From assembly GCA_002786025.1 (NCBI GenBank), contig NHNW01000061.1, forward strand, positions 124,001 through 188,000: a DNA stretch of 64,000 nt, in the 5' to 3' direction. The first letter of the stretch is position 1. Every line of letters starts with the position of its first letter. Origin of the DNA: Zasmidium citrigriseum. Lineage: Eukaryota; Ascomycota; Dothideomycetes; Mycosphaerellales; Mycosphaerellaceae. This document shows, in pieces, positions 1 to 64,000 of the stretch. A program made the position numbers and the translations under genes. Below the pieces are notes generated by a model that was not told the origin of the DNA, did not search any database, and saw nothing but the letters and a program-made list of their open reading frames with translations.

Positions 1-1677
1 AAGCCCGGCACCGTCATGGGCATCGTGGGGATGCGGATTGGCGTCTGGTCCTTGATGGAATCTCCCGTGTTGCTTCTCCAGTCATTGCGGAATCTCTTCA
101 AGCTCACCCTCAGGCATTCCGGGTCCTTGTTGTTCTTGGGCCGCGGCTGAGTGTTGAAGATGTGCGCGCCGTCCTGGTTCTGGCACGTATCGATGTCGCA
201 GCGCACAAAACCCACTTCGGGATGACGCGCGAGATAGAGCACCTGTCGAAGATCCATGTCTTTGTAGGCATCGTTCAACACCACGTTCATGTTCAACGAG
301 GGCTGCATCGCCGCCGGCTTCTGGTTACCACAGCTGACGCATTTGTTCTAAGCCAAGGTCAGTAACTTTCTTGTCCTTCGCCGCCTGTTTTACAACTTAC
401 CGCATTCTCCAGTATGAACTCGAACGGTTGGAAGAGGTCAGCCATGTCGTTCTCCATGACCTCGACGATGAACTCGTCTGCGTCCTGCTGTATGCCACGA
501 ATATAGCCTCTCTGCTGCAAGTCACCGTCCAGCTCCATCCAGAGTTTCTTCAGTGCCTTTATGCTGTCATCAAATCGGCGGGCCTCGACGTGTTCCATGA
601 GAACCGCCATGGCATGGGCCACTGATGAGGCTCCGGAAGCGTACGTGCCAGACCCGAAGAGCCTGAGGCGCTCGACGAAGGCTGGCGTATCCAGCAACAA
701 TTGAATGGCGGCGTTCTGGTAACAAGTGTTCAGGCCGTTCTTGAGACCAGTGGCTGTCGGCTTCTTCGTTGAGTCTTGCGCTCCGGGGTGGGTGAAACCC
801 CCGCCAGACCCGCCAGCAGCGCCCTGACAGAGTCCGAGAGCGTTGAGGTTATTGCCAATGAAGTCTTTGAGCTTTCGTGAGAATTCTTCCACGTCGTCGC
901 CGGGAGGAACGTTCGCTCCTGTGGCAGAAGTAGTCAGTATGTGCAGCAGTCCCGCGCAGTGCGCCGCAGTCGTGGAACTCACCTGCTAATTGGAAAAGGC
1001 TCTTTACCGCATTGAAGACGAAGATATCCTGGCTGCCCTTGAACTTCTGGTGCATGATATCTTTGATCACTGTCCGTATCTCGTCAGCCTCAGTACGTCG
1101 CAGATACACCACTTGACAAGTGCATGGCATGGAGCCTTGCAACAGCGGGGAGATGGAGATGGAGACGAGACTCACAGTTAGCGGCTTTCTGCGCATGGCC
1201 GAAGGCCTCGCTGCGGGTGTAAGGGTGGTGAACTGGAAGCTCAGTGTGAGCTTTGCAGGCGCTCCGCAGCGCTTCGATCGCTTCGTCGTCACTCGTCTCA
1301 GTCTGGCTAATACCTGGGTGATCCAAGCGCAACGCGAGCACCTGATCACTTGCCAACTGGTACCAGTGAAATCCGTCTGCCTCTCTCTTGATGAGAGATG
1401 TTAAATCCTCAACATCGCGCTGGGTGTGCGAACCATTCTCCAGTTGGCTGTTGAAGACAGATGCTTGGGGGGCGAACGCAATGCTCACGCCGGCGTCGTC
1501 GATATTCATGTCCAAGAAGGCCGTGAACAAGCCTTGCTCTGCCTGCTCCTCAACTCCGGCCATCTCTTGTGCATGCCCATCACCGGCATTGTTCTCGTTC
1601 TCAGCAACGTTCTCAACAGCGTGATGAGAGTCTGCGCCGCCCATTGGGATGTCGACGTCAGGATCAGGAGCTGCCAT
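1..1677 (-). CDS. Ubiquitin carboxyl-terminal hydrolase (USP family), 3' end outside window
   Basis: A ubiquitin-specific cysteine protease that removes ubiquitin from proteins. Four exons are visible: 1176-1677, 983-1111, 401-918 and 1-347, with introns of 64, 64 and 53 bp; the first three exons add up to whole codons. The third exon carries the USP Cys box (GLKNGLNTCYQNA, catalytic Cys near 722) and the QQDADEF motif that follows it in this family. The fourth exon shows a CVSCG zinc-finger half and LRVSLKRF, equivalent to the family's L-x-x-H-L-K-R-F. The first about 170 residues are acidic and unlike known domains. The His box lies beyond the left edge, so completeness of the active site cannot be judged. 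The start at 1677 is the first ATG of the long acidic exon. Class is well supported; orthology to a named USP is not. Confidence 0.85.
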
Positions 1678-2970
1678 GGCGGAGATAGCAGCTCAGGGCT
1701 CGTACTTGGTCCTATTGAAATGGTTAGAAACGATCACGGCAGAGTCAGTTGCTGGAATTGAGTTCCCATGCTCACAGGTAAGGCTTCAGAGGGCAGTCCC
1801 AGGACAACGTTAATCACCGAAACAGACTTGCGCCGCGAGCGCCTACTGTTCCAACAATGTCAACGTCTCTCAAAGCAGCACAGTTGCTGCAGCGCTGAGA
1901 TACATGAGTGAAAGAAAATTTTGCTTCACAAACAGAGATGGACGATTTTCCCGTTTGTCGTGGTCTATGCGCTCGTCAGCGCTCGGACACGGATAGATGC
2001 AGATGGGCGGAGGTCGAGAATACCGACCTCCTGAATCAATTCGTCACGATGAAGCGCTTTCCAGCAAGCTGATAAGCAATCACATTCTGTTCAGGGTATT
2101 GTGAGGTTGAATCTAGATGTGTGGATTCGGCGTCAAGCGAACCAAATTGGAACCTTGATTCGCTAGTTCGTCACAGCCTTGCGTCTCAGCTTCACTGAAC
2201 TTTGCAAAGCTTGTTGCCGCTTTTCATTGCAGCACTAAATCTGTGCCAATCGGTCTAGCATTTTTTGTTTCTGGGTTCCCTTCGAATTGGAAGGGGTTGG
2301 TGGAACGGGGTAGTTTAACAGGGATTATGGGATCGTTGATGCCTCAGGCATCACCAAAATCAAGCTTCAAACTTCCACGTTTCACTCACCCTCTGCCTTC
2401 ACAATCCCTTCATCGATGACCGCTAGCCTCACCTCTCTTCTATCCATCTCTCATTTCTGGGCTCACAATGGACCCATCAATCCCTCACCGCTAGGCTCAC
2501 CTCTGCACCATCAATCCTTCACTGCTAGACTCACGTCTCTCCATAAATCCTTCATTGCTATCCTTACAACCCCCATATTCATTCTTCATCGCTAGGCTTA
2601 CCTCTTTCACATCAATCCCTCACCGCTGAGTTTACATGTTTCTTCCTTGATTCCAATTCCGCTCTCCATTCAAATCTCCTTCTGGTTTCAACTTCGAACT
2701 CTAGACTTATTCGTCACCCTGTTGCTTGCCAGTTCGTTGGAAGTATAAGTGAATCTGATCTGAATCGGGCGTTCAGATTCTCTCGGTGTTGCGATCATCG
2801 TTCATGGCCTCTTCAGCGATCCAGCGATCCCCAAATCTGTGGCCAAAAATCAAAGCTTGGTAAGTCTATCAATGCCTTGATGTTTGACAATTTTCCGGAG
2901 AAAGACGATCTTTGGGTGCGAGGAGAGTACGAATAAGATTAGGCCTTACGGACGGCACCTTGCGAAACTT
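1678..2970. other. Intergenic region, no supported gene
   Basis: About 1.3 kb between the start of the USP gene and the end of the RraA-like gene. I see no open frame with coding character. It contains the degenerate tandem repeat listed separately at 2404-2640 and pyrimidine-rich sequence around it. The promoter of the USP gene must lie in its left part. Confidence 0.5.
2404..2640. repeat. Degenerate tandem repeat, unit about 45-60 bp
   Basis: Phrases such as ATCAATCCCTCACCGCTAGG, CTCACCTCT and TTCATTGCTA recur four to five times with irregular spacing (near 2411, 2478, 2512, 2553 and 2613). The copies differ by substitutions and short gaps, so this is an old, decayed minisatellite rather than an exact array. 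No coding function is apparent. Confidence 0.6.
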
Positions 2971-3794
2971 TTATGGTTTGACTTCTACTTGACCGATTTG
3001 AAGTCTATGGAAACGATGTAAGTGGACGTTGCAACGGTAGGAGGGAGTACTACTCACGGAACATCGACAGCCCATGGTTTCGCTTCGTATCCTGCCACCT
3101 GCATGTTAGCAGACCAAATTCCATTGGTTCGATAGTCTCATGATTCTAACCGGTTCCAATCGAAGTTAGTTTCTTTGTGAAGGCAGAGAACAGGTCATCG
3201 CACAGCTTTCCAACACCAACAACATCGCGACTTCGACCATCAACGACGACTGCTTTGACACCCCTGAAGACACAACGTCAGCCGCCACCTCACGCATGAA
3301 ATACAAAACCTTCGTACCTCTTCTTATACCTCGTCGCCACAATGTCCCCCACCAGTCCCGACATAATCTCCGGGTAATCATCTGGCTTCCACAATTGCAA
3401 TATAACGGCGGAGCCTGGGGGAGCAACATCTGTCCAGTGGCGATCGGATGGAAGGTTCGATGTCTCGGGAATGTAAGAAGGCTTCTTGAGGTTGTCGATG
3501 TCTTTAGGGACGAAGAGCACGGTGCTGATTGGTGCTACTATCCTCGTCTGGCTTGGGGTGTTTGGGAAGGGGTCTTGTGAGGGCGTCAGCTACCGTTCCG
3601 GCAAATGTCTAATGGATATTCGTACGTATGTCCGCCAGATGACCTGCGCCGGGGACTTTGAGGGTCAGGAGGGCATCGGATACCTGAACTGATCAGCAAA
3701 GGCTCGTTGAGGTAATGCTTCTGTAACCGACGTCGCATGCCGAGAATCTGGCGACAGCCTCGTGGCCGTCCTCTGTGTTAGGGAGCCGCTGCAT
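2971..3794 (-). CDS. RraA-like / HMG aldolase-family protein, C-terminally shortened
   Basis: Six exons join into about 186 residues. Motifs appear in family order: CDVSDALLTL near the N-terminus, GAGHLADIHPF, TRIVAPISTV, APPGSAVILQ, RGVKAVVVDGRSRD, and SIGTGYEAKPWAVDVP. This is the fold of RraA and 4-hydroxy-4-methyl-2-oxoglutarate aldolases; in the aldolases the G-R-x-R-D segment helps bind metal and substrate. Introns are about 50-55 bp. The first donor is the weak GTCGGT, chosen because it restores CDVSDAL. The reading frame stops (TAA, 2971-2973) after QVEVKP, where relatives continue with P-G-D and about 40-50 more residues. The codons after the stop still resemble the missing tail (APKDRL). 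Either the gene has a nonsense mutation or it encodes a shortened protein. Substrate is unknown. Confidence 0.7.
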
Positions 3795-4373
3795 TGGAGA
3801 TCACAGGTTGTTTCAGTGTTTCACAGACCTTTCATTAAAGCAACTCGAAGAAAAGTGAGCGATGTCAACACCACCGTGGTAGCTCCTGCCACTCCAACTC
3901 CGAGCTCGGAAGGAGCAGGCAGCGGGGTCCTCAGCGCCTTCCTTCTCCTCGCCTCTCATAACTTCAGCAATACATCGCCATCAGCTCAGTTATCTACAAA
4001 GAATGACGATAATGACTAGAAGTCGAATGATTCTCTAGAAAGCAGTGACGACGAAAGTTCAGACTCTATTCACCTGAAGCTCCCGCCCCAAGAACCATAT
4101 GATCCAACTCTCAGTCAACCAAAGAGACCTTCGAATGACAATGTCGCCAACGAGGATGCAGACGCCTTTGCCAGGGATTACGGACTTCTATCAAGAAGAG
4201 AGATCCCAACCCGATTCTCGGCTCCCAGATTTCTTCGAGCAGGCCGAATGACACAAAGAAAGAGCATACCGGAAGGCAGAACTCAAGCAAACGGTTGGAA
4301 AGTGCATTTTCAGACTGTGGGACTAGACTATATCTCCATGTTGGACCTTTGTTGCCTTGCCACGACTTCTTAG
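3762..4373 (+). pseudogene. Open frame interrupted by one in-frame TAG, unknown
   Basis: One plus-strand frame stays open from 3762 to 4373 except for a single TAG at 4017-4019. The stop falls inside an acidic Ser/Asp run (STKNDDND before it, SNDSLESSDDESSDS after it), and the part after the stop has no ATG near its start. I recognise no family. The right end overlaps the 3' end of the convergent gene at 4323 and the left end overlaps the start of the RraA-like gene. It may be a decayed gene, an unrecognised exon pair, or chance. Confidence 0.25.
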
Positions 4374-5270
4374 ACCGCCAACAAACGCTGCGACCCGCTC
4401 TTGGAAGCTTTGCTGCGATGGGACAGCGGACTGTCTTGGAAACTCCTGTTTGGGGACCTTGAACTTCTGCGTTGGCCTTTCGACAACTGCAACTTTCTTC
4501 TCATCCTGGACGTCCGCCTTTTCCCGAGCAAAACTGTTGGTCTTCGGCTGTGCATCAGGCGAAAGATGCTTTGTGGGATGCTTCGCGGGAGTCGGAGCCT
4601 TCTCGAGCTCAAAAAGCGTCTTTTGAGGACTAAAGATCGTCGTGATCCTGGCAGCCATTCGATGGGGTTCGTTCTGCACAGTCGACTCGCCATGACGAAC
4701 CGAAGCTTGAATTGGTCCTGTTGAACATCAGCTCTAGAATGTAACACCAATGAATCTTCACTCACCACCAGTATTGACGGCTCCTCCAGCGACGCCATCA
4801 TCGCCAGCGATGGACTTGCCAATCTCGCCCCATAGCTCGTGGTACCGATCCAAGAAGATTCTTTCGTTTCGCAGCAGGAGAGAACCGATTGCCTCAGGGG
4901 CTCCATGAGCTTCGAACATGTCTAACGCACAATGATGAAAAACCAACAACCCATCGATCTCCGAGAGCATAGCCCTCAGATGCTTTGCAGATGAAGTAGT
5001 GTCTTCCGGATGCTGATCCTGCGGTGCATGCCCATGTGAGTCTTGACGCTGTGGAGAAGTGGATGTCTGCGATCGAGGTCGGGTCTGTCGAACATTGGGG
5101 GCTGGTGGCTGAAAGGGTGGCTGTCCGACTCTTTGGGCCTGGACTCGATCTTGTGACGTGGAATCTTGGAGATGCTTTCCATCCTGCACGGTCGGCGATG
5201 TGCCTGACATATGTATAGCTACGAGTTTCGGACTCTGGCCGTCTTGGAACCCATGCGGAGGATCAGACAT
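4323..5270 (-). CDS. Hypothetical protein, tandem paralogue 1
   Basis: Two exons (4766-5270 and 4323-4717, intron 48 bp with GTGAGT donor) give 299 residues. No known domain is recognised. The first about 95 residues are Pro/Gln/Ser-rich and probably disordered. A helical segment follows (about 97-160: LRAMLSEIDGLLVFHH, then RNERIFLDRYHELWGEIG), then a basic Ser/Lys-rich tail. The same layout, the same 505-nt first exon and the same intron phase occur in the neighbour at 6089-7013, so the two are duplicates. No signal peptide or membrane segment is visible. Cytosolic or nuclear location is a guess. Confidence 0.65.
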
Positions 5271-6088
5271 CGCTTTGATTTGTCAAGCACGATCGAAAGG
5301 GTGTTTGGAGGCTTTGAGTGACAGCTCGGAGTCGAACGACGATACGAATGACGATACTGCTACAAGAGTGAGCAGACAGCGCCTCTGCATCGTTTAATAT
5401 CTGTTGGGCGTGCAGGGATACTATCCAAAACATGCGCAGTTGGGTAGGTAGGGCATGCCCGGACAGGGAGTCGATTGTATGTGGTGACGACCTGATAGCC
5501 TTCCGCCGGACAGGGGCCTCCATCGAACAAGCCGCTGTCTTGCGTGATCCGCTTTGCCCCGACGTGCTGATACGAGAGCCAAACGCTTACTGTTAGATAC
5601 GAAGTTGAGTTATCAACAAAACCGGATATTGCTACGTCACCAACTTTACGCTTCGTTTCGTTGGCAATCACATGTCCGGGAACAAGCTGGACGCTTTAGC
5701 CTCGCAGGACATAGTTCAAGTGAATCTTGCTATGAACAAGAATCTTGCAAGCAACTCCATACACAACGCTCTACTCGATGGAAAACACTCGATCTCGCCT
5801 TCTCCGCTGGCTGCAGTGTTTCTGGCTTCTCTGACCAGGAACATGTGTGGCCATCGAACCGATCAACCCAGTTTTGCATGAGAAGCCTGAAAACACGCTT
5901 CTTCAGCCATAGCCAAGTTCCATCTTGCCATTTCTGGGAAAAGACCTACCACATGGATCATCGTCAGCCGCGTATCATTGTGGATGCTCATAGTCGAGCA
6001 GAGAGCAACATACCTTCATCTACGATATACTTCTTCATTTAAACCCTTGGCAAGACACCTTCATCCTTGGACTTCAATCGTTCCTCTT
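5271..6088. other. Intergenic region between tandem paralogues, no supported gene
   Basis: About 0.8 kb. Open frames occur on both strands (for example 5554-6042 plus and 5360-5671 minus) but neither shows a family motif, a convincing start or splice structure. The region presumably holds the promoter of paralogue 1 and the terminator of paralogue 2. Confidence 0.4.
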
Positions 6089-7013
6089 TCAGAGCTTTTC
6101 CTTGCCACTGCCCTGAAGGCTCTTGAAGAATGTCTTCAAACGCCCGCGAATGGAGCGAGCACCTCTCGCCTTCGACGAAACATCCGTCTCTTTCGAATTA
6201 CCCACGCTGGTGTACCGATCTGTCTCTTTTGGGACACTGCTGCAAACGATGCCGCCATCATCGAGCTGCGGATCGGGATTAAGTTGCTCTGAGGACGATT
6301 TGGTGAAGGCGGCGATCGAAGTCGGATGGGGCGCCAATCGGGACGATTCTGGGGTACCCTTTGACGGATTTGGCGGACTCGTGATGGTAATGCGAGGGAT
6401 GTGGCTGGAGTTGCGCTCTGCTGGAGTTCTACCATCTTCCGCGGACGCCTGGGCTTTCCCTGTCAACTTGTCAACTTGACGTTATCACACGATCTGGACA
6501 CAACATACCGCTGTCCGGATGATGTTGGCTCTTGGCATCGACTTCTTCCCAAACCAGGTCGGAAATCTCGTCGCATAGGTTATAGTAGCCATTCAGAAAG
6601 AAGTCCCTGTCGATGATACAAGATCTGACCTTGTCAATGCGGGAATTGTCCATCGACTTGTCTAGGAACTTCTTGTGAAGCTGGATGTAGCTCTCTAAGC
6701 GAGCCAGCAGAATTCTCAAGTCCTCCATGTATGTACCTGTACGCCTGGGGCGCCGGCTTCGCCAATCTGTACCTAGACTCTGATCCAGAAAGGGATCCTC
6801 CTGTGTCTGCGACCGGGATGGGGTGCAGGCAATGGTTGACCGCCTCGAAGCTGGTGGTCGGGAGGTGTGCGGATGCGCCATCTGGTCGAGGAGTCTGCAG
6901 ATGCACGGTGAGACTGGAACTTCGAAATGGGAATCGCGTGAGTAATCGACTAGGTCTGGGGCGCTGGCGGTCCTGTCGATTATCTCCATTGCACCTTGCG
7001 AGTGGGACTCCAT
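6089..7013 (-). CDS. Hypothetical protein, tandem paralogue 2
   Basis: Two exons (6509-7013 and 6089-6459, intron 49 bp, GTATGT donor) give 291 residues. The start at 7013 is preferred over an in-frame ATG at 7265. It gives a 505-nt first exon identical in length and phase to paralogue 1, places the conserved helical block about 96 residues in, and leaves room after the upstream gene's stop at 7302. The shared block reads LRILLARLESYIQLHK and later DRDFFLNGYYNLCDEIS. The tail is Ser/Pro-rich and ends in a basic segment (RGRLKTFFKSLQGSGKEKL). Sequence identity to paralogue 1 is low outside this block, so the duplication is old. Function unknown. Confidence 0.65.
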
Positions 7014-7301
7014 CGCGGCGTCGAGAGCGACGGTTTTCCTGCAATTCTGGGTGCGAATGTGAAGTCGAGGTAAAAATTTGGTATTGCGAGCTAAGGAGTC
7101 GTTCAAGTCGCGGGGACGAGGATGAGGTTCGAATTCGGGATCGACGTCCGTGCGCCACACTATCGACAGATTCACATGCGAGTGCCTCAGGCTCACAAAC
7201 AAGCAACACCTGCCGCTCCTTGAGCTAGGAGAAGAAAGCCTAGAGTTCAGATTACTAAAAAGCATGTGCTTGACCACCAACTCCCTACACGATGCCCCAA
7301 T

Positions 7302-9541
7302 CTACGAAGAATTACTCGCCTTTGCCTTCTCCGACGGCGGCGACTCCAAAAGCTGCGCCGCTCGCGGCTCGGTAATGTCATACTTCCTTCTCCGCCACAT
7401 TATCCACGCAACGACACAAGCAATCGCAAGCGCAGCGATACCTCCAACCGTACCTCCAGCGATAGCACCAGCTTGAGTCTTCTTGTTACCTGTCGTGCCT
7501 CCCTGCTCGACCTGTGCGCATCGGTCAGTGAAAGACACGATTGCTCCAAGGACAAGAGTTTCCTACAGCAGAGACTTTGAAGCCGCCTGGCATCATGTAT
7601 TGGAATACACCGTTAGGGTCGTATTTAGCTGCCGATGCCTGGATTTTAGCCACGTTTGCTGCCCCATATCCCTCTATCGGATTCTGATCCCTGTCGGCAT
7701 CCGTAGGAATGTCAGAAAGGCTCAAAAGTCGGTTGATCTGGTTCACTCACAGTTCAGATACAGCCAAGGACTGTCAGCGCCAATGGACCGAGCGTAGGTG
7801 TCGATCTCATCTCGAAGGAACTTGGCTTGGCCCTGAAACAACTCGTCCTGATCTTCGCCTTGCTACACAGACATCAGCATTTGCGAATGAAGAGAACTGT
7901 GGGAGGTACTCGCCCATTTCAGGTAAGGCTCAAACAAGACCTGTGTATCGTTGAACTGATCAAGACCAAGCACATTGCCCCCATTCTCTTCACCAAGCTG
8001 AGCGAAGAGGGTAGGGATGGGCTGGTACAGCTGATACAACCCATAGTCGCCATGTGCCTCTGCAGTCAGCTTCTCGGTGACTTTCAAGAAAGTCTCGTGG
8101 GCTTTCTTCATCACTCGTATGTCGTTCTTGAAGGTTAAGGTACTGAAGGAGACCCGGTGGTCTTTGGGTGCTTCGAATTCGTGGGCGAGAGACTGACGCA
8201 AGATTAACTTATGCTTGGAGATCGATAATGCTGGAGTAACTGACCGTCATATTGCGCTGTCCCATCGAATCTGACGTGTTGCCCGGAATCGCCCAGAACT
8301 CTTTGAAGACTGTCGACGCATCGGATCGATTCGCACCAGCTTTCGTGTAGACGTAAGAGTTCATGAAGGCTGGCTGTTTCGTTTCGGAGAAGAAAATGCT
8401 GATAGCAATCGCTGACCCATATGGGTCATCTTGAATGTTGTCGGCAAAGTTGACCATCGCCTGCAATTGCTTGTCTGCTGTATCCTGATCACCTGGGTAT
8501 AGGACAACTCCTCCGAAGATGGTACCATTGCCGTTGGGGAATGCGGCGAGGTCGAATCGTGTCACGATGCCTGCAATCACAATAAATGGTCAGCAAAGGC
8601 TCTTACGATCGGCGAAATTTGGACTTGTACCCAAGTTGTTGCTGCTGCCCTTGAGCGCCTGAAACAGATCTGGTCGCTCGTCTTTACTGGCCGTAACGAT
8701 GCTGCCGTCGCCAAGGACAACTTCGAAGCGGATCACATTGTCGCATGCAAGGCCTTTCCGAGCGGCGTAGAACGAATTGCCGCCTCCCAGTGTGAGTCCA
8801 CCAACTCCTGGGCCCCCAAAGTCAGCTCTTCCGTACAAGGCTGTGCAGCAAGGCCATACCTATAGTCGTCGATCTGCCGCCAACGACCATGACGCCCAAT
8901 TTGTCGAGCTGAGAGTATACATTGCCCCAAACTGCTCCTGGCCCCACCGAGACGCTGCTGTTGTTTTCGAAGTAGGTCAACGAGTTCAGTAGGCCGAGGT
9001 CAATGGTCACGCCGTCTTCGATTCCAGCGGCTCCAGGGAAGTGCACTGTCGACGCAGAAAGGTATCAGCTATGTGATCTGTATGTCTCATATCTGTCTTC
9101 TGCCCTTTGAACTTACTATGGCCCCCGCTTCTTACCGCAAATCGACATGACTGAGTCTTATTCGCCGCCACCAGAGTCTTGACTGCCAGTGCCACTTCAC
9201 CTAAAGGTTAAGGAAAGAAAGTCAGTAGATGTCTCGGACATGATGCAGGATGGCTTCTGCCCTTGAGTTTACGAACCCGCCGACCGTGGTTGGAGGAAGC
9301 AAGATGGACGTAAGTCCGCCGTGAGGCTGAAGTATTTCTGAACACTGGTCTCGTATGCTTGAACGCCGGCAGTGACGATGCTGTTGCTCAGACCAGCAGT
9401 CGCCAACGCATTGCACTGTCTGCTAATCAGCAACTCGCACCAGAATCGATAGCACACCTAACTCACACAAAACGACAAGCCGTCTGCTGCGACGTGAGAA
9501 GATAACACGCCGAGCACGAGAAATGTGGATGTCGCTTTCAT
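7302..9541 (-). CDS. Secreted FAD-linked (BBE-type) oxidase with C-terminal membrane segment
   Basis: A flavoprotein oxidase of the PCMH/berberine-bridge type, about ten exons. The start at 9541 opens a signal peptide (MKATSTFLVLGVLSSHVAA), followed by the CCNAL and LRPSC segments usual in fungal members. FAD-domain motifs come in order: CRFAVRSGGH (the His used for covalent FAD), VSVGPGAVWG, GVGGLTLGGGNSF. The C-terminal BBE motif is YGAANVAKIQASAAKYDPNGVFQ. A final exon adds a Gly-rich linker, a hydrophobic helix (GGIAALAIACVVAWIMW) and a basic RRRK stop-transfer, so the enzyme is probably anchored at the cell surface. Two introns (9046-9116, 9201-9276) are introner-like. The intron acceptor before GCCGACAGG at about 7696-7703 lacks a proper AG in the required frame. 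Substrate unknown. Confidence 0.85.
9046..9116 (-). repeat. Introner-like intron, diverged copy (71 bp)
   Basis: This intron in the FAD oxidase gene starts GTAAGTTCAAAGGGCAGAAG and contains ATGAGACAT. Both match the intron family found at 9201, 22039 and 58643, but the 3' third is diverged. Removing it restores RSGGH to MHFPG in the flavin-binding domain. Confidence 0.6.
9201..9276 (-). repeat. Introner-like intron (76 bp)
   Basis: Second intron copy in the same gene. In transcript sense it reads GTTCGTAAACTCAAGGGCAG, then AGCCATCCTGCATCATGTCC, GAGACATCTACTGAC and a pyrimidine stretch ending TTTAG. It is nearly collinear with the copies at 22039-22114 and 58643-58715 in unrelated genes. Confidence 0.85.
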
Positions 9542-10425
9542 GGCGAGGGCATTCGCGCAAAAGTAGGAAGGAGAAACTTAGAAGTCACTGCCACGCGAGG
9601 AGGGGCAGGATAGATAGCCAACATGGCCTGCTCTTTCCCGAGTCATGTTCTCTACCGAACTCTCTATCGAGCGTCATGTGCACGCGAATGGGGAATGCTT
9701 TTCTAAGAGGACCGGAGAGGGCTGCTCCAGTCTGGCCTTGGGCAGAGAAGAATCAATTTCAGAGGGTGATGGCTGTTCCTTGTGAAGCCAGGGGATCCAA
9801 GACGAAGCTTCTCAGCTGATGTCTTGACCGCACCACCATGTCAGGCTACGATCGGCTGACGCTTTCTTCATATCTCATCACAGAATCAGAACAACATCGC
9901 TGGTCTTCAAAACGGTAGAGCTCCATCAACAGATTCCCTTGAGGAAGAGACAACCAATTGTCTGTGGAACCCTTCTTTCATTTTCTCTTCAAATTTAACT
10001 TTATCGCATTCTCCCCTTCTCCTGAGAATACCCGGTCAGGACTCTGCCCAACATCAGGCGATAAAGCTTGCATTTAACCTTAAGCGCACAGATCGTTGGT
10101 AACGACGGGCAAGATCAGCCGTCTGCCAATAAGAAGCACCTCTTCAACCCACCGATAAGAATCCCCTCGAGCTCGATAACGACATCATGTCTGTGCAATG
10201 CCTGCAGCCTGATTTGTGAGCGGAGCCCATTGGAGTCGGCAAATCGTCTCGCTGGCCCTAAGAAGGTGGAAGGGAGAAAATGAGCTTCGTCGACAGCCCA
10301 CACAGAAACAACCAACAAGGGGCTTGTTGAGAGATTCGTGAAGAGACGGAGAAGACATTGAAGTTATCAGCCCTCGCAAGAGGAGACTGCCTCCAAATCG
10401 TCAACTTCGAGACCCAAATGCCAAG
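9542..10425. other. Divergent intergenic region, no supported gene
   Basis: About 0.9 kb between the starts of the FAD oxidase (minus) and the PTH11-type gene (plus), so it must hold both promoters. Short open frames on both strands lack coding signals. Confidence 0.5.
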
Positions 10426-12280
10426 ATGCCACCTGCCACGCCCACGCCGACCGATAATGCCCATATTCCTGCTGCAAGTGCACCACCGGGCTACACATCG
10501 AACCTCGAACATCCCGTCACGAAAGATGTGGATTCAAGTATCGCGATTGCAATAGTGGGAATGATAGTCGCGACCATATTCTTGGGAATAAGGCTGTACA
10601 CTAAGATCAAGTTGGCGAAGCTGTTCGGTGTGTTATGCGCAAGGAGACATACCATGTGTTTTCCCTTTTGAGGCTTTGCTAACCCCGAGAAATGTGTATA
10701 CAGGTGTCGATGATATTCTGTTGATACTGGCTTGGGTGCGGAACGGAGAATGTGCTGCGATTCAACAATGGCTGATAGACTCGCTAGTGCTTGAGCATGG
10801 TGGTACAGATATCCATCGTGTACTACATGTCTCACTCAGTAATCGGAGCACACATCTGGGATCTCAGCGTGGCGGAGTTCCAAGCGCTGGGACGAATCAC
10901 CGCCGTCGACAGCGTGGTGAGTGTACATTGTAAAAGTTGTGTCGTTATCGATTTTCCTAATCATTCCTCCCTCCAGGTCTACCTCATTGTGATGGCGCTT
11001 TGCAAATTCTCAATCTTGCTCTTCTACCTCAAGCTCTCCCGTGAGCAATGGTTCACGTACGCCATCTATGCCACAATGGCTCTCGTCGTTGGCTACTCTT
11101 TTGCTCTAGGATGTAAGAGCGTATCGCATTTATACTCCCGAAGTCACTGACTCGTCCCACAGGCTCCCTCATCTTTGCTTGCACTCCGTTGAAAATGGTC
11201 TGGGATGTGACCATCGTCGATGGCCACTGTAAGAACTTCCACGGACACAGATTCTAAGGACCTTGTTGAGCATTACTCACAGGTATCAACCGTGGCAAGG
11301 TATATCTCGCCACTGCTGGACTGAATGCGGCCACTGATGTAATAATGCTGGTATGAGTTTCCAAACGCCGAGCAGAGGTGATACAATTTCTGATGCAAGA
11401 ATAGGTAATGCCGATGCCTATGATCAAGAAGCTTCAAGTCCCGTTCAGACAGAAGGTTGGGCTGGCGTTGATCTTCGCTATCGGCTCATTGTACTGCCTC
11501 CAGCCCTCGTGGAATCACTTTTCCAAGCAACTGACTGTGTATACCAGCACCATGGTCACCAGCATCGTTCGTCTCTCTCTCATGCCACCGTTAATCGCCG
11601 CTACAGATATGTCTTGGTGTGTAAATCAAGGCCAGAAGCCTTTTCGCTGCATGTTCGAATTATATACTGACCTTCATCCCTTACTTCCCAGGCAACTGAC
11701 TGCTCCTTGTACGTCAAGCAGTCAATCATGTAGTGCCGATGAAGGCCAGCTAACGTCAGGGTCACAGCTACATGGATCTGCATTGAAGGGTCCTTATTCA
11801 TAATTTGCTCATGTCTGCTGCTCGATGAACAGGAAAAGGTCACTGGCTGACAACTTCGCAGCCCTGCCAGTCATGCGACTCTTTTTGAAACACGTAGCCC
11901 CACGACTTATTGGCGAATCCTCCATCCATCGCTCCGGATCTCGACCGAAGGACAGGAGCAATACGATCGGCTCTTCCGAGCTCTCTACGCTCGAGAAATC
12001 ACACAAGCGTTATGCCCGGATGACGGATACCGAAATAATTGGGGGCGAGACAAATATCGGCCATTCGCCCACTGGAAGCGAAGCTGGCATTGTGGGACCC
12101 TCAGGAAAGAGTGGCGTCGTTGTGGATGCCATTGAGATCGAGAGAAGAGAGTATGCGAATCGACATGATTCATCGGAGCGAAGGGCTGCGCCCACACCCT
12201 ATAGCCAACTCAATGGAGGAGCCGAGATCTTTCCTACCCCGCCGCTGGATCGGCGGGAAGGAGTTGCGAATGCAATGTAG
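10426..12280 (+). CDS. PTH11-type / fungal rhodopsin-domain integral membrane protein
   Basis: A plasma-membrane protein of the fungus-specific seven-helix family related to PTH11 receptors; family members are proposed to sense surfaces or nutrients. About nine to ten short exons are joined. In order one sees an extracellular N-terminus, helix 1 (SIAIAIVGMIVATIFLGIRLY), the family signature GVDDILLILAW, helix 3 ending YYMSHSVIGAHIWDL, KFSILLFYLKLSREQWF, a Cys-containing loop (ACTPLKMVWD...GHC), VIMLVMPMPMIKKLQVPFRQK, and the exit motif ALPVMRLFLKHVAPRLIGESS. A hydrophilic tail of about 130 residues follows and ends at 12280. There is no CFEM domain. The intron at 11617-11691 is introner-like. 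The exact joins around 11700-11830 are the least certain. Confidence 0.8.
11617..11691 (+). repeat. Introner-like intron (75 bp)
   Basis: Within the PTH11-type gene. It reads GTGTGTAAATCAAGGCCAG, AAGCC, GCATGTTCGA, ATACTGACCTTCATCCCTTA and ends TTCCCAG, matching the shared intron sequence with moderate divergence. Removing it joins DMSW to QLTAP. Confidence 0.75.
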
Positions 12281-13664
12281 TGGGCAGAATGGTGGCCTTG
12301 CGTCAGTTTCCTGCAAGCTAGCAAGGGAGAACATGGTGTGGAATGGTGTTGCGAGTGCTTTTAGAGTATACCATGTAGCTTCGATTGACTTCCGTGTCTT
12401 GATTCCATGAGCTGGATGCTTGATATGTCAGAACTCCGTCGTCATACCAATCACGCTTGAAGTCTCTCCAAAAATGCAGTTGTATGCCAACGCCCGATGT
12501 CGAATTCGTCATGAATCTTGCATGCTGTCAGCCAAAGCCATCACTTCGGCAACGAGCACTTACTCCGACGACCATGCCAATGTTGCGATTCGTCCGCTGT
12601 CCTTCGGCGATAGTGACTCCTCACTTTTCTCTCCTGCTTTCTCTTCGTGCCGACCATCCACGTAAGGTACGCAACCGCTCCGCTCAGTATTGCTGAGATC
12701 CAGCCTAGACGAAGGCACAATCTAAGAAACGGCAAGAACGAGTAACGTTCACGAGACGATAGTTACCAATTTCGTGTGCAGTGTGCGGCATGGCGAGTAT
12801 TGTGCTTCGGTAGTCGGGCGGGAACGGAATGTTCCTTTCGCAATTTGCTTGATCAGTGCGAAGTGTGAACATGACTGGGACAGTGAGCGAGCTTTCAGCT
12901 TTTATGTCGCCATGATCGTCTCGGCTGTCTTGGTCACACGTCCAAGCGTAGCATATAAGAAACTTGTTCGGACCCTGAGAACGGGTGATCTGAAATGGAC
13001 ATCCATGGTTCGATACACCAGCATACGAATCCTGAATAGATCTGTGGACCTCTGCCTTCGACTTGATTGGACGAGATGGTCCTACTGTCGGGTGTTCGTC
13101 GATCTGTCAAGTTTCAGACATGAGCCGCATGCCGGTGCAGGCATACCCCGATCGCAAGCGGGCAAGAGATGCTGTCACGAGGTTGAGCAATTTCGGACAG
13201 CATCAAGGCATCGGATCTCCATGCTTGAGGAAAGTTCAGGTAGATCCAGTGGACTTCGTGCTGACGACAGGAGCAGCGTTTTGTTCCATCTGGAGTAAGC
13301 CAGTTTGCGAGAGAGGTCAACTTGGAAACTTCTCGCTCGAATCACGATCGAGGTTGCACGGTACCCATCATAGGTGTTGTCTTGGCAAGTGTTCCTCCAG
13401 CGAAACTCACATTGCTCCAAGCGGACCGGATCTGCTTTCGCGGAATTTCCACTGGCTGTACTCTTTGGAAACAATGGGATGTGGTGAAGCCGAAGTTGGA
13501 AAAGTTGCGGCGTCGCAAGATGACGTTGGCAATTTCGCGCTAAAGCGGGAACGTCCGGCGCTAGTGAGCATCGTACCACTGCAGACTGCACATGCCTCAA
13601 CATTTCCATTTCGACACCATGGACACATCGAGCAGCCTCGTGGAAGTCGACTGCACCATTGACC
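12281..13664. other. Intergenic region, no supported gene
   Basis: About 1.4 kb between two plus-strand genes. Overlapping open frames of 160-200 codons exist on both strands near 13063-13666. They lack ATG starts in good position, family motifs and fungal codon character, so I do not call them. Confidence 0.4.
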
Positions 13665-15404
13665 ATGACGCGCCCAGAAGACGGTCTGCGATTGGAAGAT
13701 CAAGCGCCGCTGCTGTCACCTGAGGAGAACGAAGCTGAAGAAGCCACTGAAGAAGATGCACTAGAAAGACACCGAATATCGCCTCGGATCACTCGCAGAT
13801 TGTACACATCTCACTTCCTTTCGACATGGAACTCTCGAGTATTCGAGTTTGGAGCCGTACTCTACCTCGCCAGGTGAGGAAGAGAAATGACGCCTCCACG
13901 TGTGATACTGATCGCTGACAACATTCTTCAGCATCTATCCAAGCACGCTCTTGCCCATGTCCGTCTATGCGTTCACTCGTGGCTTGGCAGCAATTGTGTT
14001 TAGCCCGCTTGTTGGTCAATATATCGATGTCGGCAACAGGTTGAGTGTCGTGCGAATCTCAATCATTTTACAACGAGTCGCCGTTGCCGCCTCCTGTGTT
14101 GTTTTCTACCTACTCTACAAAGGCACACTCTCGAGCTCCTTACTACAGAACGGAATGTTGGTACTACTGGCAGGGCTCGCGGTACGTAAAGTCAAGAGAA
14201 GAAGCATATGGTGTGACATGTCTGAAACACATACTGATCTTCTACCCTTTACTTCCAGTGCTTTGAAAAGCTGGCTTCGATCCTCAATTTTGTGTCTGTG
14301 GAAAAAGATTGGGTATGTCAAAGCAGGTCCATCAGATTCCGTACGATCAGCTAAGGCGTCACCTAGGTCGTCATCGTTGCAGAAGACAATGCTGAAGCCC
14401 TGCGTACCATGAACGCTCAGATGAGACGGATTGATCTGCTATGCAAGTTGCTCGGGCCACTTGGGATTGCTCTTCTGGACGGCATCTCAACAGAACTGGC
14501 CATTGAGATCAACCTGGGTATGAATCTCGCTAGCGTGGTCATCGAGTACTTTGCCATCGCCAGGGTATACTCGGAAGTACCGGCTCTCCAAGCGCCCAAA
14601 GTGCGCAACCAGTCTTCCGAACGAGACAGTGGCGAGCATCAGCATCGGCTAGGTCGAAGCTGGCGCTATGCACTGGCTTCAACTTCCAGGACGCTTTCGG
14701 ATATGGCCTTCTACTTCAAACATCAAGCGTTCCTTCCCAGCTTTGCAGGTGCTCTGCTGTACTTGACAGTCCTGAGCTTCGGCGGCCAAATGGTGACCTA
14801 CCTTCTCTCCTCAGGCTACACCTCAACCCAGGTCGGCATTGCTCGAACATTCAGCGTCTCTTTCGAAGTGATGGCAACGTGGATCGCACCATGGCTGATG
14901 GGCCGGATCGGCGCGATTCGAGCGGGTCTGTGGATGAGCAGCTGGCAACTCACAACACTGATCGCCGGTCTTGTCGTCTTCTGGTCCTTCTTCTCCAATC
15001 CGGTCGTCTCAGCCAGCGGCCTGGTAGTCGGTACGATCCTGAGCAGAGTGGGCCTGTTTGGTTTCGACCTCTGTGCGCAAGTCATCGTACAAGAGGATGT
15101 GGAAGCTGACCGCCGTGGAGCGTTTTCTGCGACTGAGGCATCATTTCAGAACCTCTTCGAATTATTGTCCTTCACATCGACCATCATCTTCTCGGACCCC
15201 GCACAGTTCAAGTGGCCAACACTGATCAGCACGGTTGCTGTCACCACTGCATGTCTGCTGCAAGCAGTCTTCGTTCGACGTCGGAGAAACCATCTACTGC
15301 ACTTCGAATACCTGGGCAGTATGTGTGGCGAGCTGTTGAAGGGTAAAAAGGCCGCACGAGAAGCGCGATTCCAACGAGTTGCCGGAGAAGAGGAGGATGT
15401 CTAG
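13665..15404 (+). CDS. Ferroportin-like transporter (SLC40 family)
   Basis: A multi-pass membrane protein of the ferroportin family; animal and plant members export iron or other divalent metals. Four exons (13665-13873, 13932-14181, 14259-14312, 14367-15404) total 516 residues in a continuous frame. After an acidic N-terminus comes RRLYTSHFLSTWNSRVFEFG, very close to the family's first helix, then IVFSPLVGQYIDVGNRLSVVR, the LASILNFVSVEKDWVVIVA segment, and the second helical half from MRRIDLLCKLLGPLGIALLDG. The tail is basic. Length is typical. The second intron is introner-like. In fungi the location (vacuole or plasma membrane) is not fixed by the sequence. Confidence 0.88.
14182..14258 (+). 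repeat. Introner-like intron (77 bp)
   Basis: Phase-0 intron in the ferroportin-like gene. It reads GTACGTAAAGTCAAGAGAAG, GTGACATGTCTGAAACACAT, ACTGATCTTCTACCCTTTAC and ends TTCCAG. It shares 5' end, central ATGTCTGA motif, ACTGATCTT block and length with the other copies. Confidence 0.8.
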
Positions 15405-15968
15405 AATTTGAACGGTAGATGGAGCCGGCTCCAAGCGCTCAGGATCGCAACGATGGCGAAGGAGCTAACGATACAGTTCGGTCCAGCGGGGGCGTAGTAG
15501 TGTCTTAAACGACAGCCGAAAACGAGACCCCACAGATCCGGACCGTCATCATAGCAACGACAAGACGTGAACACATTTGCCTTGGCACGTAAACGCGAAC
15601 GACTCGGAAGCAATATATCAGAGTTGCAAAAGCTATGTTCTACATACGAGAGGTGACGGCATCGCTTATTTATTGGCTTGCTCGTTCGATCGTAAGTGTG
15701 GCATCCTGAAGTGGTTTGCCCAAGAAGCCATTTTGAGTTTTGATCGACTCGCATTCGTCTTCGGCAGTCCCAAATGGCGCAAATGCGAGAACGACGCCCA
15801 CATCGCCTCTGGGCAACGGCCTTCACATCATCACATGTCATTTCGAAGACGCCGGAGGCAACAGAATTGTCGGCGCAGGCCGAGAGAGATATATTGAGGT
15901 CAGCCTGGTCAATAGTCACGAAGTACCTTACACCTTTTGAACCAGAATCTCAGATTTGGCAAGCAGAG
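15405..15968. other. Intergenic region, no supported gene
   Basis: About 0.56 kb. A minus-strand open frame (15401-15919) is present without motifs. Part of this segment should be the promoter of the following gene; an extra 5' exon of that gene cannot be excluded. Confidence 0.4.
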
Positions 15969-17352
15969 ATGCCATCCTCAAACTTCGTCGAAGGCCGACG
16001 GGCCGGTGACTCTATGAGGTCGACCTGGCGGAAAGATAAGAGCCAGTGGTGGGTGTGATCGATGCTCAGTCCTCGGACTCCTCGCTAACGATGTCAACAG
16101 GGGATTCTACCACCGCTTCTTCATCATCCTTGATGCATTTCACAACTACGAGCCTTACCAAGAGGTGCCGAAATTCGCGAAGACGGACAAGATCCCATAC
16201 CTCACAGAATGGTATGTGTTCGACCAGAATGCCATAGACGATGCTTGACTGACTCTACGAAACCAGGTCATGCCATCGATACATCCTCCTACGAGCCTTC
16301 TGGCCCATTGCCGTCCAATACCTGCTCACGAACGTCATTGGATGGCGAATGCACCCTGTCGGCATGTTCCTTCTCTACACAGCCGCCATGCAACTCAACT
16401 CGATCCGGGAGGTGAAGTGCATCCGGAGACTCGCGCAGAAGGTTGGCTGGCTTGATGGGGAGAAGCTAAGAGATGAGGTTCCAGACGTTGGCGTAAGTCA
16501 CGAATACCGTCGATTCCTTGGGTAAAGCCACTGAACATTTTTAGGTCGGCAAAGTCTTCTACTCCCTCCAGATGACCACCACGATCCGACCTCTACTCAC
16601 CATGTTCTGCGCCTATCGCTCGAAGCAACCCTTCTCGCTGAGCTGGTGGCTACCCGTCGAGCTCGCCCTTTACTGCGTGGTACTTGATGGGTTCTTCTAT
16701 CTCTACCACAGAAGTTGCCACGAGCAAGATGCTTTGTGGAAGTACCACAGGACGTAAGCACAACTCTTCCATCAACGCCCGAGGCAAAGCTAACTTCCAA
16801 AACGTCACCACCTTACCAAGCACCCCAACGCCCTCCTCTCTTCGTATGCAGACGAAGAACAGGAATTTCTGGAGATCGCCTTGATCCCCTTCCTGACCTG
16901 GGCAACCCTCAAATTCGTCTTCCAGCTTCCAATGGTAAGCCATGCCCCATCATTCACTCCATCACCGCCCTAATATGTGTTCTCAGGGTTTCCACGACTG
17001 GTGGGTCTGCCACGAATACCTCATCTTCACCGAAGCTTTCGGGCACAGCGGCCTCCGTGTCTATGCCACCACAACCACCATCGCCGCCCCGATCCTCAAG
17101 TACTTCAACTGCGAATTGGTCGTCGAGGACCACGATCTGCACCATCGCCAGGGCTGGAGAAAGAGCATGAACTATGGCAAGCAGACAAGAGGTAAGAAAT
17201 GAAGGACAAGAGCTATGCTACTGTGTCTTTGACACTTGCTAACTTTCTCTTTTATAGTCTGGGATCGGATCTTTGGAACTTGTGGGAAGAGGATTGAGTC
17301 TGGGTACGAGAATGTGGATTTCAACAACCAGATTGACTTTCCTTTGTTCTAG
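15969..17352 (+). CDS. Fatty acid hydroxylase / sterol desaturase superfamily protein
   Basis: A membrane di-iron oxygenase of the fatty acid hydroxylase superfamily. Seven to eight exons join into roughly 360 residues ending in the TAG at 17350. Three histidine clusters that hold the iron pair are visible: HRSCH (about 16710), HRTHH spanning the intron near 16755-16805, and HDLHH (about 17140). Between them lie hydrophobic segments (FSLSWWLPVELALYCVVLDG; IALIPFLTWATLKFVFQ). The N-terminus has GFYHRFFIILDAFHNYEPYQ. The start at 15969 is the first ATG in frame. The intron after KYHRT has a normal GTAAGC donor and CTAAC branch site but ends ACG rather than AG. The substrate could be a sterol, fatty acid or sphingolipid; the sequence does not decide. 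Confidence 0.85.
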
Positions 17353-18286
17353 TTACTGCAGTGGTCGAAGGGGGGAAAGAGAAATCTTGCTGTATTGTAG
17401 CGGAGGCTAAGATTTGGGCTTGATTATACATCGAACATCTCACTCGGACCCGCTGCAACCTTCGGATTGAGAGCTCGTCTGATTGGCGATTCTCATCACC
17501 GATTAATGTACAGCCCTCCAGGACGTCTAGGCAGCAGGGCTGTTTGAAGACGTTGGCCTTCATCAAATAACAGGCCGTTTATCACTCCTTACCAGGCCAC
17601 TGATGAAAAGTTTACTTTCTATCTTTCTGGCTCGAACGATGCGAAATTGACTCGCAGGATCTTTTCACAGCAAGAATGATATATGTCTTGCGGTCAGAGT
17701 CTCAACGAGTCGACCTAGGTATGTCTTCAAAGCAACGCGTTCGTGTTGCTAAAGAGGCCCACGGTGGTCGCGAATACGGATAGGCAACATCTGCTTCAAA
17801 GGACATAAGATACGCCGGTACCAGTGTCGGTACGTAGATACGCAAAAGAAGGTTCAGTCGATAGACCTTCAAATAAAACATCACGCATCCACAGCTTGTA
17901 TCCTGGTAGAGATGGCAGTCACGGCCTTGGGCACGGCTGCGCCTGCCTCCATTCGGTGCAAACGTCGCTCGTAACGTCACTGACGGGTTTTCGGTTTTTG
18001 AAAGACTTTCAAACCACTCGGTCTTCGCCTTCATACCCCTGTGATGTCCTTTCGTCTTGGCTAGACCTTCCGCCCTGGGGAAACTCCAGACTGACTCGAC
18101 GTGCGGATTGGAAGGACACAAGTTAATAATTGATAGATATAGATCAAGATATGTGTTCGGTCCACCCTCGCATTCGATCTTCGTAACGAACGCGAAGACA
18201 TTGATGAGCTCTGTCTCACAGATCTATACTCTCCCAGATATAAGAGGACACTCTGACCTTCAGAACACCCTACCGATTGTTCAACT
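17353..18286. other. Intergenic region, no supported gene
   Basis: About 0.9 kb. Only short open frames without motifs (for example 17702-18121 minus). A TATA-like ATATAAG at about 18239 lies 48 bases before the start of the next gene and may be its core promoter. Confidence 0.4.
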
Positions 18287-19079
18287 ATGTTGTCGACGAT
18301 GCACTCCATCATTAATCTTGTCGTACTTCTCCTCTCAGCTCTGACAAGCGCCGAACGGTGTTTGACGGACGACGAAGCCTTAGACATAGCAAATCGATAC
18401 TGCCACTTCCTAGAAGCGCAAGCTGGAAATGGACATGGACCAAGGGTTGACCATGAGTACATATACAACTTATTTGATGCCAGCTTGACGACCTGGAACG
18501 AGGTAAGCCACCGGTGCAGGCCCAGCAAAAATATCCTGAAGCCTCTTCCAGTGGCTAAGCTTTCGCAGGGCCAAAGCTGGGCACCATGGCACATCGTGAA
18601 GTGCTATAACGAGAGGCTTCCGCTCCGCCGTGACACATACTTGAAGGCCATTGATGATATCGCAAGCCGGCCCCGTCTACTCGGCGATGTGAAGTATACA
18701 GTGCTGTACGTTTGAGGATAACGACGGTGCTTGGGAAGGCGTGGGCTGAAATCGAGCGTAGGTATGCTTGGCACAACTGCGAGAACATCTTCCTTCGACA
18801 CCAACTTGATGCTATGGCAGGTGCTGTCCAAGATACAAGCCCCGTTGGAATGCCCGTGACTGCCAAAGGATCGTGAGTCGTGACCGGACACCAGCCTGAT
18901 TACTTGGACTAAAGGGCCGTAACAGGACGCATTTGGTGATAGATCGCGATACCCGCTTGATCTATAATGTGACGACTTCGAGCGATTTCGTCAATGTCGT
19001 TTTGAAGCTCAGGCTGTATGACGACACTGAGGACTGGGATCAGAAAGATAAGGCGGAAGCGAAGTGTGATCTCAAGTAG
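18287..19079 (+). CDS. Small secreted protein, family member A
   Basis: Four exons join into roughly 200 residues. The N-terminus is a clear signal peptide (MLSTMHSIINLVVLLLSALTSAE), followed by RCLTDDEALDIANRYCHF, then WNEGQSWAPWHIVKCYNE, AWHNCENIFLRHQ, TSPVGMPV and THLVIDRDTRLIYNVTTSSD. The same string of motifs occurs in the genes at 29988-30683 and 31026-31798, which defines a three-member family here. The CLTD opening and the distribution of conserved aromatic residues resemble fungal secreted NTF2-like proteins; I offer that only as a possibility. Conserved Cys residues suggest disulfides, so secretion to the apoplast or wall is likely. Member A has an intron between WNE and GQSW that member B lacks. 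Confidence 0.75.
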
Positions 19080-19518
19080 CGACTTGGCGACATTGTCCTT
19101 GCTAGCTCCGATCTACTTGTCAAGAGAGATTGCCAATATAGCATGGTATAGATGTTGTCCACTTGGGAGGCGAGCACATGCTCCGTCGAAAGCGTTTTGT
19201 TCCAACGTCCAAGTCCTTGAGGCCGGCAATCGTTGGCATGCAAGACAGATACACTGTTTTGCCGTGGTGAGGTATCCTGCAGAGTCCAGAACAATGTTAA
19301 CCTGCAGGAGTCAACGTAATCGTAAGTTGCTCGCGACTTCCAATTGTTGGAGGCAGTCCCGGGTGAGTACTGTGCACTGTACGACATTCTCACCCGTCGT
19401 CGTGGATTTCCAAGCACGGCTTCTTACCATTGAGCGCCACCCTTCAGCCTTTGCTCCTCAAAGCCATCCCATGCGGGCTCTTCAACAGGCATAGTCATTC
19501 ACTGCTTCTGCTGATCTC
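19080..19518. other. Convergent intergenic region
   Basis: About 0.44 kb between the ends of two convergent genes. Nothing coding is seen; it should contain both 3' untranslated regions and terminators. Confidence 0.45.
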
Positions 19519-22500
19519 TCACCCCTGCAGCTCATGAACCCGCGGCGTACTACCGGCAGCCTCCAACTCAGCAACTTTGTTCGTCCCTTCCAGTTCCACT
19601 CTTGGCTTCTGGGTATCGGGCAACTCAGCCCTCATGACATTCAGACTCTCCATCTCAACTGGATCCTTTGTAGGCGGCAGCTCAGCCATCGGACCTTGAG
19701 CCTCGAGCTCCACAGCCTTTTGATGAGCTTCTCTGAGTTGCGCGTAAAAGTCCTTCTCGCTGCTTTCCGTATCGTCATCATCGTCGGAGTCCTCAATGGG
19801 CGATGTGATATCTGGCACGCTCGACGTGATGCTCCGGGCGTCCTCACTATCTCTGTTCCCGCCTCGGAGAGACAGTGACAGTTTCTTAATCTTCGATTTG
19901 GGTGCTTGTTGGGGCATGCTCTCATCACTCATGAGTTTCTCCTTGTATGTTTCAATCATATCCTCGACCGTCCGCTGGACTTTCTCATACTTGTAGCTCG
20001 CTGCGAGATTCTTTTTCGGACACAGTTTCTTGATGTCTGAATGAACATGTTGCGAGAAGCCTTTGATGCGGTAGACGCGGGCTGCAGCGCTGACGTCTCG
20101 CTCCGTAGGCTGGCCTTCGCTGTTGCGGAAGGCGACTTCTCGGAAGGATCGGATGAGGACCAGCATGAGGTCGCAGGCCATTGTTAGGAACAGACGACTT
20201 GTAGCTGGTACGATTAGGGGCATTGCCATAGATCCAGTCACGAGCCAGGAGGGGATTCCTCCTGCGAAGCCTAGCAGCAAGTCAGTACCAGAACCAGACC
20301 AACGTGGTGAGTGCATGCCTACCTGAGCCTACAGCGCCAATTACCTACATGTCCTAGGTCAGCATCCTTTCCCCACGTGTAAGAATGTGAGACTCACATT
20401 GATGAACTCTCCCAATGCCATGTTCGCATCAAACCCGAGTTTGTCCCAGACCTATTGGTCGTCAGCCCTGGGCATGTCTGATATCGCTTCCATTCACTAT
20501 ACATTCTTCTTCATAGCCTCCAGCGCCTTATCCGACGAAACAGATGGTAATCCAAAGCAGCCCACAATGGCATGGCAGACTTTAGCAGACGCCGTTCGTC
20601 GATGGATTGAGCCAGCTCCAGCGAAAAATGTGGTAGCTGTGGCGGTGCGAATGAGTGCTCGATACCGACGCATTACTTCGTTTAACGCCAAGTCAATTTT
20701 CAGATCGATGCGGCTGACCTGTGCAGCAATGAAGAGCGTACGGACCCTGTCAACGTCGAAGCAGTGAGAGGTCGTTTTGCTGAGTTGAGAGATGGACTCT
20801 TCGTCGTCTAGAAATGGATCTACATCAGCGATGTGGACTTTTTGAGAGCAAAGGGGTGGCTAACCTTGACTGACAGCGACCAGGGCATCTAGTCTCCCTC
20901 CATCAATCGACGTCATTTCTTGTCTTATTTGCTCTAATCGTGCAGCAAGTTTCTCTTCGGCGTAATTCTCACAATCTTCCTCATCGAATGGCTCCTTTAG
21001 GCGCTTGAGCTCTTTCCTGCGTTTTGAGAACTCGATATCGAGAAGGTCGTCTTTCTTGGTCGCTACAATCACGATGGGTACTTCTGCTGCGTATTTCGAT
21101 ACTGTCTGGAACAGCTTCTCGGTGGCGGTTTGCACTGCGTCCTGTCAGCATATGGTCTTGGCATTCGCCATCAAGACTCACTTGTCCTCGCCGAATTGAT
21201 CTCGATGCAGAACCTGTACAATCATCAGCACTGTTCTTGCGTTCGTGCTGAGATTGGTCCTGACCAAATTATATGTACGCGACTCTGGATGTCAGTTGCG
21301 GTACTCCTGTCCTTGAGAAACTCCTCAATAGCCAGGTATTCTGCATCTGCACCAGCTTCGAAACCTCCACTATCGTGTACCACCAAATCAGGTCGTCCTT
21401 CAAACGTGATCTCTTCCCGTACATCGTGGATGCCTCTTGATCGATCACTGCTCTGGGTGACATCCACGCCAAACGTCTTGTTGATCAACGTGGACTTTCC
21501 CACGCCAGTGTTGCCGCATACCAGCACTCTGATGGCGCCACCATCAAGGGCACCAGCTTTGTCTTCATCATCACCCCAAAAGCCGAAGTTGACAACGCCA
21601 TTTTGGCTGCCCAACATCTTCTCTCGCCACTCCTCAAGGTGGCGCTGGAGCTTGGCCTCCTTCGTATCGAGTGCAACATTGATGTGTTCGTCCAGCAGCA
21701 GATACACAGACGGATGAATGATCGTACCTTGAGGAGCGTGGTCACAGTACCCTTCGAGATATCCGTTGCCATCAAATGGCGTTCGTGACTTCTTCTGGCG
21801 CACAGTTCCCAAGCCACCTTGTCGACTGTTCAACTTAATGGTGTACTTTGCCAGCTTCTGCTGTGAGTCGTGTACTTTTTGGAGATCGTGCATTGTGGAG
21901 ACCACGCCATTAGCTGCTTGAAAAGACGAAGTATTCGGCGCCTTGCCTTTGTCGTCTTTGGGAAAGACGACAGTCACCGATTTTTCGTCAAAGTCGAATT
22001 GCACGCCGCATGTGTTCGCTTCGAAGATCATCCACTGACTAAAGGCAAAGGACAAAAGATCAGTAGATGTCTCAGACATGTTGCAGGGTGGCTTTTGCCC
22101 TTGGATATACGTACGCAGGGTAGAGAGCGAGGCCGTGCTTCGGCGAAGAGCCTCCCATGTCGCCATGACTTCCAATGAACCAGGCTTGGACTTCGCTGCG
22201 ACCTTGTGTTCGAAGCTCAGTGCCGTAGAACTCTTCGGGATAGATGGGCTCCAGGGTAAGTGCTTTGCGGTCCTCGTGCAGCGCAATTGCATGTCGCAGA
22301 TGCTGTATCGAAGAGTTGAAAGAGATGTCAAACGCACTGTCCTCACTGACAGCCTTGATCGTATCAAAAGCACCCAGAAACCGAATGGTAGGTGCCGTCC
22401 TAAAGTCAGAACTCGAAGCCGTCGAAACAGAAGATATCGAGTTTGACTGCACCCAATCTCATCAGCCTCCAAACCTTCAACCACTCGCAAAGGCATACTT

Positions 22501-23036
22501 ACCTTAGACAACATCAAATTCGGCCTCCCAGTCACCTTCTCCGCCTCCTTCAACACCTTCTTATACCCCCTCGCAAACTCCACCGTCCCGGCACACCTCA
22601 AAGCCCCAAAATGATGCAACAAGCCCGCCACCGCCCTCACAACATACGCGCCCCTCGCAAACCCGAAAAACACAACCTCATCCTCCTCGCCCCTCAACTG
22701 ACAGCACGCTTCGTACACATCCTGGATCTGCTGATGATAGCCATGGCCCGGAAGACTCGCTTGCAATTTTTGCGTGGAGAAGACCTCGTCAGAGGAAGAG
22801 ATGGCCGGAAAATATCGCGGGAGCTGCTTGAATGTCTGGCCGGGTGATGAGGTGGAGGGACATTTGCCGGATTTGAGCGATGAGTAGATTCTGTGGATTG
22901 TCGTGGGGGTTTCGCTGGGGTTGGAGGGGTCGTAGCGGGCGCCGTCGACGCAGAGGATGAGGCGAGTTGGGATGCGTGATGGGAGAGATGGCGCTGGCGT
23001 GGCGGTCTCTTGCACCACGACTTCTTTCTTTTCCAT
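19519..23036 (-). CDS. DUF2235 hydrolase-like domain fused to P-loop GTPase
   Basis: A large multi-exon gene. The N-terminal part is a DUF2235 (alpha/beta-hydrolase-like) domain: RLILCVDGARYDPSNP (about 25-40), GFARGAYVVRAVAGLL (125-140), IRFLGAFDTIKAVS, SIQHLRHAIALHEDR and AWFIGSHGDMGG. The family nucleophile Ser of G-F-S-R-G is Ala here (codon 22656-22658). A GTPase follows: P-loop GNTGVGKSTLINK (21484-21526), G3-like DSGGFE, and ATKKDD as G4. Then come hydrophobic segments (ALIRTATATTFFAGAG; GGIPSWLVTGSMAMPLIVPA) and an acidic, Ser/Glu-rich tail ending at 19519. The ATG at 23036 is the first in frame; the longer open frame begins with a non-ATG codon. The intron at 22039-22114 is introner-like. 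It may be a membrane-associated GTP-dependent protein with a catalytically dead hydrolase module. Role unknown. Confidence 0.78.
22039..22114 (-). repeat. Introner-like intron (76 bp)
   Basis: Phase-2 intron in the DUF2235-GTPase gene. In transcript sense it reads GTACGTATATCCAAGGGCAA, AAGCCACCCTGCAACATGTC, TGAGACATCTACTGATCTTT and ends GCCTTTAG. It differs from the copy at 9201-9276 at only a modest number of positions although the host genes are unrelated. Removal joins GLALYPA to QWMIFEAN. Confidence 0.88.
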
Positions 23037-23429
23037 CGCTTCCAATGTGGTGGGAAGAGGAGGTGAAGTCGGCGAGCGTTGAGGCGGGGGAGTGTCAAGG
23101 ATCAAATGGCTTCATCCTCCATCTGAACGGCCGCAATGACGATGACGTTGTTGAGGAGAATACAAAAGTGAGGGAGTTTTGCGAAAAAGAGCTGAAAAGA
23201 ACCCAAGACGCATGTCGTTGGCGAGCAAGCGAACCGCAGCTCCCTCACTCCATGCAGCGCGTTCCGCGAGCTCTGAACGGGATGCCGCTCTAGTTTGCGT
23301 TGTTTGTAGAAGGTTTTTAGCGCCGACCCACTCCAGTGGGAGGATTAGGGCTCAATTTGCGGTGAAATTGCCCTCATCTTCCCGCCGTTATGGGACGTTA
23401 GTATACACAAGGATCCTCACCGCCTTTCC
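23037..23429. other. Intergenic region 5' of the DUF2235-GTPase gene
   Basis: About 0.4 kb leading into the RIP-altered element. Base composition changes at about 23430, where TpA becomes very frequent. No gene is seen. Confidence 0.4.
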
Positions 23430-24119
23430 TTATTAGGTAACCTTACCGCCGCCGCTCTTATTACCGCCATTGCTACTAATATTACTATAACGCCTTCTCT
23501 TAAGCTTTAGCCTATCGTCGATAGCCGTGCGAAGGTGCTACTACTCGTTGTGAATCTTATAGTTACCTAGAAGGAAGTCGAAGGCTCCTTCATTAAATCT
23601 AGCATTAAATACCGTATTAATATCTATTGAATCTACCTATTATACCCTATTAAGTTACCCTCGCTCTTTATTAATATTATTAAAGTCGAGTAGTGTAGCG
23701 GTCTAGGTCTATAGATTCGTAGCGCGGCGATATTGTAATAAGATAGACGAAGGTGCAGGTATCGAGAGCGGTAATAACGACTAAGGTAGTTAATAAGGCG
23801 GCGGCGGAGGTCGTTAACGTACGTAAGGCGGCGGAGGTGTCTAAGGAGGCAGTAGAGGCAGTTAAGGTGGTAATAAAGCGAGAAACTAAGGTTGTTAGAG
23901 CGGCGGCAGTCGCTAAGAGCTCGTAGAAGGTTATTAGAGTAGCGGTAGTCGTTATAAGGGCGTATAAGGCGTAATATCGATAACTAAGGGCGGAGGTGCC
24001 CTTGAAGGTACTCGAGTTAGTATAGACGGCTTAGAAGGAAGCTAAGTCGTCTAGTACTGCCGTCGCTCGTCCGTAAAGGTAATAGTAGGCTACCCTTCGG
24101 TAATATAGTCGTCGATTAA

Positions 24120-25235
24120 GAAGGTTAAGAGCGCTCTAAGCGTATCTTTAAACTTCCTTACAAAGCAAGACAGATACTTCGTCTTAAGTAAGCCGTCTAT
24201 AATGGTTTTGTCGTCCTTAATACGATAGTAGGTCTAACGAGCTTCATCTACCGCTTCTTTAAAGTAACTATATAGATCTCGTACCTAAGGGTCTAATATC
24301 TCGTCGTCTTAATATCCCTTATTAAGAAGGAGGTTGTTATTGCGTGCTTGCTAGTAGGTAGAGCGCTCTTGCGAGTTAAGGCCGGCAAAGTAATCTATAT
24401 AGAATCTCTACTACTAGAGGGTTAAGGTAATACCCTCGAAGAGGTAATCTCGAAGGATATAGTAGTAGGGCAGGCTATATTGAAACTAGAAGAGACACGA
24501 GCAATATAGTAGTGTCTCGCTATTATAATATCGCCGTGTGCCTATATATATAGGCCGTCCTTTCTCGTGTTAATCGTAAGCAATATCGACCTACTACTAG
24601 ACTAAATCCTAGGCGTAGAAGGTAACCTTCTTAATGCCCTCGAGATCCTTACTCTTCTAGTATTGTGTGCCCTTCTTTAGCCTATACCTCTAGCTCTCTA
24701 CGTGCCTATATTAACGGGCGTCGATTCGAAGCACTTCGTACACTATTGTAAATAGGGACTAACCCGCTATGTCTCGTCTATTACGATCAAACTTAATAGT
24801 AGCGTAATATCCTTCGAGGGGTAAAGTTGTCCTTATTTGTAGTAACAATAGGTTATCTAAACGCTTCCAAGTAGCCTAATAGTAACTCTAATCTACATGC
24901 CAATTGTTCTTAATGTACTCGCGATCCTTCTCTCTTCCTTGCAACTTGAGCTCGTTATTAATAACCCCTATATAGTAGGTATACTAGTCCTTGCTACGGG
25001 CGTAGTAGAGGGCGTTGTAGAAGGACCGCACGATCGAGGGATTCTTCGAAGTAGGGAAATGTCGCAGAAAGGTCTCTTTAGCGTGTCTTTAGTAGAGGAA
25101 TACCTGAACCTTATATCTAAAGGCTAGGTTGAGTGCCCGGCGTTCTACTACAGAGTCGTTAATAAGAGCAATCGTTAGACTCTATTTTGGGCTCTATTCC
25201 TTTAGAACTCGTAGGGCGGCTTTAATAAGGACTAC
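24120..25235 (-). pseudogene. MULE-like transposase relic with SWIM zinc-finger remnant
   Basis: One minus-strand frame runs from about 25235 to 24120 with many TAG/TAA and no TGA stops. Visible segments are NDSVVERRALNLAF, then a FYNALYYAR block, then REKDREYIKNNW, in the order seen in fungal Mutator-like transposases (D-x-x-x-x-E-R-R-A-x-x-x-A-F, conserved downstream helices and Y-I-x-x-x-W). Further on, near 24455-24505, CSC is followed by LPYYYIL. With TGC-to-TAC and CAY-to-TAY changes this corresponds to the C-x-C...C-x-H pattern of the SWIM zinc finger that MULE transposases carry. Assignment is by motif reading only. It cannot be functional. Confidence 0.5.
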
Positions 25236-26349
25236 TCGCTAGGTTTCAAGTAGTAAATGACCTACTAGAAGCCATTTGCTAAAGCCATCTCGAATATGGA
25301 CCGTAAATAGGTTCCAATCCAGGTCTATAGTATAGTGTGTAGCGTCTAAGAGTAATAACTGCATAGTATCGTTAGTAAATGCTTAGAAAGTAAGGTTCGC
25401 GTCTATCCGCGCTAAAAAGCTCGGAAGCAGCTCCGAGCCAATTAGATTGCGAGGAAATCGATCTATTCGCGCTAAGACACGAAATTAGGTAACTTACATT
25501 CCCTACGTCGCCGCTTTACAATATCTCTCTTTACTAGCCTACTTATACTACAATGCCCTCTATCTACTTCTTGTCCTTCTTGTCCTTCACCTTGAGCCGT
25601 CGATATTAGACCGTCTGTCTAGTAATCGGATCCGTTAGTTTCGGAATCGCTACATCGAGATCCTTTAGCTATACTTTAGGGTTGCCCTTTTCTTCGAAGG
25701 TAACCTTCTTCTTACCCTTCTTCGTAGTCTCTAGATTACGCTAACCCTTCACGACACCTAGAGTTACAAAGGCGCTACCGACAGTCTTTAATAGACTCGT
25801 ATCTAGGCCTTCTTTAACAAGATTAACGACATTAGCAACCGCTATCGAAGAATTACTTCTATCGGCTAGTAACTACTCTAGTACTACCTTTAGGGCGTCC
25901 GAGGTATGCCGCTCGTCCTTTAACACTTACATTAGCTACAGAACTCCTTATAGCGGCCGAGAACTTACTATATCGTCGATTAAGTACGAATGTAGGCATA
26001 GATTCGGCCTATGCGGGTCCGCCTTTACTAGAATTACTTCCACCTTATATAGTACCTCCTTACTCGCCCGGAACCTCTTTAGTAAGGTAATAGACGCTAT
26101 ACACCTTATATCGCTATATTCCGACTTCCTAATACCCTTAGACGGTACTCGTTTGCGCTTAGCTATCGAGCAACGACAATAGCAAATTACACGCTATAAT
26201 AACCGATCCTTCGTCTAATCCTAAGCCTTCTCGAGCTACATATTCGATACCTATAGCTATTATTAATTAAACTCGGCTACAGTTAGTATAAACCGTAGTA
26301 TAGGGTTAAAGAGCTTCCGCCGGTACCGAACGATATTAGAGGGAATAAG

Positions 26350-26400
26350 GTAAGCTATAATAGCAAGAGTAAGAGTAAGAGTAAGGGGTAGTAGTAAGGA
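26350..26400. repeat. AAGAGT microsatellite inside the relic
   Basis: A short run of AAGAGT/AAGGGT-type hexamers (AGCAAGAGTAAGAGTAAGAG and following) lies in the right part of the RIP-altered element. Confidence 0.6.
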
Positions 26401-26760
26401 AGAGGGTGGAGCGGGCGGTAGTAAGGTTCTTTAAGAGTAGGGGGTATAACGATCGGCACCGTTTTGCCTATATTAACACCTTAGTAGATACGAGCCGTTA
26501 CAACTACTACTAAAAAACGGCTGCAACGGTAACGGCTAGTAAAATAAGACACCTACTATAAGGACTACCTCGGGCGGACGTTACGCTAAAAACCTTCTAC
26601 TTCTAAGTATACCTTGCCGCTCTGTAGCTCTACGGCCGTAGGGATTAACACGAAGGATGCGATATACGTATTACGCGCAAAATTAGTACTACTTAGGGTT
26701 AGTTGTTCGATCAAATCGCTAGCTTACAAGGATGCGAACTATTAGATAAGTTTCCGTCCT

Positions 26761-27076
26761 TCTCTTCCGCTGATACATTGGCAACAGAATTCCTTTCTCT
26801 TGTCTTTCAACTGAGATTGTCGAGGGAGAGATAGGAGGGGATTGAGCTCAGCAGTTCCCGGAAACGAACCGAATGCGAGGGCACCGCCACCGCGACATGC
26901 TGTACGAGCGAACGAGAGCTACGTGGGACGCGCGGTATCGTCAGGCAGCGACGAAGTGATAGAAGCGAAGAGCCTGGATCTTGAAAGCATATCGTGCGAG
27001 AAATGTCGTGAGCTTGCATTGCGTTACTGGGTGCCTTCTCAATGTCACGACAAGCATCATGCTGTGATTGGCGACA
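26761..27076. other. Region between transposon relic and VPS53, no gene
   Basis: About 0.3 kb of normal base composition following the RIP-altered block; it should carry the VPS53 3' untranslated region. No coding frame is supported. Confidence 0.4.
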
Positions 27077-29705
27077 TCATCTGCCACCGAATCCTCCGAA
27101 TCCAGCCGCACCGCCACCGCCCTCAGATCGCTTGAAAAACCGCCCCAGATTTCGCAGATTCTCATTCAGACTCGGCTGAACAGGACTATCACCGGCTGCC
27201 CCAGGAGGTGGTGATGTCGCTCTACTAGCGACATTTGTTGTGATGGATCCAGAGACTCCCAACCCGGGCGAAGCGAATCGGTCACCAGCATCTCGAACAG
27301 CATTCATCAATCCAGTTCCAAAGTTCGTGCTCGAGAGATCGAATCGTCCGGGAACAAGTGATGGCGTTGAATGACTCGCCGCACTGTCCTTCAACGCTCC
27401 AAGTCCAAGTCCAGGGACGGAAGTGCTTGGATTCGCAGGAGTCTGGTTGGTAAGTTGCAGGCCCGCTATCAATGGATTCGAGACTTGCAAGTTCTCGTTC
27501 GCGGGACTGGATTTGTGGGCGTTGAAGAGCTCGACCAGATGCGCCTGTTCTTGCTTCCTTGTAATGCCCTTCAATTCCAGCATTTTGCGGAAGTTCGGCT
27601 CCGATCGATCGCGGATATGGATCAGATATGCCTGGACCAGCCCCTCGGGAGGCGAGGCGCGGACTTGTAGAGTCTTGAGGATCGGGTCGAGTTTTGCCAT
27701 AGCTTGGTTGACACGCTTGACGAAAGCAGCGTTGACCGGCGTACCAGTCTCGGCATTGAGCGTGGCAAGTTCAGAAAGACCCTTCTTGAGGACATATGAG
27801 TCGAGAAGCATCTGTTCGGCGCCAGTCTCGGAAACGGGTCGACAGGCAACGATGTTGGTGATGTATGATGTCGTCAGTGCATCCACCAAATTGTCGCAAT
27901 ATGCTCGAGCATATTGCGGTTTGTAGAGGTGCTGCAGTATCTTCTTGGCCCGCTCTTTGACCCGCATGAGGAGTGTTGAGACAAAGTCACTTTGATCACC
28001 CACACTCTCCATCTTGCTCCATGGTACAGATCGCATGCTTCGCCACGCAGGCTCGCAATCCGCCTCGGTCTTGTGTACGAGCCCACGTATCGCAGCCGAT
28101 GCTACGCCCATGAAGGTGTCGGCTTGAGATTGGAGGTCCACCTGATCTCGAAGCTCTTCGTCGATACGTGACTTGATCTTCTCTTCCAACTGATTCGTTG
28201 TGGTATAGCAGTAGTCGGCGGTATTCAAGATCACCACAGCATCTTCCACACTGGGACCGCCCGTCTTCTCAGATAAGAAGTAGAACAGGACCTGCTGAGC
28301 GTATGCATCTAGATACTTCGCAAACGTCTTGGACAGCTCCAGTAATCGAGTGCCAGTCGAAAGTTTGGCGCATTGTGCCAGTGTGACCCGATAGCTGTGG
28401 AAGAGCTCAGTAGACGATGGTGTCACCATCTGAGCATGGAACTCCTCTTCCTGATTACGAATCTGTTGTTGCCGATACCTGGGGATGAGAGTTGCCAGCT
28501 GCTTGTCCTGCGATTCGACCCAGATGCTCAGGTACGGCTCGAAAGCCTCCGAAATGGCCTGACTGAAACCATGTCGCTTGTCATCTCCCGAAGTGACAGT
28601 ATCCATCGATGATCTCGACTCGCCAGAAGAGAACTTCCGCTCCAGACTGTGCTCGAAATCCAAAGTCTCCTGCAAACAAGACAGCAGCAAATTCACATCC
28701 GGTGGCTGTCCATCCGCTCTCCGCATAGATCGCTGCAGAATGCCCTTGTAGTCATCCCTCGTATTCTCACAGAAGGCATTCGCCAGCATCTCGTTCACCT
28801 TCCAGCTCGGCGGGAACAGCATGGCATGCTCAGCATCGTACGTCTTGAGCATACGATTGAACCACGAGTATCTTCTCGAGATGTTGTCCAGACTTCNCCC
28901 GCCTCATCATTCCCGCGGAACACCTGCCGATATTCACGCAGCTGCGTATTGCAGTACCACGTAATCAGCCTGCTTCTCGCATGCTCGCCCAGTGCATCCA
29001 TCACCTGACACGCCTCACTGAGCATGCCCCTCTTTTGCTGCACCTCGCCCTTGGCAAACGCGATCTCGAAGTCCTCGCAGACCTGCTCCAGCAATTCTCT
29101 TTGCACATCGGCCACATTCTTGCTCAACGCCGCGATCTGATCGATACTGCGGTAGCTTTTGAAATGCGCCATAAGCTGGATCACCGCCTGTAACAAGTGC
29201 GCGCATTCTCTGTATTGTCTCGTAGAACTCAGCCCTCGTAATTGCTCGTATGCCGTCGTCAACATCTGCAGTCTCTTCAGCGCCGTCATGGATAACGTGA
29301 GATTCCGCTTCGTGCTGTCCAGTCTCTTGATCTCCGCCGTCATCTCCGTGATTGTTCGCTCTGTTTCTTGCGCCCGTTCGCGCACGCCTTCGATCTTGGC
29401 GAATAGCTCGGCGAGTTCGGCTTTGGCATTTTGGATGCGCTGGACTGAGTCCGAGTCGGAGGTTGTTTGCGCGGTGACGAGAGTTGATATGTCCGTGTCG
29501 AGGGTATTGGTGTATTGTTTGAGTGAGGTTGATATCTGAGGGGCTGCGGAAAGTGCTGAAGGGTGGGAGAACAGCGCATTGAGGTGGTCGATCGGGTCGT
29601 AATCAACTTGATGGCAGGGTTAGCTATCGAATTGGTGGACTTTGATGGGAGCTTACTGGCATCCAGCGCATCTGTAGCGACGACAGATCCATTGACAGCA
29701 GCCAT
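27077..29705 (-). CDS. VPS53: VPS53, GARP complex subunit
   Basis: A core subunit of the GARP tethering complex, which receives endosome-derived vesicles at the trans-Golgi network. Exon 1 (29657-29705) reads MAAVNGSVVATDALDA; a 50 bp intron (29607-29656) leads to IDYDPIDHLNALFSHPSALS, the typical VPS53 opening. A long coiled-coil stretch follows (AELAELFAKIEGVRERAQET onward), with LRGLSSTRQYRECAHLLQA and YRSIDQIAALSKNVADVQRE. The second part starts FNRMLKTYDAEHAMLFPPSW and runs to a Gly-rich C-terminus at 27077. The frame breaks by one base exactly at the ambiguous base N (28897); the protein similarity continues smoothly across it, so I read this as an assembly flaw and annotate one intact gene of roughly 860 residues. 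Confidence 0.92.
28897..28897. other. Ambiguous base (N) coinciding with a frameshift in VPS53
   Basis: The only N in the window. Reading GGNGAAGTCTGGAC, the upstream frame (GNDEA) and the downstream frame (LDNISRRYSWFNRML) are offset by one base at this point. Confidence 0.9.
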
Positions 29706-29987
29706 ATTGTCGCCGGCGCAAGGCTGTACGCCAAATGTTGGGGATCGTGGTCAAGCAAGGCGCATGTGAAAGGAGGAGTTGAGGTGCAAGCTGGCATCGG
29801 CGTTCGGAGTTAAGAGCCCGTTGATGCCTGAGGCCATAACACAGCCTCGCGCTAGCACGCCAGCGAGCATTATTCTGAGAGGACGGGAGCATCACCGATG
29901 TAAGACAAATACTGAGATTGAGGAACCATTATCCGTTTGAGTCTCCAGACCACGATCCTCCGAACTATTAGTAACGGTATCCAGACA

Positions 29988-30683
29988 TCACTGCTCACAA
30001 TTCCCATCCCACGGTCCACCCCAGTCCTCCGTGTTCTTGTACAGTCGAGTCTGGAGAACGATATTGACAAAGTCAGACGATGTCGTGATGTTCTTCACAA
30101 GCCTAGTGTCCAGATCAATCACTAGGTGCGTCCTGTCCTAGTCAGTGTCTGCAGTCTCTGTCTTAGGTCTCTAACATACAATCCTTTATAAGAAATCGGC
30201 GTGCCAACAGAGACATGGACTCCTTTCCCTGGTCCAGCTTTCGACTTGCCCTCCCAGCGGAGGAAGATGTTGTTGCAATCGTGAAAAGTATACCTTGGAG
30301 CGGGTTAGTCTAAACGGTATCACTTCATCAACCAACACGCACAAGATGTGATATTTGGCATCAGTCAGAATGCCGTCCCATGGATCACCATCGCTCTTAC
30401 TCCTTTGGAGAAAGTCTCTCTTACTTCCAGGCAGGGTGTCTATTGCGCACTTCTTCACAATGTCCCAAGGTGCCCAGCTGTTGCCTTCGTTCCAATATTC
30501 CAAGTCGGTGGAGAATGTGTTGAGGATGTACTCCTTGCCCGTGGCTTTGCCAGCCTCATCAGTCTCAAAAGCGTGAGAGTAATTCTTCGCGAAGTGATCG
30601 ACTTCTTCATCTGTAAGGCAGTGGGCCTCGACTGCACCCAAGCCGTAGCACAGAGCGATTAAAGCTGCGATAGAAAATTGCAT
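29988..30683 (-). CDS. Small secreted protein, family member B
   Basis: Three exons. A signal peptide (MQFSIAALIALCYGLGAVEA) precedes HCLTDEEVDHFAKNYSHAF, then YWNEGNSWAPWDIVKKC without the intron present in member A. The next exon gives YTFHDCNNIFLRWEG and VSVGTPISYKG, and the last gives RTHLVIDLDTRLVKNITTSSDFVNIVLQ, ending with a C-terminal Cys (DGNCEQ) at 29988. The final intron has a GTATGT donor and CTAG acceptor. The start at 30683 is the ATG directly opening the signal peptide. It lies in tandem with member C, 340 bp apart on the same strand. Likely extracellular; function unknown. Confidence 0.75.
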
Positions 30684-31025
30684 CGTAACATGTGATCCGA
30701 GAGAGCGAGTCCGATTACGAAGGCTTTGAAGACCTGCAAGCAGTTTAAGTACAGATTTGATCGCTCGAGTGGAGTTTCCGATTCTGCGGACATACGAACA
30801 TCCTGATGAAGTCTGTCTGGAAAGTCTGCCTTGATCCCTGGGGAAGTTCTTGCATAACTTCATAACTTGCCGTCGCAAGCAAGACATGTGATCAACAGCG
30901 ATGACTTAAACATTGATACGTACGTATAGGTTCCCTGTCTCGTAATCACGATATCATCAAGATCTCGCGAGACTACGGTCATTGCTGTAACAAGTCTCCC
31001 ACGGTGAAAACCACCCAGCGTATGG

Positions 31026-31798
31026 TCACCTCTTCGTATCGTCACATTTCTCGTCTTCTCCATCATCCCACTCCTCAGACCACTCATACATCCTCAACTG
31101 CAAAACAATGTTAACATAATCCGTCGACATGGTCTCATTCCGGATCTTCCGAGTGACCAAATCGATAACCAAATGAACCCTATTCGTCTTCGTCAGATAT
31201 CGAATATTCTGCTTTTGCCAAGATATACTCACGACCCCTTATTCGATATCGGTGTACCCACTGGCACCTTAACATGGTCACTCGGGCCCGCTTTACCGAA
31301 GTTCTGAAACCTGATGAAGATGTTGTCGCAGTTGTGCCACATATACCTATCCTCATCGGTCAACAGTACCCCATTCAAAGAATCATGCTCGACCTACAGC
31401 ATCTCATGCGACACATCAGTGGCGAGGCCTTCCCACGGCTGCGAAGATGTGGCCGCTTCAATGTAGTCGCTTCGATGTCTGGGGTTTCCAGTTCGGATGT
31501 AGCAATCGACGAGGTTCCATTTGTCCCAGGAGTTGCCTTCGTTCCAGGATTCGAAGTCGTGGGAGAAGAGCTTGAGGACGGCGTCACCGCTGCCGATGGC
31601 TTTGCCTTTGTGGTCGGCCTCTAGCCTGTGGATGGGATGTATGTTAGTGGGTGTCCTTAGTCTTGGGAGAACGTGGTATTCTGCATACCAGTGTGTCCAG
31701 CGTTGTGCGATGCCATGAGCTTCATGATCTGTCAGGCAGTCTTGCGATTGTACTGAGCCTGCCAAGAGGGCGTTGATGACGAGTGTGAGAAGAAGCAT
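31026..31798 (-). CDS. Small secreted protein, family member C
   Basis: Four exons. A signal peptide (MLLLTLVINALLAGSVQS) precedes QDCLTDHEAHGIAQRWTHW. A 63 bp-class intron interrupts the segment before LEADHKGKAIG; then come WNEGNSWDKWNLVDCY, WHNCDNIFIRFQNF, VPVGTPISNKG and VHLVIDLVTRKIRNETMSTD. The C-terminus is acidic and contains a Cys (DEKCDDTKR) like members A and B. Members B and C are adjacent, same-strand duplicates, yet intron positions differ between the three genes, so introns were gained or lost after duplication. Probably secreted; function unknown. Confidence 0.75.
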
Positions 31799-32309
31799 CT
31801 TTTGGCCGCACAGTAGAGGGCTTTGTGATTCCGCAGATTAAACGAAGGTAGATATATCAATCGCGCCTCTCTCCAAACCTGTGTTCGAAGAATCATGCAA
31901 CTACAGATTGTCCAAACTTGTTGGCGATGCTAGTAGACATGGGGCCGACCTTGCAAACGAACATGGCAGTTGAGAATAGTCTGTGAGGGCTCAACCGCAT
32001 CAGCATCATCGAACGTGGCTTCCAAGTATGATCCCGGAAAGTCTCGTTAGTAATGATCAGGGACGCCTGTCGTGTACACCTTTGCATTATCCAAAAGAGG
32101 TAAAATCCGGCAAGAGTTGAAGATGGATGTCATCGGCATCATAAGTGGAAAGATCTAAGGTTGTCAGTCATTCTGGCATCCACTGTTTGATGGCGCGGCA
32201 CGCGCTGCCGGATGAGCTGGTCTCCAGATGTTGCTGGAATACCAACTTGTGAAGCCGAAAAGGAGCGGTCTTATCAGAAACGCTTGATTCTTCGCCTTTA
32301 TTCTTTCGC
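31799..32309. other. Intergenic region, no supported gene
   Basis: About 0.5 kb between the start of secreted member C and the end of the GH5 gene. No coding frame is supported. Confidence 0.4.
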
Positions 32310-33621
32310 TCAGCTCAAGACGGCCTCCACAAAAGGCTTCGTGAAGCCATCAATCGCAGCCTGCGATCTCCAGTCCGACCAGTCATGATTAAAGAGACCC
32401 CATGTCTCCTCAAAGTCCTGTGTCCCCTGTCTCGTGTAGTAGCTGCCAGAAATGACCCATTGAATCCATCCTCCCTTAATGCTTGTGAGATATTCCTTGA
32501 CACAATTTGGATAAGGGTTCCGCCAAGTCGTATCGTCCTGCGGGAAGCCAAACTCAGTCATGACGACAGGGGCAATGTTCACTGCTGTGGTAGACGAGCT
32601 GTTGTCCATGGCATCGTAGCCATTATTATACGAGCCCGAGCCGAAGTCTTCGCAAGAGCCTTCGTAGGCGTTGTTATAGTTGTGAAGCTCAAACACAATC
32701 TTATCGGAGTACGAAAACGAATCAAGATCAAAGACCTGTCCGCCGCCAAGATCGATTCCTCTCGTGACATTACGCAGATCGGTGTCGAAGTTGAGTCCGG
32801 AAAAGAAAATTAAGGGGTTCGGGTTGGCTGCATTGATCCCGTCAGCAGCGGCGACGACGTTCGGGTACCAGTCCTCCCAGCCGTAGTTTGCCTGTACAGG
32901 AGAGTCCTCCCCAGGATCGCGAAGTTCGTTTCTCAGAGCCGTGGAGACGAAGGCAGGCCATTGAGCGGCATGCTCAGCCATGTACGCTAGACCACGCTTC
33001 CAATTTTCGATGTCGAAGTCAGCGTCACCAAACCAGGCATTACCGTCACCAACGCTGCAGCACCATTCGGCTCGAGACATATGGTTGTCGAGATGGACGT
33101 AGATTTGCTGAGTGGCACATTCCGCTGCGACGGCATCGAAAGCTTCCAGTCTGGTCGTCTCGGCCGTGAATTGGGGGTTGTTGTTCAAGATCTGCTGAAG
33201 TACTATCGAGCCATTCTCTGAGCCGAGAGCGTTGGTCAAAGTGGCTTGCAGGCTCTGATTGGGGCTTTCGTCGTAAATTTCGTCGATCATTTGGATGGCG
33301 TAGGTGAGGCGGATTACGTTCATGCCGAGACTTTTGATTTTGGAGACAATGCTCTCGATTGACTGCACAAAGGCGTTAGGTGAGTCTATATTGGTTCTGG
33401 GATGCACTCTGGCTTACCTGATATTGCAGTCCTTCTGGCAGCATGGTTTCTCCATGCCCTGACCAGTTCACTCCAGCGTAGGTGACGACATCCCCTCGGC
33501 TGTTAACGATGTCCCTGCCCTTGGTAGTAAATGGGGCATACGGCCAGCCATCCTGCCGTCGAGATGGCAGCGCCGTGGTGAAAGCTAAGTAAGCCAATCC
33601 AGCGAAAAGAGCGGACCGCAT
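32310..33621 (-). CDS. Secreted glycoside hydrolase family 5 (cellulase-type)
   Basis: A retaining beta-glycosidase of the GH5 clan, 418 residues from two exons (33418-33621 and 32310-33362, intron 55 bp). The start at 33621 opens a signal peptide (MRSALFAGLAYLAFTTALPS); longer in-frame starts would bury it. Seen in order: YAGVNWSGHGETMLPEGL, LGMNVIRLTYAIQM (strand with the conserved Arg), IYVHLDNHMSRAEWCC, the acid/base pair ALRNELRDP (NE), KIVFELHNYNNAY, and the nucleophile strand APVVMTEFGFP. The enzyme should act outside the cell on a beta-linked polysaccharide such as cellulose or mannan; the subfamily is not resolved by eye. It is divergent from the Zn2Cys6 regulator gene. Confidence 0.9.
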
Positions 33622-34247
33622 GATGACTCGGCAATACCGAGACCAGAGTGATTGAGGCTCGTTCTCAAGTTCTGCGAGCTCGTTCTTATTGTGAGGTTGG
33701 CCAAGATCTCGTCCTCGGCGTCTCCTCCACGTCTGCTCGTCGATGGTGGAGGAGTGGGCCGTAGTCATCACCTCGTATTCGGGACATTGGAGGACCAGAC
33801 ATTGCCACGCGGAGCGATTCGGCCCACTCGACTTGGAATGCCAGGCATAGTTGGTTGACTGTATAGATCAGCATCACCCCCGCATGGAGATCCATTAAAG
33901 TTCGATCTATTCTGCAGGAACTCATGCATGCGCGGAGGATTGAATTCTCCGCCTATGAAGCATGGCTTGTGTATCTTGGACATTCTCGTAAGATGTGGAG
34001 GCGATGAGGCAGATATTGAAAGAATGATGGAAAGGAGACTGGGAGAACGTTGGTGAATCACGGCTAGTGCGGATCATGAGCGAAACGGGACTAGCGGTTC
34101 CGCTCTAGCCGTCGCTTTCCCCAACGTCACCTCCTCCTAATGCAGCGGTCTTCTTTCTACCAATTCCAAGAGCTGCATACAATCTGTCGCGACAAGACTC
34201 TTGGCCTTTCATCTACAGCACGATGATGACATTGTGCCACCATCAAT
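33622..34247. promoter_or_regulatory. Shared divergent promoter region, GH5 and Zn2Cys6 regulator
   Basis: About 0.63 kb separates the two start codons, which face away from each other, so both promoters lie here. Several CGG/CCG triplets occur (for example near 33960 and 34090), the half-site type many Zn2Cys6 proteins use, but I cannot assign a specific operator. Confidence 0.4.
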
Positions 34248-36272
34248 ATGTCGGCTGCAGAAGTAGCAGATGCCGAGCAGCTCCCCATGCGGAAGCGACG
34301 GCGAGGTCCTTACGCAGTGAGCATATTCCAATCTCCGAAGTCAAACCATCTGACTGAGACACTCCAGTGTAGTCTGTGCCGCCAGCGAAAAGTCCGCTGT
34401 GACGGGAACAATCCATGTGCAAATTGCTCGTCCGCGGATTCCGAATGCGTCTACGGCACAGATCCGGTGACCAAAGGAAAGAGCGATACGCTGCTCGACA
34501 AGAGCGATGCCATACTGGAGAGTCTGCTGCGACTTGATGACCGTTTGAGCCATCTTACTGAAGTCGTGACCTCGAATGCTTCCCCAGCAACATTCGGCAA
34601 TGGGGCTGTTGCTGCGTACTCGCCACAGACGGCAACATCAACAGAGCCCTCGCTGGTGAGGAATACTCGGATTTTGGCTCAGGATCCACGCAATGATGAG
34701 AGACGGCTCGAAAATGCAGCAATGACTGCACAACATACATCGACTACGGAGTCTGTGCTGGCTTGGAGTTATTTTGATTCCTTCCCAGGACTGCGTCAAG
34801 AATATCAGCCAATCTTTACGCTTGAACAACAGCGCTCAACCGTTGCTGATTTCGAGATCACTGAGCTGCCAAGCACCACTCCCCAGGAAGTCAAGGAAAT
34901 TATCGGTGCTTTTCAAGGCGTCGTTAACTTTGCGTATCCAACACTGGCTGCAGACAGTCTCGAAGACACAGAACGACGAATACTGGAAGCAAAGCTGGAT
35001 GGCAGTCCCGAATCGTGCCGCACCCTCCTCATCATGGCACTTGGTTGTGCAAGCTTGGCGGTCGGAGATCTTGACGGCCCAGCAAACCATCATCAACAGA
35101 GAAGCAGAGATCTCGCACTCGTCTATTTTGGCCTAGTCTTGAAGCGCTTGCATCTCATTCAGCTGCATGTGTCGACGGTAGCAACTCAGTGCTTGTTTTT
35201 CACGGCGTAAGTCAGGCGATCTGTCCGTCATGATTCCGATTGCTTACGGAAGCACCTAGGCTGTTCTTTGCCTACCTCCAGAGGCCACTTCAAGCATGGT
35301 CATACATCAGTACAGCCGCTTCAAAATGTCGCTTACTGCTATCGTACGCTTCGGCTGACTCAGGTACGGACACGGAATGCCTTCGAAGAATCTTCTGGTC
35401 TTGCTACATTCTCGAAAGGTAAGGAAACGCTATTTCAATCGTCGACGGGACTGACACATCAACCAGTGACTACGTCGCTGAGCTCTCAGCTTTACCACAG
35501 ACCGGGATTGCCGAGATCGAAAGCTTGATACCCTTCCCTGGATACTACCCTAGTGCTTTGAGCAACGTCGACCGAGAGAACTCCTCGCTCTACTTTCTTG
35601 CTTGTGTTTCGATGCGAAGGTTGCTCAACAGAGTTCACGATCTTCTCTACGCGCCGGACACCGGCGTCGGCCTTGACGATGCCCGCTTCCCGCACATTGT
35701 CACTGAACTGGACCATCAGCTGGAAGAGTGGCGAGATTGCCTTCCTGCTGCCTTTCGTTTCACGATGGACACGCAGCCGGCTGTTTCATCGCACGGGGGC
35801 TTCCTTCGACAGCGGTATCTGACTTGCCGAGCTGTCATTTACCGGCCCTATCTGAACCATGTGCTCGCAAGATTCTCCGCTGGCGAGCAGCTTCCTGCAC
35901 CAGTTCTGGACAAGAGCCAGGTCTGTTTGAACATGTGTCTTCTGCATATCCTCAACCTTCGGGCATTTACTCAGACTGTACTGATTGACACCTGGATATG
36001 CTCACTCTCGTCGGTCAATCATTACACTACTGCAGAATTCCACTAACGCATGTCACAGGATGGCCACCACAATGCTCATGCTACTTGCCGCCAGCCGCAT
36101 ACCTGAACTCAAAGAACGCCTTGAGACGAGAGTCCTCCAAGCTGGCCCACACCTCACGCAGCTGCTTGAGCCTTGGCTGCATGTCCATGGCGAGCAACCT
36201 TCACCCAGCGTCGAGCAGAGTTGGCGCATGATTCGAGACATTGAAATCTTGATACGACGGCAGTACACTTAA
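34248..36272 (+). CDS. Zn2Cys6 (GAL4-type) transcription factor with fungal_trans domain
   Basis: A nuclear DNA-binding regulator. A 51 bp intron (34317-34367) precedes the binuclear zinc cluster CSLCRQRKVRCDGNNPCANC, which continues to a sixth Cys in SECVYG and so keeps the C-x2-C-x6-C-x6-C-x2-C-x6-C spacing. A basic N-terminus (MRKRRRGPYA) could be a nuclear signal. The middle region has the fungal transcription-factor fold markers: FLDFLG-complement segments with PTLAADSLED, FFAYLQRPLQAWSYISTA and RRIFWSCYILES. Four more introns follow; the last uses a weak GTCGGT donor near 36014. The protein ends at 36272 after about 600 residues. Its position between GH5 and GH43 genes suggests it controls carbohydrate use; this is inference. 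Confidence 0.88.
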
Positions 36273-36317
36273 TGCGCCTGCATACAATCTTTCTGTGCCT
36301 ACGACTGTCCAAACACC

Positions 36318-37987
36318 TCACGCATACTCCACAAAAAACTTCACCCCCTTCCCAACCCTCTCATAAACCGGACTAGTATTCCCCTTCAACCCCCTCCAAG
36401 AATTCTGCCCGGCGCCCCTCTGATACAACACCATCCCACTCCCCGGCGCTACATCATGCTCCAAGTGACAATACGGCGTGAAATCCTGCCCGCTAATCGC
36501 CACACCTAACAAGTCCCCCTTGGCCACTGTCCCATTCGTAACTGCAACAGACGTCGTATTAAACACATGGCTGAGATACGTGGCATTGACGGATGCAGAT
36601 CCGAGTGCCGTCCACTTATACTCTGGCGCGATTAGGTCGGCGTACGAGGAGAACTTGAAGACTGTGAGGGCCAGAGGAACAGTTTGGACTTTGGCGCCGG
36701 CGATGTTAATGGAGAGGGATTTGAGGGTGCCGGAGCGGGAGGCGCGGAAGGTTTGGAAAAGGTCGAATTGGTCGGAGTCGCAGATGGGGATGTACTGTAC
36801 ACACATCTTCGTAAGCATTTTGGTGGCGTGTGAAGGAATGATGGTAGGAGACTTACAGCAGCGTCCGTCGGCGACCCATCTCCTGCCCTCGTAGCCGCTC
36901 CGGAAGCAACAGTCCCCGTCCCTCTCGTAAAAGTAACCGGAAACTGCGCATTCTCCGAGCAATCGAGATCCTGCACACTCCCATCCTCGTTAAACCTCAA
37001 CGGCTGAAAAATATGCCCTCCAAATCCCGTCCTCGGTCCCCCAGGCACACTCGTCGAATGCCACACATACGTAACCTCCCTCGTCCTCGAATCCGTCAAA
37101 GGCAACACGCCCTCAACCTGTCCATTACAAGAATACCCCGCGATGATCTGTCTCGTCCAGGGACCTTTGATACTGCGGGATCGATAGACAAGACCGATCG
37201 AGCCATTGCAGTAACCGCATGTGTTGCTTGCCACAACATAGTACCACCCATTCCTAACAAAAAGATCCGGAGACTCAGCCTCCTGATCAATCAAATCATC
37301 CTCCGCCGAGCGAACGGGATAGCTGACCTGCGTCGTGTTCATGAAATCGCTGGTCAAAGGCGAAATATGCAGCGTTTGAAAGATGGGCGGCCAGATACTT
37401 CCTGCTCTCGGGTCGCGGAAATTGAGGGCCGAGAAGACGATGTAGCCGTTCTTGTTGTTGTTGAAGGTTTCGACGGTGAAGTCTGCGGGTTGGAGACCGT
37501 TGAATTGGGGATCAATCGCCGCTCGAGAGGAGACGAAGGTAAAGGGCCCGGAGGGCGAGGAGGATGTGGCGATCACGTAGCCTGATGATCCGGCGTTTGC
37601 CCAGAGGATGTATTTCCCACTGCGAGGATTATAGACGATGTGCGGTCTGCCGCAGCCACCTAAATCATCGCACGGATTGGGAGAAAAGGGATCAAAGAGG
37701 AAGCCTTCATACTGCCAGTGTTCCAGATCCACTGATGAATAGGATTTGATACCAAAAGCCACGCCAGTTGTGGAGAAGCTGTTGCCGTAGAGGTAGTACG
37801 AGCCATTGAAGTAGTTGATCTTGCTGCCGTAGGCGTCAATTTGGTTGCCGTCGACGTCGAATAGGAGACGACGGATGTTTGTGAAGGTGACTTGGCTGCC
37901 TTTGCCTGAAGATGGGCTGTAGCTGGGTGTTTGAGCGTAAGCAAGGCTGGTCAGGCCTGCGATGAGGCAAGCTTTGATTGAAAGCAT
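36318..37987 (-). CDS. Secreted glycoside hydrolase family 43-like (beta-propeller)
   Basis: 535 residues from two exons (36857-37987, 36318-36794; intron 62 bp). The start at 37987 opens a signal peptide (MLSIKACLIAGLTSLAYAQ). The five-bladed propeller pattern is visible: DVDGNQIDAYGSKINYFNGS (catalytic base region), FGIKSYSSVDLEHWQYEG, CGRPHIVYNPRSGKYILWAN, DQEAESPDLFVRNGWYYVVA (ESP with the general acid Glu) and YSCNGQVEGVLP. A C-terminal beta-rich segment from ICDSDQFDLFQTF onward could be a carbohydrate-binding or accessory domain. The layout resembles the GH43 galactan/arabinan hydrolases. It is convergent with the Zn2Cys6 gene, only 45 bp between stop codons. Confidence 0.85.
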
Positions 37988-38408
37988 GTTCAAGACTGAA
38001 CTGGAGAATGAGATCAAGTGAGGGAATGATGATACTGGGGTAATTGGTCTACTTATTAATGCTTCCTCCAACCTTCTCAGCGTCAGCAGGATCTCATACA
38101 CATCATTGGCGAAACCTTCTTATGTCCTGCGAACCGTCTTTGCTCGGATGCGAGCGAGAAGCCCTAAGTCGTTGGCTGAATTGGCTTTCTGTGCCTGGCG
38201 AGCTCAAGCATTTTAACCGATGGGTGAAGGCCTGGGCGAGTCAGATGTCGAAGAACACTTCGGATGACATGCGGTCTGGGGAAGATGCGGAGTTGGCGTG
38301 GAGTGGCGTCCAGCGGTGCGTCGAGATGCGGGGAAGAAGCTGCTTCGCGAGGAAAGGCAGAAGGGCCGGCAAGATTGTCGGTTCGTCCTGGAGCTACTGC
38401 TACTTTGC
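37988..38408. other. Intergenic region, no supported gene
   Basis: About 0.42 kb upstream of the GH43 gene and downstream of the NAD(P)-binding gene. Nothing coding is seen. Confidence 0.4.
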
Positions 38409-39188
38409 CTACGATGACTTCACGTCTTTGGGGGTTTTGAAACCGACGAAATCACCAATGTACTCCGTTCTCGTCTTCCCCAGGTCTTCTGCGATCAAAT
38501 CCGCCACATCTTCAAGCTTTGTCGTGTAGCTGCGAATGGCTGGGACGAGGTTCAGATACACTCCAATCAATGGAATGTTTCTGATCCAGTGGTCTTGCCA
38601 GTTCGGAGGAGTCCAAGACTCAACGACCAGATTGTGCTTTCCGGGCTCGGCCAATGCCTTGACATCGTCGAATTCTGGCGACATCATGGCGACGCAAAGC
38701 AACGACCATTCGAGGTCTGCTGTTGATATTTTCTTCATAACCGCTTCAGTTCCACGGTGATGGTCGGTTAAGAATCCGGGCATGTAGTCCTGGATCTTGT
38801 ATCCAGTCCCCGGATAATTGAGCGAGCCCATGCCACCGATGATCCACGCCCGAATCGGCTTTCCTCTTCCCTTGCCGACAACGATGGAAGCCTTGGTCAC
38901 GGAGTCGACCAGTTTGCCAAGGTTCTGTTCTTGTCCGAGGGGTTGTCGGGTTCCAGCAGTGTTGACCAGGGCGTCACACGTGTATTGGCGCAAGGCGTTG
39001 GCGACGGCATCTGTGTCGAAAGCGTCGCCTTCAACAATTGTGACGCGGCTGGTAATATCTGGTGGGAGTACGGCTCGAAGCTTTGCCGGCGAACGAACGT
39101 ATGCGATGACAGTGTGGCCGTGAGCAAGCAAGGCTGGAATCACTCTGGATCCAAGATTGCCGTTCCCACCAAGTTGAAGGACCTTCAT
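38409..39188 (-). CDS. NAD(P)-binding Rossmann protein (NmrA / atypical SDR type)
   Basis: A single-exon gene of 259 residues. The N-terminus is a nucleotide-binding strand-loop-helix (MKVLQLGGNGNLGSRVIPAL, GGxGxxG). Next come VIAYVRSPAKL and VTIVEGDAFDTDAVANAL, where atypical SDR and NmrA-like proteins bind the adenine, then DALVNTAGT and AWIIGGMGSL. A C-terminal segment (YTTKLEDVADLIAEDL) is typical of this group. The Tyr-x3-Lys active site of classic SDRs is not evident. It could be a reductase, an epimerase-like enzyme or a redox sensor. Confidence 0.8.
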   Translation of the reverse strand: MKVLQLGGNGNLGSRVIPALLAHGHTVIAYVRSPAKLRAVLPPDITSRVTIVEGDAFDTDAVANALRQYTCDALVNTAGTRQPLGQEQNLGKLVDSVTKASIVVGKGRGKPIRAWIIGGMGSLNYPGTGYKIQDYMPGFLTDHHRGTEAVMKKISTADLEWSLLCVAMMSPEFDDVKALAEPGKHNLVVESWTPPNWQDHWIRNIPLIGVYLNLVPAIRSYTTKLEDVADLIAEDLGKTRTEYIGDFVGFKTPKDVKSS

Positions 39189-39422
39189 GACTTTGTGAAA
39201 CTGTAATGATTGGCTTGCATCGACTTCGCATCTTGGGAAATCGTCTTTTATGTTGTTGGTGAGGTTTGGTGATGTTCAGCTGCGATCTGAGGGGAAGCGG
39301 TGCTTTCAGCTCTGCCGTGCCCGCTCCGAGATGACAGAAGGTGGCACTCATCCTCCAGCGAAACCGCGTATAGGTATGCGATCACCACATGTGATTTCCC
39401 AGTCGGTCGGAATCCTAGGAAA

Positions 39423-39745
39423 TCAGAGGGTATTGAGGACTTTGGCTACGGCATCGCGAGCCGTGTTGAGTTCCTTGTCAGTCCCGTCCTGATGGGCAAG
39501 CTTGACAGTTCCATGGAGGTCCAGCAGATCCTTAGCCCGCTTCAAATCGACATCACCGTCATCTTTGCTTGGCGATGGTCTCAATGAGTCCCCTTTGGCC
39601 GGAGTCTCGGGCCGGGCAGATACCAGGGCGAGTGCTGCGTTGGGATCCTGTAAGGATGGTCAGTTTCCTGGTATGGATGGAGGTCTTTAGTACGTACGCA
39701 GACTTGCAGAGACGTCAGATCGGATAGGAATTCGGCGAGCTTCAT
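39423..39745 (-). CDS. Small conserved-type hypothetical protein (90 aa)
   Basis: Two exons (39698-39745 and 39423-39647) with a 50 bp GTACGT intron give 90 residues without a break. The first exon reads MKLAEFLSDLTSLQVC; the second starts DPNAALALVSARPETPAKG and ends DVDLKRAKDLLDLHGTVKLA and a helical tail. I recall similar short proteins in other ascomycetes but no assigned function. There is no signal peptide or membrane helix. It is divergent from the SRRM1-like gene with 246 bp between starts, so the two probably share a promoter region. Confidence 0.75.
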
Positions 39746-39991
39746 CGTAGGTGGATGGTGGTGATATCGTTGCTGTTTCTTGATGTTTCGGTGAGAAACA
39801 TCTCCCAGCGGAGAGATCGGAGGGGGCGGCGGGGCGAGATTGAGTTTCGGGTGTCCCCGCCCCACTAGCGCGCCTTCCTCACTTCGGCACGCGAGCTCCA
39901 GCTTTTGGAGTGAGCAGCAGCGACGACCTCACCGTCGCCAGCAACAACTCCGCCCTCACCTCCACCTCCACCAACCTCACCGCTGCCCAGC

Positions 39992-41618
39992 ATGTCCGCC
40001 GCCCTCATGACGGACGCGGACGCGCGCGCTATGCGCAAGACCAAATACCCACCAGAATACGCACGCAAAGTCGACATGAGCAAGATCAATTTGCCGGTGA
40101 TTCAGAAATGGGTGTCTAACGAGATTGCGAGGATCCTCAACAACGAAGACGACGTCGTCACCGAGATGATCTTCTCCTACCTGCAGTCCAAGTCGGTGAG
40201 TACATCTTACATTCTGTCGTGTGATCATCCGCTGACCTCTACCCAGCCCAACATCAAACAACTCCAGAACGACCTCACCGGCTTCCTTGACAAAGACGCC
40301 CCTTCTTTCTGCCTTGAGCTCTGGAAGCTGTGCCTGAGCGCCCAAGACGACCCCAATGGCATTCCAAAAGAGCTGCTCGAAGCCAAGAAGTTTGAGCTCA
40401 TACAAGAGAGGGTGCGTCGGAATAATTCACTTGGGGTGGGAATTGGCACTGACATGTTGCTTAGATCGCTGAAGACAAGGCACGTGAAGAGGCCATGAAG
40501 CGTCAAGCCGACGAGCGTGAGCGCGACCGAGAGCTGGCACGCATTCGAGACCGCGAGCGAGGCCAGCGTGGTAGAGGCGGCAGGGGTGGCCGCGGCCGTG
40601 ATCGAGACCGCTCCTTCGACAGACGCCCCTCTTCTCGCGACTCCCGCTCACCACCACGCCGTCGAGATGGTCGACGTGGAGACGGCCCGCGTGGAGACAT
40701 CGACAGCTACATGCCCGGAGGCCGTGGCCGGGGAAACGGCCGCCCACGAAGCCCACCTCGCCGCCGTCGTCGCTCACGTTCATACAGTCGATCACCATCC
40801 CGCTCCCGCTCGCCACCACGCCGCCGTCGTCGCTATGACTCATCTGTCTCCCGATCACCGCCTCGTCGTGGAAAGGGCAACGACAGCGAGGATGATCAGA
40901 AGAAGTCTCGATCCAAATCACCCAAGCGACGCCGTTCGCCCTCCTCTTCAGATGACCGCAATCCGCCCAGACGCCGTCGTCGCTCTCCATCTTGGTCACG
41001 TTCTCCACACCGACGTCGCTACGACAGCTCACGCTCCCCACCACCCAAGCGCAGAAGTAGACCCGATTCCGACGACTTGATTTCCCGTACTGACCGCCCA
41101 CGAGATGATCGACGTCTTAGCCGAGGCGCATCCAGCTACAGCGGCTCCATGGATGGCGCCAATGATGAAGCAAGAGGTGAAACCGAGGTGGGTAACGACT
41201 CATGACTGATGCCCCCCAAAACAGCACAATCCAATGCGACCCCAAGATCCTGGACAGAACCAGTAGAGATATAATTGACATATCTAAGATGACACCCTCT
41301 TCCTTTCTGTATTCATCTTGACTAACACGGACAGATGAATCGCAAGCCCCCGGTCAAGTATCAACTGCAAATCTCTCGCGAGGCCCTCCAAGCCAGACTG
41401 GCAGCTGCGTACGAGCAAGTCGAGCGCAACGCCGAGCAGCGCAGAGACAGTGCGATGGGTATAGTATCCGACAAAATGTCTCAAGAAGAACCCGAATTCA
41501 AGATCAAGGGTGCGGCTAGCCGCAAGGGCGGCTCCGGTAAGTAAACACGCTTGATATTGTTTTTCTTTCACCTCTTTGCGCAACAGGGCAGCGACGGCAG
41601 CAGCAGCAGAACAGAGCA
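39992..41618 (+). CDS. PWI-domain SR-rich splicing factor (SRRM1-like)
   Basis: A nuclear pre-mRNA processing factor. Five exons (39992-40195, 40247-40411, 40465-41187, 41335-41536, 41587-41618) give 441 residues with an uninterrupted frame. Residues 30-125 form a PWI nucleic-acid-binding domain (KINLPVIQKWVSNEIARILN, then IKQLQNDLTGFLDKDAPSF and LWKLCLSAQDDPNGIP). A long Arg/Ser/Asp-rich region follows (RDRERGQRGRGGRGG, RSPPRRRRRSRSYSRSPSRS). A stop at 41203 would end the protein at GETEVGNDS if the 147 bp intron 41188-41334 is not removed. With it removed, the last exons read MNRKPPVKYQLQISREALQA and end in a Gln/Arg tail at 41616-41618. Both endings may be used. Confidence 0.82.
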
Positions 41619-41846
41619 TGAGCACGACCGCATCGAACATTCAACATGGAGCGGCCAAAGAGGCATTTGGGTTAGGCGTTTTAGGTGGGTGGATACGTTT
41701 CTTGTGTTTCTTCTTGTGTCTTGGCGTTCGGCGTTTGGGTGATTGTGCAGTGACTTGGCTTTGGTGATGAATGAATTGGCATTGAAAATGGTGACGCTTC
41801 TCTCACTGACTGCCTCACTTGTGTCTTCACCTAGGCTGTCCCATCT

Positions 41847-41930
41847 CTTCACTTGCTGCTTCACTTGTTGCTTCACTTGCTGCTTCACTTGTTGCTTCAC
41901 TTGCTACTTCACTTGCTGCCTCACTTGCGT
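41847..41930. repeat. 12-bp minisatellite, seven copies
   Basis: Seven consecutive units of CTTCACTTGCTG or CTTCACTTGTTG; the sixth boundary unit ends CTA and the last begins CCTCACTTGCG. Units with GCTG and GTTG alternate at the start, which suggests expansion of a 24-bp pair. Confidence 0.95.
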
Positions 41931-42284
41931 TGTGACTAGGTCGATTCGTCGATTTGTCGATTCTCCTTGACACATTATCCGAATCCTCACTTCGAGGGTC
42001 GATCTTGACATCAGTTCTGGCTTTGTCTCTTGCTCAGTATCGTAGTAGATGGCATTGATTATGTTTCTCACTTGAATCAATAAGACGAATGGCACTTCAC
42101 CTTTCAATGCCAGATTTGAACGAAGCCGACGAGCCGGAGCCGGAGACCCCACGGGCAACAATTCGAGCTCCTTCCTCCTTGCCCGCCCCGCCGGCCAACT
42201 TGCAACTAACCATGATCGACTCTTGATGCGATAGGCAGGTGAAGTGCATGCACACAGGCCGACATTTGCATTTGTAAGTAGAAC

Positions 42285-42319
42285 ACACACTCTCTCTCTC
42301 TCTTCTCTCTCCTTTCTTC
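42285..42319 (+). repeat. CA/CT-rich microsatellite tract upstream of carboxypeptidase gene
   Basis: ACACACAC followed by a (TC)n run and CTTCTCTCTCC ends 13 bases before the start codon at 42332. Such pyrimidine tracts are frequent near fungal transcription starts and may be part of the core promoter or 5' leader. Confidence 0.7.
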
Positions 42320-42331
42320 ATACCATCCAAC

Positions 42332-44113
42332 ATGGAGAAGTCACTGCCCATCGCCGCGGAGTACGCTCCCCAACCAGCTCCTCGACAACATGGAGTTCGA
42401 CGAGCTATCCTGTTCACCCTCCTCTCCGCCGCTGCCGCTCTCTTCTGGCTATCCGAGCCCCTGGCCGATCTAGTCTCCTCTCCAAGCTCGTCTCCAAAGC
42501 AATGCCAACAAGTCGCCGCCCTCTGGCCCGCCACCGACAACGACCGCGTGCAACAAGCCTACGACTACCTCTTCACCCCCGCCTTCGAAAACGCCTCCAT
42601 CGCCCGCCTCTCCGGCGCCGTGCAAATCCGCACCGAGTCCTACGATGACCTGGGAGATGTGGGCAAAGACCCTCGCTGGGATGCCTTCTATGGCTTTCAC
42701 GAGTACTTGGAGAACACTTTCCCTCGCATGCATAAAGAGTTAAAGGTCGAGAAGGTGAACACGCATGGTCTGGTGTATACCTGGCAAGGCAGCGATGAGA
42801 AGAAGAAGCCCGTCGTGTTGATGGCGCATCAGGATGTCGTGCCTGTGGATCCTGATACGGTTGATTCGTGGACCTACCCGCCGTACAGTGGCCATTTCGA
42901 TGGGGAGAGTGTCTGGGGACGAGGCTCGAGTGATTGTAAGAATTCGTTGATTGGGCTTATGGAGGTTGTGGAGTATCTCCTGGACGCTGAGTGGGAGCCC
43001 AAGAGGACAATTGTGCTGTCTTTTGGCTTTGATGAGGAGGCTTCGGGGGCTCAGGGTGCTGGGCATTTGGCCAAGTTTTTGCTGGAGAGGTATGGCGAGA
43101 ATGGTGTTGCTACGATCATTGATGAGGGGATGGGGTATACCAAGGCTTTTGGCATGGGATATGCTGTTCCTGGTGTGGGCGAGAAGGGATACACGGATAT
43201 CTCTGTTTTGGTGAGGACTCCTGGTGGTCATTCTTCTGTGCCGCCGGATCATACGAGTATTGGCATTTTGAGCGAGTTGATCACGGCGATCGAGGCGAAT
43301 CAGTACCCGACGTACCTGGCGGACGAGAATCCGTATCTGGAGTTTTTGCACTGTGGCGCTGAGTATGCTCCTGAGTTTCCCAAGAAGCTCAAGAAGTTGC
43401 TGGGACAGCGTGTCGATTCGAGCAAGAAGCGATGCAAGCATGCGGACCATTTGGCGCAGGAGGCCGCGAAGACGAGCAGAGAGGCCAAATACCTCATGCA
43501 GACGTCGCAGGCAGTGGATATCAGTAAGGAAGCCATTCCCCATATCTCAGCCTCGTGCTAACGTTGTATCACAGTCGGCGGTGGCACAAAAGTCAACGCC
43601 CTCCCCGAAAGCGCCGTAGCAACCGTAAACCACCGCATCAACATCGGCGACAACCCAGACGTCGTCGCAAAGCACATCTCCGCAATCGCCAAGCCCATCG
43701 CAGAGAAATACAACCTCACCCTCCACGCCTTCGACGGCGAAACAGCAGCCTACCGCGCCATCTCCCTCTCCCACAAGAAGAACACTCTCGACGTCGCCCC
43801 CGTAACACCCACAAACGTCGACATCGTCTCCCCATTCTCCATCGTCTCAGGCACGATCCGCGCTCTCTACGGCGAGGACACCATCGTCGCCCCGGCTCTC
43901 ATGAGCGGAAACACGGATACGAGGTATTACTGGGCTTTGACGAAGAATATTTTCCGGTTTGGGGCCGGGTATGTTAAGGAGGAGGAGTATGGGATGGGGA
44001 ATGTGCATACGGTTGATGAGAGGGTTAGTGTGACGAATCATTTTAAGGTTGTGAGGTGGTTTATGTTGTGGTTGAGGAATATGGATGATGCTGTTTTGGA
44101 GGGGGTTGAGTAG
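42332..44113 (+). CDS. CPS1: Vacuolar carboxypeptidase S-type M20 metallopeptidase
   Basis: A zinc carboxypeptidase of family M20 related to yeast carboxypeptidase S (Gly-X carboxypeptidase), which removes C-terminal residues from small peptides in the vacuole. Two exons (42332-43523 and 43575-44113) give 576 residues. One membrane anchor is seen near the N-terminus (RRAILFTLLSAAAALFWL, about 24-41), as in CPS. Metal ligands: VVLMAHQDVVPV (His), WGRGSSDCKNSL (bridging Asp), FGFDEEASG (catalytic and ligand Glu) and the GHSSVPPDHTS segment of the dimerisation domain. The second exon begins IGGGTKVNALPESAVATVNH and contains SGNTDTRYY. The symbol is given for the family resemblance only. Confidence 0.9.
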
Positions 44114-44520
44114 ATGTGTTGAATGGGGTTGAGGAAAGATTGTAGGATGTCTAAGTGAAGTGCCCTCAAGAGGTGCTTCTCACAGCATGTGATCTCAGCA
44201 GTGAGTGGTCAAATGAAGGTAGCAATGAAGGGGGAAATTGCATTTGATCCGTCACTATTCTGTCATTCCTTCCTAATTGCTGTCTTCATTTCATCCCTTA
44301 CTAGTGTTTTCATTTCATTCATTACTGCTACCTTCACTCGGTTCGCAATGGTTTGGTACCATTCAAGACGAGTACCAGCCATACCACACTCCATCAAGCT
44401 ACCACGGCTCCCCGCTATCGGAGCTCTCTATTACAAGCTCTACAGCCCAGCTCTCCCAGCAACCTGGTTCCATCATCTACCTCCCAAATCTCCATCCATC
44501 CCACAGCCTTACATGAAACA
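44114..44520. other. Intergenic region with short T/C-rich repeats
   Basis: About 0.4 kb. Around 44260-44345 the phrases TCATTTCAT and TTACTA recur several times. The open frame continues upstream of 44521 but with Ser/Thr/Pro-rich low-quality sequence, so I treat this as promoter and leader. Confidence 0.4.
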
Positions 44521-45299
44521 ATGGAGATCGAAAGTCAAGACCGCACCATCTTCCCAATCTTCCACCTCGCCCGCGAACTCCGCGATCTAATCTACCTCCA
44601 CCTCCTCACCCCAAGCACAACCTACAGCCTCCCCTCGGGGTTCAAACTCCACGCTGAATACCTACCCAATCCTGCGCTGCTTCTGCTTTGCCGTCATTTT
44701 AGGGACGAATATACCTCCCTCGCCCGCGAACTCTCCACCCTAACGATCAACGACCACTGTCTCGGCGGCTCGGGCTACCAATTACCTACTTTGCCGAAGG
44801 AGGTCTGCGGCATCGAGAAAGTGAAACTCAACGTCGCGTGCACGGCGTTCAGGGACGCGGCGGGCGAGGTCGAGTTTCATGATGGTTGGGTTAGGGGCTT
44901 GTTGGGCCAGATGAGGGTCCATGGGGGCGGGGGACGGGTCAGTGTGTGTTTGCATATGGGGAGTGGGATTCGCGCGGCGGAGTATGAGAGTGCGCTGTGT
45001 TGGAGTGGGTGTTGGACTTCCCAGATGCCGGAATTAGAAGTACGTCCACGCTCCAAGGCTTGAAACCAGCCCTACTAATTGATATGTTGTAGGAACTCCT
45101 GATCTTCCGCGTGGGTATCGGCTGCACGGCCTGGGCCTTCAACGCCCCCAAGACTTTGCTTATGAAATGGGACAAGGAAAGGCAGGTTTTTGTGAGGTGT
45201 GTGGAGGATGTGGATGGCGAGGAGACGATGGGTAATGTACGTGTGCTGGAGGAGAGGCTTCTTGCGTGGCAGGCGGCGGTGGCTTATCTGTTTTCTTAG
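44521..45299 (+). CDS. 2EXR/F-box-like hypothetical protein
   Basis: Two exons (44521-45039, 45093-45299, intron 53 bp, GTACGT donor) give 241 residues. The start chosen is the ATG that opens MEIESQDRTIFPIFHLAREL; earlier in-frame codons have no conserved look. FHLARELRDLIYLHLL is the Leu-x-x-Glu-Leu-Arg-x-x-Ile-Tyr opening typical of 2EXR and F-box-like fungal proteins, and ALLLLCRHFRDEYTSLAREL follows as usual for them. The rest carries no recognised domain. These families are greatly expanded in Dothideomycetes and mostly uncharacterised; a role as a protein-interaction adaptor is inference. Confidence 0.7.
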
Positions 45300-45593
45300 G
45301 TTTGGTTGAATACGCAGGTGAGGGAGATGTATTAAACGATGTGGTTGAGGTTGAGCAGCTGCGTGCGCGGGAGCAGGCTGGCGAAAACTTTCGCCCACTG
45401 CCATCGGTGGACGTCTCCATCTCGAGGTTGGAGATGTCCAATCGGCCATTGAGTCGGCTGATGTTGCACGGAGGTGATGTCTCGGGGAGCGAGAGAGTCA
45501 TTGAAACCCCCCTGAATACAGAATCTTCAGGGAGAAGTCATGTAGAGTTGAGTGTCAATCATACAACACAACATCGTACATTCACCCCCTCGA

Positions 45594-46017
45594 CTACAAT
45601 GCCACACTCCGTCCCCGACTCGCAAACGCAAGTGCCAGCCACCCTCCAATGAGACACATCCCTCCAATCGGCGTGACAGGTCCCAGCGGCTTGAAAGTCT
45701 GACCATCAAGTACGAGAAGATAGATCGATCCCGAAAACATGGTGATACCCGCCGTGAAGAGGCTCTTGGTCCAAACGTTCTTGGGCGCGGCTTGTTCGGC
45801 TACCAGGAGGGTCACGGAGTGGATGAGCTGGACATATCGTCAGTGACAACAATTACGGATGAAGTGGTATTTCTACCTGATAATGCGCCGCCGTCTGCCA
45901 ATTCGCAATCTTCTCCGGTGCCAGACCGCGGCTCTTCAAGCCATGCGCTCCGAAAGCTCCAAAGGCCACGGAGGAGGCGCCGAGGAGGGAGCCGACGATC
46001 CAGAAGGGGGATGGCAT
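45594..46017 (-). CDS. DUF423 small integral membrane protein
   Basis: Two exons (45877-46017, 45594-45827, intron 49 bp) give 124 residues. The N-terminus MPSPFWIVGSLLGASSVAFG then FGAHGLKSRGLAPEKIANWQ matches the DUF423 (YgdD-type) pattern, in which GAFGAHGL and the W-x-T-A-x-x-Y-Q segment are conserved. A second part has SLFTAGITMFSGSIYLLVL and GPVTPIGGMCLIGGWLALAF, giving four predicted helices in all. Function is unknown in all organisms. Its 3' end faces the 2EXR-like gene. Confidence 0.85.
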
Positions 46018-46652
46018 TGTTGCTGCTTGTGTTGAGAGGTCGGTTCTTTGATGAAGGTATTGATTGATGTTGGTTGTTGATGACGAGGTGAGGTTGGAGG
46101 AGCGACGGGCATGTCTCGGGATTTGGGAAGGTCCGACCTCGACTCCAACTTCGACTTCACTTCATCGACCTTCCATAGCAAACATCATCGTCCACCAAGC
46201 TGCTGCACTAACGTCTGCATCAGTGCTTCAAATCTTTGACAAGTGCCAAGATGGCCAATCTCTAGAAGACCCGCCTCTGCGAAGCATAACGCACTCGAGT
46301 CCGCTGTACGATAGGCCAGAGCTGCGGGTGGCGTGCATATGGCTTGCCAGACCCAAGCTGAGCCGCCCAAGGAGGAAGCGTAGCAACACTTTTGCCCGGG
46401 TTGGGATGTTAGCTTTCCCAGATGCTGTCGATGCGGTGTCTAACGCACTTGACTCCGCTGCCCATGAGCTCTGGATCCCGGGTGGCGTACGTATGGCTTG
46501 ACAGGCGCCAGCTGAATGCTCGAAAAATGCTAGCTCATCAGGCTATGAGCCGCTGGTGACATACAATAACACTGGCAGCAGCAAGCACTAAAACATGGCA
46601 GTAACTTCGACACTCGACTCCTTGACACGCCTCCGGCTCAGGCATCGCAACA
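46018..46652. other. Divergent intergenic region with an internal duplication
   Basis: About 0.63 kb between the DUF423 start (minus) and the secreted Thr-rich gene (plus). It holds the imperfect direct repeat at 46286-46361 and 46441-46516. No gene is supported. Confidence 0.5.
46286..46516. repeat. Imperfect direct repeat, two units of about 76 bp
   Basis: Unit 1 (46286-46361) and unit 2 (46441-46516) share TAACGCACT, CTCCGCTG-like, GAGCT, GGGTGGCGT, then TATGGCTTG and CAGCTGA-like steps in the same order, 155 bp apart. They differ by scattered substitutions and small gaps. Confidence 0.65.
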
Positions 46653-47672
46653 ATGAAGACCTGGTCATTCGTTTCTCTGCTGGCGGTTTCCATCACGACG
46701 TGCTCTGCAACATCGTCTCAACGGCAATGCAACCAGCTCAACAAACTTGTCACTGTGGCCAAACTCCAGCAGCAAGCCAAGTCATTCTGTGAGGCCTTCA
46801 TCCCGGGCACGACTGTGACGACAACATCTCTCACCACGACCACGGCAATCGTGCCCAATCCCACGCCAACAACAGAAGTCGTCGAGACCTCGACTGTGAC
46901 AGCAGAAGCTTCGACCTTCACGCGCAATCTCTGCATCCCAACCGTGACTATAACCCTCGTCGGCGAAACGGCATTGCAGAAGAGAAGTCTGGAAACAGAC
47001 ATCCCGCAGCCTCACGAGCGAAATCTGGTCCAAGGATCCGACGATGCCCTCGAACCACGCAGCACCCAAAAAACCAGCGTCAACTACAACATCCTAGGCA
47101 CAAGTCGTGACAAGCGGCCAGCCGTCTGGAAGCTCTTCGCCGCCAACGCCCTGATCCAAGCATGCTCCTGTCTGCACTACGGCGGAAGCACATCAACTAC
47201 AACCACCACCTCCACCCAGACATCCTTCTCCACCTCCATCCAATCCACTACCACAACAACCACAACAGTCACTGCCGTGGGACCGACCATAACCTCCACA
47301 ACCAACTTCCGCGCCGTGACGAGCACCTCCAACACCCTCTACCTCCGCAGCGGAGAAATTGTCTGGCGCTACATCCAACCAGCCTCAGGTTTCCAGCTCT
47401 ACCAATTGCGCACGACGACGCTCTTCGCCAACTCAGGAGACACGCTAGAACAAATAGGCGGCGATACTGCCTTGTTCGTTACAGGGGGCGATCCAGCAGA
47501 CCTTCTCCGCTGTAGTCTGACGGCGACGCTGGAACTGCAATGTCTCCAGGGGACGGGGGCGGGTGATGCAAGGTTGTATTTCTATGAAGGCGGGAACGGG
47601 GTTGTTACGCTGTCGACGGAGGAGACGGCTGATGCGGTGACGATCCAGGCTGTTCCGGACGGATGTCCATAG
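46653..47672 (+). CDS. Secreted Thr/Ser-rich protein with KEX2-type site
   Basis: A single-exon gene of 339 residues. The N-terminus MKTWSFVSLLAVSITTCSA is a signal peptide, followed by a short Cys-containing segment and long Thr/Ser runs (TTTSLTTTTAIV, STSTTTTTSTQTSF) likely to be heavily O-mannosylated. A dibasic site in LQKRSLE near residue 110 and DKRPAV later could be cut by the Kex2 protease. The C-terminal third (LRSGEIVWRYIQPASGFQLY onward) is ordered-looking and ends with Cys. No GPI signal is evident. The family is not recognised; a cell-wall or extracellular surface protein is likely. Confidence 0.8.
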   Translation: MKTWSFVSLLAVSITTCSATSSQRQCNQLNKLVTVAKLQQQAKSFCEAFIPGTTVTTTSLTTTTAIVPNPTPTTEVVETSTVTAEASTFTRNLCIPTVTITLVGETALQKRSLETDIPQPHERNLVQGSDDALEPRSTQKTSVNYNILGTSRDKRPAVWKLFAANALIQACSCLHYGGSTSTTTTTSTQTSFSTSIQSTTTTTTTVTAVGPTITSTTNFRAVTSTSNTLYLRSGEIVWRYIQPASGFQLYQLRTTTLFANSGDTLEQIGGDTALFVTGGDPADLLRCSLTATLELQCLQGTGAGDARLYFYEGGNGVVTLSTEETADAVTIQAVPDGCP

Positions 47673-48902
47673 CAGGGTCCGCACATTGATGATGGAGGGC
47701 GAGGCAGTGTGATGAAATTTAATAATTCACGAATTTTTGAAAGTGTTCCCCCAAGAGAGCCAGAGATACCCATACAACTCGGGACATACAAAAGCGTACA
47801 ATTGTTGCCCCAGACCGGCTGACTCTCAGTCAAGGCTTTTCTTTCCCAGCAAGGACCATCTCGACCATCCATCCCTCTCTCAAATCCTCGAGATACTGCA
47901 AACACTAGTCCGCCACACGAGAGCGTTGGACCATACCATCGTCCAGATCCCTTCGCCATCCATGTCCCAGCCCCGTCCAGCCAGAATTCCCACCAAACAA
48001 GCCCACCACCACAACCCCATCCTCAAATCTCAAGATACTCATCAAGCCCCTCATTCAACGGCGCAAGAGAGAGAGAGAGATGGCCCTTTCATTTCAAGCC
48101 CGGTCCGGTCAAGGGCCGGAAATTGACAAGGAGACGAATCTCGATCTGTTGACTGTCCATGTCCTCCCTTGTCTCAATACTTTCTCTCGACCCCATCGTC
48201 ACCGTCCTGGAGACTTCAAAGCAAGTGCCAGTGTCGAGGAGATACCTGCCCGAGCAGCAGAACTGCCCATCGATCCACAGCCTTGAGCGTCGAGTCAATT
48301 GGTCATGAAGTCTCAAGTCTGGCTCTTCCACAGGATGCACGGCACTCAAAGACAACGAACAGCTCGGCGAGGCGTCCCTCCCATACGCAGAGATTTCAGA
48401 GTCAAGTCCCAATCAAGTCGACCTGTAGAAGATGATGAGAATGACCCATCTCCTCATCTCTTGTCAGTCTCAATGGTATCGAAGCCATATTCAAAGCCTT
48501 TGTAGTGGTGAGAGTGGAAGAGATTGATGTTCGAGCAGTGGAGCTTTCCACGCATCGTAGCAGTCAGACATCTAGCCAATTGGTCTCAAACTCTTCAATG
48601 CTGCCTTTCTCACAGGAACCATCGCATTCAAAGGCATCAAACGGCTGATCAAGACAGTAAATTCTTGCACGAAGGTTCGAGAGAGGCAACTTAAAGAGAA
48701 GATGAGGCTGGAGTCTAGTTGTATCAATGTAATTCAGACAGACTACATGTGGTGGTGGGGGTTTCTTGTATCTAACTAATCAAACACGCTTTTGAGCAAG
48801 CAAGCATCTCGCTCCCTCTCTCCCTCATCGAATCGTCGGTATGTGTGGTTAAAGATAAGTTCAGTGGCCGGCAATGATGTCAAATCCTCGAGATCTTCCC
48901 CT
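47673..48902. other. Convergent intergenic region, no supported gene
   Basis: About 1.2 kb. Several overlapping open frames (47737-48126, 48080-48286, 48169-48435 and others) switch frame, lack splice logic and show no motif. A short GAGAGAGAGAGA run occurs at 48069-48080. I call nothing here. Confidence 0.4.
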
Positions 48903-51900
48903 CTAAAACTCCCAGTCCTCGTCGACTGACTTGATAGCCCAGTCAAACTTCTCCCGGAGAGTCTTAGAGAAGAAACGCTCAATCGGCACATCGAACTTCT
49001 TCGAGAAGACGACCGTCAAGCGTGGATCGATGTAGTTGATCTTGGACGTGCCGAGCGCGACCTCCTTGTTGTTCTCGCGGTCCTCGGCTTGCGTGTTCAT
49101 CGTGGCAATCCGGGTGTCCAGCTTGTCAAGATCCTTTTCGTACTTCTCGACGGAGGCGCCTTTGCCTTCTGGCTCGACTTTGCCTCTCTTGAACTCTTGC
49201 TTGAGCTTGTTCTCGAGCTCCTTGACGACTTCCATCCGCTCCTCGAGCTCCTTGGCCTTCATCGGCTTCTCGCCCTCGGCCTCAAGCTTCTCGTTCTCCT
49301 TGTCGAACTTCTTCTGGATCTTCGTGCGCTGCTCCTCGACGAGTGCCTCGTGGTGCTTCTGCTGCCACTCCTTGTCCAGGCCTTCTGGCAGGTCGAAGTA
49401 GCCCTCTGGCTTCTTCTTCTTGAGCTTCGGCTCGAGCGCGAGCATCATTTGCTTCACGCGATACTGCTGGTAACGCAGCCCGTTGATCTTGTCTTCCATC
49501 TTCTCCATCGTCTGCGCGTGAGACGCAGCCACCGTTCGCTAGAATAGAAGGTCAGTCGATGTCTCAAGTAACGGGGATTGGACTGCACTTTACTTTATGG
49601 TTGCATAGGATGGCGACTTTGCGGTTGGCGTCGTTGTATGCCTTCACCTTCTCCGGTATAGAGAGTGAACCGTCGTTTTCCATTCCTTTGAGGAGCTGCG
49701 ACATGGTGTAGGAGGCGTTGTAGGTACGGAAGACCTTGGCAGTCAGGCCCGGCATGTAGTTCGACAAGTGCTTGTTGAGGCCCGAAGTGGTGAGACGATC
49801 GAAGATCTCGTCTCCCTCTTTCTTGGGCGATCTCTTGAAGATCTTGAGGTTCTTGAAGACTTGAGGGTCGACCTCCACCTCATCGCAGAATCGGATGGAA
49901 TCCTTTCCGAGAAAGTCGAAGAGGACCTTGTTTGGAGGGCTGAGCGTCACGTTCTCGAACTTGAGAGAACAGCAGCCGACTGTGTCAGCCTCGTCGTCAC
50001 CTTTCTCATTGCCAGCACGAAGGGCGAAGCGATCGATCAGGTACACAGCCGTTGCGCGTTGACGCTCGGCCATAACTTCGGACTTGAGCTCTTTCTCGTA
50101 GTCCTTTCGGATGCGGTCGATGTGCTTCTTCAGCTCGCGGGCCTTCTCGAATTTCTTGTAGTCGCTCTGACCCTTGATGTCGGAGTTGGCAGCCAGCATG
50201 ACATACTTGTAGGCGCCGTTGATGTTCTCCTGCCACATGGCTAGCCAGGTTCCCTCTTGGTCATGCTTGACTTCCTTCCACTTGTGGCCTTCCGGAGGCT
50301 TTGGGACCATGGCTTCTTTGCCGATGTTGATGGTGATCTGCTCCGGCATGACTCTCTTCTTCCACTTGCCAGTCTTCGGGTGCTCACCGCGGCCGCGAAA
50401 CAGGCTTGGGGGTTCGACACGGAAGTTGCCAACCTTCTGCTTGCGGCCGTCCCACATGCAATACATGTATGGGGCCTCCTTCTCGTCTTTCTCGGCCTTG
50501 AGCTTCTTCTTCTCGGCAGCTGGGAGAGCCTTCTTCGCCTGACGCTCGGCATCGACGTAGTTGAAGATGGGCTTGAAGTCGCACTTCTCGAACTTGGCGA
50601 TCTTGACGCGGTTCCCGTCCTTGTCCTTAGCATGGCCAGTCTTGTCAAGCATCTCCTTGAAGTCGGCGAAAAAGTTCTTTTGGAAGACTGGATTCTCCAC
50701 GTTGTGTGCCGAATTGAGCATCGAGCCGAATCCGTGGGCAATCTCCTCGGCTTCGGGGTGCATCGAAACCGGAACTCCGTCGTAGAGCATCTTGACATGC
50801 TTTGGGAGAGGCACGTAGTCAGGTGGAAAGACCACGCCGTTATGCTCGAGAGTCGTCCACTTGATGGTGCCGTCGCCCTTGGATGGGTCTTCCCACCATC
50901 GGTCTGCAATTCTGTCAGCATCTCCATCACCACACCATCACTTTTTATCCACTTACACTCTTCTTCCTCCTCGCCCTCTTCCTCGGGCGACTCTTCCTTG
51001 ACCTTCGATTTGCCCTTCTTTGGAGTAGCCTCTTCTTTCTTGACGGCAGTCTTCTTTGCAGCAGCCTTCTTCTTCACAAGTGGCTTGTCCTCTGAATCAG
51101 ACTCCTCTTTCTTGACCTTTTTGACACCATTCGCCTGCTTCTTCGCAGGTGCCTTTCTCTTTACGAGGGGCTTGTCATCTTCATCCGACTCGGATTCAAC
51201 CTTCTTCGCCTTCTTCTTTGCACCTGCAGCTTCACCCTTCCGGATCTCCTTCGCCTCTTTCTCAGCACGCTTCTCGATGATGGCTTTCTCCTTCTGAAGC
51301 TTCTTGGCAATGGGCTCGTCGCCTGACTCTTCGCCAACCTGTGCAGCCGAGGCCTTTGGGAGCTTCTTGACAAGTGGCTCGTCGTCGGAATCTTCGGCGG
51401 GGGCGGCGCTCTTCTTCCGCTTCTTCAGAGGCTTGTCGTCCTCATCTGACTCGCTCTCCTCTTTGTAGCTGGCTCCATTGGCCATGGACGCTTTCCGCTT
51501 GCCCGTGGTGGTGCCGTTGGTGGTTGGCTTGTCGACGTCCATCTTGTCGTCGACCGGGCCGTTCGCCAGACTGATACCGGGCATCACGTCGCCATTCGTG
51601 ACGCCGTTCTGCTTGTCCATGGCTTTGTCCTCGGATTTGGAGATGGTGGCTTTTGACTTTGCTGATGAGGGTGTTAGTGTTGAGAGCACGTGAGGTTGTG
51701 ATGAGGTTGAGAGTTGATGGACGAAGAGAGAAGTATAAAAGCAGGCTTCAAGTGCTTGAAAGACAAGCACGTGAAGAGGCACATGGGCGGGAAATGAAGT
51801 GAAGGCGCGAGCATCAGGTGAGAGGAGGCAAGGAGGCGCAAATTTTGACCAAGTCAGCCGCGGGCGGGGATGCGACTTAGCCAAAATCCGGCGACTCGAA

Positions 51901-51972
51901 GGAGGGAGATGGCGATGCGCCGATGACGATAGACGTACCCACAAGCGGTTTATCGTCCTCAGAGTCGGACAT
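48903..51972 (-). CDS. TOP1: DNA topoisomerase I (type IB)
   Basis: Relaxes supercoiled DNA in the nucleus through a transient 3'-phosphotyrosine. Four exons (51939-51972, 50957-51661, 49594-50903, 48903-49538) give 894 residues in frame. The first intron is long (277 bp). The N-terminal 235 residues are a charged tail with repeated acidic-then-PLVKK units. The core opens [20 protein letters not shown] (exon 3) and contains [46 protein letters not shown] and the [20 protein letters not shown] region with active-site residues. The last exon holds the linker coiled coil and [14 protein letters not shown] with the catalytic Tyr. Its last intron resembles the introner family in its 3' half. All catalytic regions seem present. 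Confidence 0.96.
49539..49593 (-). repeat. Possible truncated introner-like intron (55 bp)
   Basis: The last TOP1 intron ends TTGAGACATCGACTGACCTT then CTATTCTAG. This matches the 3' half of the introner family (GAGACATCTACTGACCTT...TAG), whereas its first 25 bases do not match. It could be a shortened old copy. Confidence 0.45.
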
Positions 51973-52649
51973 GGTGATGATGGTCGGCCACGGCTTGCGT
52001 GGAAACGGCGGGAAGGGAGTGTCGGGGTGGGATCGCGTGTGGGTTGGATTGGCAGACTCGACGCGTGCCTTGGACCAGGTGCTGGAGATGGAGCAGCGGG
52101 CCTGCACTTGCTTGATGAGCGGAGGAAGCCTGAGACGGAGGCGGACGGCGGCGTGAATGGTGGATCGGGCTGTAGAGACAGTCGGCGACGGGGAGTGAGT
52201 TGTGGACAATCAGCAGCTGGCGCGAACGGAAGAGTAGTGAAAGGAATCAGAATGAGCAGAACAATGGCAATCGATCCCTATTGATCGAACAGGTCCGGCA
52301 CGTGACTTAGCTGCCTCGGCTGACGAAAGTCATGGCACGGTGTTGGTCGACATTCTGTCACTCCCAGCACTTACACGTGAAGAAACATCAAATAAATCAA
52401 GTGATTTCAGTTCGGTGGGTAAAAGAACATTTCGAGGAGTAAGAAGAAGTTTTCATATCAGATTTGTAGCGAGAGATTTTCTGCGACTCCCTGGTCATCT
52501 GCAGACTCCCGCCCATTCTAATCAAAACATTAAGCGGCACCTCCCGGCCAAGCTGCTGCTTTGACCTCACTCCTCCGAAAGCTTCGGCTGGCGCTGTTGA
52601 CGCTCCCTCCCCCATCACCACCCCGTCTCTCCACCCCATATCGAGCAGG
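51973..52649. promoter_or_regulatory. Divergent promoter region, TOP1 and ATP3
   Basis: About 0.68 kb between the oppositely oriented starts of TOP1 and the ATP synthase gamma gene, so both promoters lie here. I see no other coding frame with support and no operator I can name. Confidence 0.5.
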
Positions 52650-53719
52650 ATGCTGTCCAGAGCTGCTCGTCCCGCCCTCAGGGCCGGTGCCCAACAGTCC
52701 CTGCGGTACGTGCACCTCGCCCACGCCATCCTCCGCCCTCCGCAGCTCCGCGCAGGAGAAGCACCACCCCCAATGCCTACACTAACACTGCCATTGCGCA
52801 CCCAGGCCCGTCACCGCCGCCGCTCCCGCCCTCCAAAATGCGAACTTCGCCACGCTCCGTGAGATTGAGGGTCGTCTCAAGTCCATCAAGAACATCGAGA
52901 AGATCACCAAGACGATGAAAATCGTCGCTTCCACCAAGCTCACCAAGGCCCAGCGCGCCATGGAGGAGTCCCGCGCCTACGGTGCCGCCAACAACCAGGT
53001 CTTCGACGAGGCCGAGACGAAGCCATTGGAAGGAGAGGGCAAGAAGACGCTGCTGGTCGTGTGCAGCTCGGATAAGGGTCTTTGCGGTGGTATTCACTCT
53101 GGTCTGACCCGTGCTGTGCGTCGCCTGATCGCCGAGAAGCCCGCCGACTACGACTTTGTGGTGTTGGGTGAGAAGTGCAAGGCGCAATTGAGCAGGAGCA
53201 ACGCCAAGGATATGGTTCTGTCTTTTGCTGGTGTCGGCAAGGACGTCCCAACTTTCGCCGATGCCCAGGCCATTGCCGACCAGATCACCCTTCTGCCCGG
53301 CGACTACTCCAGCATCAAGATCATGTACAACAAGTTCTTGAACGCCCAGAGTTACGAGCCAACCGTTGTTGAGGCTTTCTCCGAGGAGGCCATCAAGGAG
53401 TCACGTGAGTGGGAGCAAGCAAGGTGATTCCGGACAACCTTACTAACATATTCTACCAGCAAACTTCTCTGCTTTCGAAATCGATGACGAGGTCCTCTCC
53501 AATATGCGCGAATTCGCCCTGGCCAACTCCATCTACTGGGCCCTCGCCGAAGGCCACGCCTGTGAAATCTCCGCCCGCCGCAACGCCATGGACAACGCCT
53601 CGAAGAACGCCGGCGACATGATTGACAAGTTCCAGATTCTCTACAACCGAACTCGACAGGCCGTCATTACTGGCGAACTTGTCGAGATTATCACTGGTGC
53701 CGCCGCTTCCGAGGCTTAG
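52650..53719 (+). CDS. ATP3: Mitochondrial F1 ATP synthase gamma subunit
   Basis: The central rotor shaft of F1-ATPase. Three exons (52650-52705, 52806-53404, 53460-53719) join in frame into about 304 residues. The N-terminus [19 protein letters not shown] is a typical mitochondrial presequence. After the 100 bp first intron come [20 protein letters not shown] and [20 protein letters not shown], the conserved N-terminal coiled coil, then [19 protein letters not shown]. The last exon has the C-terminal helix ending with [20 protein letters not shown] and TGAAASEA, as in all gamma subunits. The start and size are typical; confidence is very high. Confidence 0.97.
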
Positions 53720-54600
53720 ATGGGGATCTGATCCCCGCCCCGAATAGAGGGTCTGTACTTTGTACATATAGCGCAGGCAGAGCCGAAATCAGAGTTTCCT
53801 TTGTCAGGCAAGACAATCTCCGCGATCTCGCCTGCGTTTTACATCTTCACGTCGTCTCTTGGGGAGTCGACTTGACTGATTCAGGCGTTTCACCTCTCAT
53901 GCTCACAGGCTTGCAGGCATCACTATATTCACCTCATCTGGCATGGAAGCAGAATTTGGTTCAGCGAACGATCTGCGTCTTTCGCGCCCTCGAGATCGAG
54001 AGTCGAAACTGTTTCGAAAGCGACGGTACCCGTCCATGCTCGCAAACAAGTCTGCGCGCTCCCGAACTCTGTGCAACAATCGGACAGGCCGTCACGAGAT
54101 TCTTATCTTCCTGGGATGCGTTGTCTCCTATTGACTGCTAACTTCCATCACTTCGACCAGCCTCTTCGCACGGGGGAATGATCTCTGTGAGCCTTAGAGT
54201 TATCTCCATGAGATTAATCTCCATCGTGCCGGTGGATGTCTCCATCGGCGAAAGGCAATGGACTTTGAACTTGAGAATCTGGGCTCCTTTCGGCATCACC
54301 TCATCATCGGGGCGACGGCTGAGTGAGTGTGCCAAATCTCCCCTGAACAGCGACGAAAATATTCGACCTAGAGAGCGACCAGTCCACCAGCCCCGTGAAC
54401 GGCTATCCTGTTCTTAATGAGCCAAGTGCCCAGGACATTCTTTTCGATCAACCGAAGAGTTTCCAGTAAGAACTAGAAAGGAGTAGAACCACCACAGCGA
54501 TCCATGCAATGCTCGAGAGGAACGCAACAAGCTCAGATGCCAACCAGCATTTGTACGACCATTACCATCTAATCATTACAGTCCGAACCAAGAAACCCCA
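53720..54600. other. Convergent intergenic region, no supported gene
   Basis: About 0.9 kb between the ends of ATP3 and the HET gene. Short frames (53872-54141, 54178-54417) have no motif. A repeated ATCTCCAT-type phrase occurs around 54195-54245 (three copies), otherwise nothing. Confidence 0.4.
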
Positions 54601-56562
54601 TCATCGCGAAACAACCCCATCAACCGACCTCGAGCTGGTACTCTCCCTCTCCCCACCCACACCAACACCCCCAACAATATCAACCGAAGACACCCGACTA
54701 TGCCTCCTAACAACCTTCTGCACAATCCAGCTAACCCGACTCCCATTCGTCCGCGAACTATCCATCCTCTGCAAACCCCCCTTCCCCGTCAAACTCTCCC
54801 TCTTGACCGCCTTCTCCAACCCACCAACCCCGATCTCCAACAAGAAAATCTTCACGTTCGCCTTCACCATTGTTTCTACACGGACCATCACCCGAAAATG
54901 TTTCCCAAACGCCATACTCCCAAAATCGATTGGGTCGAAGGCTTTGCTGCAGTCCTTGAGGGCTTCGAGGGAGGGGCATTCCACAATATCAAAACCGGGC
55001 TCCTTATCACTCCCAGTACCTAGCAGAATCGCCACGCGGGGGGCTTGGGGGTCTTCCGTGCCGACGAGGATTGCTGCCGAGAGGTGCGGACCTGTTTTGG
55101 CTATGTGGAAGGCTACGGGGAGTTGTTCGGGGATGTTCTTGGGGCGTTGGAGGTCTTTGAGTAGGCCTTTGCCGTCTTTGCTCAGGACTTTGGGCGGCTG
55201 GTATTGGATGTCGAGGACGTCGTGGGGGCCCCAGGCACGGAACTTGGTGATTTGGAAGATGCGGATGGAGTAGGGGGGTTCTAGTTCTTTTGGTGGGTGG
55301 AGGGTGCCGTTCTGAGTACCGTTCGGAGCGCCATTTGGAGCGCCGTTTTGATGCAACGAAAGCGTCGATGGGTAGAGTCCCAAAGGTGGAACGGATTGTC
55401 GGATGAAGATCTGCTCGATCTTGCCTCTGATTTCGACGGAACCGATTTCATCACAGCGGACTCTGGCATATTGGCGATCTCCGGACGGCAGTTTGCGAAG
55501 GTACAAGGCCAGAAATCTCCTGCTGTCGTTCGGATCCGGACATTGCAGAGCAGCAACGTAGATGTCGTTCTGAGAGTCCGGCATCAAGTACAACGAGATC
55601 CCAAGTCCTCGATTGGTCATTCCAAAAGGCTGCTGCTCCTCATACGGGTCTCTGTGGTATTTTGAAGAATACGCAAACACCCTCGGACTGTCGGCCAGGA
55701 GTCCATGTGGTTGGCTGCCCATTTCCGGATCTTTCCAGGCAAAAATCGAGGGATCGTCGCTGTCTTTGATGATTTCCTGCTGCAGTCTGATGAAGGCCTT
55801 CTTCTCGCCTTCGCCATAAAGCACCGGCATATTGACCCCCATCAATCCCATCAAGGAATACGCACGGTCTTCCGGTAGAGTCGTCTCCCGTCTCGCAGCC
55901 CAGGACATTCGCTTCGCAATCGGCTGCGCTTCCACCAAATTATTATCCTCCAGAATCGCCACATCAATCCCCGTAGCCCCAGAAAGCAAACCCGACAATT
56001 CATGCTTATCCCCAAGTCGAATCCACTCCTTCGAGTAAAACACCACATGCCCCGGCGCAATAAGTTCCGTAAGCGTCCATCCCCTCGTAAACCACACACT
56101 CCGCAACTTCTTGCTTTTGCCATACTTCATCCCATGCCAATCCTCAAGAGGAACGTCCGCGAGGAATGCATAACAAATCGCTGATTCCTGACACCATTCA
56201 TACGTCGAATTGATCGCCTCTCCAAGTTCCGCGCTGCTGCTCCGGTCAATACAAGCGGTATCGATCCAGAGCCAGTCTTTCCCATCCTCATCGGCCTGCT
56301 CTAGAGCGAATGCCAGTTTGGCCCATCCCGATTTCTCCCTAATCGATGGCTCAGAATTCAGATCCACGGAGATGTACCCTTCGGTCTTCCTGATACTCTC
56401 ATCACAGTGAGCCACCAAGTCCGTGAAGAGGATCTCATCATGGGTGGCGCTGCTCCAGGTATGCGACAACACGGCGTATCGTCCTTGCTGTCCGCGAAAC
56501 TCGTGTAGCTCGAGGGTCGACACTTGTCCAGAGACGAAAGGCCCCGTTTTCAGGAGCCGCAT
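54601..56562 (-). CDS. HET-domain (heterokaryon incompatibility-type) protein
   Basis: A single-exon gene of 653 residues. The N-terminal HET domain is clear: RYAVLSHTWSSATHDEILFT, then KLAFALEQADEDGKDWLWID, TACIDRSSSAELGEAINSTY, ICYAFLADVP and RSVWFTRGWTLTELIAPGHV. It continues RMSWAARRETTLPEDRAYSL and MGLMGVNMPVLYGEGEKKAF, the usual HET-E/HET-D-type junction. The middle (SIFAWKDPEMGSQPHGLLAD) matches the region that follows HET in this group. A short repeat NGAPNGAPNGTQNGT occurs near residues 410-425. No NACHT or WD40 part is present. HET proteins of this type can trigger cell death upon fusion of unlike strains; many paralogues have unknown roles. Confidence 0.92.
   Translation of the reverse strand: MRLLKTGPFVSGQVSTLELHEFRGQQGRYAVLSHTWSSATHDEILFTDLVAHCDESIRKTEGYISVDLNSEPSIREKSGWAKLAFALEQADEDGKDWLWIDTACIDRSSSAELGEAINSTYEWCQESAICYAFLADVPLEDWHGMKYGKSKKLRSVWFTRGWTLTELIAPGHVVFYSKEWIRLGDKHELSGLLSGATGIDVAILEDNNLVEAQPIAKRMSWAARRETTLPEDRAYSLMGLMGVNMPVLYGEGEKKAFIRLQQEIIKDSDDPSIFAWKDPEMGSQPHGLLADSPRVFAYSSKYHRDPYEEQQPFGMTNRGLGISLYLMPDSQNDIYVAALQCPDPNDSRRFLALYLRKLPSGDRQYARVRCDEIGSVEIRGKIEQIFIRQSVPPLGLYPSTLSLHQNGAPNGAPNGTQNGTLHPPKELEPPYSIRIFQITKFRAWGPHDVLDIQYQPPKVLSKDGKGLLKDLQRPKNIPEQLPVAFHIAKTGPHLSAAILVGTEDPQAPRVAILLGTGSDKEPGFDIVECPSLEALKDCSKAFDPIDFGSMAFGKHFRVMVRVETMVKANVKIFLLEIGVGGLEKAVKRESLTGKGGLQRMDSSRTNGSRVSWIVQKVVRRHSRVSSVDIVGGVGVGGERESTSSRSVDGVVSR
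55300..55352 (-). repeat. Intragenic 12-bp repeat in the HET gene
   Basis: In transcript sense, units of AACGGCGCTCCA-type (Asn-Gly-Ala-Pro, then Asn-Gly-Thr-Gln and Asn-Gly-Thr-Leu) are repeated four times, giving a flexible linker that keeps the reading frame whatever the copy number. Confidence 0.75.
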
Positions 56563-57530
56563 GACGGGATGGCCTTTCCTGTATTCTGTGGCGGCGGGAG
56601 GCGGTGGTCAAAAGACACGCGCCGACCTTCCATTCTCACGGTCGGTCGGGAGGGGTATGGGTGAGGTGGTACGGTTGGGTCTTGGCGAGGTTCAGGATTC
56701 CGGGTCGATAGCACACCACGTGCGGGTGGATGGGTGACACCTGTACCACCGCATTCCCTGTTTCGCGCGTTCGTATGGTGCTTTGTGCAGTGCGGTGAAT
56801 GCACAAGTCGAACCACGATGTTGCTTCGGAGGGAGCTTCGTCCCGTTCTCCGGCATGCGGCGGATGCGCTGCGCGTGGAACTTGAAACATTGTGGTATTG
56901 GCAATCTAACCATGTCTGGTATGCGACGATGTGTCGTGTCTGGATTTAGTTGGTTGAAACATGACTTTGCTTCTTATCTTTGAAGTCAATGGACGTTCAT
57001 CAATCGATCGATGTTAAACCCAATTGACTTTCGAGATGGAGCTACGAGTGACTCTCACAGCCTGCTCAAAGATCCCTGTTGAGCACAGCAAGACAATGCG
57101 TGAGAAAGCACGTTCATGCAGATTAATGAGCCCGATTGTCGTCGGAGGTAAGAGCTTGGAAGCGTGCAGGCTCTTCAAGAGTTCATTCCTCACCGGGTAT
57201 ATGGTCCAAGGAAATGCTTCCGGAACGCACGCGCCCGAAGACACAGAAGCTCATCCATGTCACATCGATCTTGACATCGATCCCAAAGTTGCCTGAATGA
57301 CGGGATGAAGAGTTAGGGCACGACGGTATCATGCCGAGTATAACTCCGTGATGGTCGACATCTGCTGAAAGCTCTCGTGGCGGTCAAGGGACTGCCGTGC
57401 TCCACGAGGTGAACGTGCTGCTGTTGTGCTGCGATGACTGCAGTCGACGTGCTTCTGATTCATCGCGCCATTCTGCTCGGGTGCCGAAAGCCGCCTGCGA
57501 AGATGTCGTAGCACTCGTCGATATAACCCT
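56563..57530. other. Intergenic region, no supported gene
   Basis: About 1 kb between the HET gene start and the end of the oligopeptide transporter gene. Overlapping short frames on both strands show no motif. Confidence 0.4.
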
Positions 57531-60050
57531 TCAACTGTCACCACTTTCAACCGGCCCACCATTCGGCAACGCAAAACACCTCTCAACACTATCCGCATTG
57601 TTTCCCCACCAGTTCGGCATGGTAATGACTTTCGCCGCCCCGAAACACAAGAAGATTAACAACATATTCAAATTGAAGCCAGCATCGAAAGCAGCAGCCA
57701 GGATATAATTGTACCGACTCCACAACTCATACCGATACCGATACGCCCAGAACATGACGACAAAGCCGCCGAGGAAGCGTGAAAAGTACCCTGTGGAGAT
57801 GTTGCCGTAGAAGATGGAGGCGCCGGAGAAGAAGATGGTCGAGTTCCAGAGGTGGAATTTGGCCCGGGGAAACAGGCGGTGGAGGGTGTAGAGGATGATG
57901 GGGACGGCGGCGCCGACAAGAAAGGCGTAGGGAAGAGGCTTGAAGATCTTTTCTTGGAAGAGGCGGGAGGGCCCAATGAGTACGTATTGCACTCCAGTGC
58001 TCAGGCTGGTGGCGATGGTTTGGCCGGTCCAGATGTGGGCGGGATCGGTGAGAGTGCCGTTCAGGTAGTCTCTTTTCGCGGTCAAGATCCATCGCATTGT
58101 GCCGTAGTTGATGGGAACGCCGATGATGGTGCCAAATATTTGACTGACGAAGACTGCTCGAGGTGGGATGTGCATGTAGTGGCCGATCTTTTGGTCCTGC
58201 ATCATGTACTGAGCTCTATACCAAGCGTCTCCTGCGATGGAGCCGTAAACGGAGGCTCCAGCTGGATTGCGGTTCCCGCTCACTGCTTGAAGCATCGTGC
58301 CGTAGAGCAGTTCGTTGAATGTCCCAATGGGCAGTTGAAAGTTCGAGACTGCAAAGAGCCAGCCCATTGGGATGATGGTAAGTGCTCCGGTGGCAACAGC
58401 GATGAAATATGTCCAGACGGGAATGAAGAGGTTGCCAGTTGCCAAGATGGTGATGAGCGAGACGAATGAGCAGAGAAACAGTGCAGCGTACCACCACAGC
58501 GGGACCTCTTTGTAGCTTCGCATCAAGACATTCAGGCGGTCGTTGTACTGGTGGTTGATACCCTCTCCAGGATGGTTTCGTCGTGCGCAGAACTTGGAAA
58601 AGGCGGTCCTGATCTGCTTGTAGCCAAAGCAGGCGATCCATGCTAAAAGTAAAGGGTTGAAGGTCAGTACATGTCTCGGACATGTCGCAGGATGGCTGCC
58701 CTTAAGTTTACGTACCGTATGCGGATGTGTATGAAGCGTAGTCGAAGAACATTGACCAGAGTTGTTGCGTTCCTTGATAGATCGGGCCATTCAGGTCGTA
58801 TGCCGTTTGATTGAATTGGTTGTCGGGAGTGACCAGATCTGCAACTGGATACAGCGTTCCATTCTCTCGCAGTGGTCGATTGGTTTGCAGACCATAGTGA
58901 AAAGATCCAAGTTTGCCGTATTGCGCAGCAGGCATGAGTACCCAACAGCATAAAACATAGGACATGAAGAGCACGACCTGCGTCCACCAAGGGCTGAGGA
59001 AGAGATTGACGCCGGCATTGTAATTTGAGATGTTGGCCCAGTCAAATGTCAGATTCAGAAAGCCCATGCCTCCGAGTCCAGATCCGATGAAGTTGGCCAC
59101 GCTGTTGTGCGGCGCCACCCAACAGAGAAAGGCCAAAGATCCGAAGAAGGGCATGATGAATTCAGGCAAGAACTGCCAAAAGGTGACTCCGAACAGAACG
59201 CCCCAGAAGACCCACATCTGCTTGCGAGCAGTCTTCGTGGGCGCTTCGCGTTGCTTCTTCTGTGTCTCAAAGAGAGCACTTTGGCAGAGGCTGGCAGGAT
59301 TAGCAAGGTGGAATGTTAATAGGACTTTTTGCATACGTACGATTGAAACCATGGATAAGCAGGATCGTACATCAAGATCTGCCTCGCAATCGCCGCGAAG
59401 CTGTACCCAGTCCAAACAATCGACAGCATGAAGAAGAGCGCGGCTCCAGGATTGACACGCTGATCATAGTACAGTTCTGCAAGCGCAAGCGGTGCCACTC
59501 CCAAGTTGCCAATGGCCCCAGAAGTGGCTGTGATCGTAACGAGGACATGTTCCTTTGTCGTCCATGGGCCAGGATTCATACTGAACTTCCACTTGGTCCC
59601 AGGTATGCTGATCTGTTTCTTGGGCAGCACTTTTGCTAGCCAAATGCCGACGTAATTGCTGGCGATCTGTACAAAGAAGACCGAGTAGGGCGCATACGTA
59701 GTTCGGAAGCTGTTCATCTGGCTCAGGAAAGCGCCTGGTGCGACGAAGATCGTGGCCAGGATCCAGTACCGGAATGTCAAGCACAATTCGGTGGGGTCAT
59801 CGTGCAAGCTCACCACCCTCAAGACCTGAGGTGGGATATCTTTGAGTTCGGGATCTTCTGGGCTTTCGAGGTCGGCATCCGTTTCCACGATCTCCTCGTT
59901 GACAAGTTTGTCCTTTGGCACATCGCTTGTCTCTGCTGGGTGTACTTCGACTGCCGTGCTGTGTACTTCGGAAGATATCGATTCCCCCTTCTCGTCCTCG
60001 TTTGCCGGATGTGCTCGTGAACGCAGCCGCACCGAGTCCTTGTCCGCCAT
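57531..60050 (-). CDS. OPT-family oligopeptide transporter
   Basis: A polytopic plasma-membrane symporter of the oligopeptide transporter family, about 800 residues in three exons. The start at 60050 (MADKDSVRLRSRA) follows a long hydrophilic, acidic N-terminus. Then come DDPTELCLTFRYWILATIFV and GAFLSQMNSFRTTYAPYSVF, SIPGTKWKFSMNPGPWTTKE (family NPGPF-like motif), MWVFWGVLFGVTFWQFLPEF, LNLTFDWANISNY, SYKEVPLWWYAALFLCSFVS, NFQLPIGTFNELLYGTMLQA and KIGHYMHIPPRAVFVSQIFG (KIGHYMKIPPR motif). The C-terminus ends with GWNADS-like WWGNNADSVERCF. The intron at 58643-58715 is introner-like. Substrates in this family are tetra/pentapeptides, glutathione or siderophore-type compounds; which one is not visible. 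Confidence 0.95.
58643..58715 (-). repeat. Introner-like intron (73 bp)
   Basis: Phase-1 intron in the oligopeptide transporter gene. It reads GTACGTAAACTTAAGGGCAG, CCATCCTGCGACATGTCCGA, GACATGTACTGACCTTCAAC, CCTTTACTTTTAG. It is the cleanest copy in the window and the best model for the family: perfect donor, central palindrome ATGTCCGAGACAT and T-rich acceptor. Removal joins YTSAYG to AWIACFGYK. Confidence 0.9.
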
Positions 60051-60471
60051 GCTGTAGAATTGAGGCTTGAGAAGCTTGTTCGAATGCTTGTCAGGCGCCA
60101 CGGGCGTTCAAATATGCGCGTGTCGATCAGCTTCGTATGGAAGTATCGCCCTGTCGAAGTTAGCCAGCACAGTTCGCACCATGATTTGACAGCAGTGGCG
60201 TTATCTGATTTAGTGCGATCCAGCTGCACGCGGATGTAACGTTAGGGTAGCTGAAGAACTGCGACGCAAAGGGAAGGTACGCAGAACATCCCGAAGCAGA
60301 CTAGAAAGTGATGATCCGGCATTGCTGTGCCGCTGGGATTCGTACAAGATACAGTGGATATTGGATCACGCCTCCTCACGGCTTTGCGTATAGTTGACTC
60401 CACTGTTCACGTTATCAGTATGATGAGCTCCTTCGTTCATCATGGCGTGCTTACCGAGACCTCTCTCACCA
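60051..60471. other. Intergenic region, no supported gene
   Basis: About 0.42 kb between the transporter start and the end of the glutathione-transferase gene. Nothing coding is supported. Confidence 0.4.
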
Positions 60472-61287
60472 TCAATGGTCATCTCTCTCAAACCACTTCG
60501 CACACGCCTTCTCGAGATCGCCAAAACTGGGATCGAATTTCATCATCCGCCCATAGGCATCACCGTCTTTATCAAGCTTGGTCAAGAGCTTGAAGCAACT
60601 CACAATGATGAAGTCCGCATAGCTGACTTGGGTTCCCACAACGAACGGTCCATCTTTCTCAGCCAGCAAGCCTCTGAGCGCGATCATCGGTGCTTCTGCC
60701 TTCTCCCACGCTCTCTCACCAGAGAATTCTGGATGATTTGCGAAGTCATAAAGAGTCATACCACCGAAGAGTTTCTGTCGCTCTACGTGGTACCACTTAG
60801 CACCTTCAGGTCTGAGGATCCAGTCGGGAATACGCCACATAAAGGGTACCACTACAGTGCGTAGAATCTGGTCAACAATGTCCTGGGCACGTTTGGGGTA
60901 GCCAGAGTCCAAGAACAGAGACGGTTCTGGTTGCAACTTCTCCAAAGCGTCAGCAATGCGGCGAGACTCCATGACGTACGACCCATCAGGAAGTCGGATA
61001 GTCGGGTTCGAGTATCTGAATATGCAGGCTTCGGGATCGTTGGGAGGCAGTCCGAATGATATGAGCTTTTCGTGGAGGTCGGAGAAGTCGGTCCATTCTG
61101 TGGTGTATTCGATACCTTTGTAGTTGAGGGCAGACCTGGCTGGAGTCGATCAGCAGCTTGATCAAAAGCTGGTGAGCACCGGTAGCTTACTCTTCCACAC
61201 GTTGGGACTGAAGCAATGCGGCTCGCCCTTGGAAGGGAGATCGTACAAGACGACCTGCTTGCGGTTCGGAGGCACGCCTGCTGTCAT
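60472..61287 (-). CDS. Glutathione S-transferase-like protein
   Basis: Two exons; a 58 bp-class intron separates MTAGVPPNRKQVVLYDLPSK...SPNVWK from TRSALNYKGIEYTTEWTDFS. The N-terminal thioredoxin-like fold is recognised from NVWKTRSALNYKGIEY and the cis-Pro region NPTIRLPDGSYVMESRRIAD (S/T-R-x-I-A-D binds the gamma-Glu of glutathione). The C-terminal helical domain has ERAWEKAEAPMIALRGLLAE and PFVVGTQVSYADFIIVSCFK (family D-x-x-I/V helix). About 250 residues, normal for the family. It belongs to the fungal group with the DLPSK start. Substrate unknown; detoxification of electrophiles is the usual role. Confidence 0.85.
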
Positions 61288-62187
61288 TTGACCACTTTGA
61301 ACTCTTCCTGGAGGTATTGAAGGGATCCTGCGAAGTGTTCAAGGACCTGCATCGACTCTTATATCCGCCATGACCGTCATCGCGGCTGAAGTGCGAAGCG
61401 GGAGGTGAGATGTGGCATGGCGCATAAAGGATCCGGATCCTCGCTGAGGGCACTGCATTGCTGCCTCCATTCGGACTCGTTTGTCGCTCTGATGGGAGGC
61501 CTGGTCTGACCCAGGATAAGTGAAATGGTGAAGGAGGGTGGAAGGCAACTCCCGCCGCTCGCGAGTTCAGGGCTTGGGGGCGGAACGCCAAGACCGGTGA
61601 TGATCCCTGAACGAACTCCACACCTCACCTTTCTGGTTCTTCTCTTCTTCTTTCACTCATCATTCATCGTAATCTCGTTCAGAAACATCACGATGGCCAG
61701 CACACCGTTCGCATTCGCGACATGCTGCGGCAGTGTGATGGATTCTGGCTTGGTCTGCCCAGATCTGGCAACGCGAAGTCCGAGAATTTTCTTTCACCGC
61801 ACCGCTGGTGAATACGGTAATAATACACGTAGAAAAGACTGGGCCATCGAACATGGCCTGCCGTAACGTAAGAAGCTTCTTTCGCACTCTCGATATTCTG
61901 CATTGCCCAGCACACGATAGAAAACACGAGCCCAGCACGCGAGCAAACTTTTCACATGGCAGGAATATAATACCTACACCGCTCTCGACTCACTGACAAC
62001 CAAGACGCACGTGCTTATCTCAACGCTATCAACGAGTGCTCGATATACAGCCTTCTATTGGCCAGATCTATACTCTCCTTTCCGACACTGCAGTTACACG
62101 AGGCAGGTGCCCTTCTCAGCGCCTATATCAACGGCTTCAAAACATCCTCTACTCTTCATCAACCGACAAGAAGCGACTTCAACCGAC
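61288..62187. other. Divergent intergenic region, no supported gene
   Basis: About 0.9 kb between two divergent starts. Overlapping frames around 61339-61938 on both strands show no motif. A TATATCAACGG-type and a GATATACAG segment lie within 150 bases of the next start. Confidence 0.4.
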
Positions 62188-63031
62188 ATGCCAACATCTT
62201 CACAGCCTGGTCCACCAATCATGGCTACAGAACGATCTACTACGTCCACCACTGCATACCCAACCTCTACCACTCACAGCCTTGCTCTACCACCTCAGCG
62301 ACCCTCATTGGCACGTCGTACTCATATCGGAGCAAGCCGGAGCCGTCCATGGCTCAAAGTCTTGAACCGACCAACCAGAATCCTCGAATTGGTACGTGTC
62401 CAGCAAGGCTACAATGATCACATGCAATAGCTAACGTTGCATACAGATCTTGCTCAATCTCAGCTTGGAGGGCCTTCTCTGCGCCATGCATGTATCCAAG
62501 ACTTGGCTTTACGTTGCTAGCGAGTCCAGGGAGATCCGAAAACGCCTCTACTGGTGGCATGTGGAGTCAGTGATCGATTCCCGGCCTGGTACGCCCCAAT
62601 CGAGCATTCGAAACGTCTACGAACTGTTCCATATCGGTCTCTCGGAAGGAATTCTCATCACCTATTACACGCCACGCCGAGGAGAGTACTTCGTCCTGAT
62701 GAAAAATCACTGCGAGAAACGTTCTCTCCGCCTGCTGGACTCCAAAAAGACCAGAATCGCCCTGAACCCCTTCTCCGGCGAGTTCCACGTGGAGTGGTAC
62801 GACCATGCAGGCAATCTGCTCATCGACAGGCGATTCTCACCCAGCAAGATCCGCTCCCGGGAGAAGACCCCACGCGTCGAGGGAGATAGACTGTTTGAGT
62901 ACTTCAAACAGTACCATTCACCCACGGGCACTGATTGGGACTTCATTCTAGAGGGGCTTGTGGGGCAGACTCGCCGGGAGAAAGTGAAGCGGCTGGTGAA
63001 GCCAGTGCGCCGGGTATTGGCTATGTTGTGA
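62188..63031 (+). CDS. F-box-like hypothetical protein
   Basis: Two exons (62188-62391, 62447-63031, intron 55 bp, GTACGT donor) give 262 residues. The first exon is Ser/Thr/Pro-rich and ends RPTRILELI-; across the join one reads LILLNLSLEGLLCAMHVSKT followed by W, the Leu-rich F-box-like core with the L-x-A-x-x-V-S-K-x-W pattern. Then come conserved-looking but unassigned segments (GTPQSSIRNVYELFHIGLSE; RFSPSKIRSREKTPRV). The upstream frame is open to 62011 but the start at 62188 is preferred. Such proteins are numerous in Dothideomycetes and may link substrates to SCF ubiquitin ligases; this is inference. Confidence 0.7.
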
Positions 63032-63669
63032 GGAATTTTCCTTCTTTTCTTTTGTTGCTATCTCGAGCGATCCCCAAGGGTATCATGCCATTGATCTGTA
63101 CATTAGCGGGTTGGGGATTGAGCGGGGAACGGGGATAGGGATTGCATTGTAATTCTACTTATGACTTGTATTTCTATCTTGAGGTGAAGGGCACCACGGG
63201 GCAGTCACAGGTGTAGTTATATGGCTTCGAATGGACGAGATTGCACTACTATTTCACCTAGAAAAAGGTCGAAACGACTTATACGTTTCAGAGCGAGAAC
63301 GGGTCACTGCTAGGCGAGCATCGCCTCGCCTTCCTCACATTCACCTCGCAGAATACTTAAGATTGACCTTCTCACCTCGACACTATCCCCAGATCTCCAA
63401 TCGATCTCAATGGTCTCAATCGGCCATTCGACGGCCTGGACGCAGATATTTTCTTGGGGATTGCTTCGAGTTAACATCAAGTTCACACCTGAACGCCAAA
63501 CATACCACCGGCAGTCGAGCCTCACTCATCTTTCCCTCGCAACTCACCCGCTGACCAACCCCACACCTGAATCCTCCCGCAGGAATTCCGTCAAGGATCG
63601 ACTTTCATCGACATCATCTCCTTCAGCCTCACCTCCGACGTCTTCACTCAAACACCTGAGCGTCACAAA
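63032..63669. other. Intergenic region, no supported gene
   Basis: About 0.64 kb. A plus-strand frame (63410-63666) is Ser/Thr/Pro-rich without motifs and is likely leader sequence of the next gene. Confidence 0.4.
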
Positions 63670-64000
63670 ATGACGATACTACAAGACTCCCACCATCCAC
63701 AAACATCACTAGAGATCCTCAACCCACCAACAACCAAAGACCCCACCAACCCAAGCACAACAGATTCCCCCCTCGCCCGCGAACTCAAGCACCTCTCCAC
63801 CCTCAGCATCAACGACATAAACACCCGGCGCATCTACACCTCCACCACTGAACCCCAACACATCTCCCCGACCTTCAGCGCCGAAAACTCCGGCCACCCC
63901 TCCTGCAACACCTACAGCGACTTCCTGGCCCTGCACCGGCAACACGCCGCCATCGACCCGGAGTATCATGTCCGAGTGGCAAATACCTCGATCGATATGG
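63670..64000 (+). CDS. Hypothetical protein, 3' part outside window
   Basis: An ATG at 63670 opens a frame that stays open for 110 codons to the right edge, with strong preference for C in third positions as in the confirmed genes nearby. The protein begins MTILQDSHHPQTSLEI and has SPLARELKHLSTLSINDINT and later DFLALHRQHAAIDPEYHVR. No domain is recognised in this fragment. A coding call rests on codon usage, frame length and the ATG context CACAAAATGA. Confidence 0.6.
   Translation, partial: MTILQDSHHPQTSLEILNPPTTKDPTNPSTTDSPLARELKHLSTLSINDINTRRIYTSTTEPQHISPTFSAENSGHPSCNTYSDFLALHRQHAAIDPEYHVRVANTSIDM

Follow-up and report, generated by a model that had tools for sequence, protein, structure and literature searches.

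The introns of several unrelated genes in the 64,000-nt stretch of Zasmidium citrigriseum DNA analyzed here (the window) very probably belong to one introner-like element (ILE) family. Sequence searches revealed that the family is spread over the genome in at least 123 non-redundant copies (89 of subfamily I, 29 of subfamily II, and 5 of subfamily III). ILEs are a known kind in Dothideomycetes, and the Zasmidium family adds to that kind: the best protein match of the host DNA is Zasmidium cellare (92%), and the copies display features of fungal ILEs, in accordance with the earlier assignment. We are confident, with some reserve, that they are GT-AG spliceosomal introns which multiply as units, possibly via reinsertion of RNA, and subsequently decay. 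The less expected part of the result is that the copies gather at few favored spots.

Six introns of the window (Table 1) had been described as sharing one sequence, which holds for five of them and fails for the intron at 9046. The five score between 63.5 and 92.2 bits (E 3e-13 to 3e-20) with a model of 25 copies, partly by construction, as all five are among these copies. "Near-identical" is too strong a term for the window copies: the introns at 58643 and 9201 are 82% identical, and the mean column identity is 70% across the six window introns and 88% in the 25-copy set. The single motifs named as common parts are no more abundant in the window than in shuffled sequences at three mismatches (21 vs. 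19.5 and 18 vs. 12.6), so that the support for the family comes from the whole-length match. The length range of 71–77 bp (71, 76, 75, 77, 76, and 73 bp in the order of position), the GT and AG borders of all six introns on their assigned strands, and the occurrence of all three phases, read by hand, were confirmed. The intron at 9046 reached 8.9 bits (E 8.7 within the window) with the 25-copy model and E 0.028 with the subfamily II model; it scored above 1000 of 1000 of its own shuffles, but by one bit only (4.1 vs. 3.1). The reading frame is uninterrupted across this intron, which may at best be a remnant of subfamily II. Two diverged members had been overlooked (17192 and 49539).

The FAD_binding_4, FPN1, Topoisom_I, and OPT matches run across the junctions at 9201, 14182, 49539, and 58643, respectively, and 180 amino acids over the last of these align without gaps to a Z. 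cellare protein. The match to PF09994 (formerly DUF2235) stops six residues beyond the junction at 22039. For the host piece of the copy at 11617, which the preliminary description assigned to the PTH11 type, no Pfam match was found; the host piece at 17192 seems to resemble a fatty acid hydroxylase (FA_hydroxylase, 27.8 bits, under the cut-off of 31). As the window holds 5 of the 123 copies compared to 0.18 expected, the earlier conclusion of frequent intron gain cannot be extrapolated from it to the genome.

Table 1. ILE copies and related features in the window (phases read by hand)
Feature	Positions	Strand	Subfamily	Phase	Host gene	Score or remark
Intron of the same gene as the 9201 copy	9046..9116	-		1	FAD_binding_4 oxidase	doubtful
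ILE copy	9201..9276	-	I	1	FAD_binding_4 oxidase	92.2 bits
ILE copy, diverged	11617..11691	+	I	2 (in a frame chosen by us)		63.5 bits
ILE copy	14182..14258	+	I	0	ferroportin-like	79.9 bits
ILE copy	17192..17257	+	III			E 4.5e-8 (subfamily III model)
ILE copy	22039..22114	-	I	2	gene with PF09994 domain	86.6 bits
3' arm, near-terminal inverted repeat of the 22039 copy, CTTTTGTCCTT	22048..22058	-				predicted fold
5' arm, near-terminal inverted repeat of the 22039 copy, AAGGGCAAAAG	22092..22102	-				11-bp stem, predicted fold
ILE remnant, 55 nt	49539..49593	-			topoisomerase I	E 5.4e-5
ILE copy	58643..58715	-	I	1	oligopeptide transporter (OPT)	91.2 bits

All genome searches give lower bounds: at least 127 places were found, plus five of subfamily III, which the set of 123 copies does not include, and a few later finds. 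GT-AG borders were assigned by an automatic border rule in 125 of 128 matches. The pattern and blastn evidence is independent of the 25-copy model, which includes the five window copies. With the 58643 copy as the sole query, blastn detected at least 28 places in the genome (query site counted), and seven pattern searches yielded between at least 7 and at least 72 places each, compared to zero for the reversed-pattern control. Only the first bases define the subfamily labels, which are approximate, above all for subfamily III. Chance finds in flanks had pointed to subfamily III as numerous, an idea abandoned because a dedicated pattern yielded only seven places (a lower bound), five of them new. 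The copies are single introns with mostly GTACGT or GTAAGT donors, and the [D1,2] stwintron start, GGT followed by a nested donor, is absent from them. With a median of 76 nt (123 copies), they are longer than non-member introns elsewhere in the genome (49–60 nt in a small, hand-picked set of nine). Eight places without TAG or CAG at the matched end were considered as a non-intronic parent or transposon relative and rejected; since the true end lies a few bases further on, they are introns, which we labeled subfamily II.

Sequence similarity ends at the splice sites, with a flank identity of 0.25–0.30 in subfamily I and an immediate rise inside the intron. No target-site duplication was detected in 1014 offset tests on 123 copies (strongest 8 vs. 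2.06). A seamless insertion without duplication appears supported at the level of sequence comparison. The spliced sense frame is open over a median of 99 of 100 codons, compared to 77 for antisense and 74 for random window positions, a figure that favors sense because the borders were picked partly by open frame. A codon model trained on the other copies favored sense in 113 of 123 copies and antisense in the other ten, at least four of which still read as sense (C58:606277 by eye, three at C64). Pfam searches of 24 spliced pieces gave 17 matches that exceeded the cut-off, and in 16 of these the match contained the junction. Frames and domains thus continue across the junctions of the putative spliced introns. 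Element 6-mers showed no general enrichment near the junctions, and homology between element and target was therefore rejected. Only CATG at positions +1 to +4, spotted post hoc, stood out, being present in 8 of 89 subfamily I copies compared to about 0.5 expected. Exon-base preferences are present at the junctions.

Elsewhere in the genome, two copies share all 76 nt, and a second pair has one difference, in both cases with unrelated flanks. The 14 closest pairs differ by 0–4 edits in the intron compared to 30–37 edits in 60 flanking bases. From the identical pair and the pair with one difference, we infer recent copying; the earlier claim of recency thus applies to them and not to the more diverged window copies. 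The number of flanking edits makes it very improbable that the copies spread by duplication of their host genes or are old shared introns with kept sequence, although some large families, namely peroxidases and transporters, include several of the hosts and 2 of 125 copies share their flanks with another (taken out to give the 123 non-redundant copies).

The best 11-bp arms of an inverted repeat score at least 9 in 58 of 89 copies of subfamily I and 25 of 29 of subfamily II (shuffles 7% and 10%, respectively). The repeat is not terminal but lies approximately 9–12 nt inside the copy ends. A stable secondary structure is predicted in close copies only (hairpin z −2.62 in 31 close and −0.18 in 40 diverged copies), and the loss of the hairpin with divergence is also seen within subfamilies I and II. 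For the window copies, predicted folding is no stronger than in shuffled sequences (z −0.42 to −1.32; −0.71 for the 22039 copy). In many copies, the 3' arm is CTTCTACCC, which breaks the stem, so that a perfect hairpin is not required.

The near-terminal repeat and the exon-base preferences would also fit a miniature inverted-repeat DNA transposon, the ends of which serve as splice sites and which is moved by a transposase, only sense copies in genes being seen. Passages of PMC9860276 report such signatures for many introners outside ascomycetes. We regard this origin as improbable, because target-site duplications were not detected, almost every copy can be read as a sense intron though the pattern searches were gene-independent, the eight seemingly non-intronic places proved to be introns, and the spliced peroxidase motifs described below have the exact length.

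Outside the window, family-2 peroxidases harbor nine copies in eight genes at nine different positions, not more than 22 nt from one motif (RGPCPGLN). These copies stem from three subfamilies and all three phases, and the motifs keep their exact length and are intact after splicing. In a zinc-cluster gene, exons of 5 nt and 18 nt separate three copies; adjacent ILEs are separated by exons of 5–26 nt. Clustering at the kilobase scale is partly a detection effect, because the model applied to the flanks of found copies was more sensitive than that used for the rest of the genome. Clustering at few motifs is not expected from random reverse splicing. Tentatively, insertion might be strongly site-directed: RGPCPGLN would have been targeted independently nine times, nearby landings would have made microexons, and what looks like sliding would in this family be repeated parallel gain at a hotspot that transcription, chromatin, or an R-loop determines. 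If this is true, a single genome would contain a natural experiment on intron gain with replicates. An alternative that concerns only the peroxidase cluster is a single ancestral intron that slid along the motif in each paralogue and acquired ILE sequence. An intron in or near the motif is indeed present in many paralogues, whether or not they have an ILE; the different positions, phases, and subfamilies of the nine ILEs and the intact spliced motif render sliding rather unlikely.

The copying route is likeliest to be reverse splicing, an assignment that we consider evenly balanced. A parental intron would be transcribed within its host gene and excised by the spliceosome. The excised RNA, which in copies that have changed little may close into a hairpin via the near-terminal inverted repeat (AAGGGCAGAAG / CTTCTGCCCTT), would be inserted at a new position in an exon of a different transcribed gene. 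The likeliest step is reverse splicing, either into the coding strand or into an RNA from which DNA is made again. Consisting of precisely one intron, the insert would be spliced out again and leave the protein unaltered. Hairpin and sequence would then decay until the copy resembles a regular intron. Splicing itself, the RNA route, the recency, and the role of the hairpin are inferred here.

Passages of PMC4457414 describe ILEs in Fulvia fulva, Dothistroma septosporum, Zymoseptoria tritici, and Passalora spp. Common to these and the Zasmidium family are the occurrence of near-identical introns in genes that are unrelated, the presence of several families in one genome, a greater length than that of regular introns (50–55 bp there), age-related decay, and parallel gain close to other introns; there, as here, a peroxidase gene is singled out as unusually attractive to ILEs. 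The same passages report hundreds of copies, whereas approximately 125–130 are recognizable here (a lower bound), and neighboring ILEs 145–626 bp apart, in contrast to the very short exons between them here. The symmetrical stwintrons and cropped sister introns of Hypoxylaceae, as presented in parts of PMC8469720, share the inverted symmetry with a central palindrome, the seamless, duplication-free insertion on the sense strand, and the loss of symmetry in diverged copies. However, they derive from nested introns with repeats of 45–55 nt, whereas each Zasmidium copy is one intron, the arms of which measure approximately 11 nt. DNA-transposon introners (excerpts of PMC9860276) are likewise dispersed repeats acting as introns with an inverted repeat near the ends, but differ in the target-site duplication, which was not detected here; the same excerpts mention fungal introners without TSDs and TIRs that are biased to genes. 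No report of ILEs in Zasmidium was found in open-licence papers; Zasmidium and ILE terms occur together in PMC4457414, where the genus is represented by a species of the gene trees, and in PMC8225595. The three papers listed for the motif AAGGGCAGAAGCC are unrelated.

Fungal ILEs are among the few cases caught close to the event of intron gain. The origin of new spliceosomal introns is a long-standing open question, and copying, a known and poorly understood route, appears to have spread new introns in more than 100 copies to unrelated genes. The Z. citrigriseum genome offers an age series from copies with a hairpin to copies without, two copies of identical sequence, and clusters in which the insertions were probably independent. 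Two questions thereby become testable, namely whether sites are chosen by the mechanism and whether intron sliding, where it seems to occur, is repeated gain.

Each of the six introns that the preliminary description had combined into one family of introner-like elements (ILEs) is a GT...AG segment on its assigned strand (see table). When the six were aligned, five matched along the whole length, whereas the intron at 9046-9116 shared with them mainly the 5' part and GAGACAT. A profile of 25 copies, which included the five window copies that it then scored, was run unfiltered across the window and gave 63.5-92.2 bits for these five introns, but 8.9 bits (E 8.7) for 9046. The grouping holds for five introns; 9046 is at best a remnant. 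Two additional members had been overlooked; the host piece of the one at 17192 is FA_hydroxylase-like with 27.8 bits, under the cut-off of 31. The interval 9201-14258 carries three clear copies in 5.1 kb, in three genes and on both strands.

ILE copies and introns in the window and in genes with several or recurrent insertions (bare coordinates, window positions; C, contig; L, locus; I-III, subfamilies)
Feature	Position or locus	Remark
Intron, FAD oxidase gene	9046-9116	71 nt
Intron, FAD oxidase gene	9201-9276	76 nt
Intron	11617-11691	75 nt
Intron, ferroportin-like gene	14182-14258	77 nt
Intron	22039-22114	76 nt
Intron, oligopeptide transporter (OPT) gene	58643-58715	73 nt
Additional ILE member	17192-17257	subfamily III model, E 4.5e-8
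Additional ILE member	49539-49593	remnant of 55 nt, topoisomerase I gene, E 5.4e-5
I, III and II copies in that order, one zinc-cluster gene	C64:61329-61574 (L072)	exons between of 5 and 18 coding bases
Nine peroxidase motif copies (eight genes)	L065, L043, L140, L094, L047, L046, L133, L122	

The searched assembly comprises 44.4 Mb in 148 contigs (window, C107:124001-188000). With the 58643 copy as the sole query, blastn found 28 places, query included. Twenty-five clean copies, five of them from the window, had a mean column identity of 88% over 77 columns. A consensus search yielded at least 40 places (40 of 112 candidates scored), and five pattern searches yielded 70, 72, 68, 19, and 42 places, the reversed control giving 0 each time. 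Pooled with the window copies, these blastn, pattern, and consensus places amounted to 127 on 57 contigs. An extra pattern returned seven places (two known already, five new), and all 11 places of a second one were known already. The profile scan covered 307 kb, the flanks of 126 of the 127 places (one on C148 was left out), and detected 128 non-overlapping matches with E <= 1e-4. GT-AG borders were assigned by an automatic rule in 125 of them; of the other three, two look by eye like GT...AG introns that have been shortened, and the third is located at a piece end. After two copies with flanks equal to those of another were dropped, the non-redundant set consisted of 123 copies, which were labeled by their first bases as subfamily I (89), II (29), or III (5). 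Every copy count is a lower bound, and 17192, 49539, and two members in peroxidase genes, found by other models, stand outside the 123. One truncated copy with equal flanks occurs at three places (L123, C135:34730; L124, C136:80630; L064, C58:786543); C135 and C136, both 115440 long, may be one sequence assembled twice.

The preliminary description had taken six introns in 64 kb as a sign of recent, frequent intron gain in this genome. The density of the window should not be extrapolated, because it holds five of the 123 copies, with 0.18 expected. Its copy density is about 28 times the genome mean.

The median copy length is 76 nt. Donors are mostly GTACGT (49) and GTAAGT (35), acceptors are TAG (77), CAG (44), and AAG (2), and 118 of the 123 copies carry a CTRAY branch motif, at a median of 21 nt upstream of the intron end. 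Two stretches, AAGGGCAGAAG toward the 5' end and CTTCTGCCCTT toward the 3' end, are able to pair, and a short palindrome lies between them. Among eleven folded copies, L003, L004, and L005 reached z-values of -2.6 to -3.9, whereas L014 and L015, as well as all six introns of the window, stayed at -0.37 to -1.46. Across all 123, the mean z was -2.62 for copies with a neighbor within 5 edits (31 copies), -0.97 at 6-12 edits (52), and -0.18 beyond 12 edits (40), a trend also seen inside subfamilies I (Spearman 0.47) and II (0.68). Since z weakens with distance to the nearest copy, the predicted hairpin is a feature of close copies, which are presumably young. The closest pair (C35:330193 and C72:1203293) is identical across 76 nt, with flanks 33 edits apart in 60 bases; other close pairs differ at one position (one pair) or three (six pairs). 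The OPT protein of the window is 92% identical to a Zasmidium cellare ATCC 36951 protein (next named species, about 72%), and the 180 aa spanning its ILE junction align to that protein gap-free, an alignment that says nothing on intron presence there.

In subfamily I, identity between copies stays at 0.24-0.30 across the exon bases on either side and rises immediately inside the intron, where the outermost two bases are at 1.0 by construction (border choice). In subfamily II, it reaches 0.42 immediately upstream of the intron. No target-site duplication was detected across 1014 settings of offset and word length, the top excess being 8 copies against 2.06 expected. The spliced sense frame was open for a median of 99 of 100 codons (122 copies), compared with 77 for antisense and 74 for random window positions; borders were partly picked by open frame, which biases this value toward sense. 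When a codon model was trained on the remaining copies, it favored the sense strand in 113 of 123. Among the ten exceptions, C58:606277 is by eye glycoside hydrolase-like, and, of three antisense-scoring C64 copies, two sit with the third in one zinc-cluster gene. Of 24 spliced pieces, 17 had Pfam matches above cut-off, with the junction inside in all except a TPP-enzyme piece (16/17); five had weaker matches, and two (11617 and C58:601730) had none. Automatic phases 0/1/2 were 37/50/36 (equal split not rejected, p 0.23), individual assignments being fallible, for example at 58643 and 14182. Some junction base preferences were spotted post hoc: in subfamily I, G at -1 (41/89) and CATG at +1 to +4, directly after the intron (8/89, about 0.5 expected); in subfamily II, T at -3 (16/29), T at -2 (none), and A at +1 (15/29).

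Ten pairs of neighboring copies lie less than 2 kb apart (0.7 expected), an excess that is in part a detection effect. Removal of all three ILEs from the C64 gene, whose model includes one more, hand-inferred non-ILE junction, yields a zinc-cluster domain (Zn_clus, 2.8e-8). Further neighbors are separated by 16 (C35), 21 (C59), and 26 bases (C105).

Twelve copies lie inside or adjoin matches to family-2 peroxidases (PF01328), which have 60 exon-level matches genome-wide; a weak extra match (C99, E 0.026) was left out. This peroxidase family is strongly expanded, and several matches contain stop codons, which may reflect introns or decay. Nine copies (six I, one II, two III) are positioned at -8, -5, -1, +1, +2, +3, +4, +7, and +13 nt from the G codon start of the RGPCPGLN motif, all within 22 nt; these offsets are manual readings, and the C60 acceptor was likewise set by hand so that the motif stays intact. 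The other three (C62, C99, C108) are away from it. If the coding region is taken as 1 kb, the chance that seven of the ten first-known copies fall within 22 nt is 3e-10, for a stretch picked post hoc. Of the 60 matches, 20 more were inspected, and many of these show a non-ILE intron at or close to the motif; this spot thus attracts or keeps introns generally. The available text of PMC4457414 also reports gains close to introns already present and singles out one peroxidase gene, which may or may not belong to PF01328, as unusually attractive.

Reverse splicing, a step that we infer, would account for the splice-site borders, the sense orientation, and the missing duplications; it does not need the hairpin and leaves the clusters unaccounted for. 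Splicing of the copies is itself predicted from the genome sequence. As far as the accessible parts of the sources describe them, the symmetrical introns of Hypoxylaceae (PMC8469720) share symmetry, seamless insertion, and strand with the present family, but the latter lacks their nested-intron build. Fungal introners are described as devoid of both target-site duplications and terminal inverted repeats in the available portion of PMC9860276; the family fits the first point and qualifies the second because it has an inverted repeat near its ends. In the features tested, it agrees with fungal ILEs as characterized in the text seen of PMC4457414.
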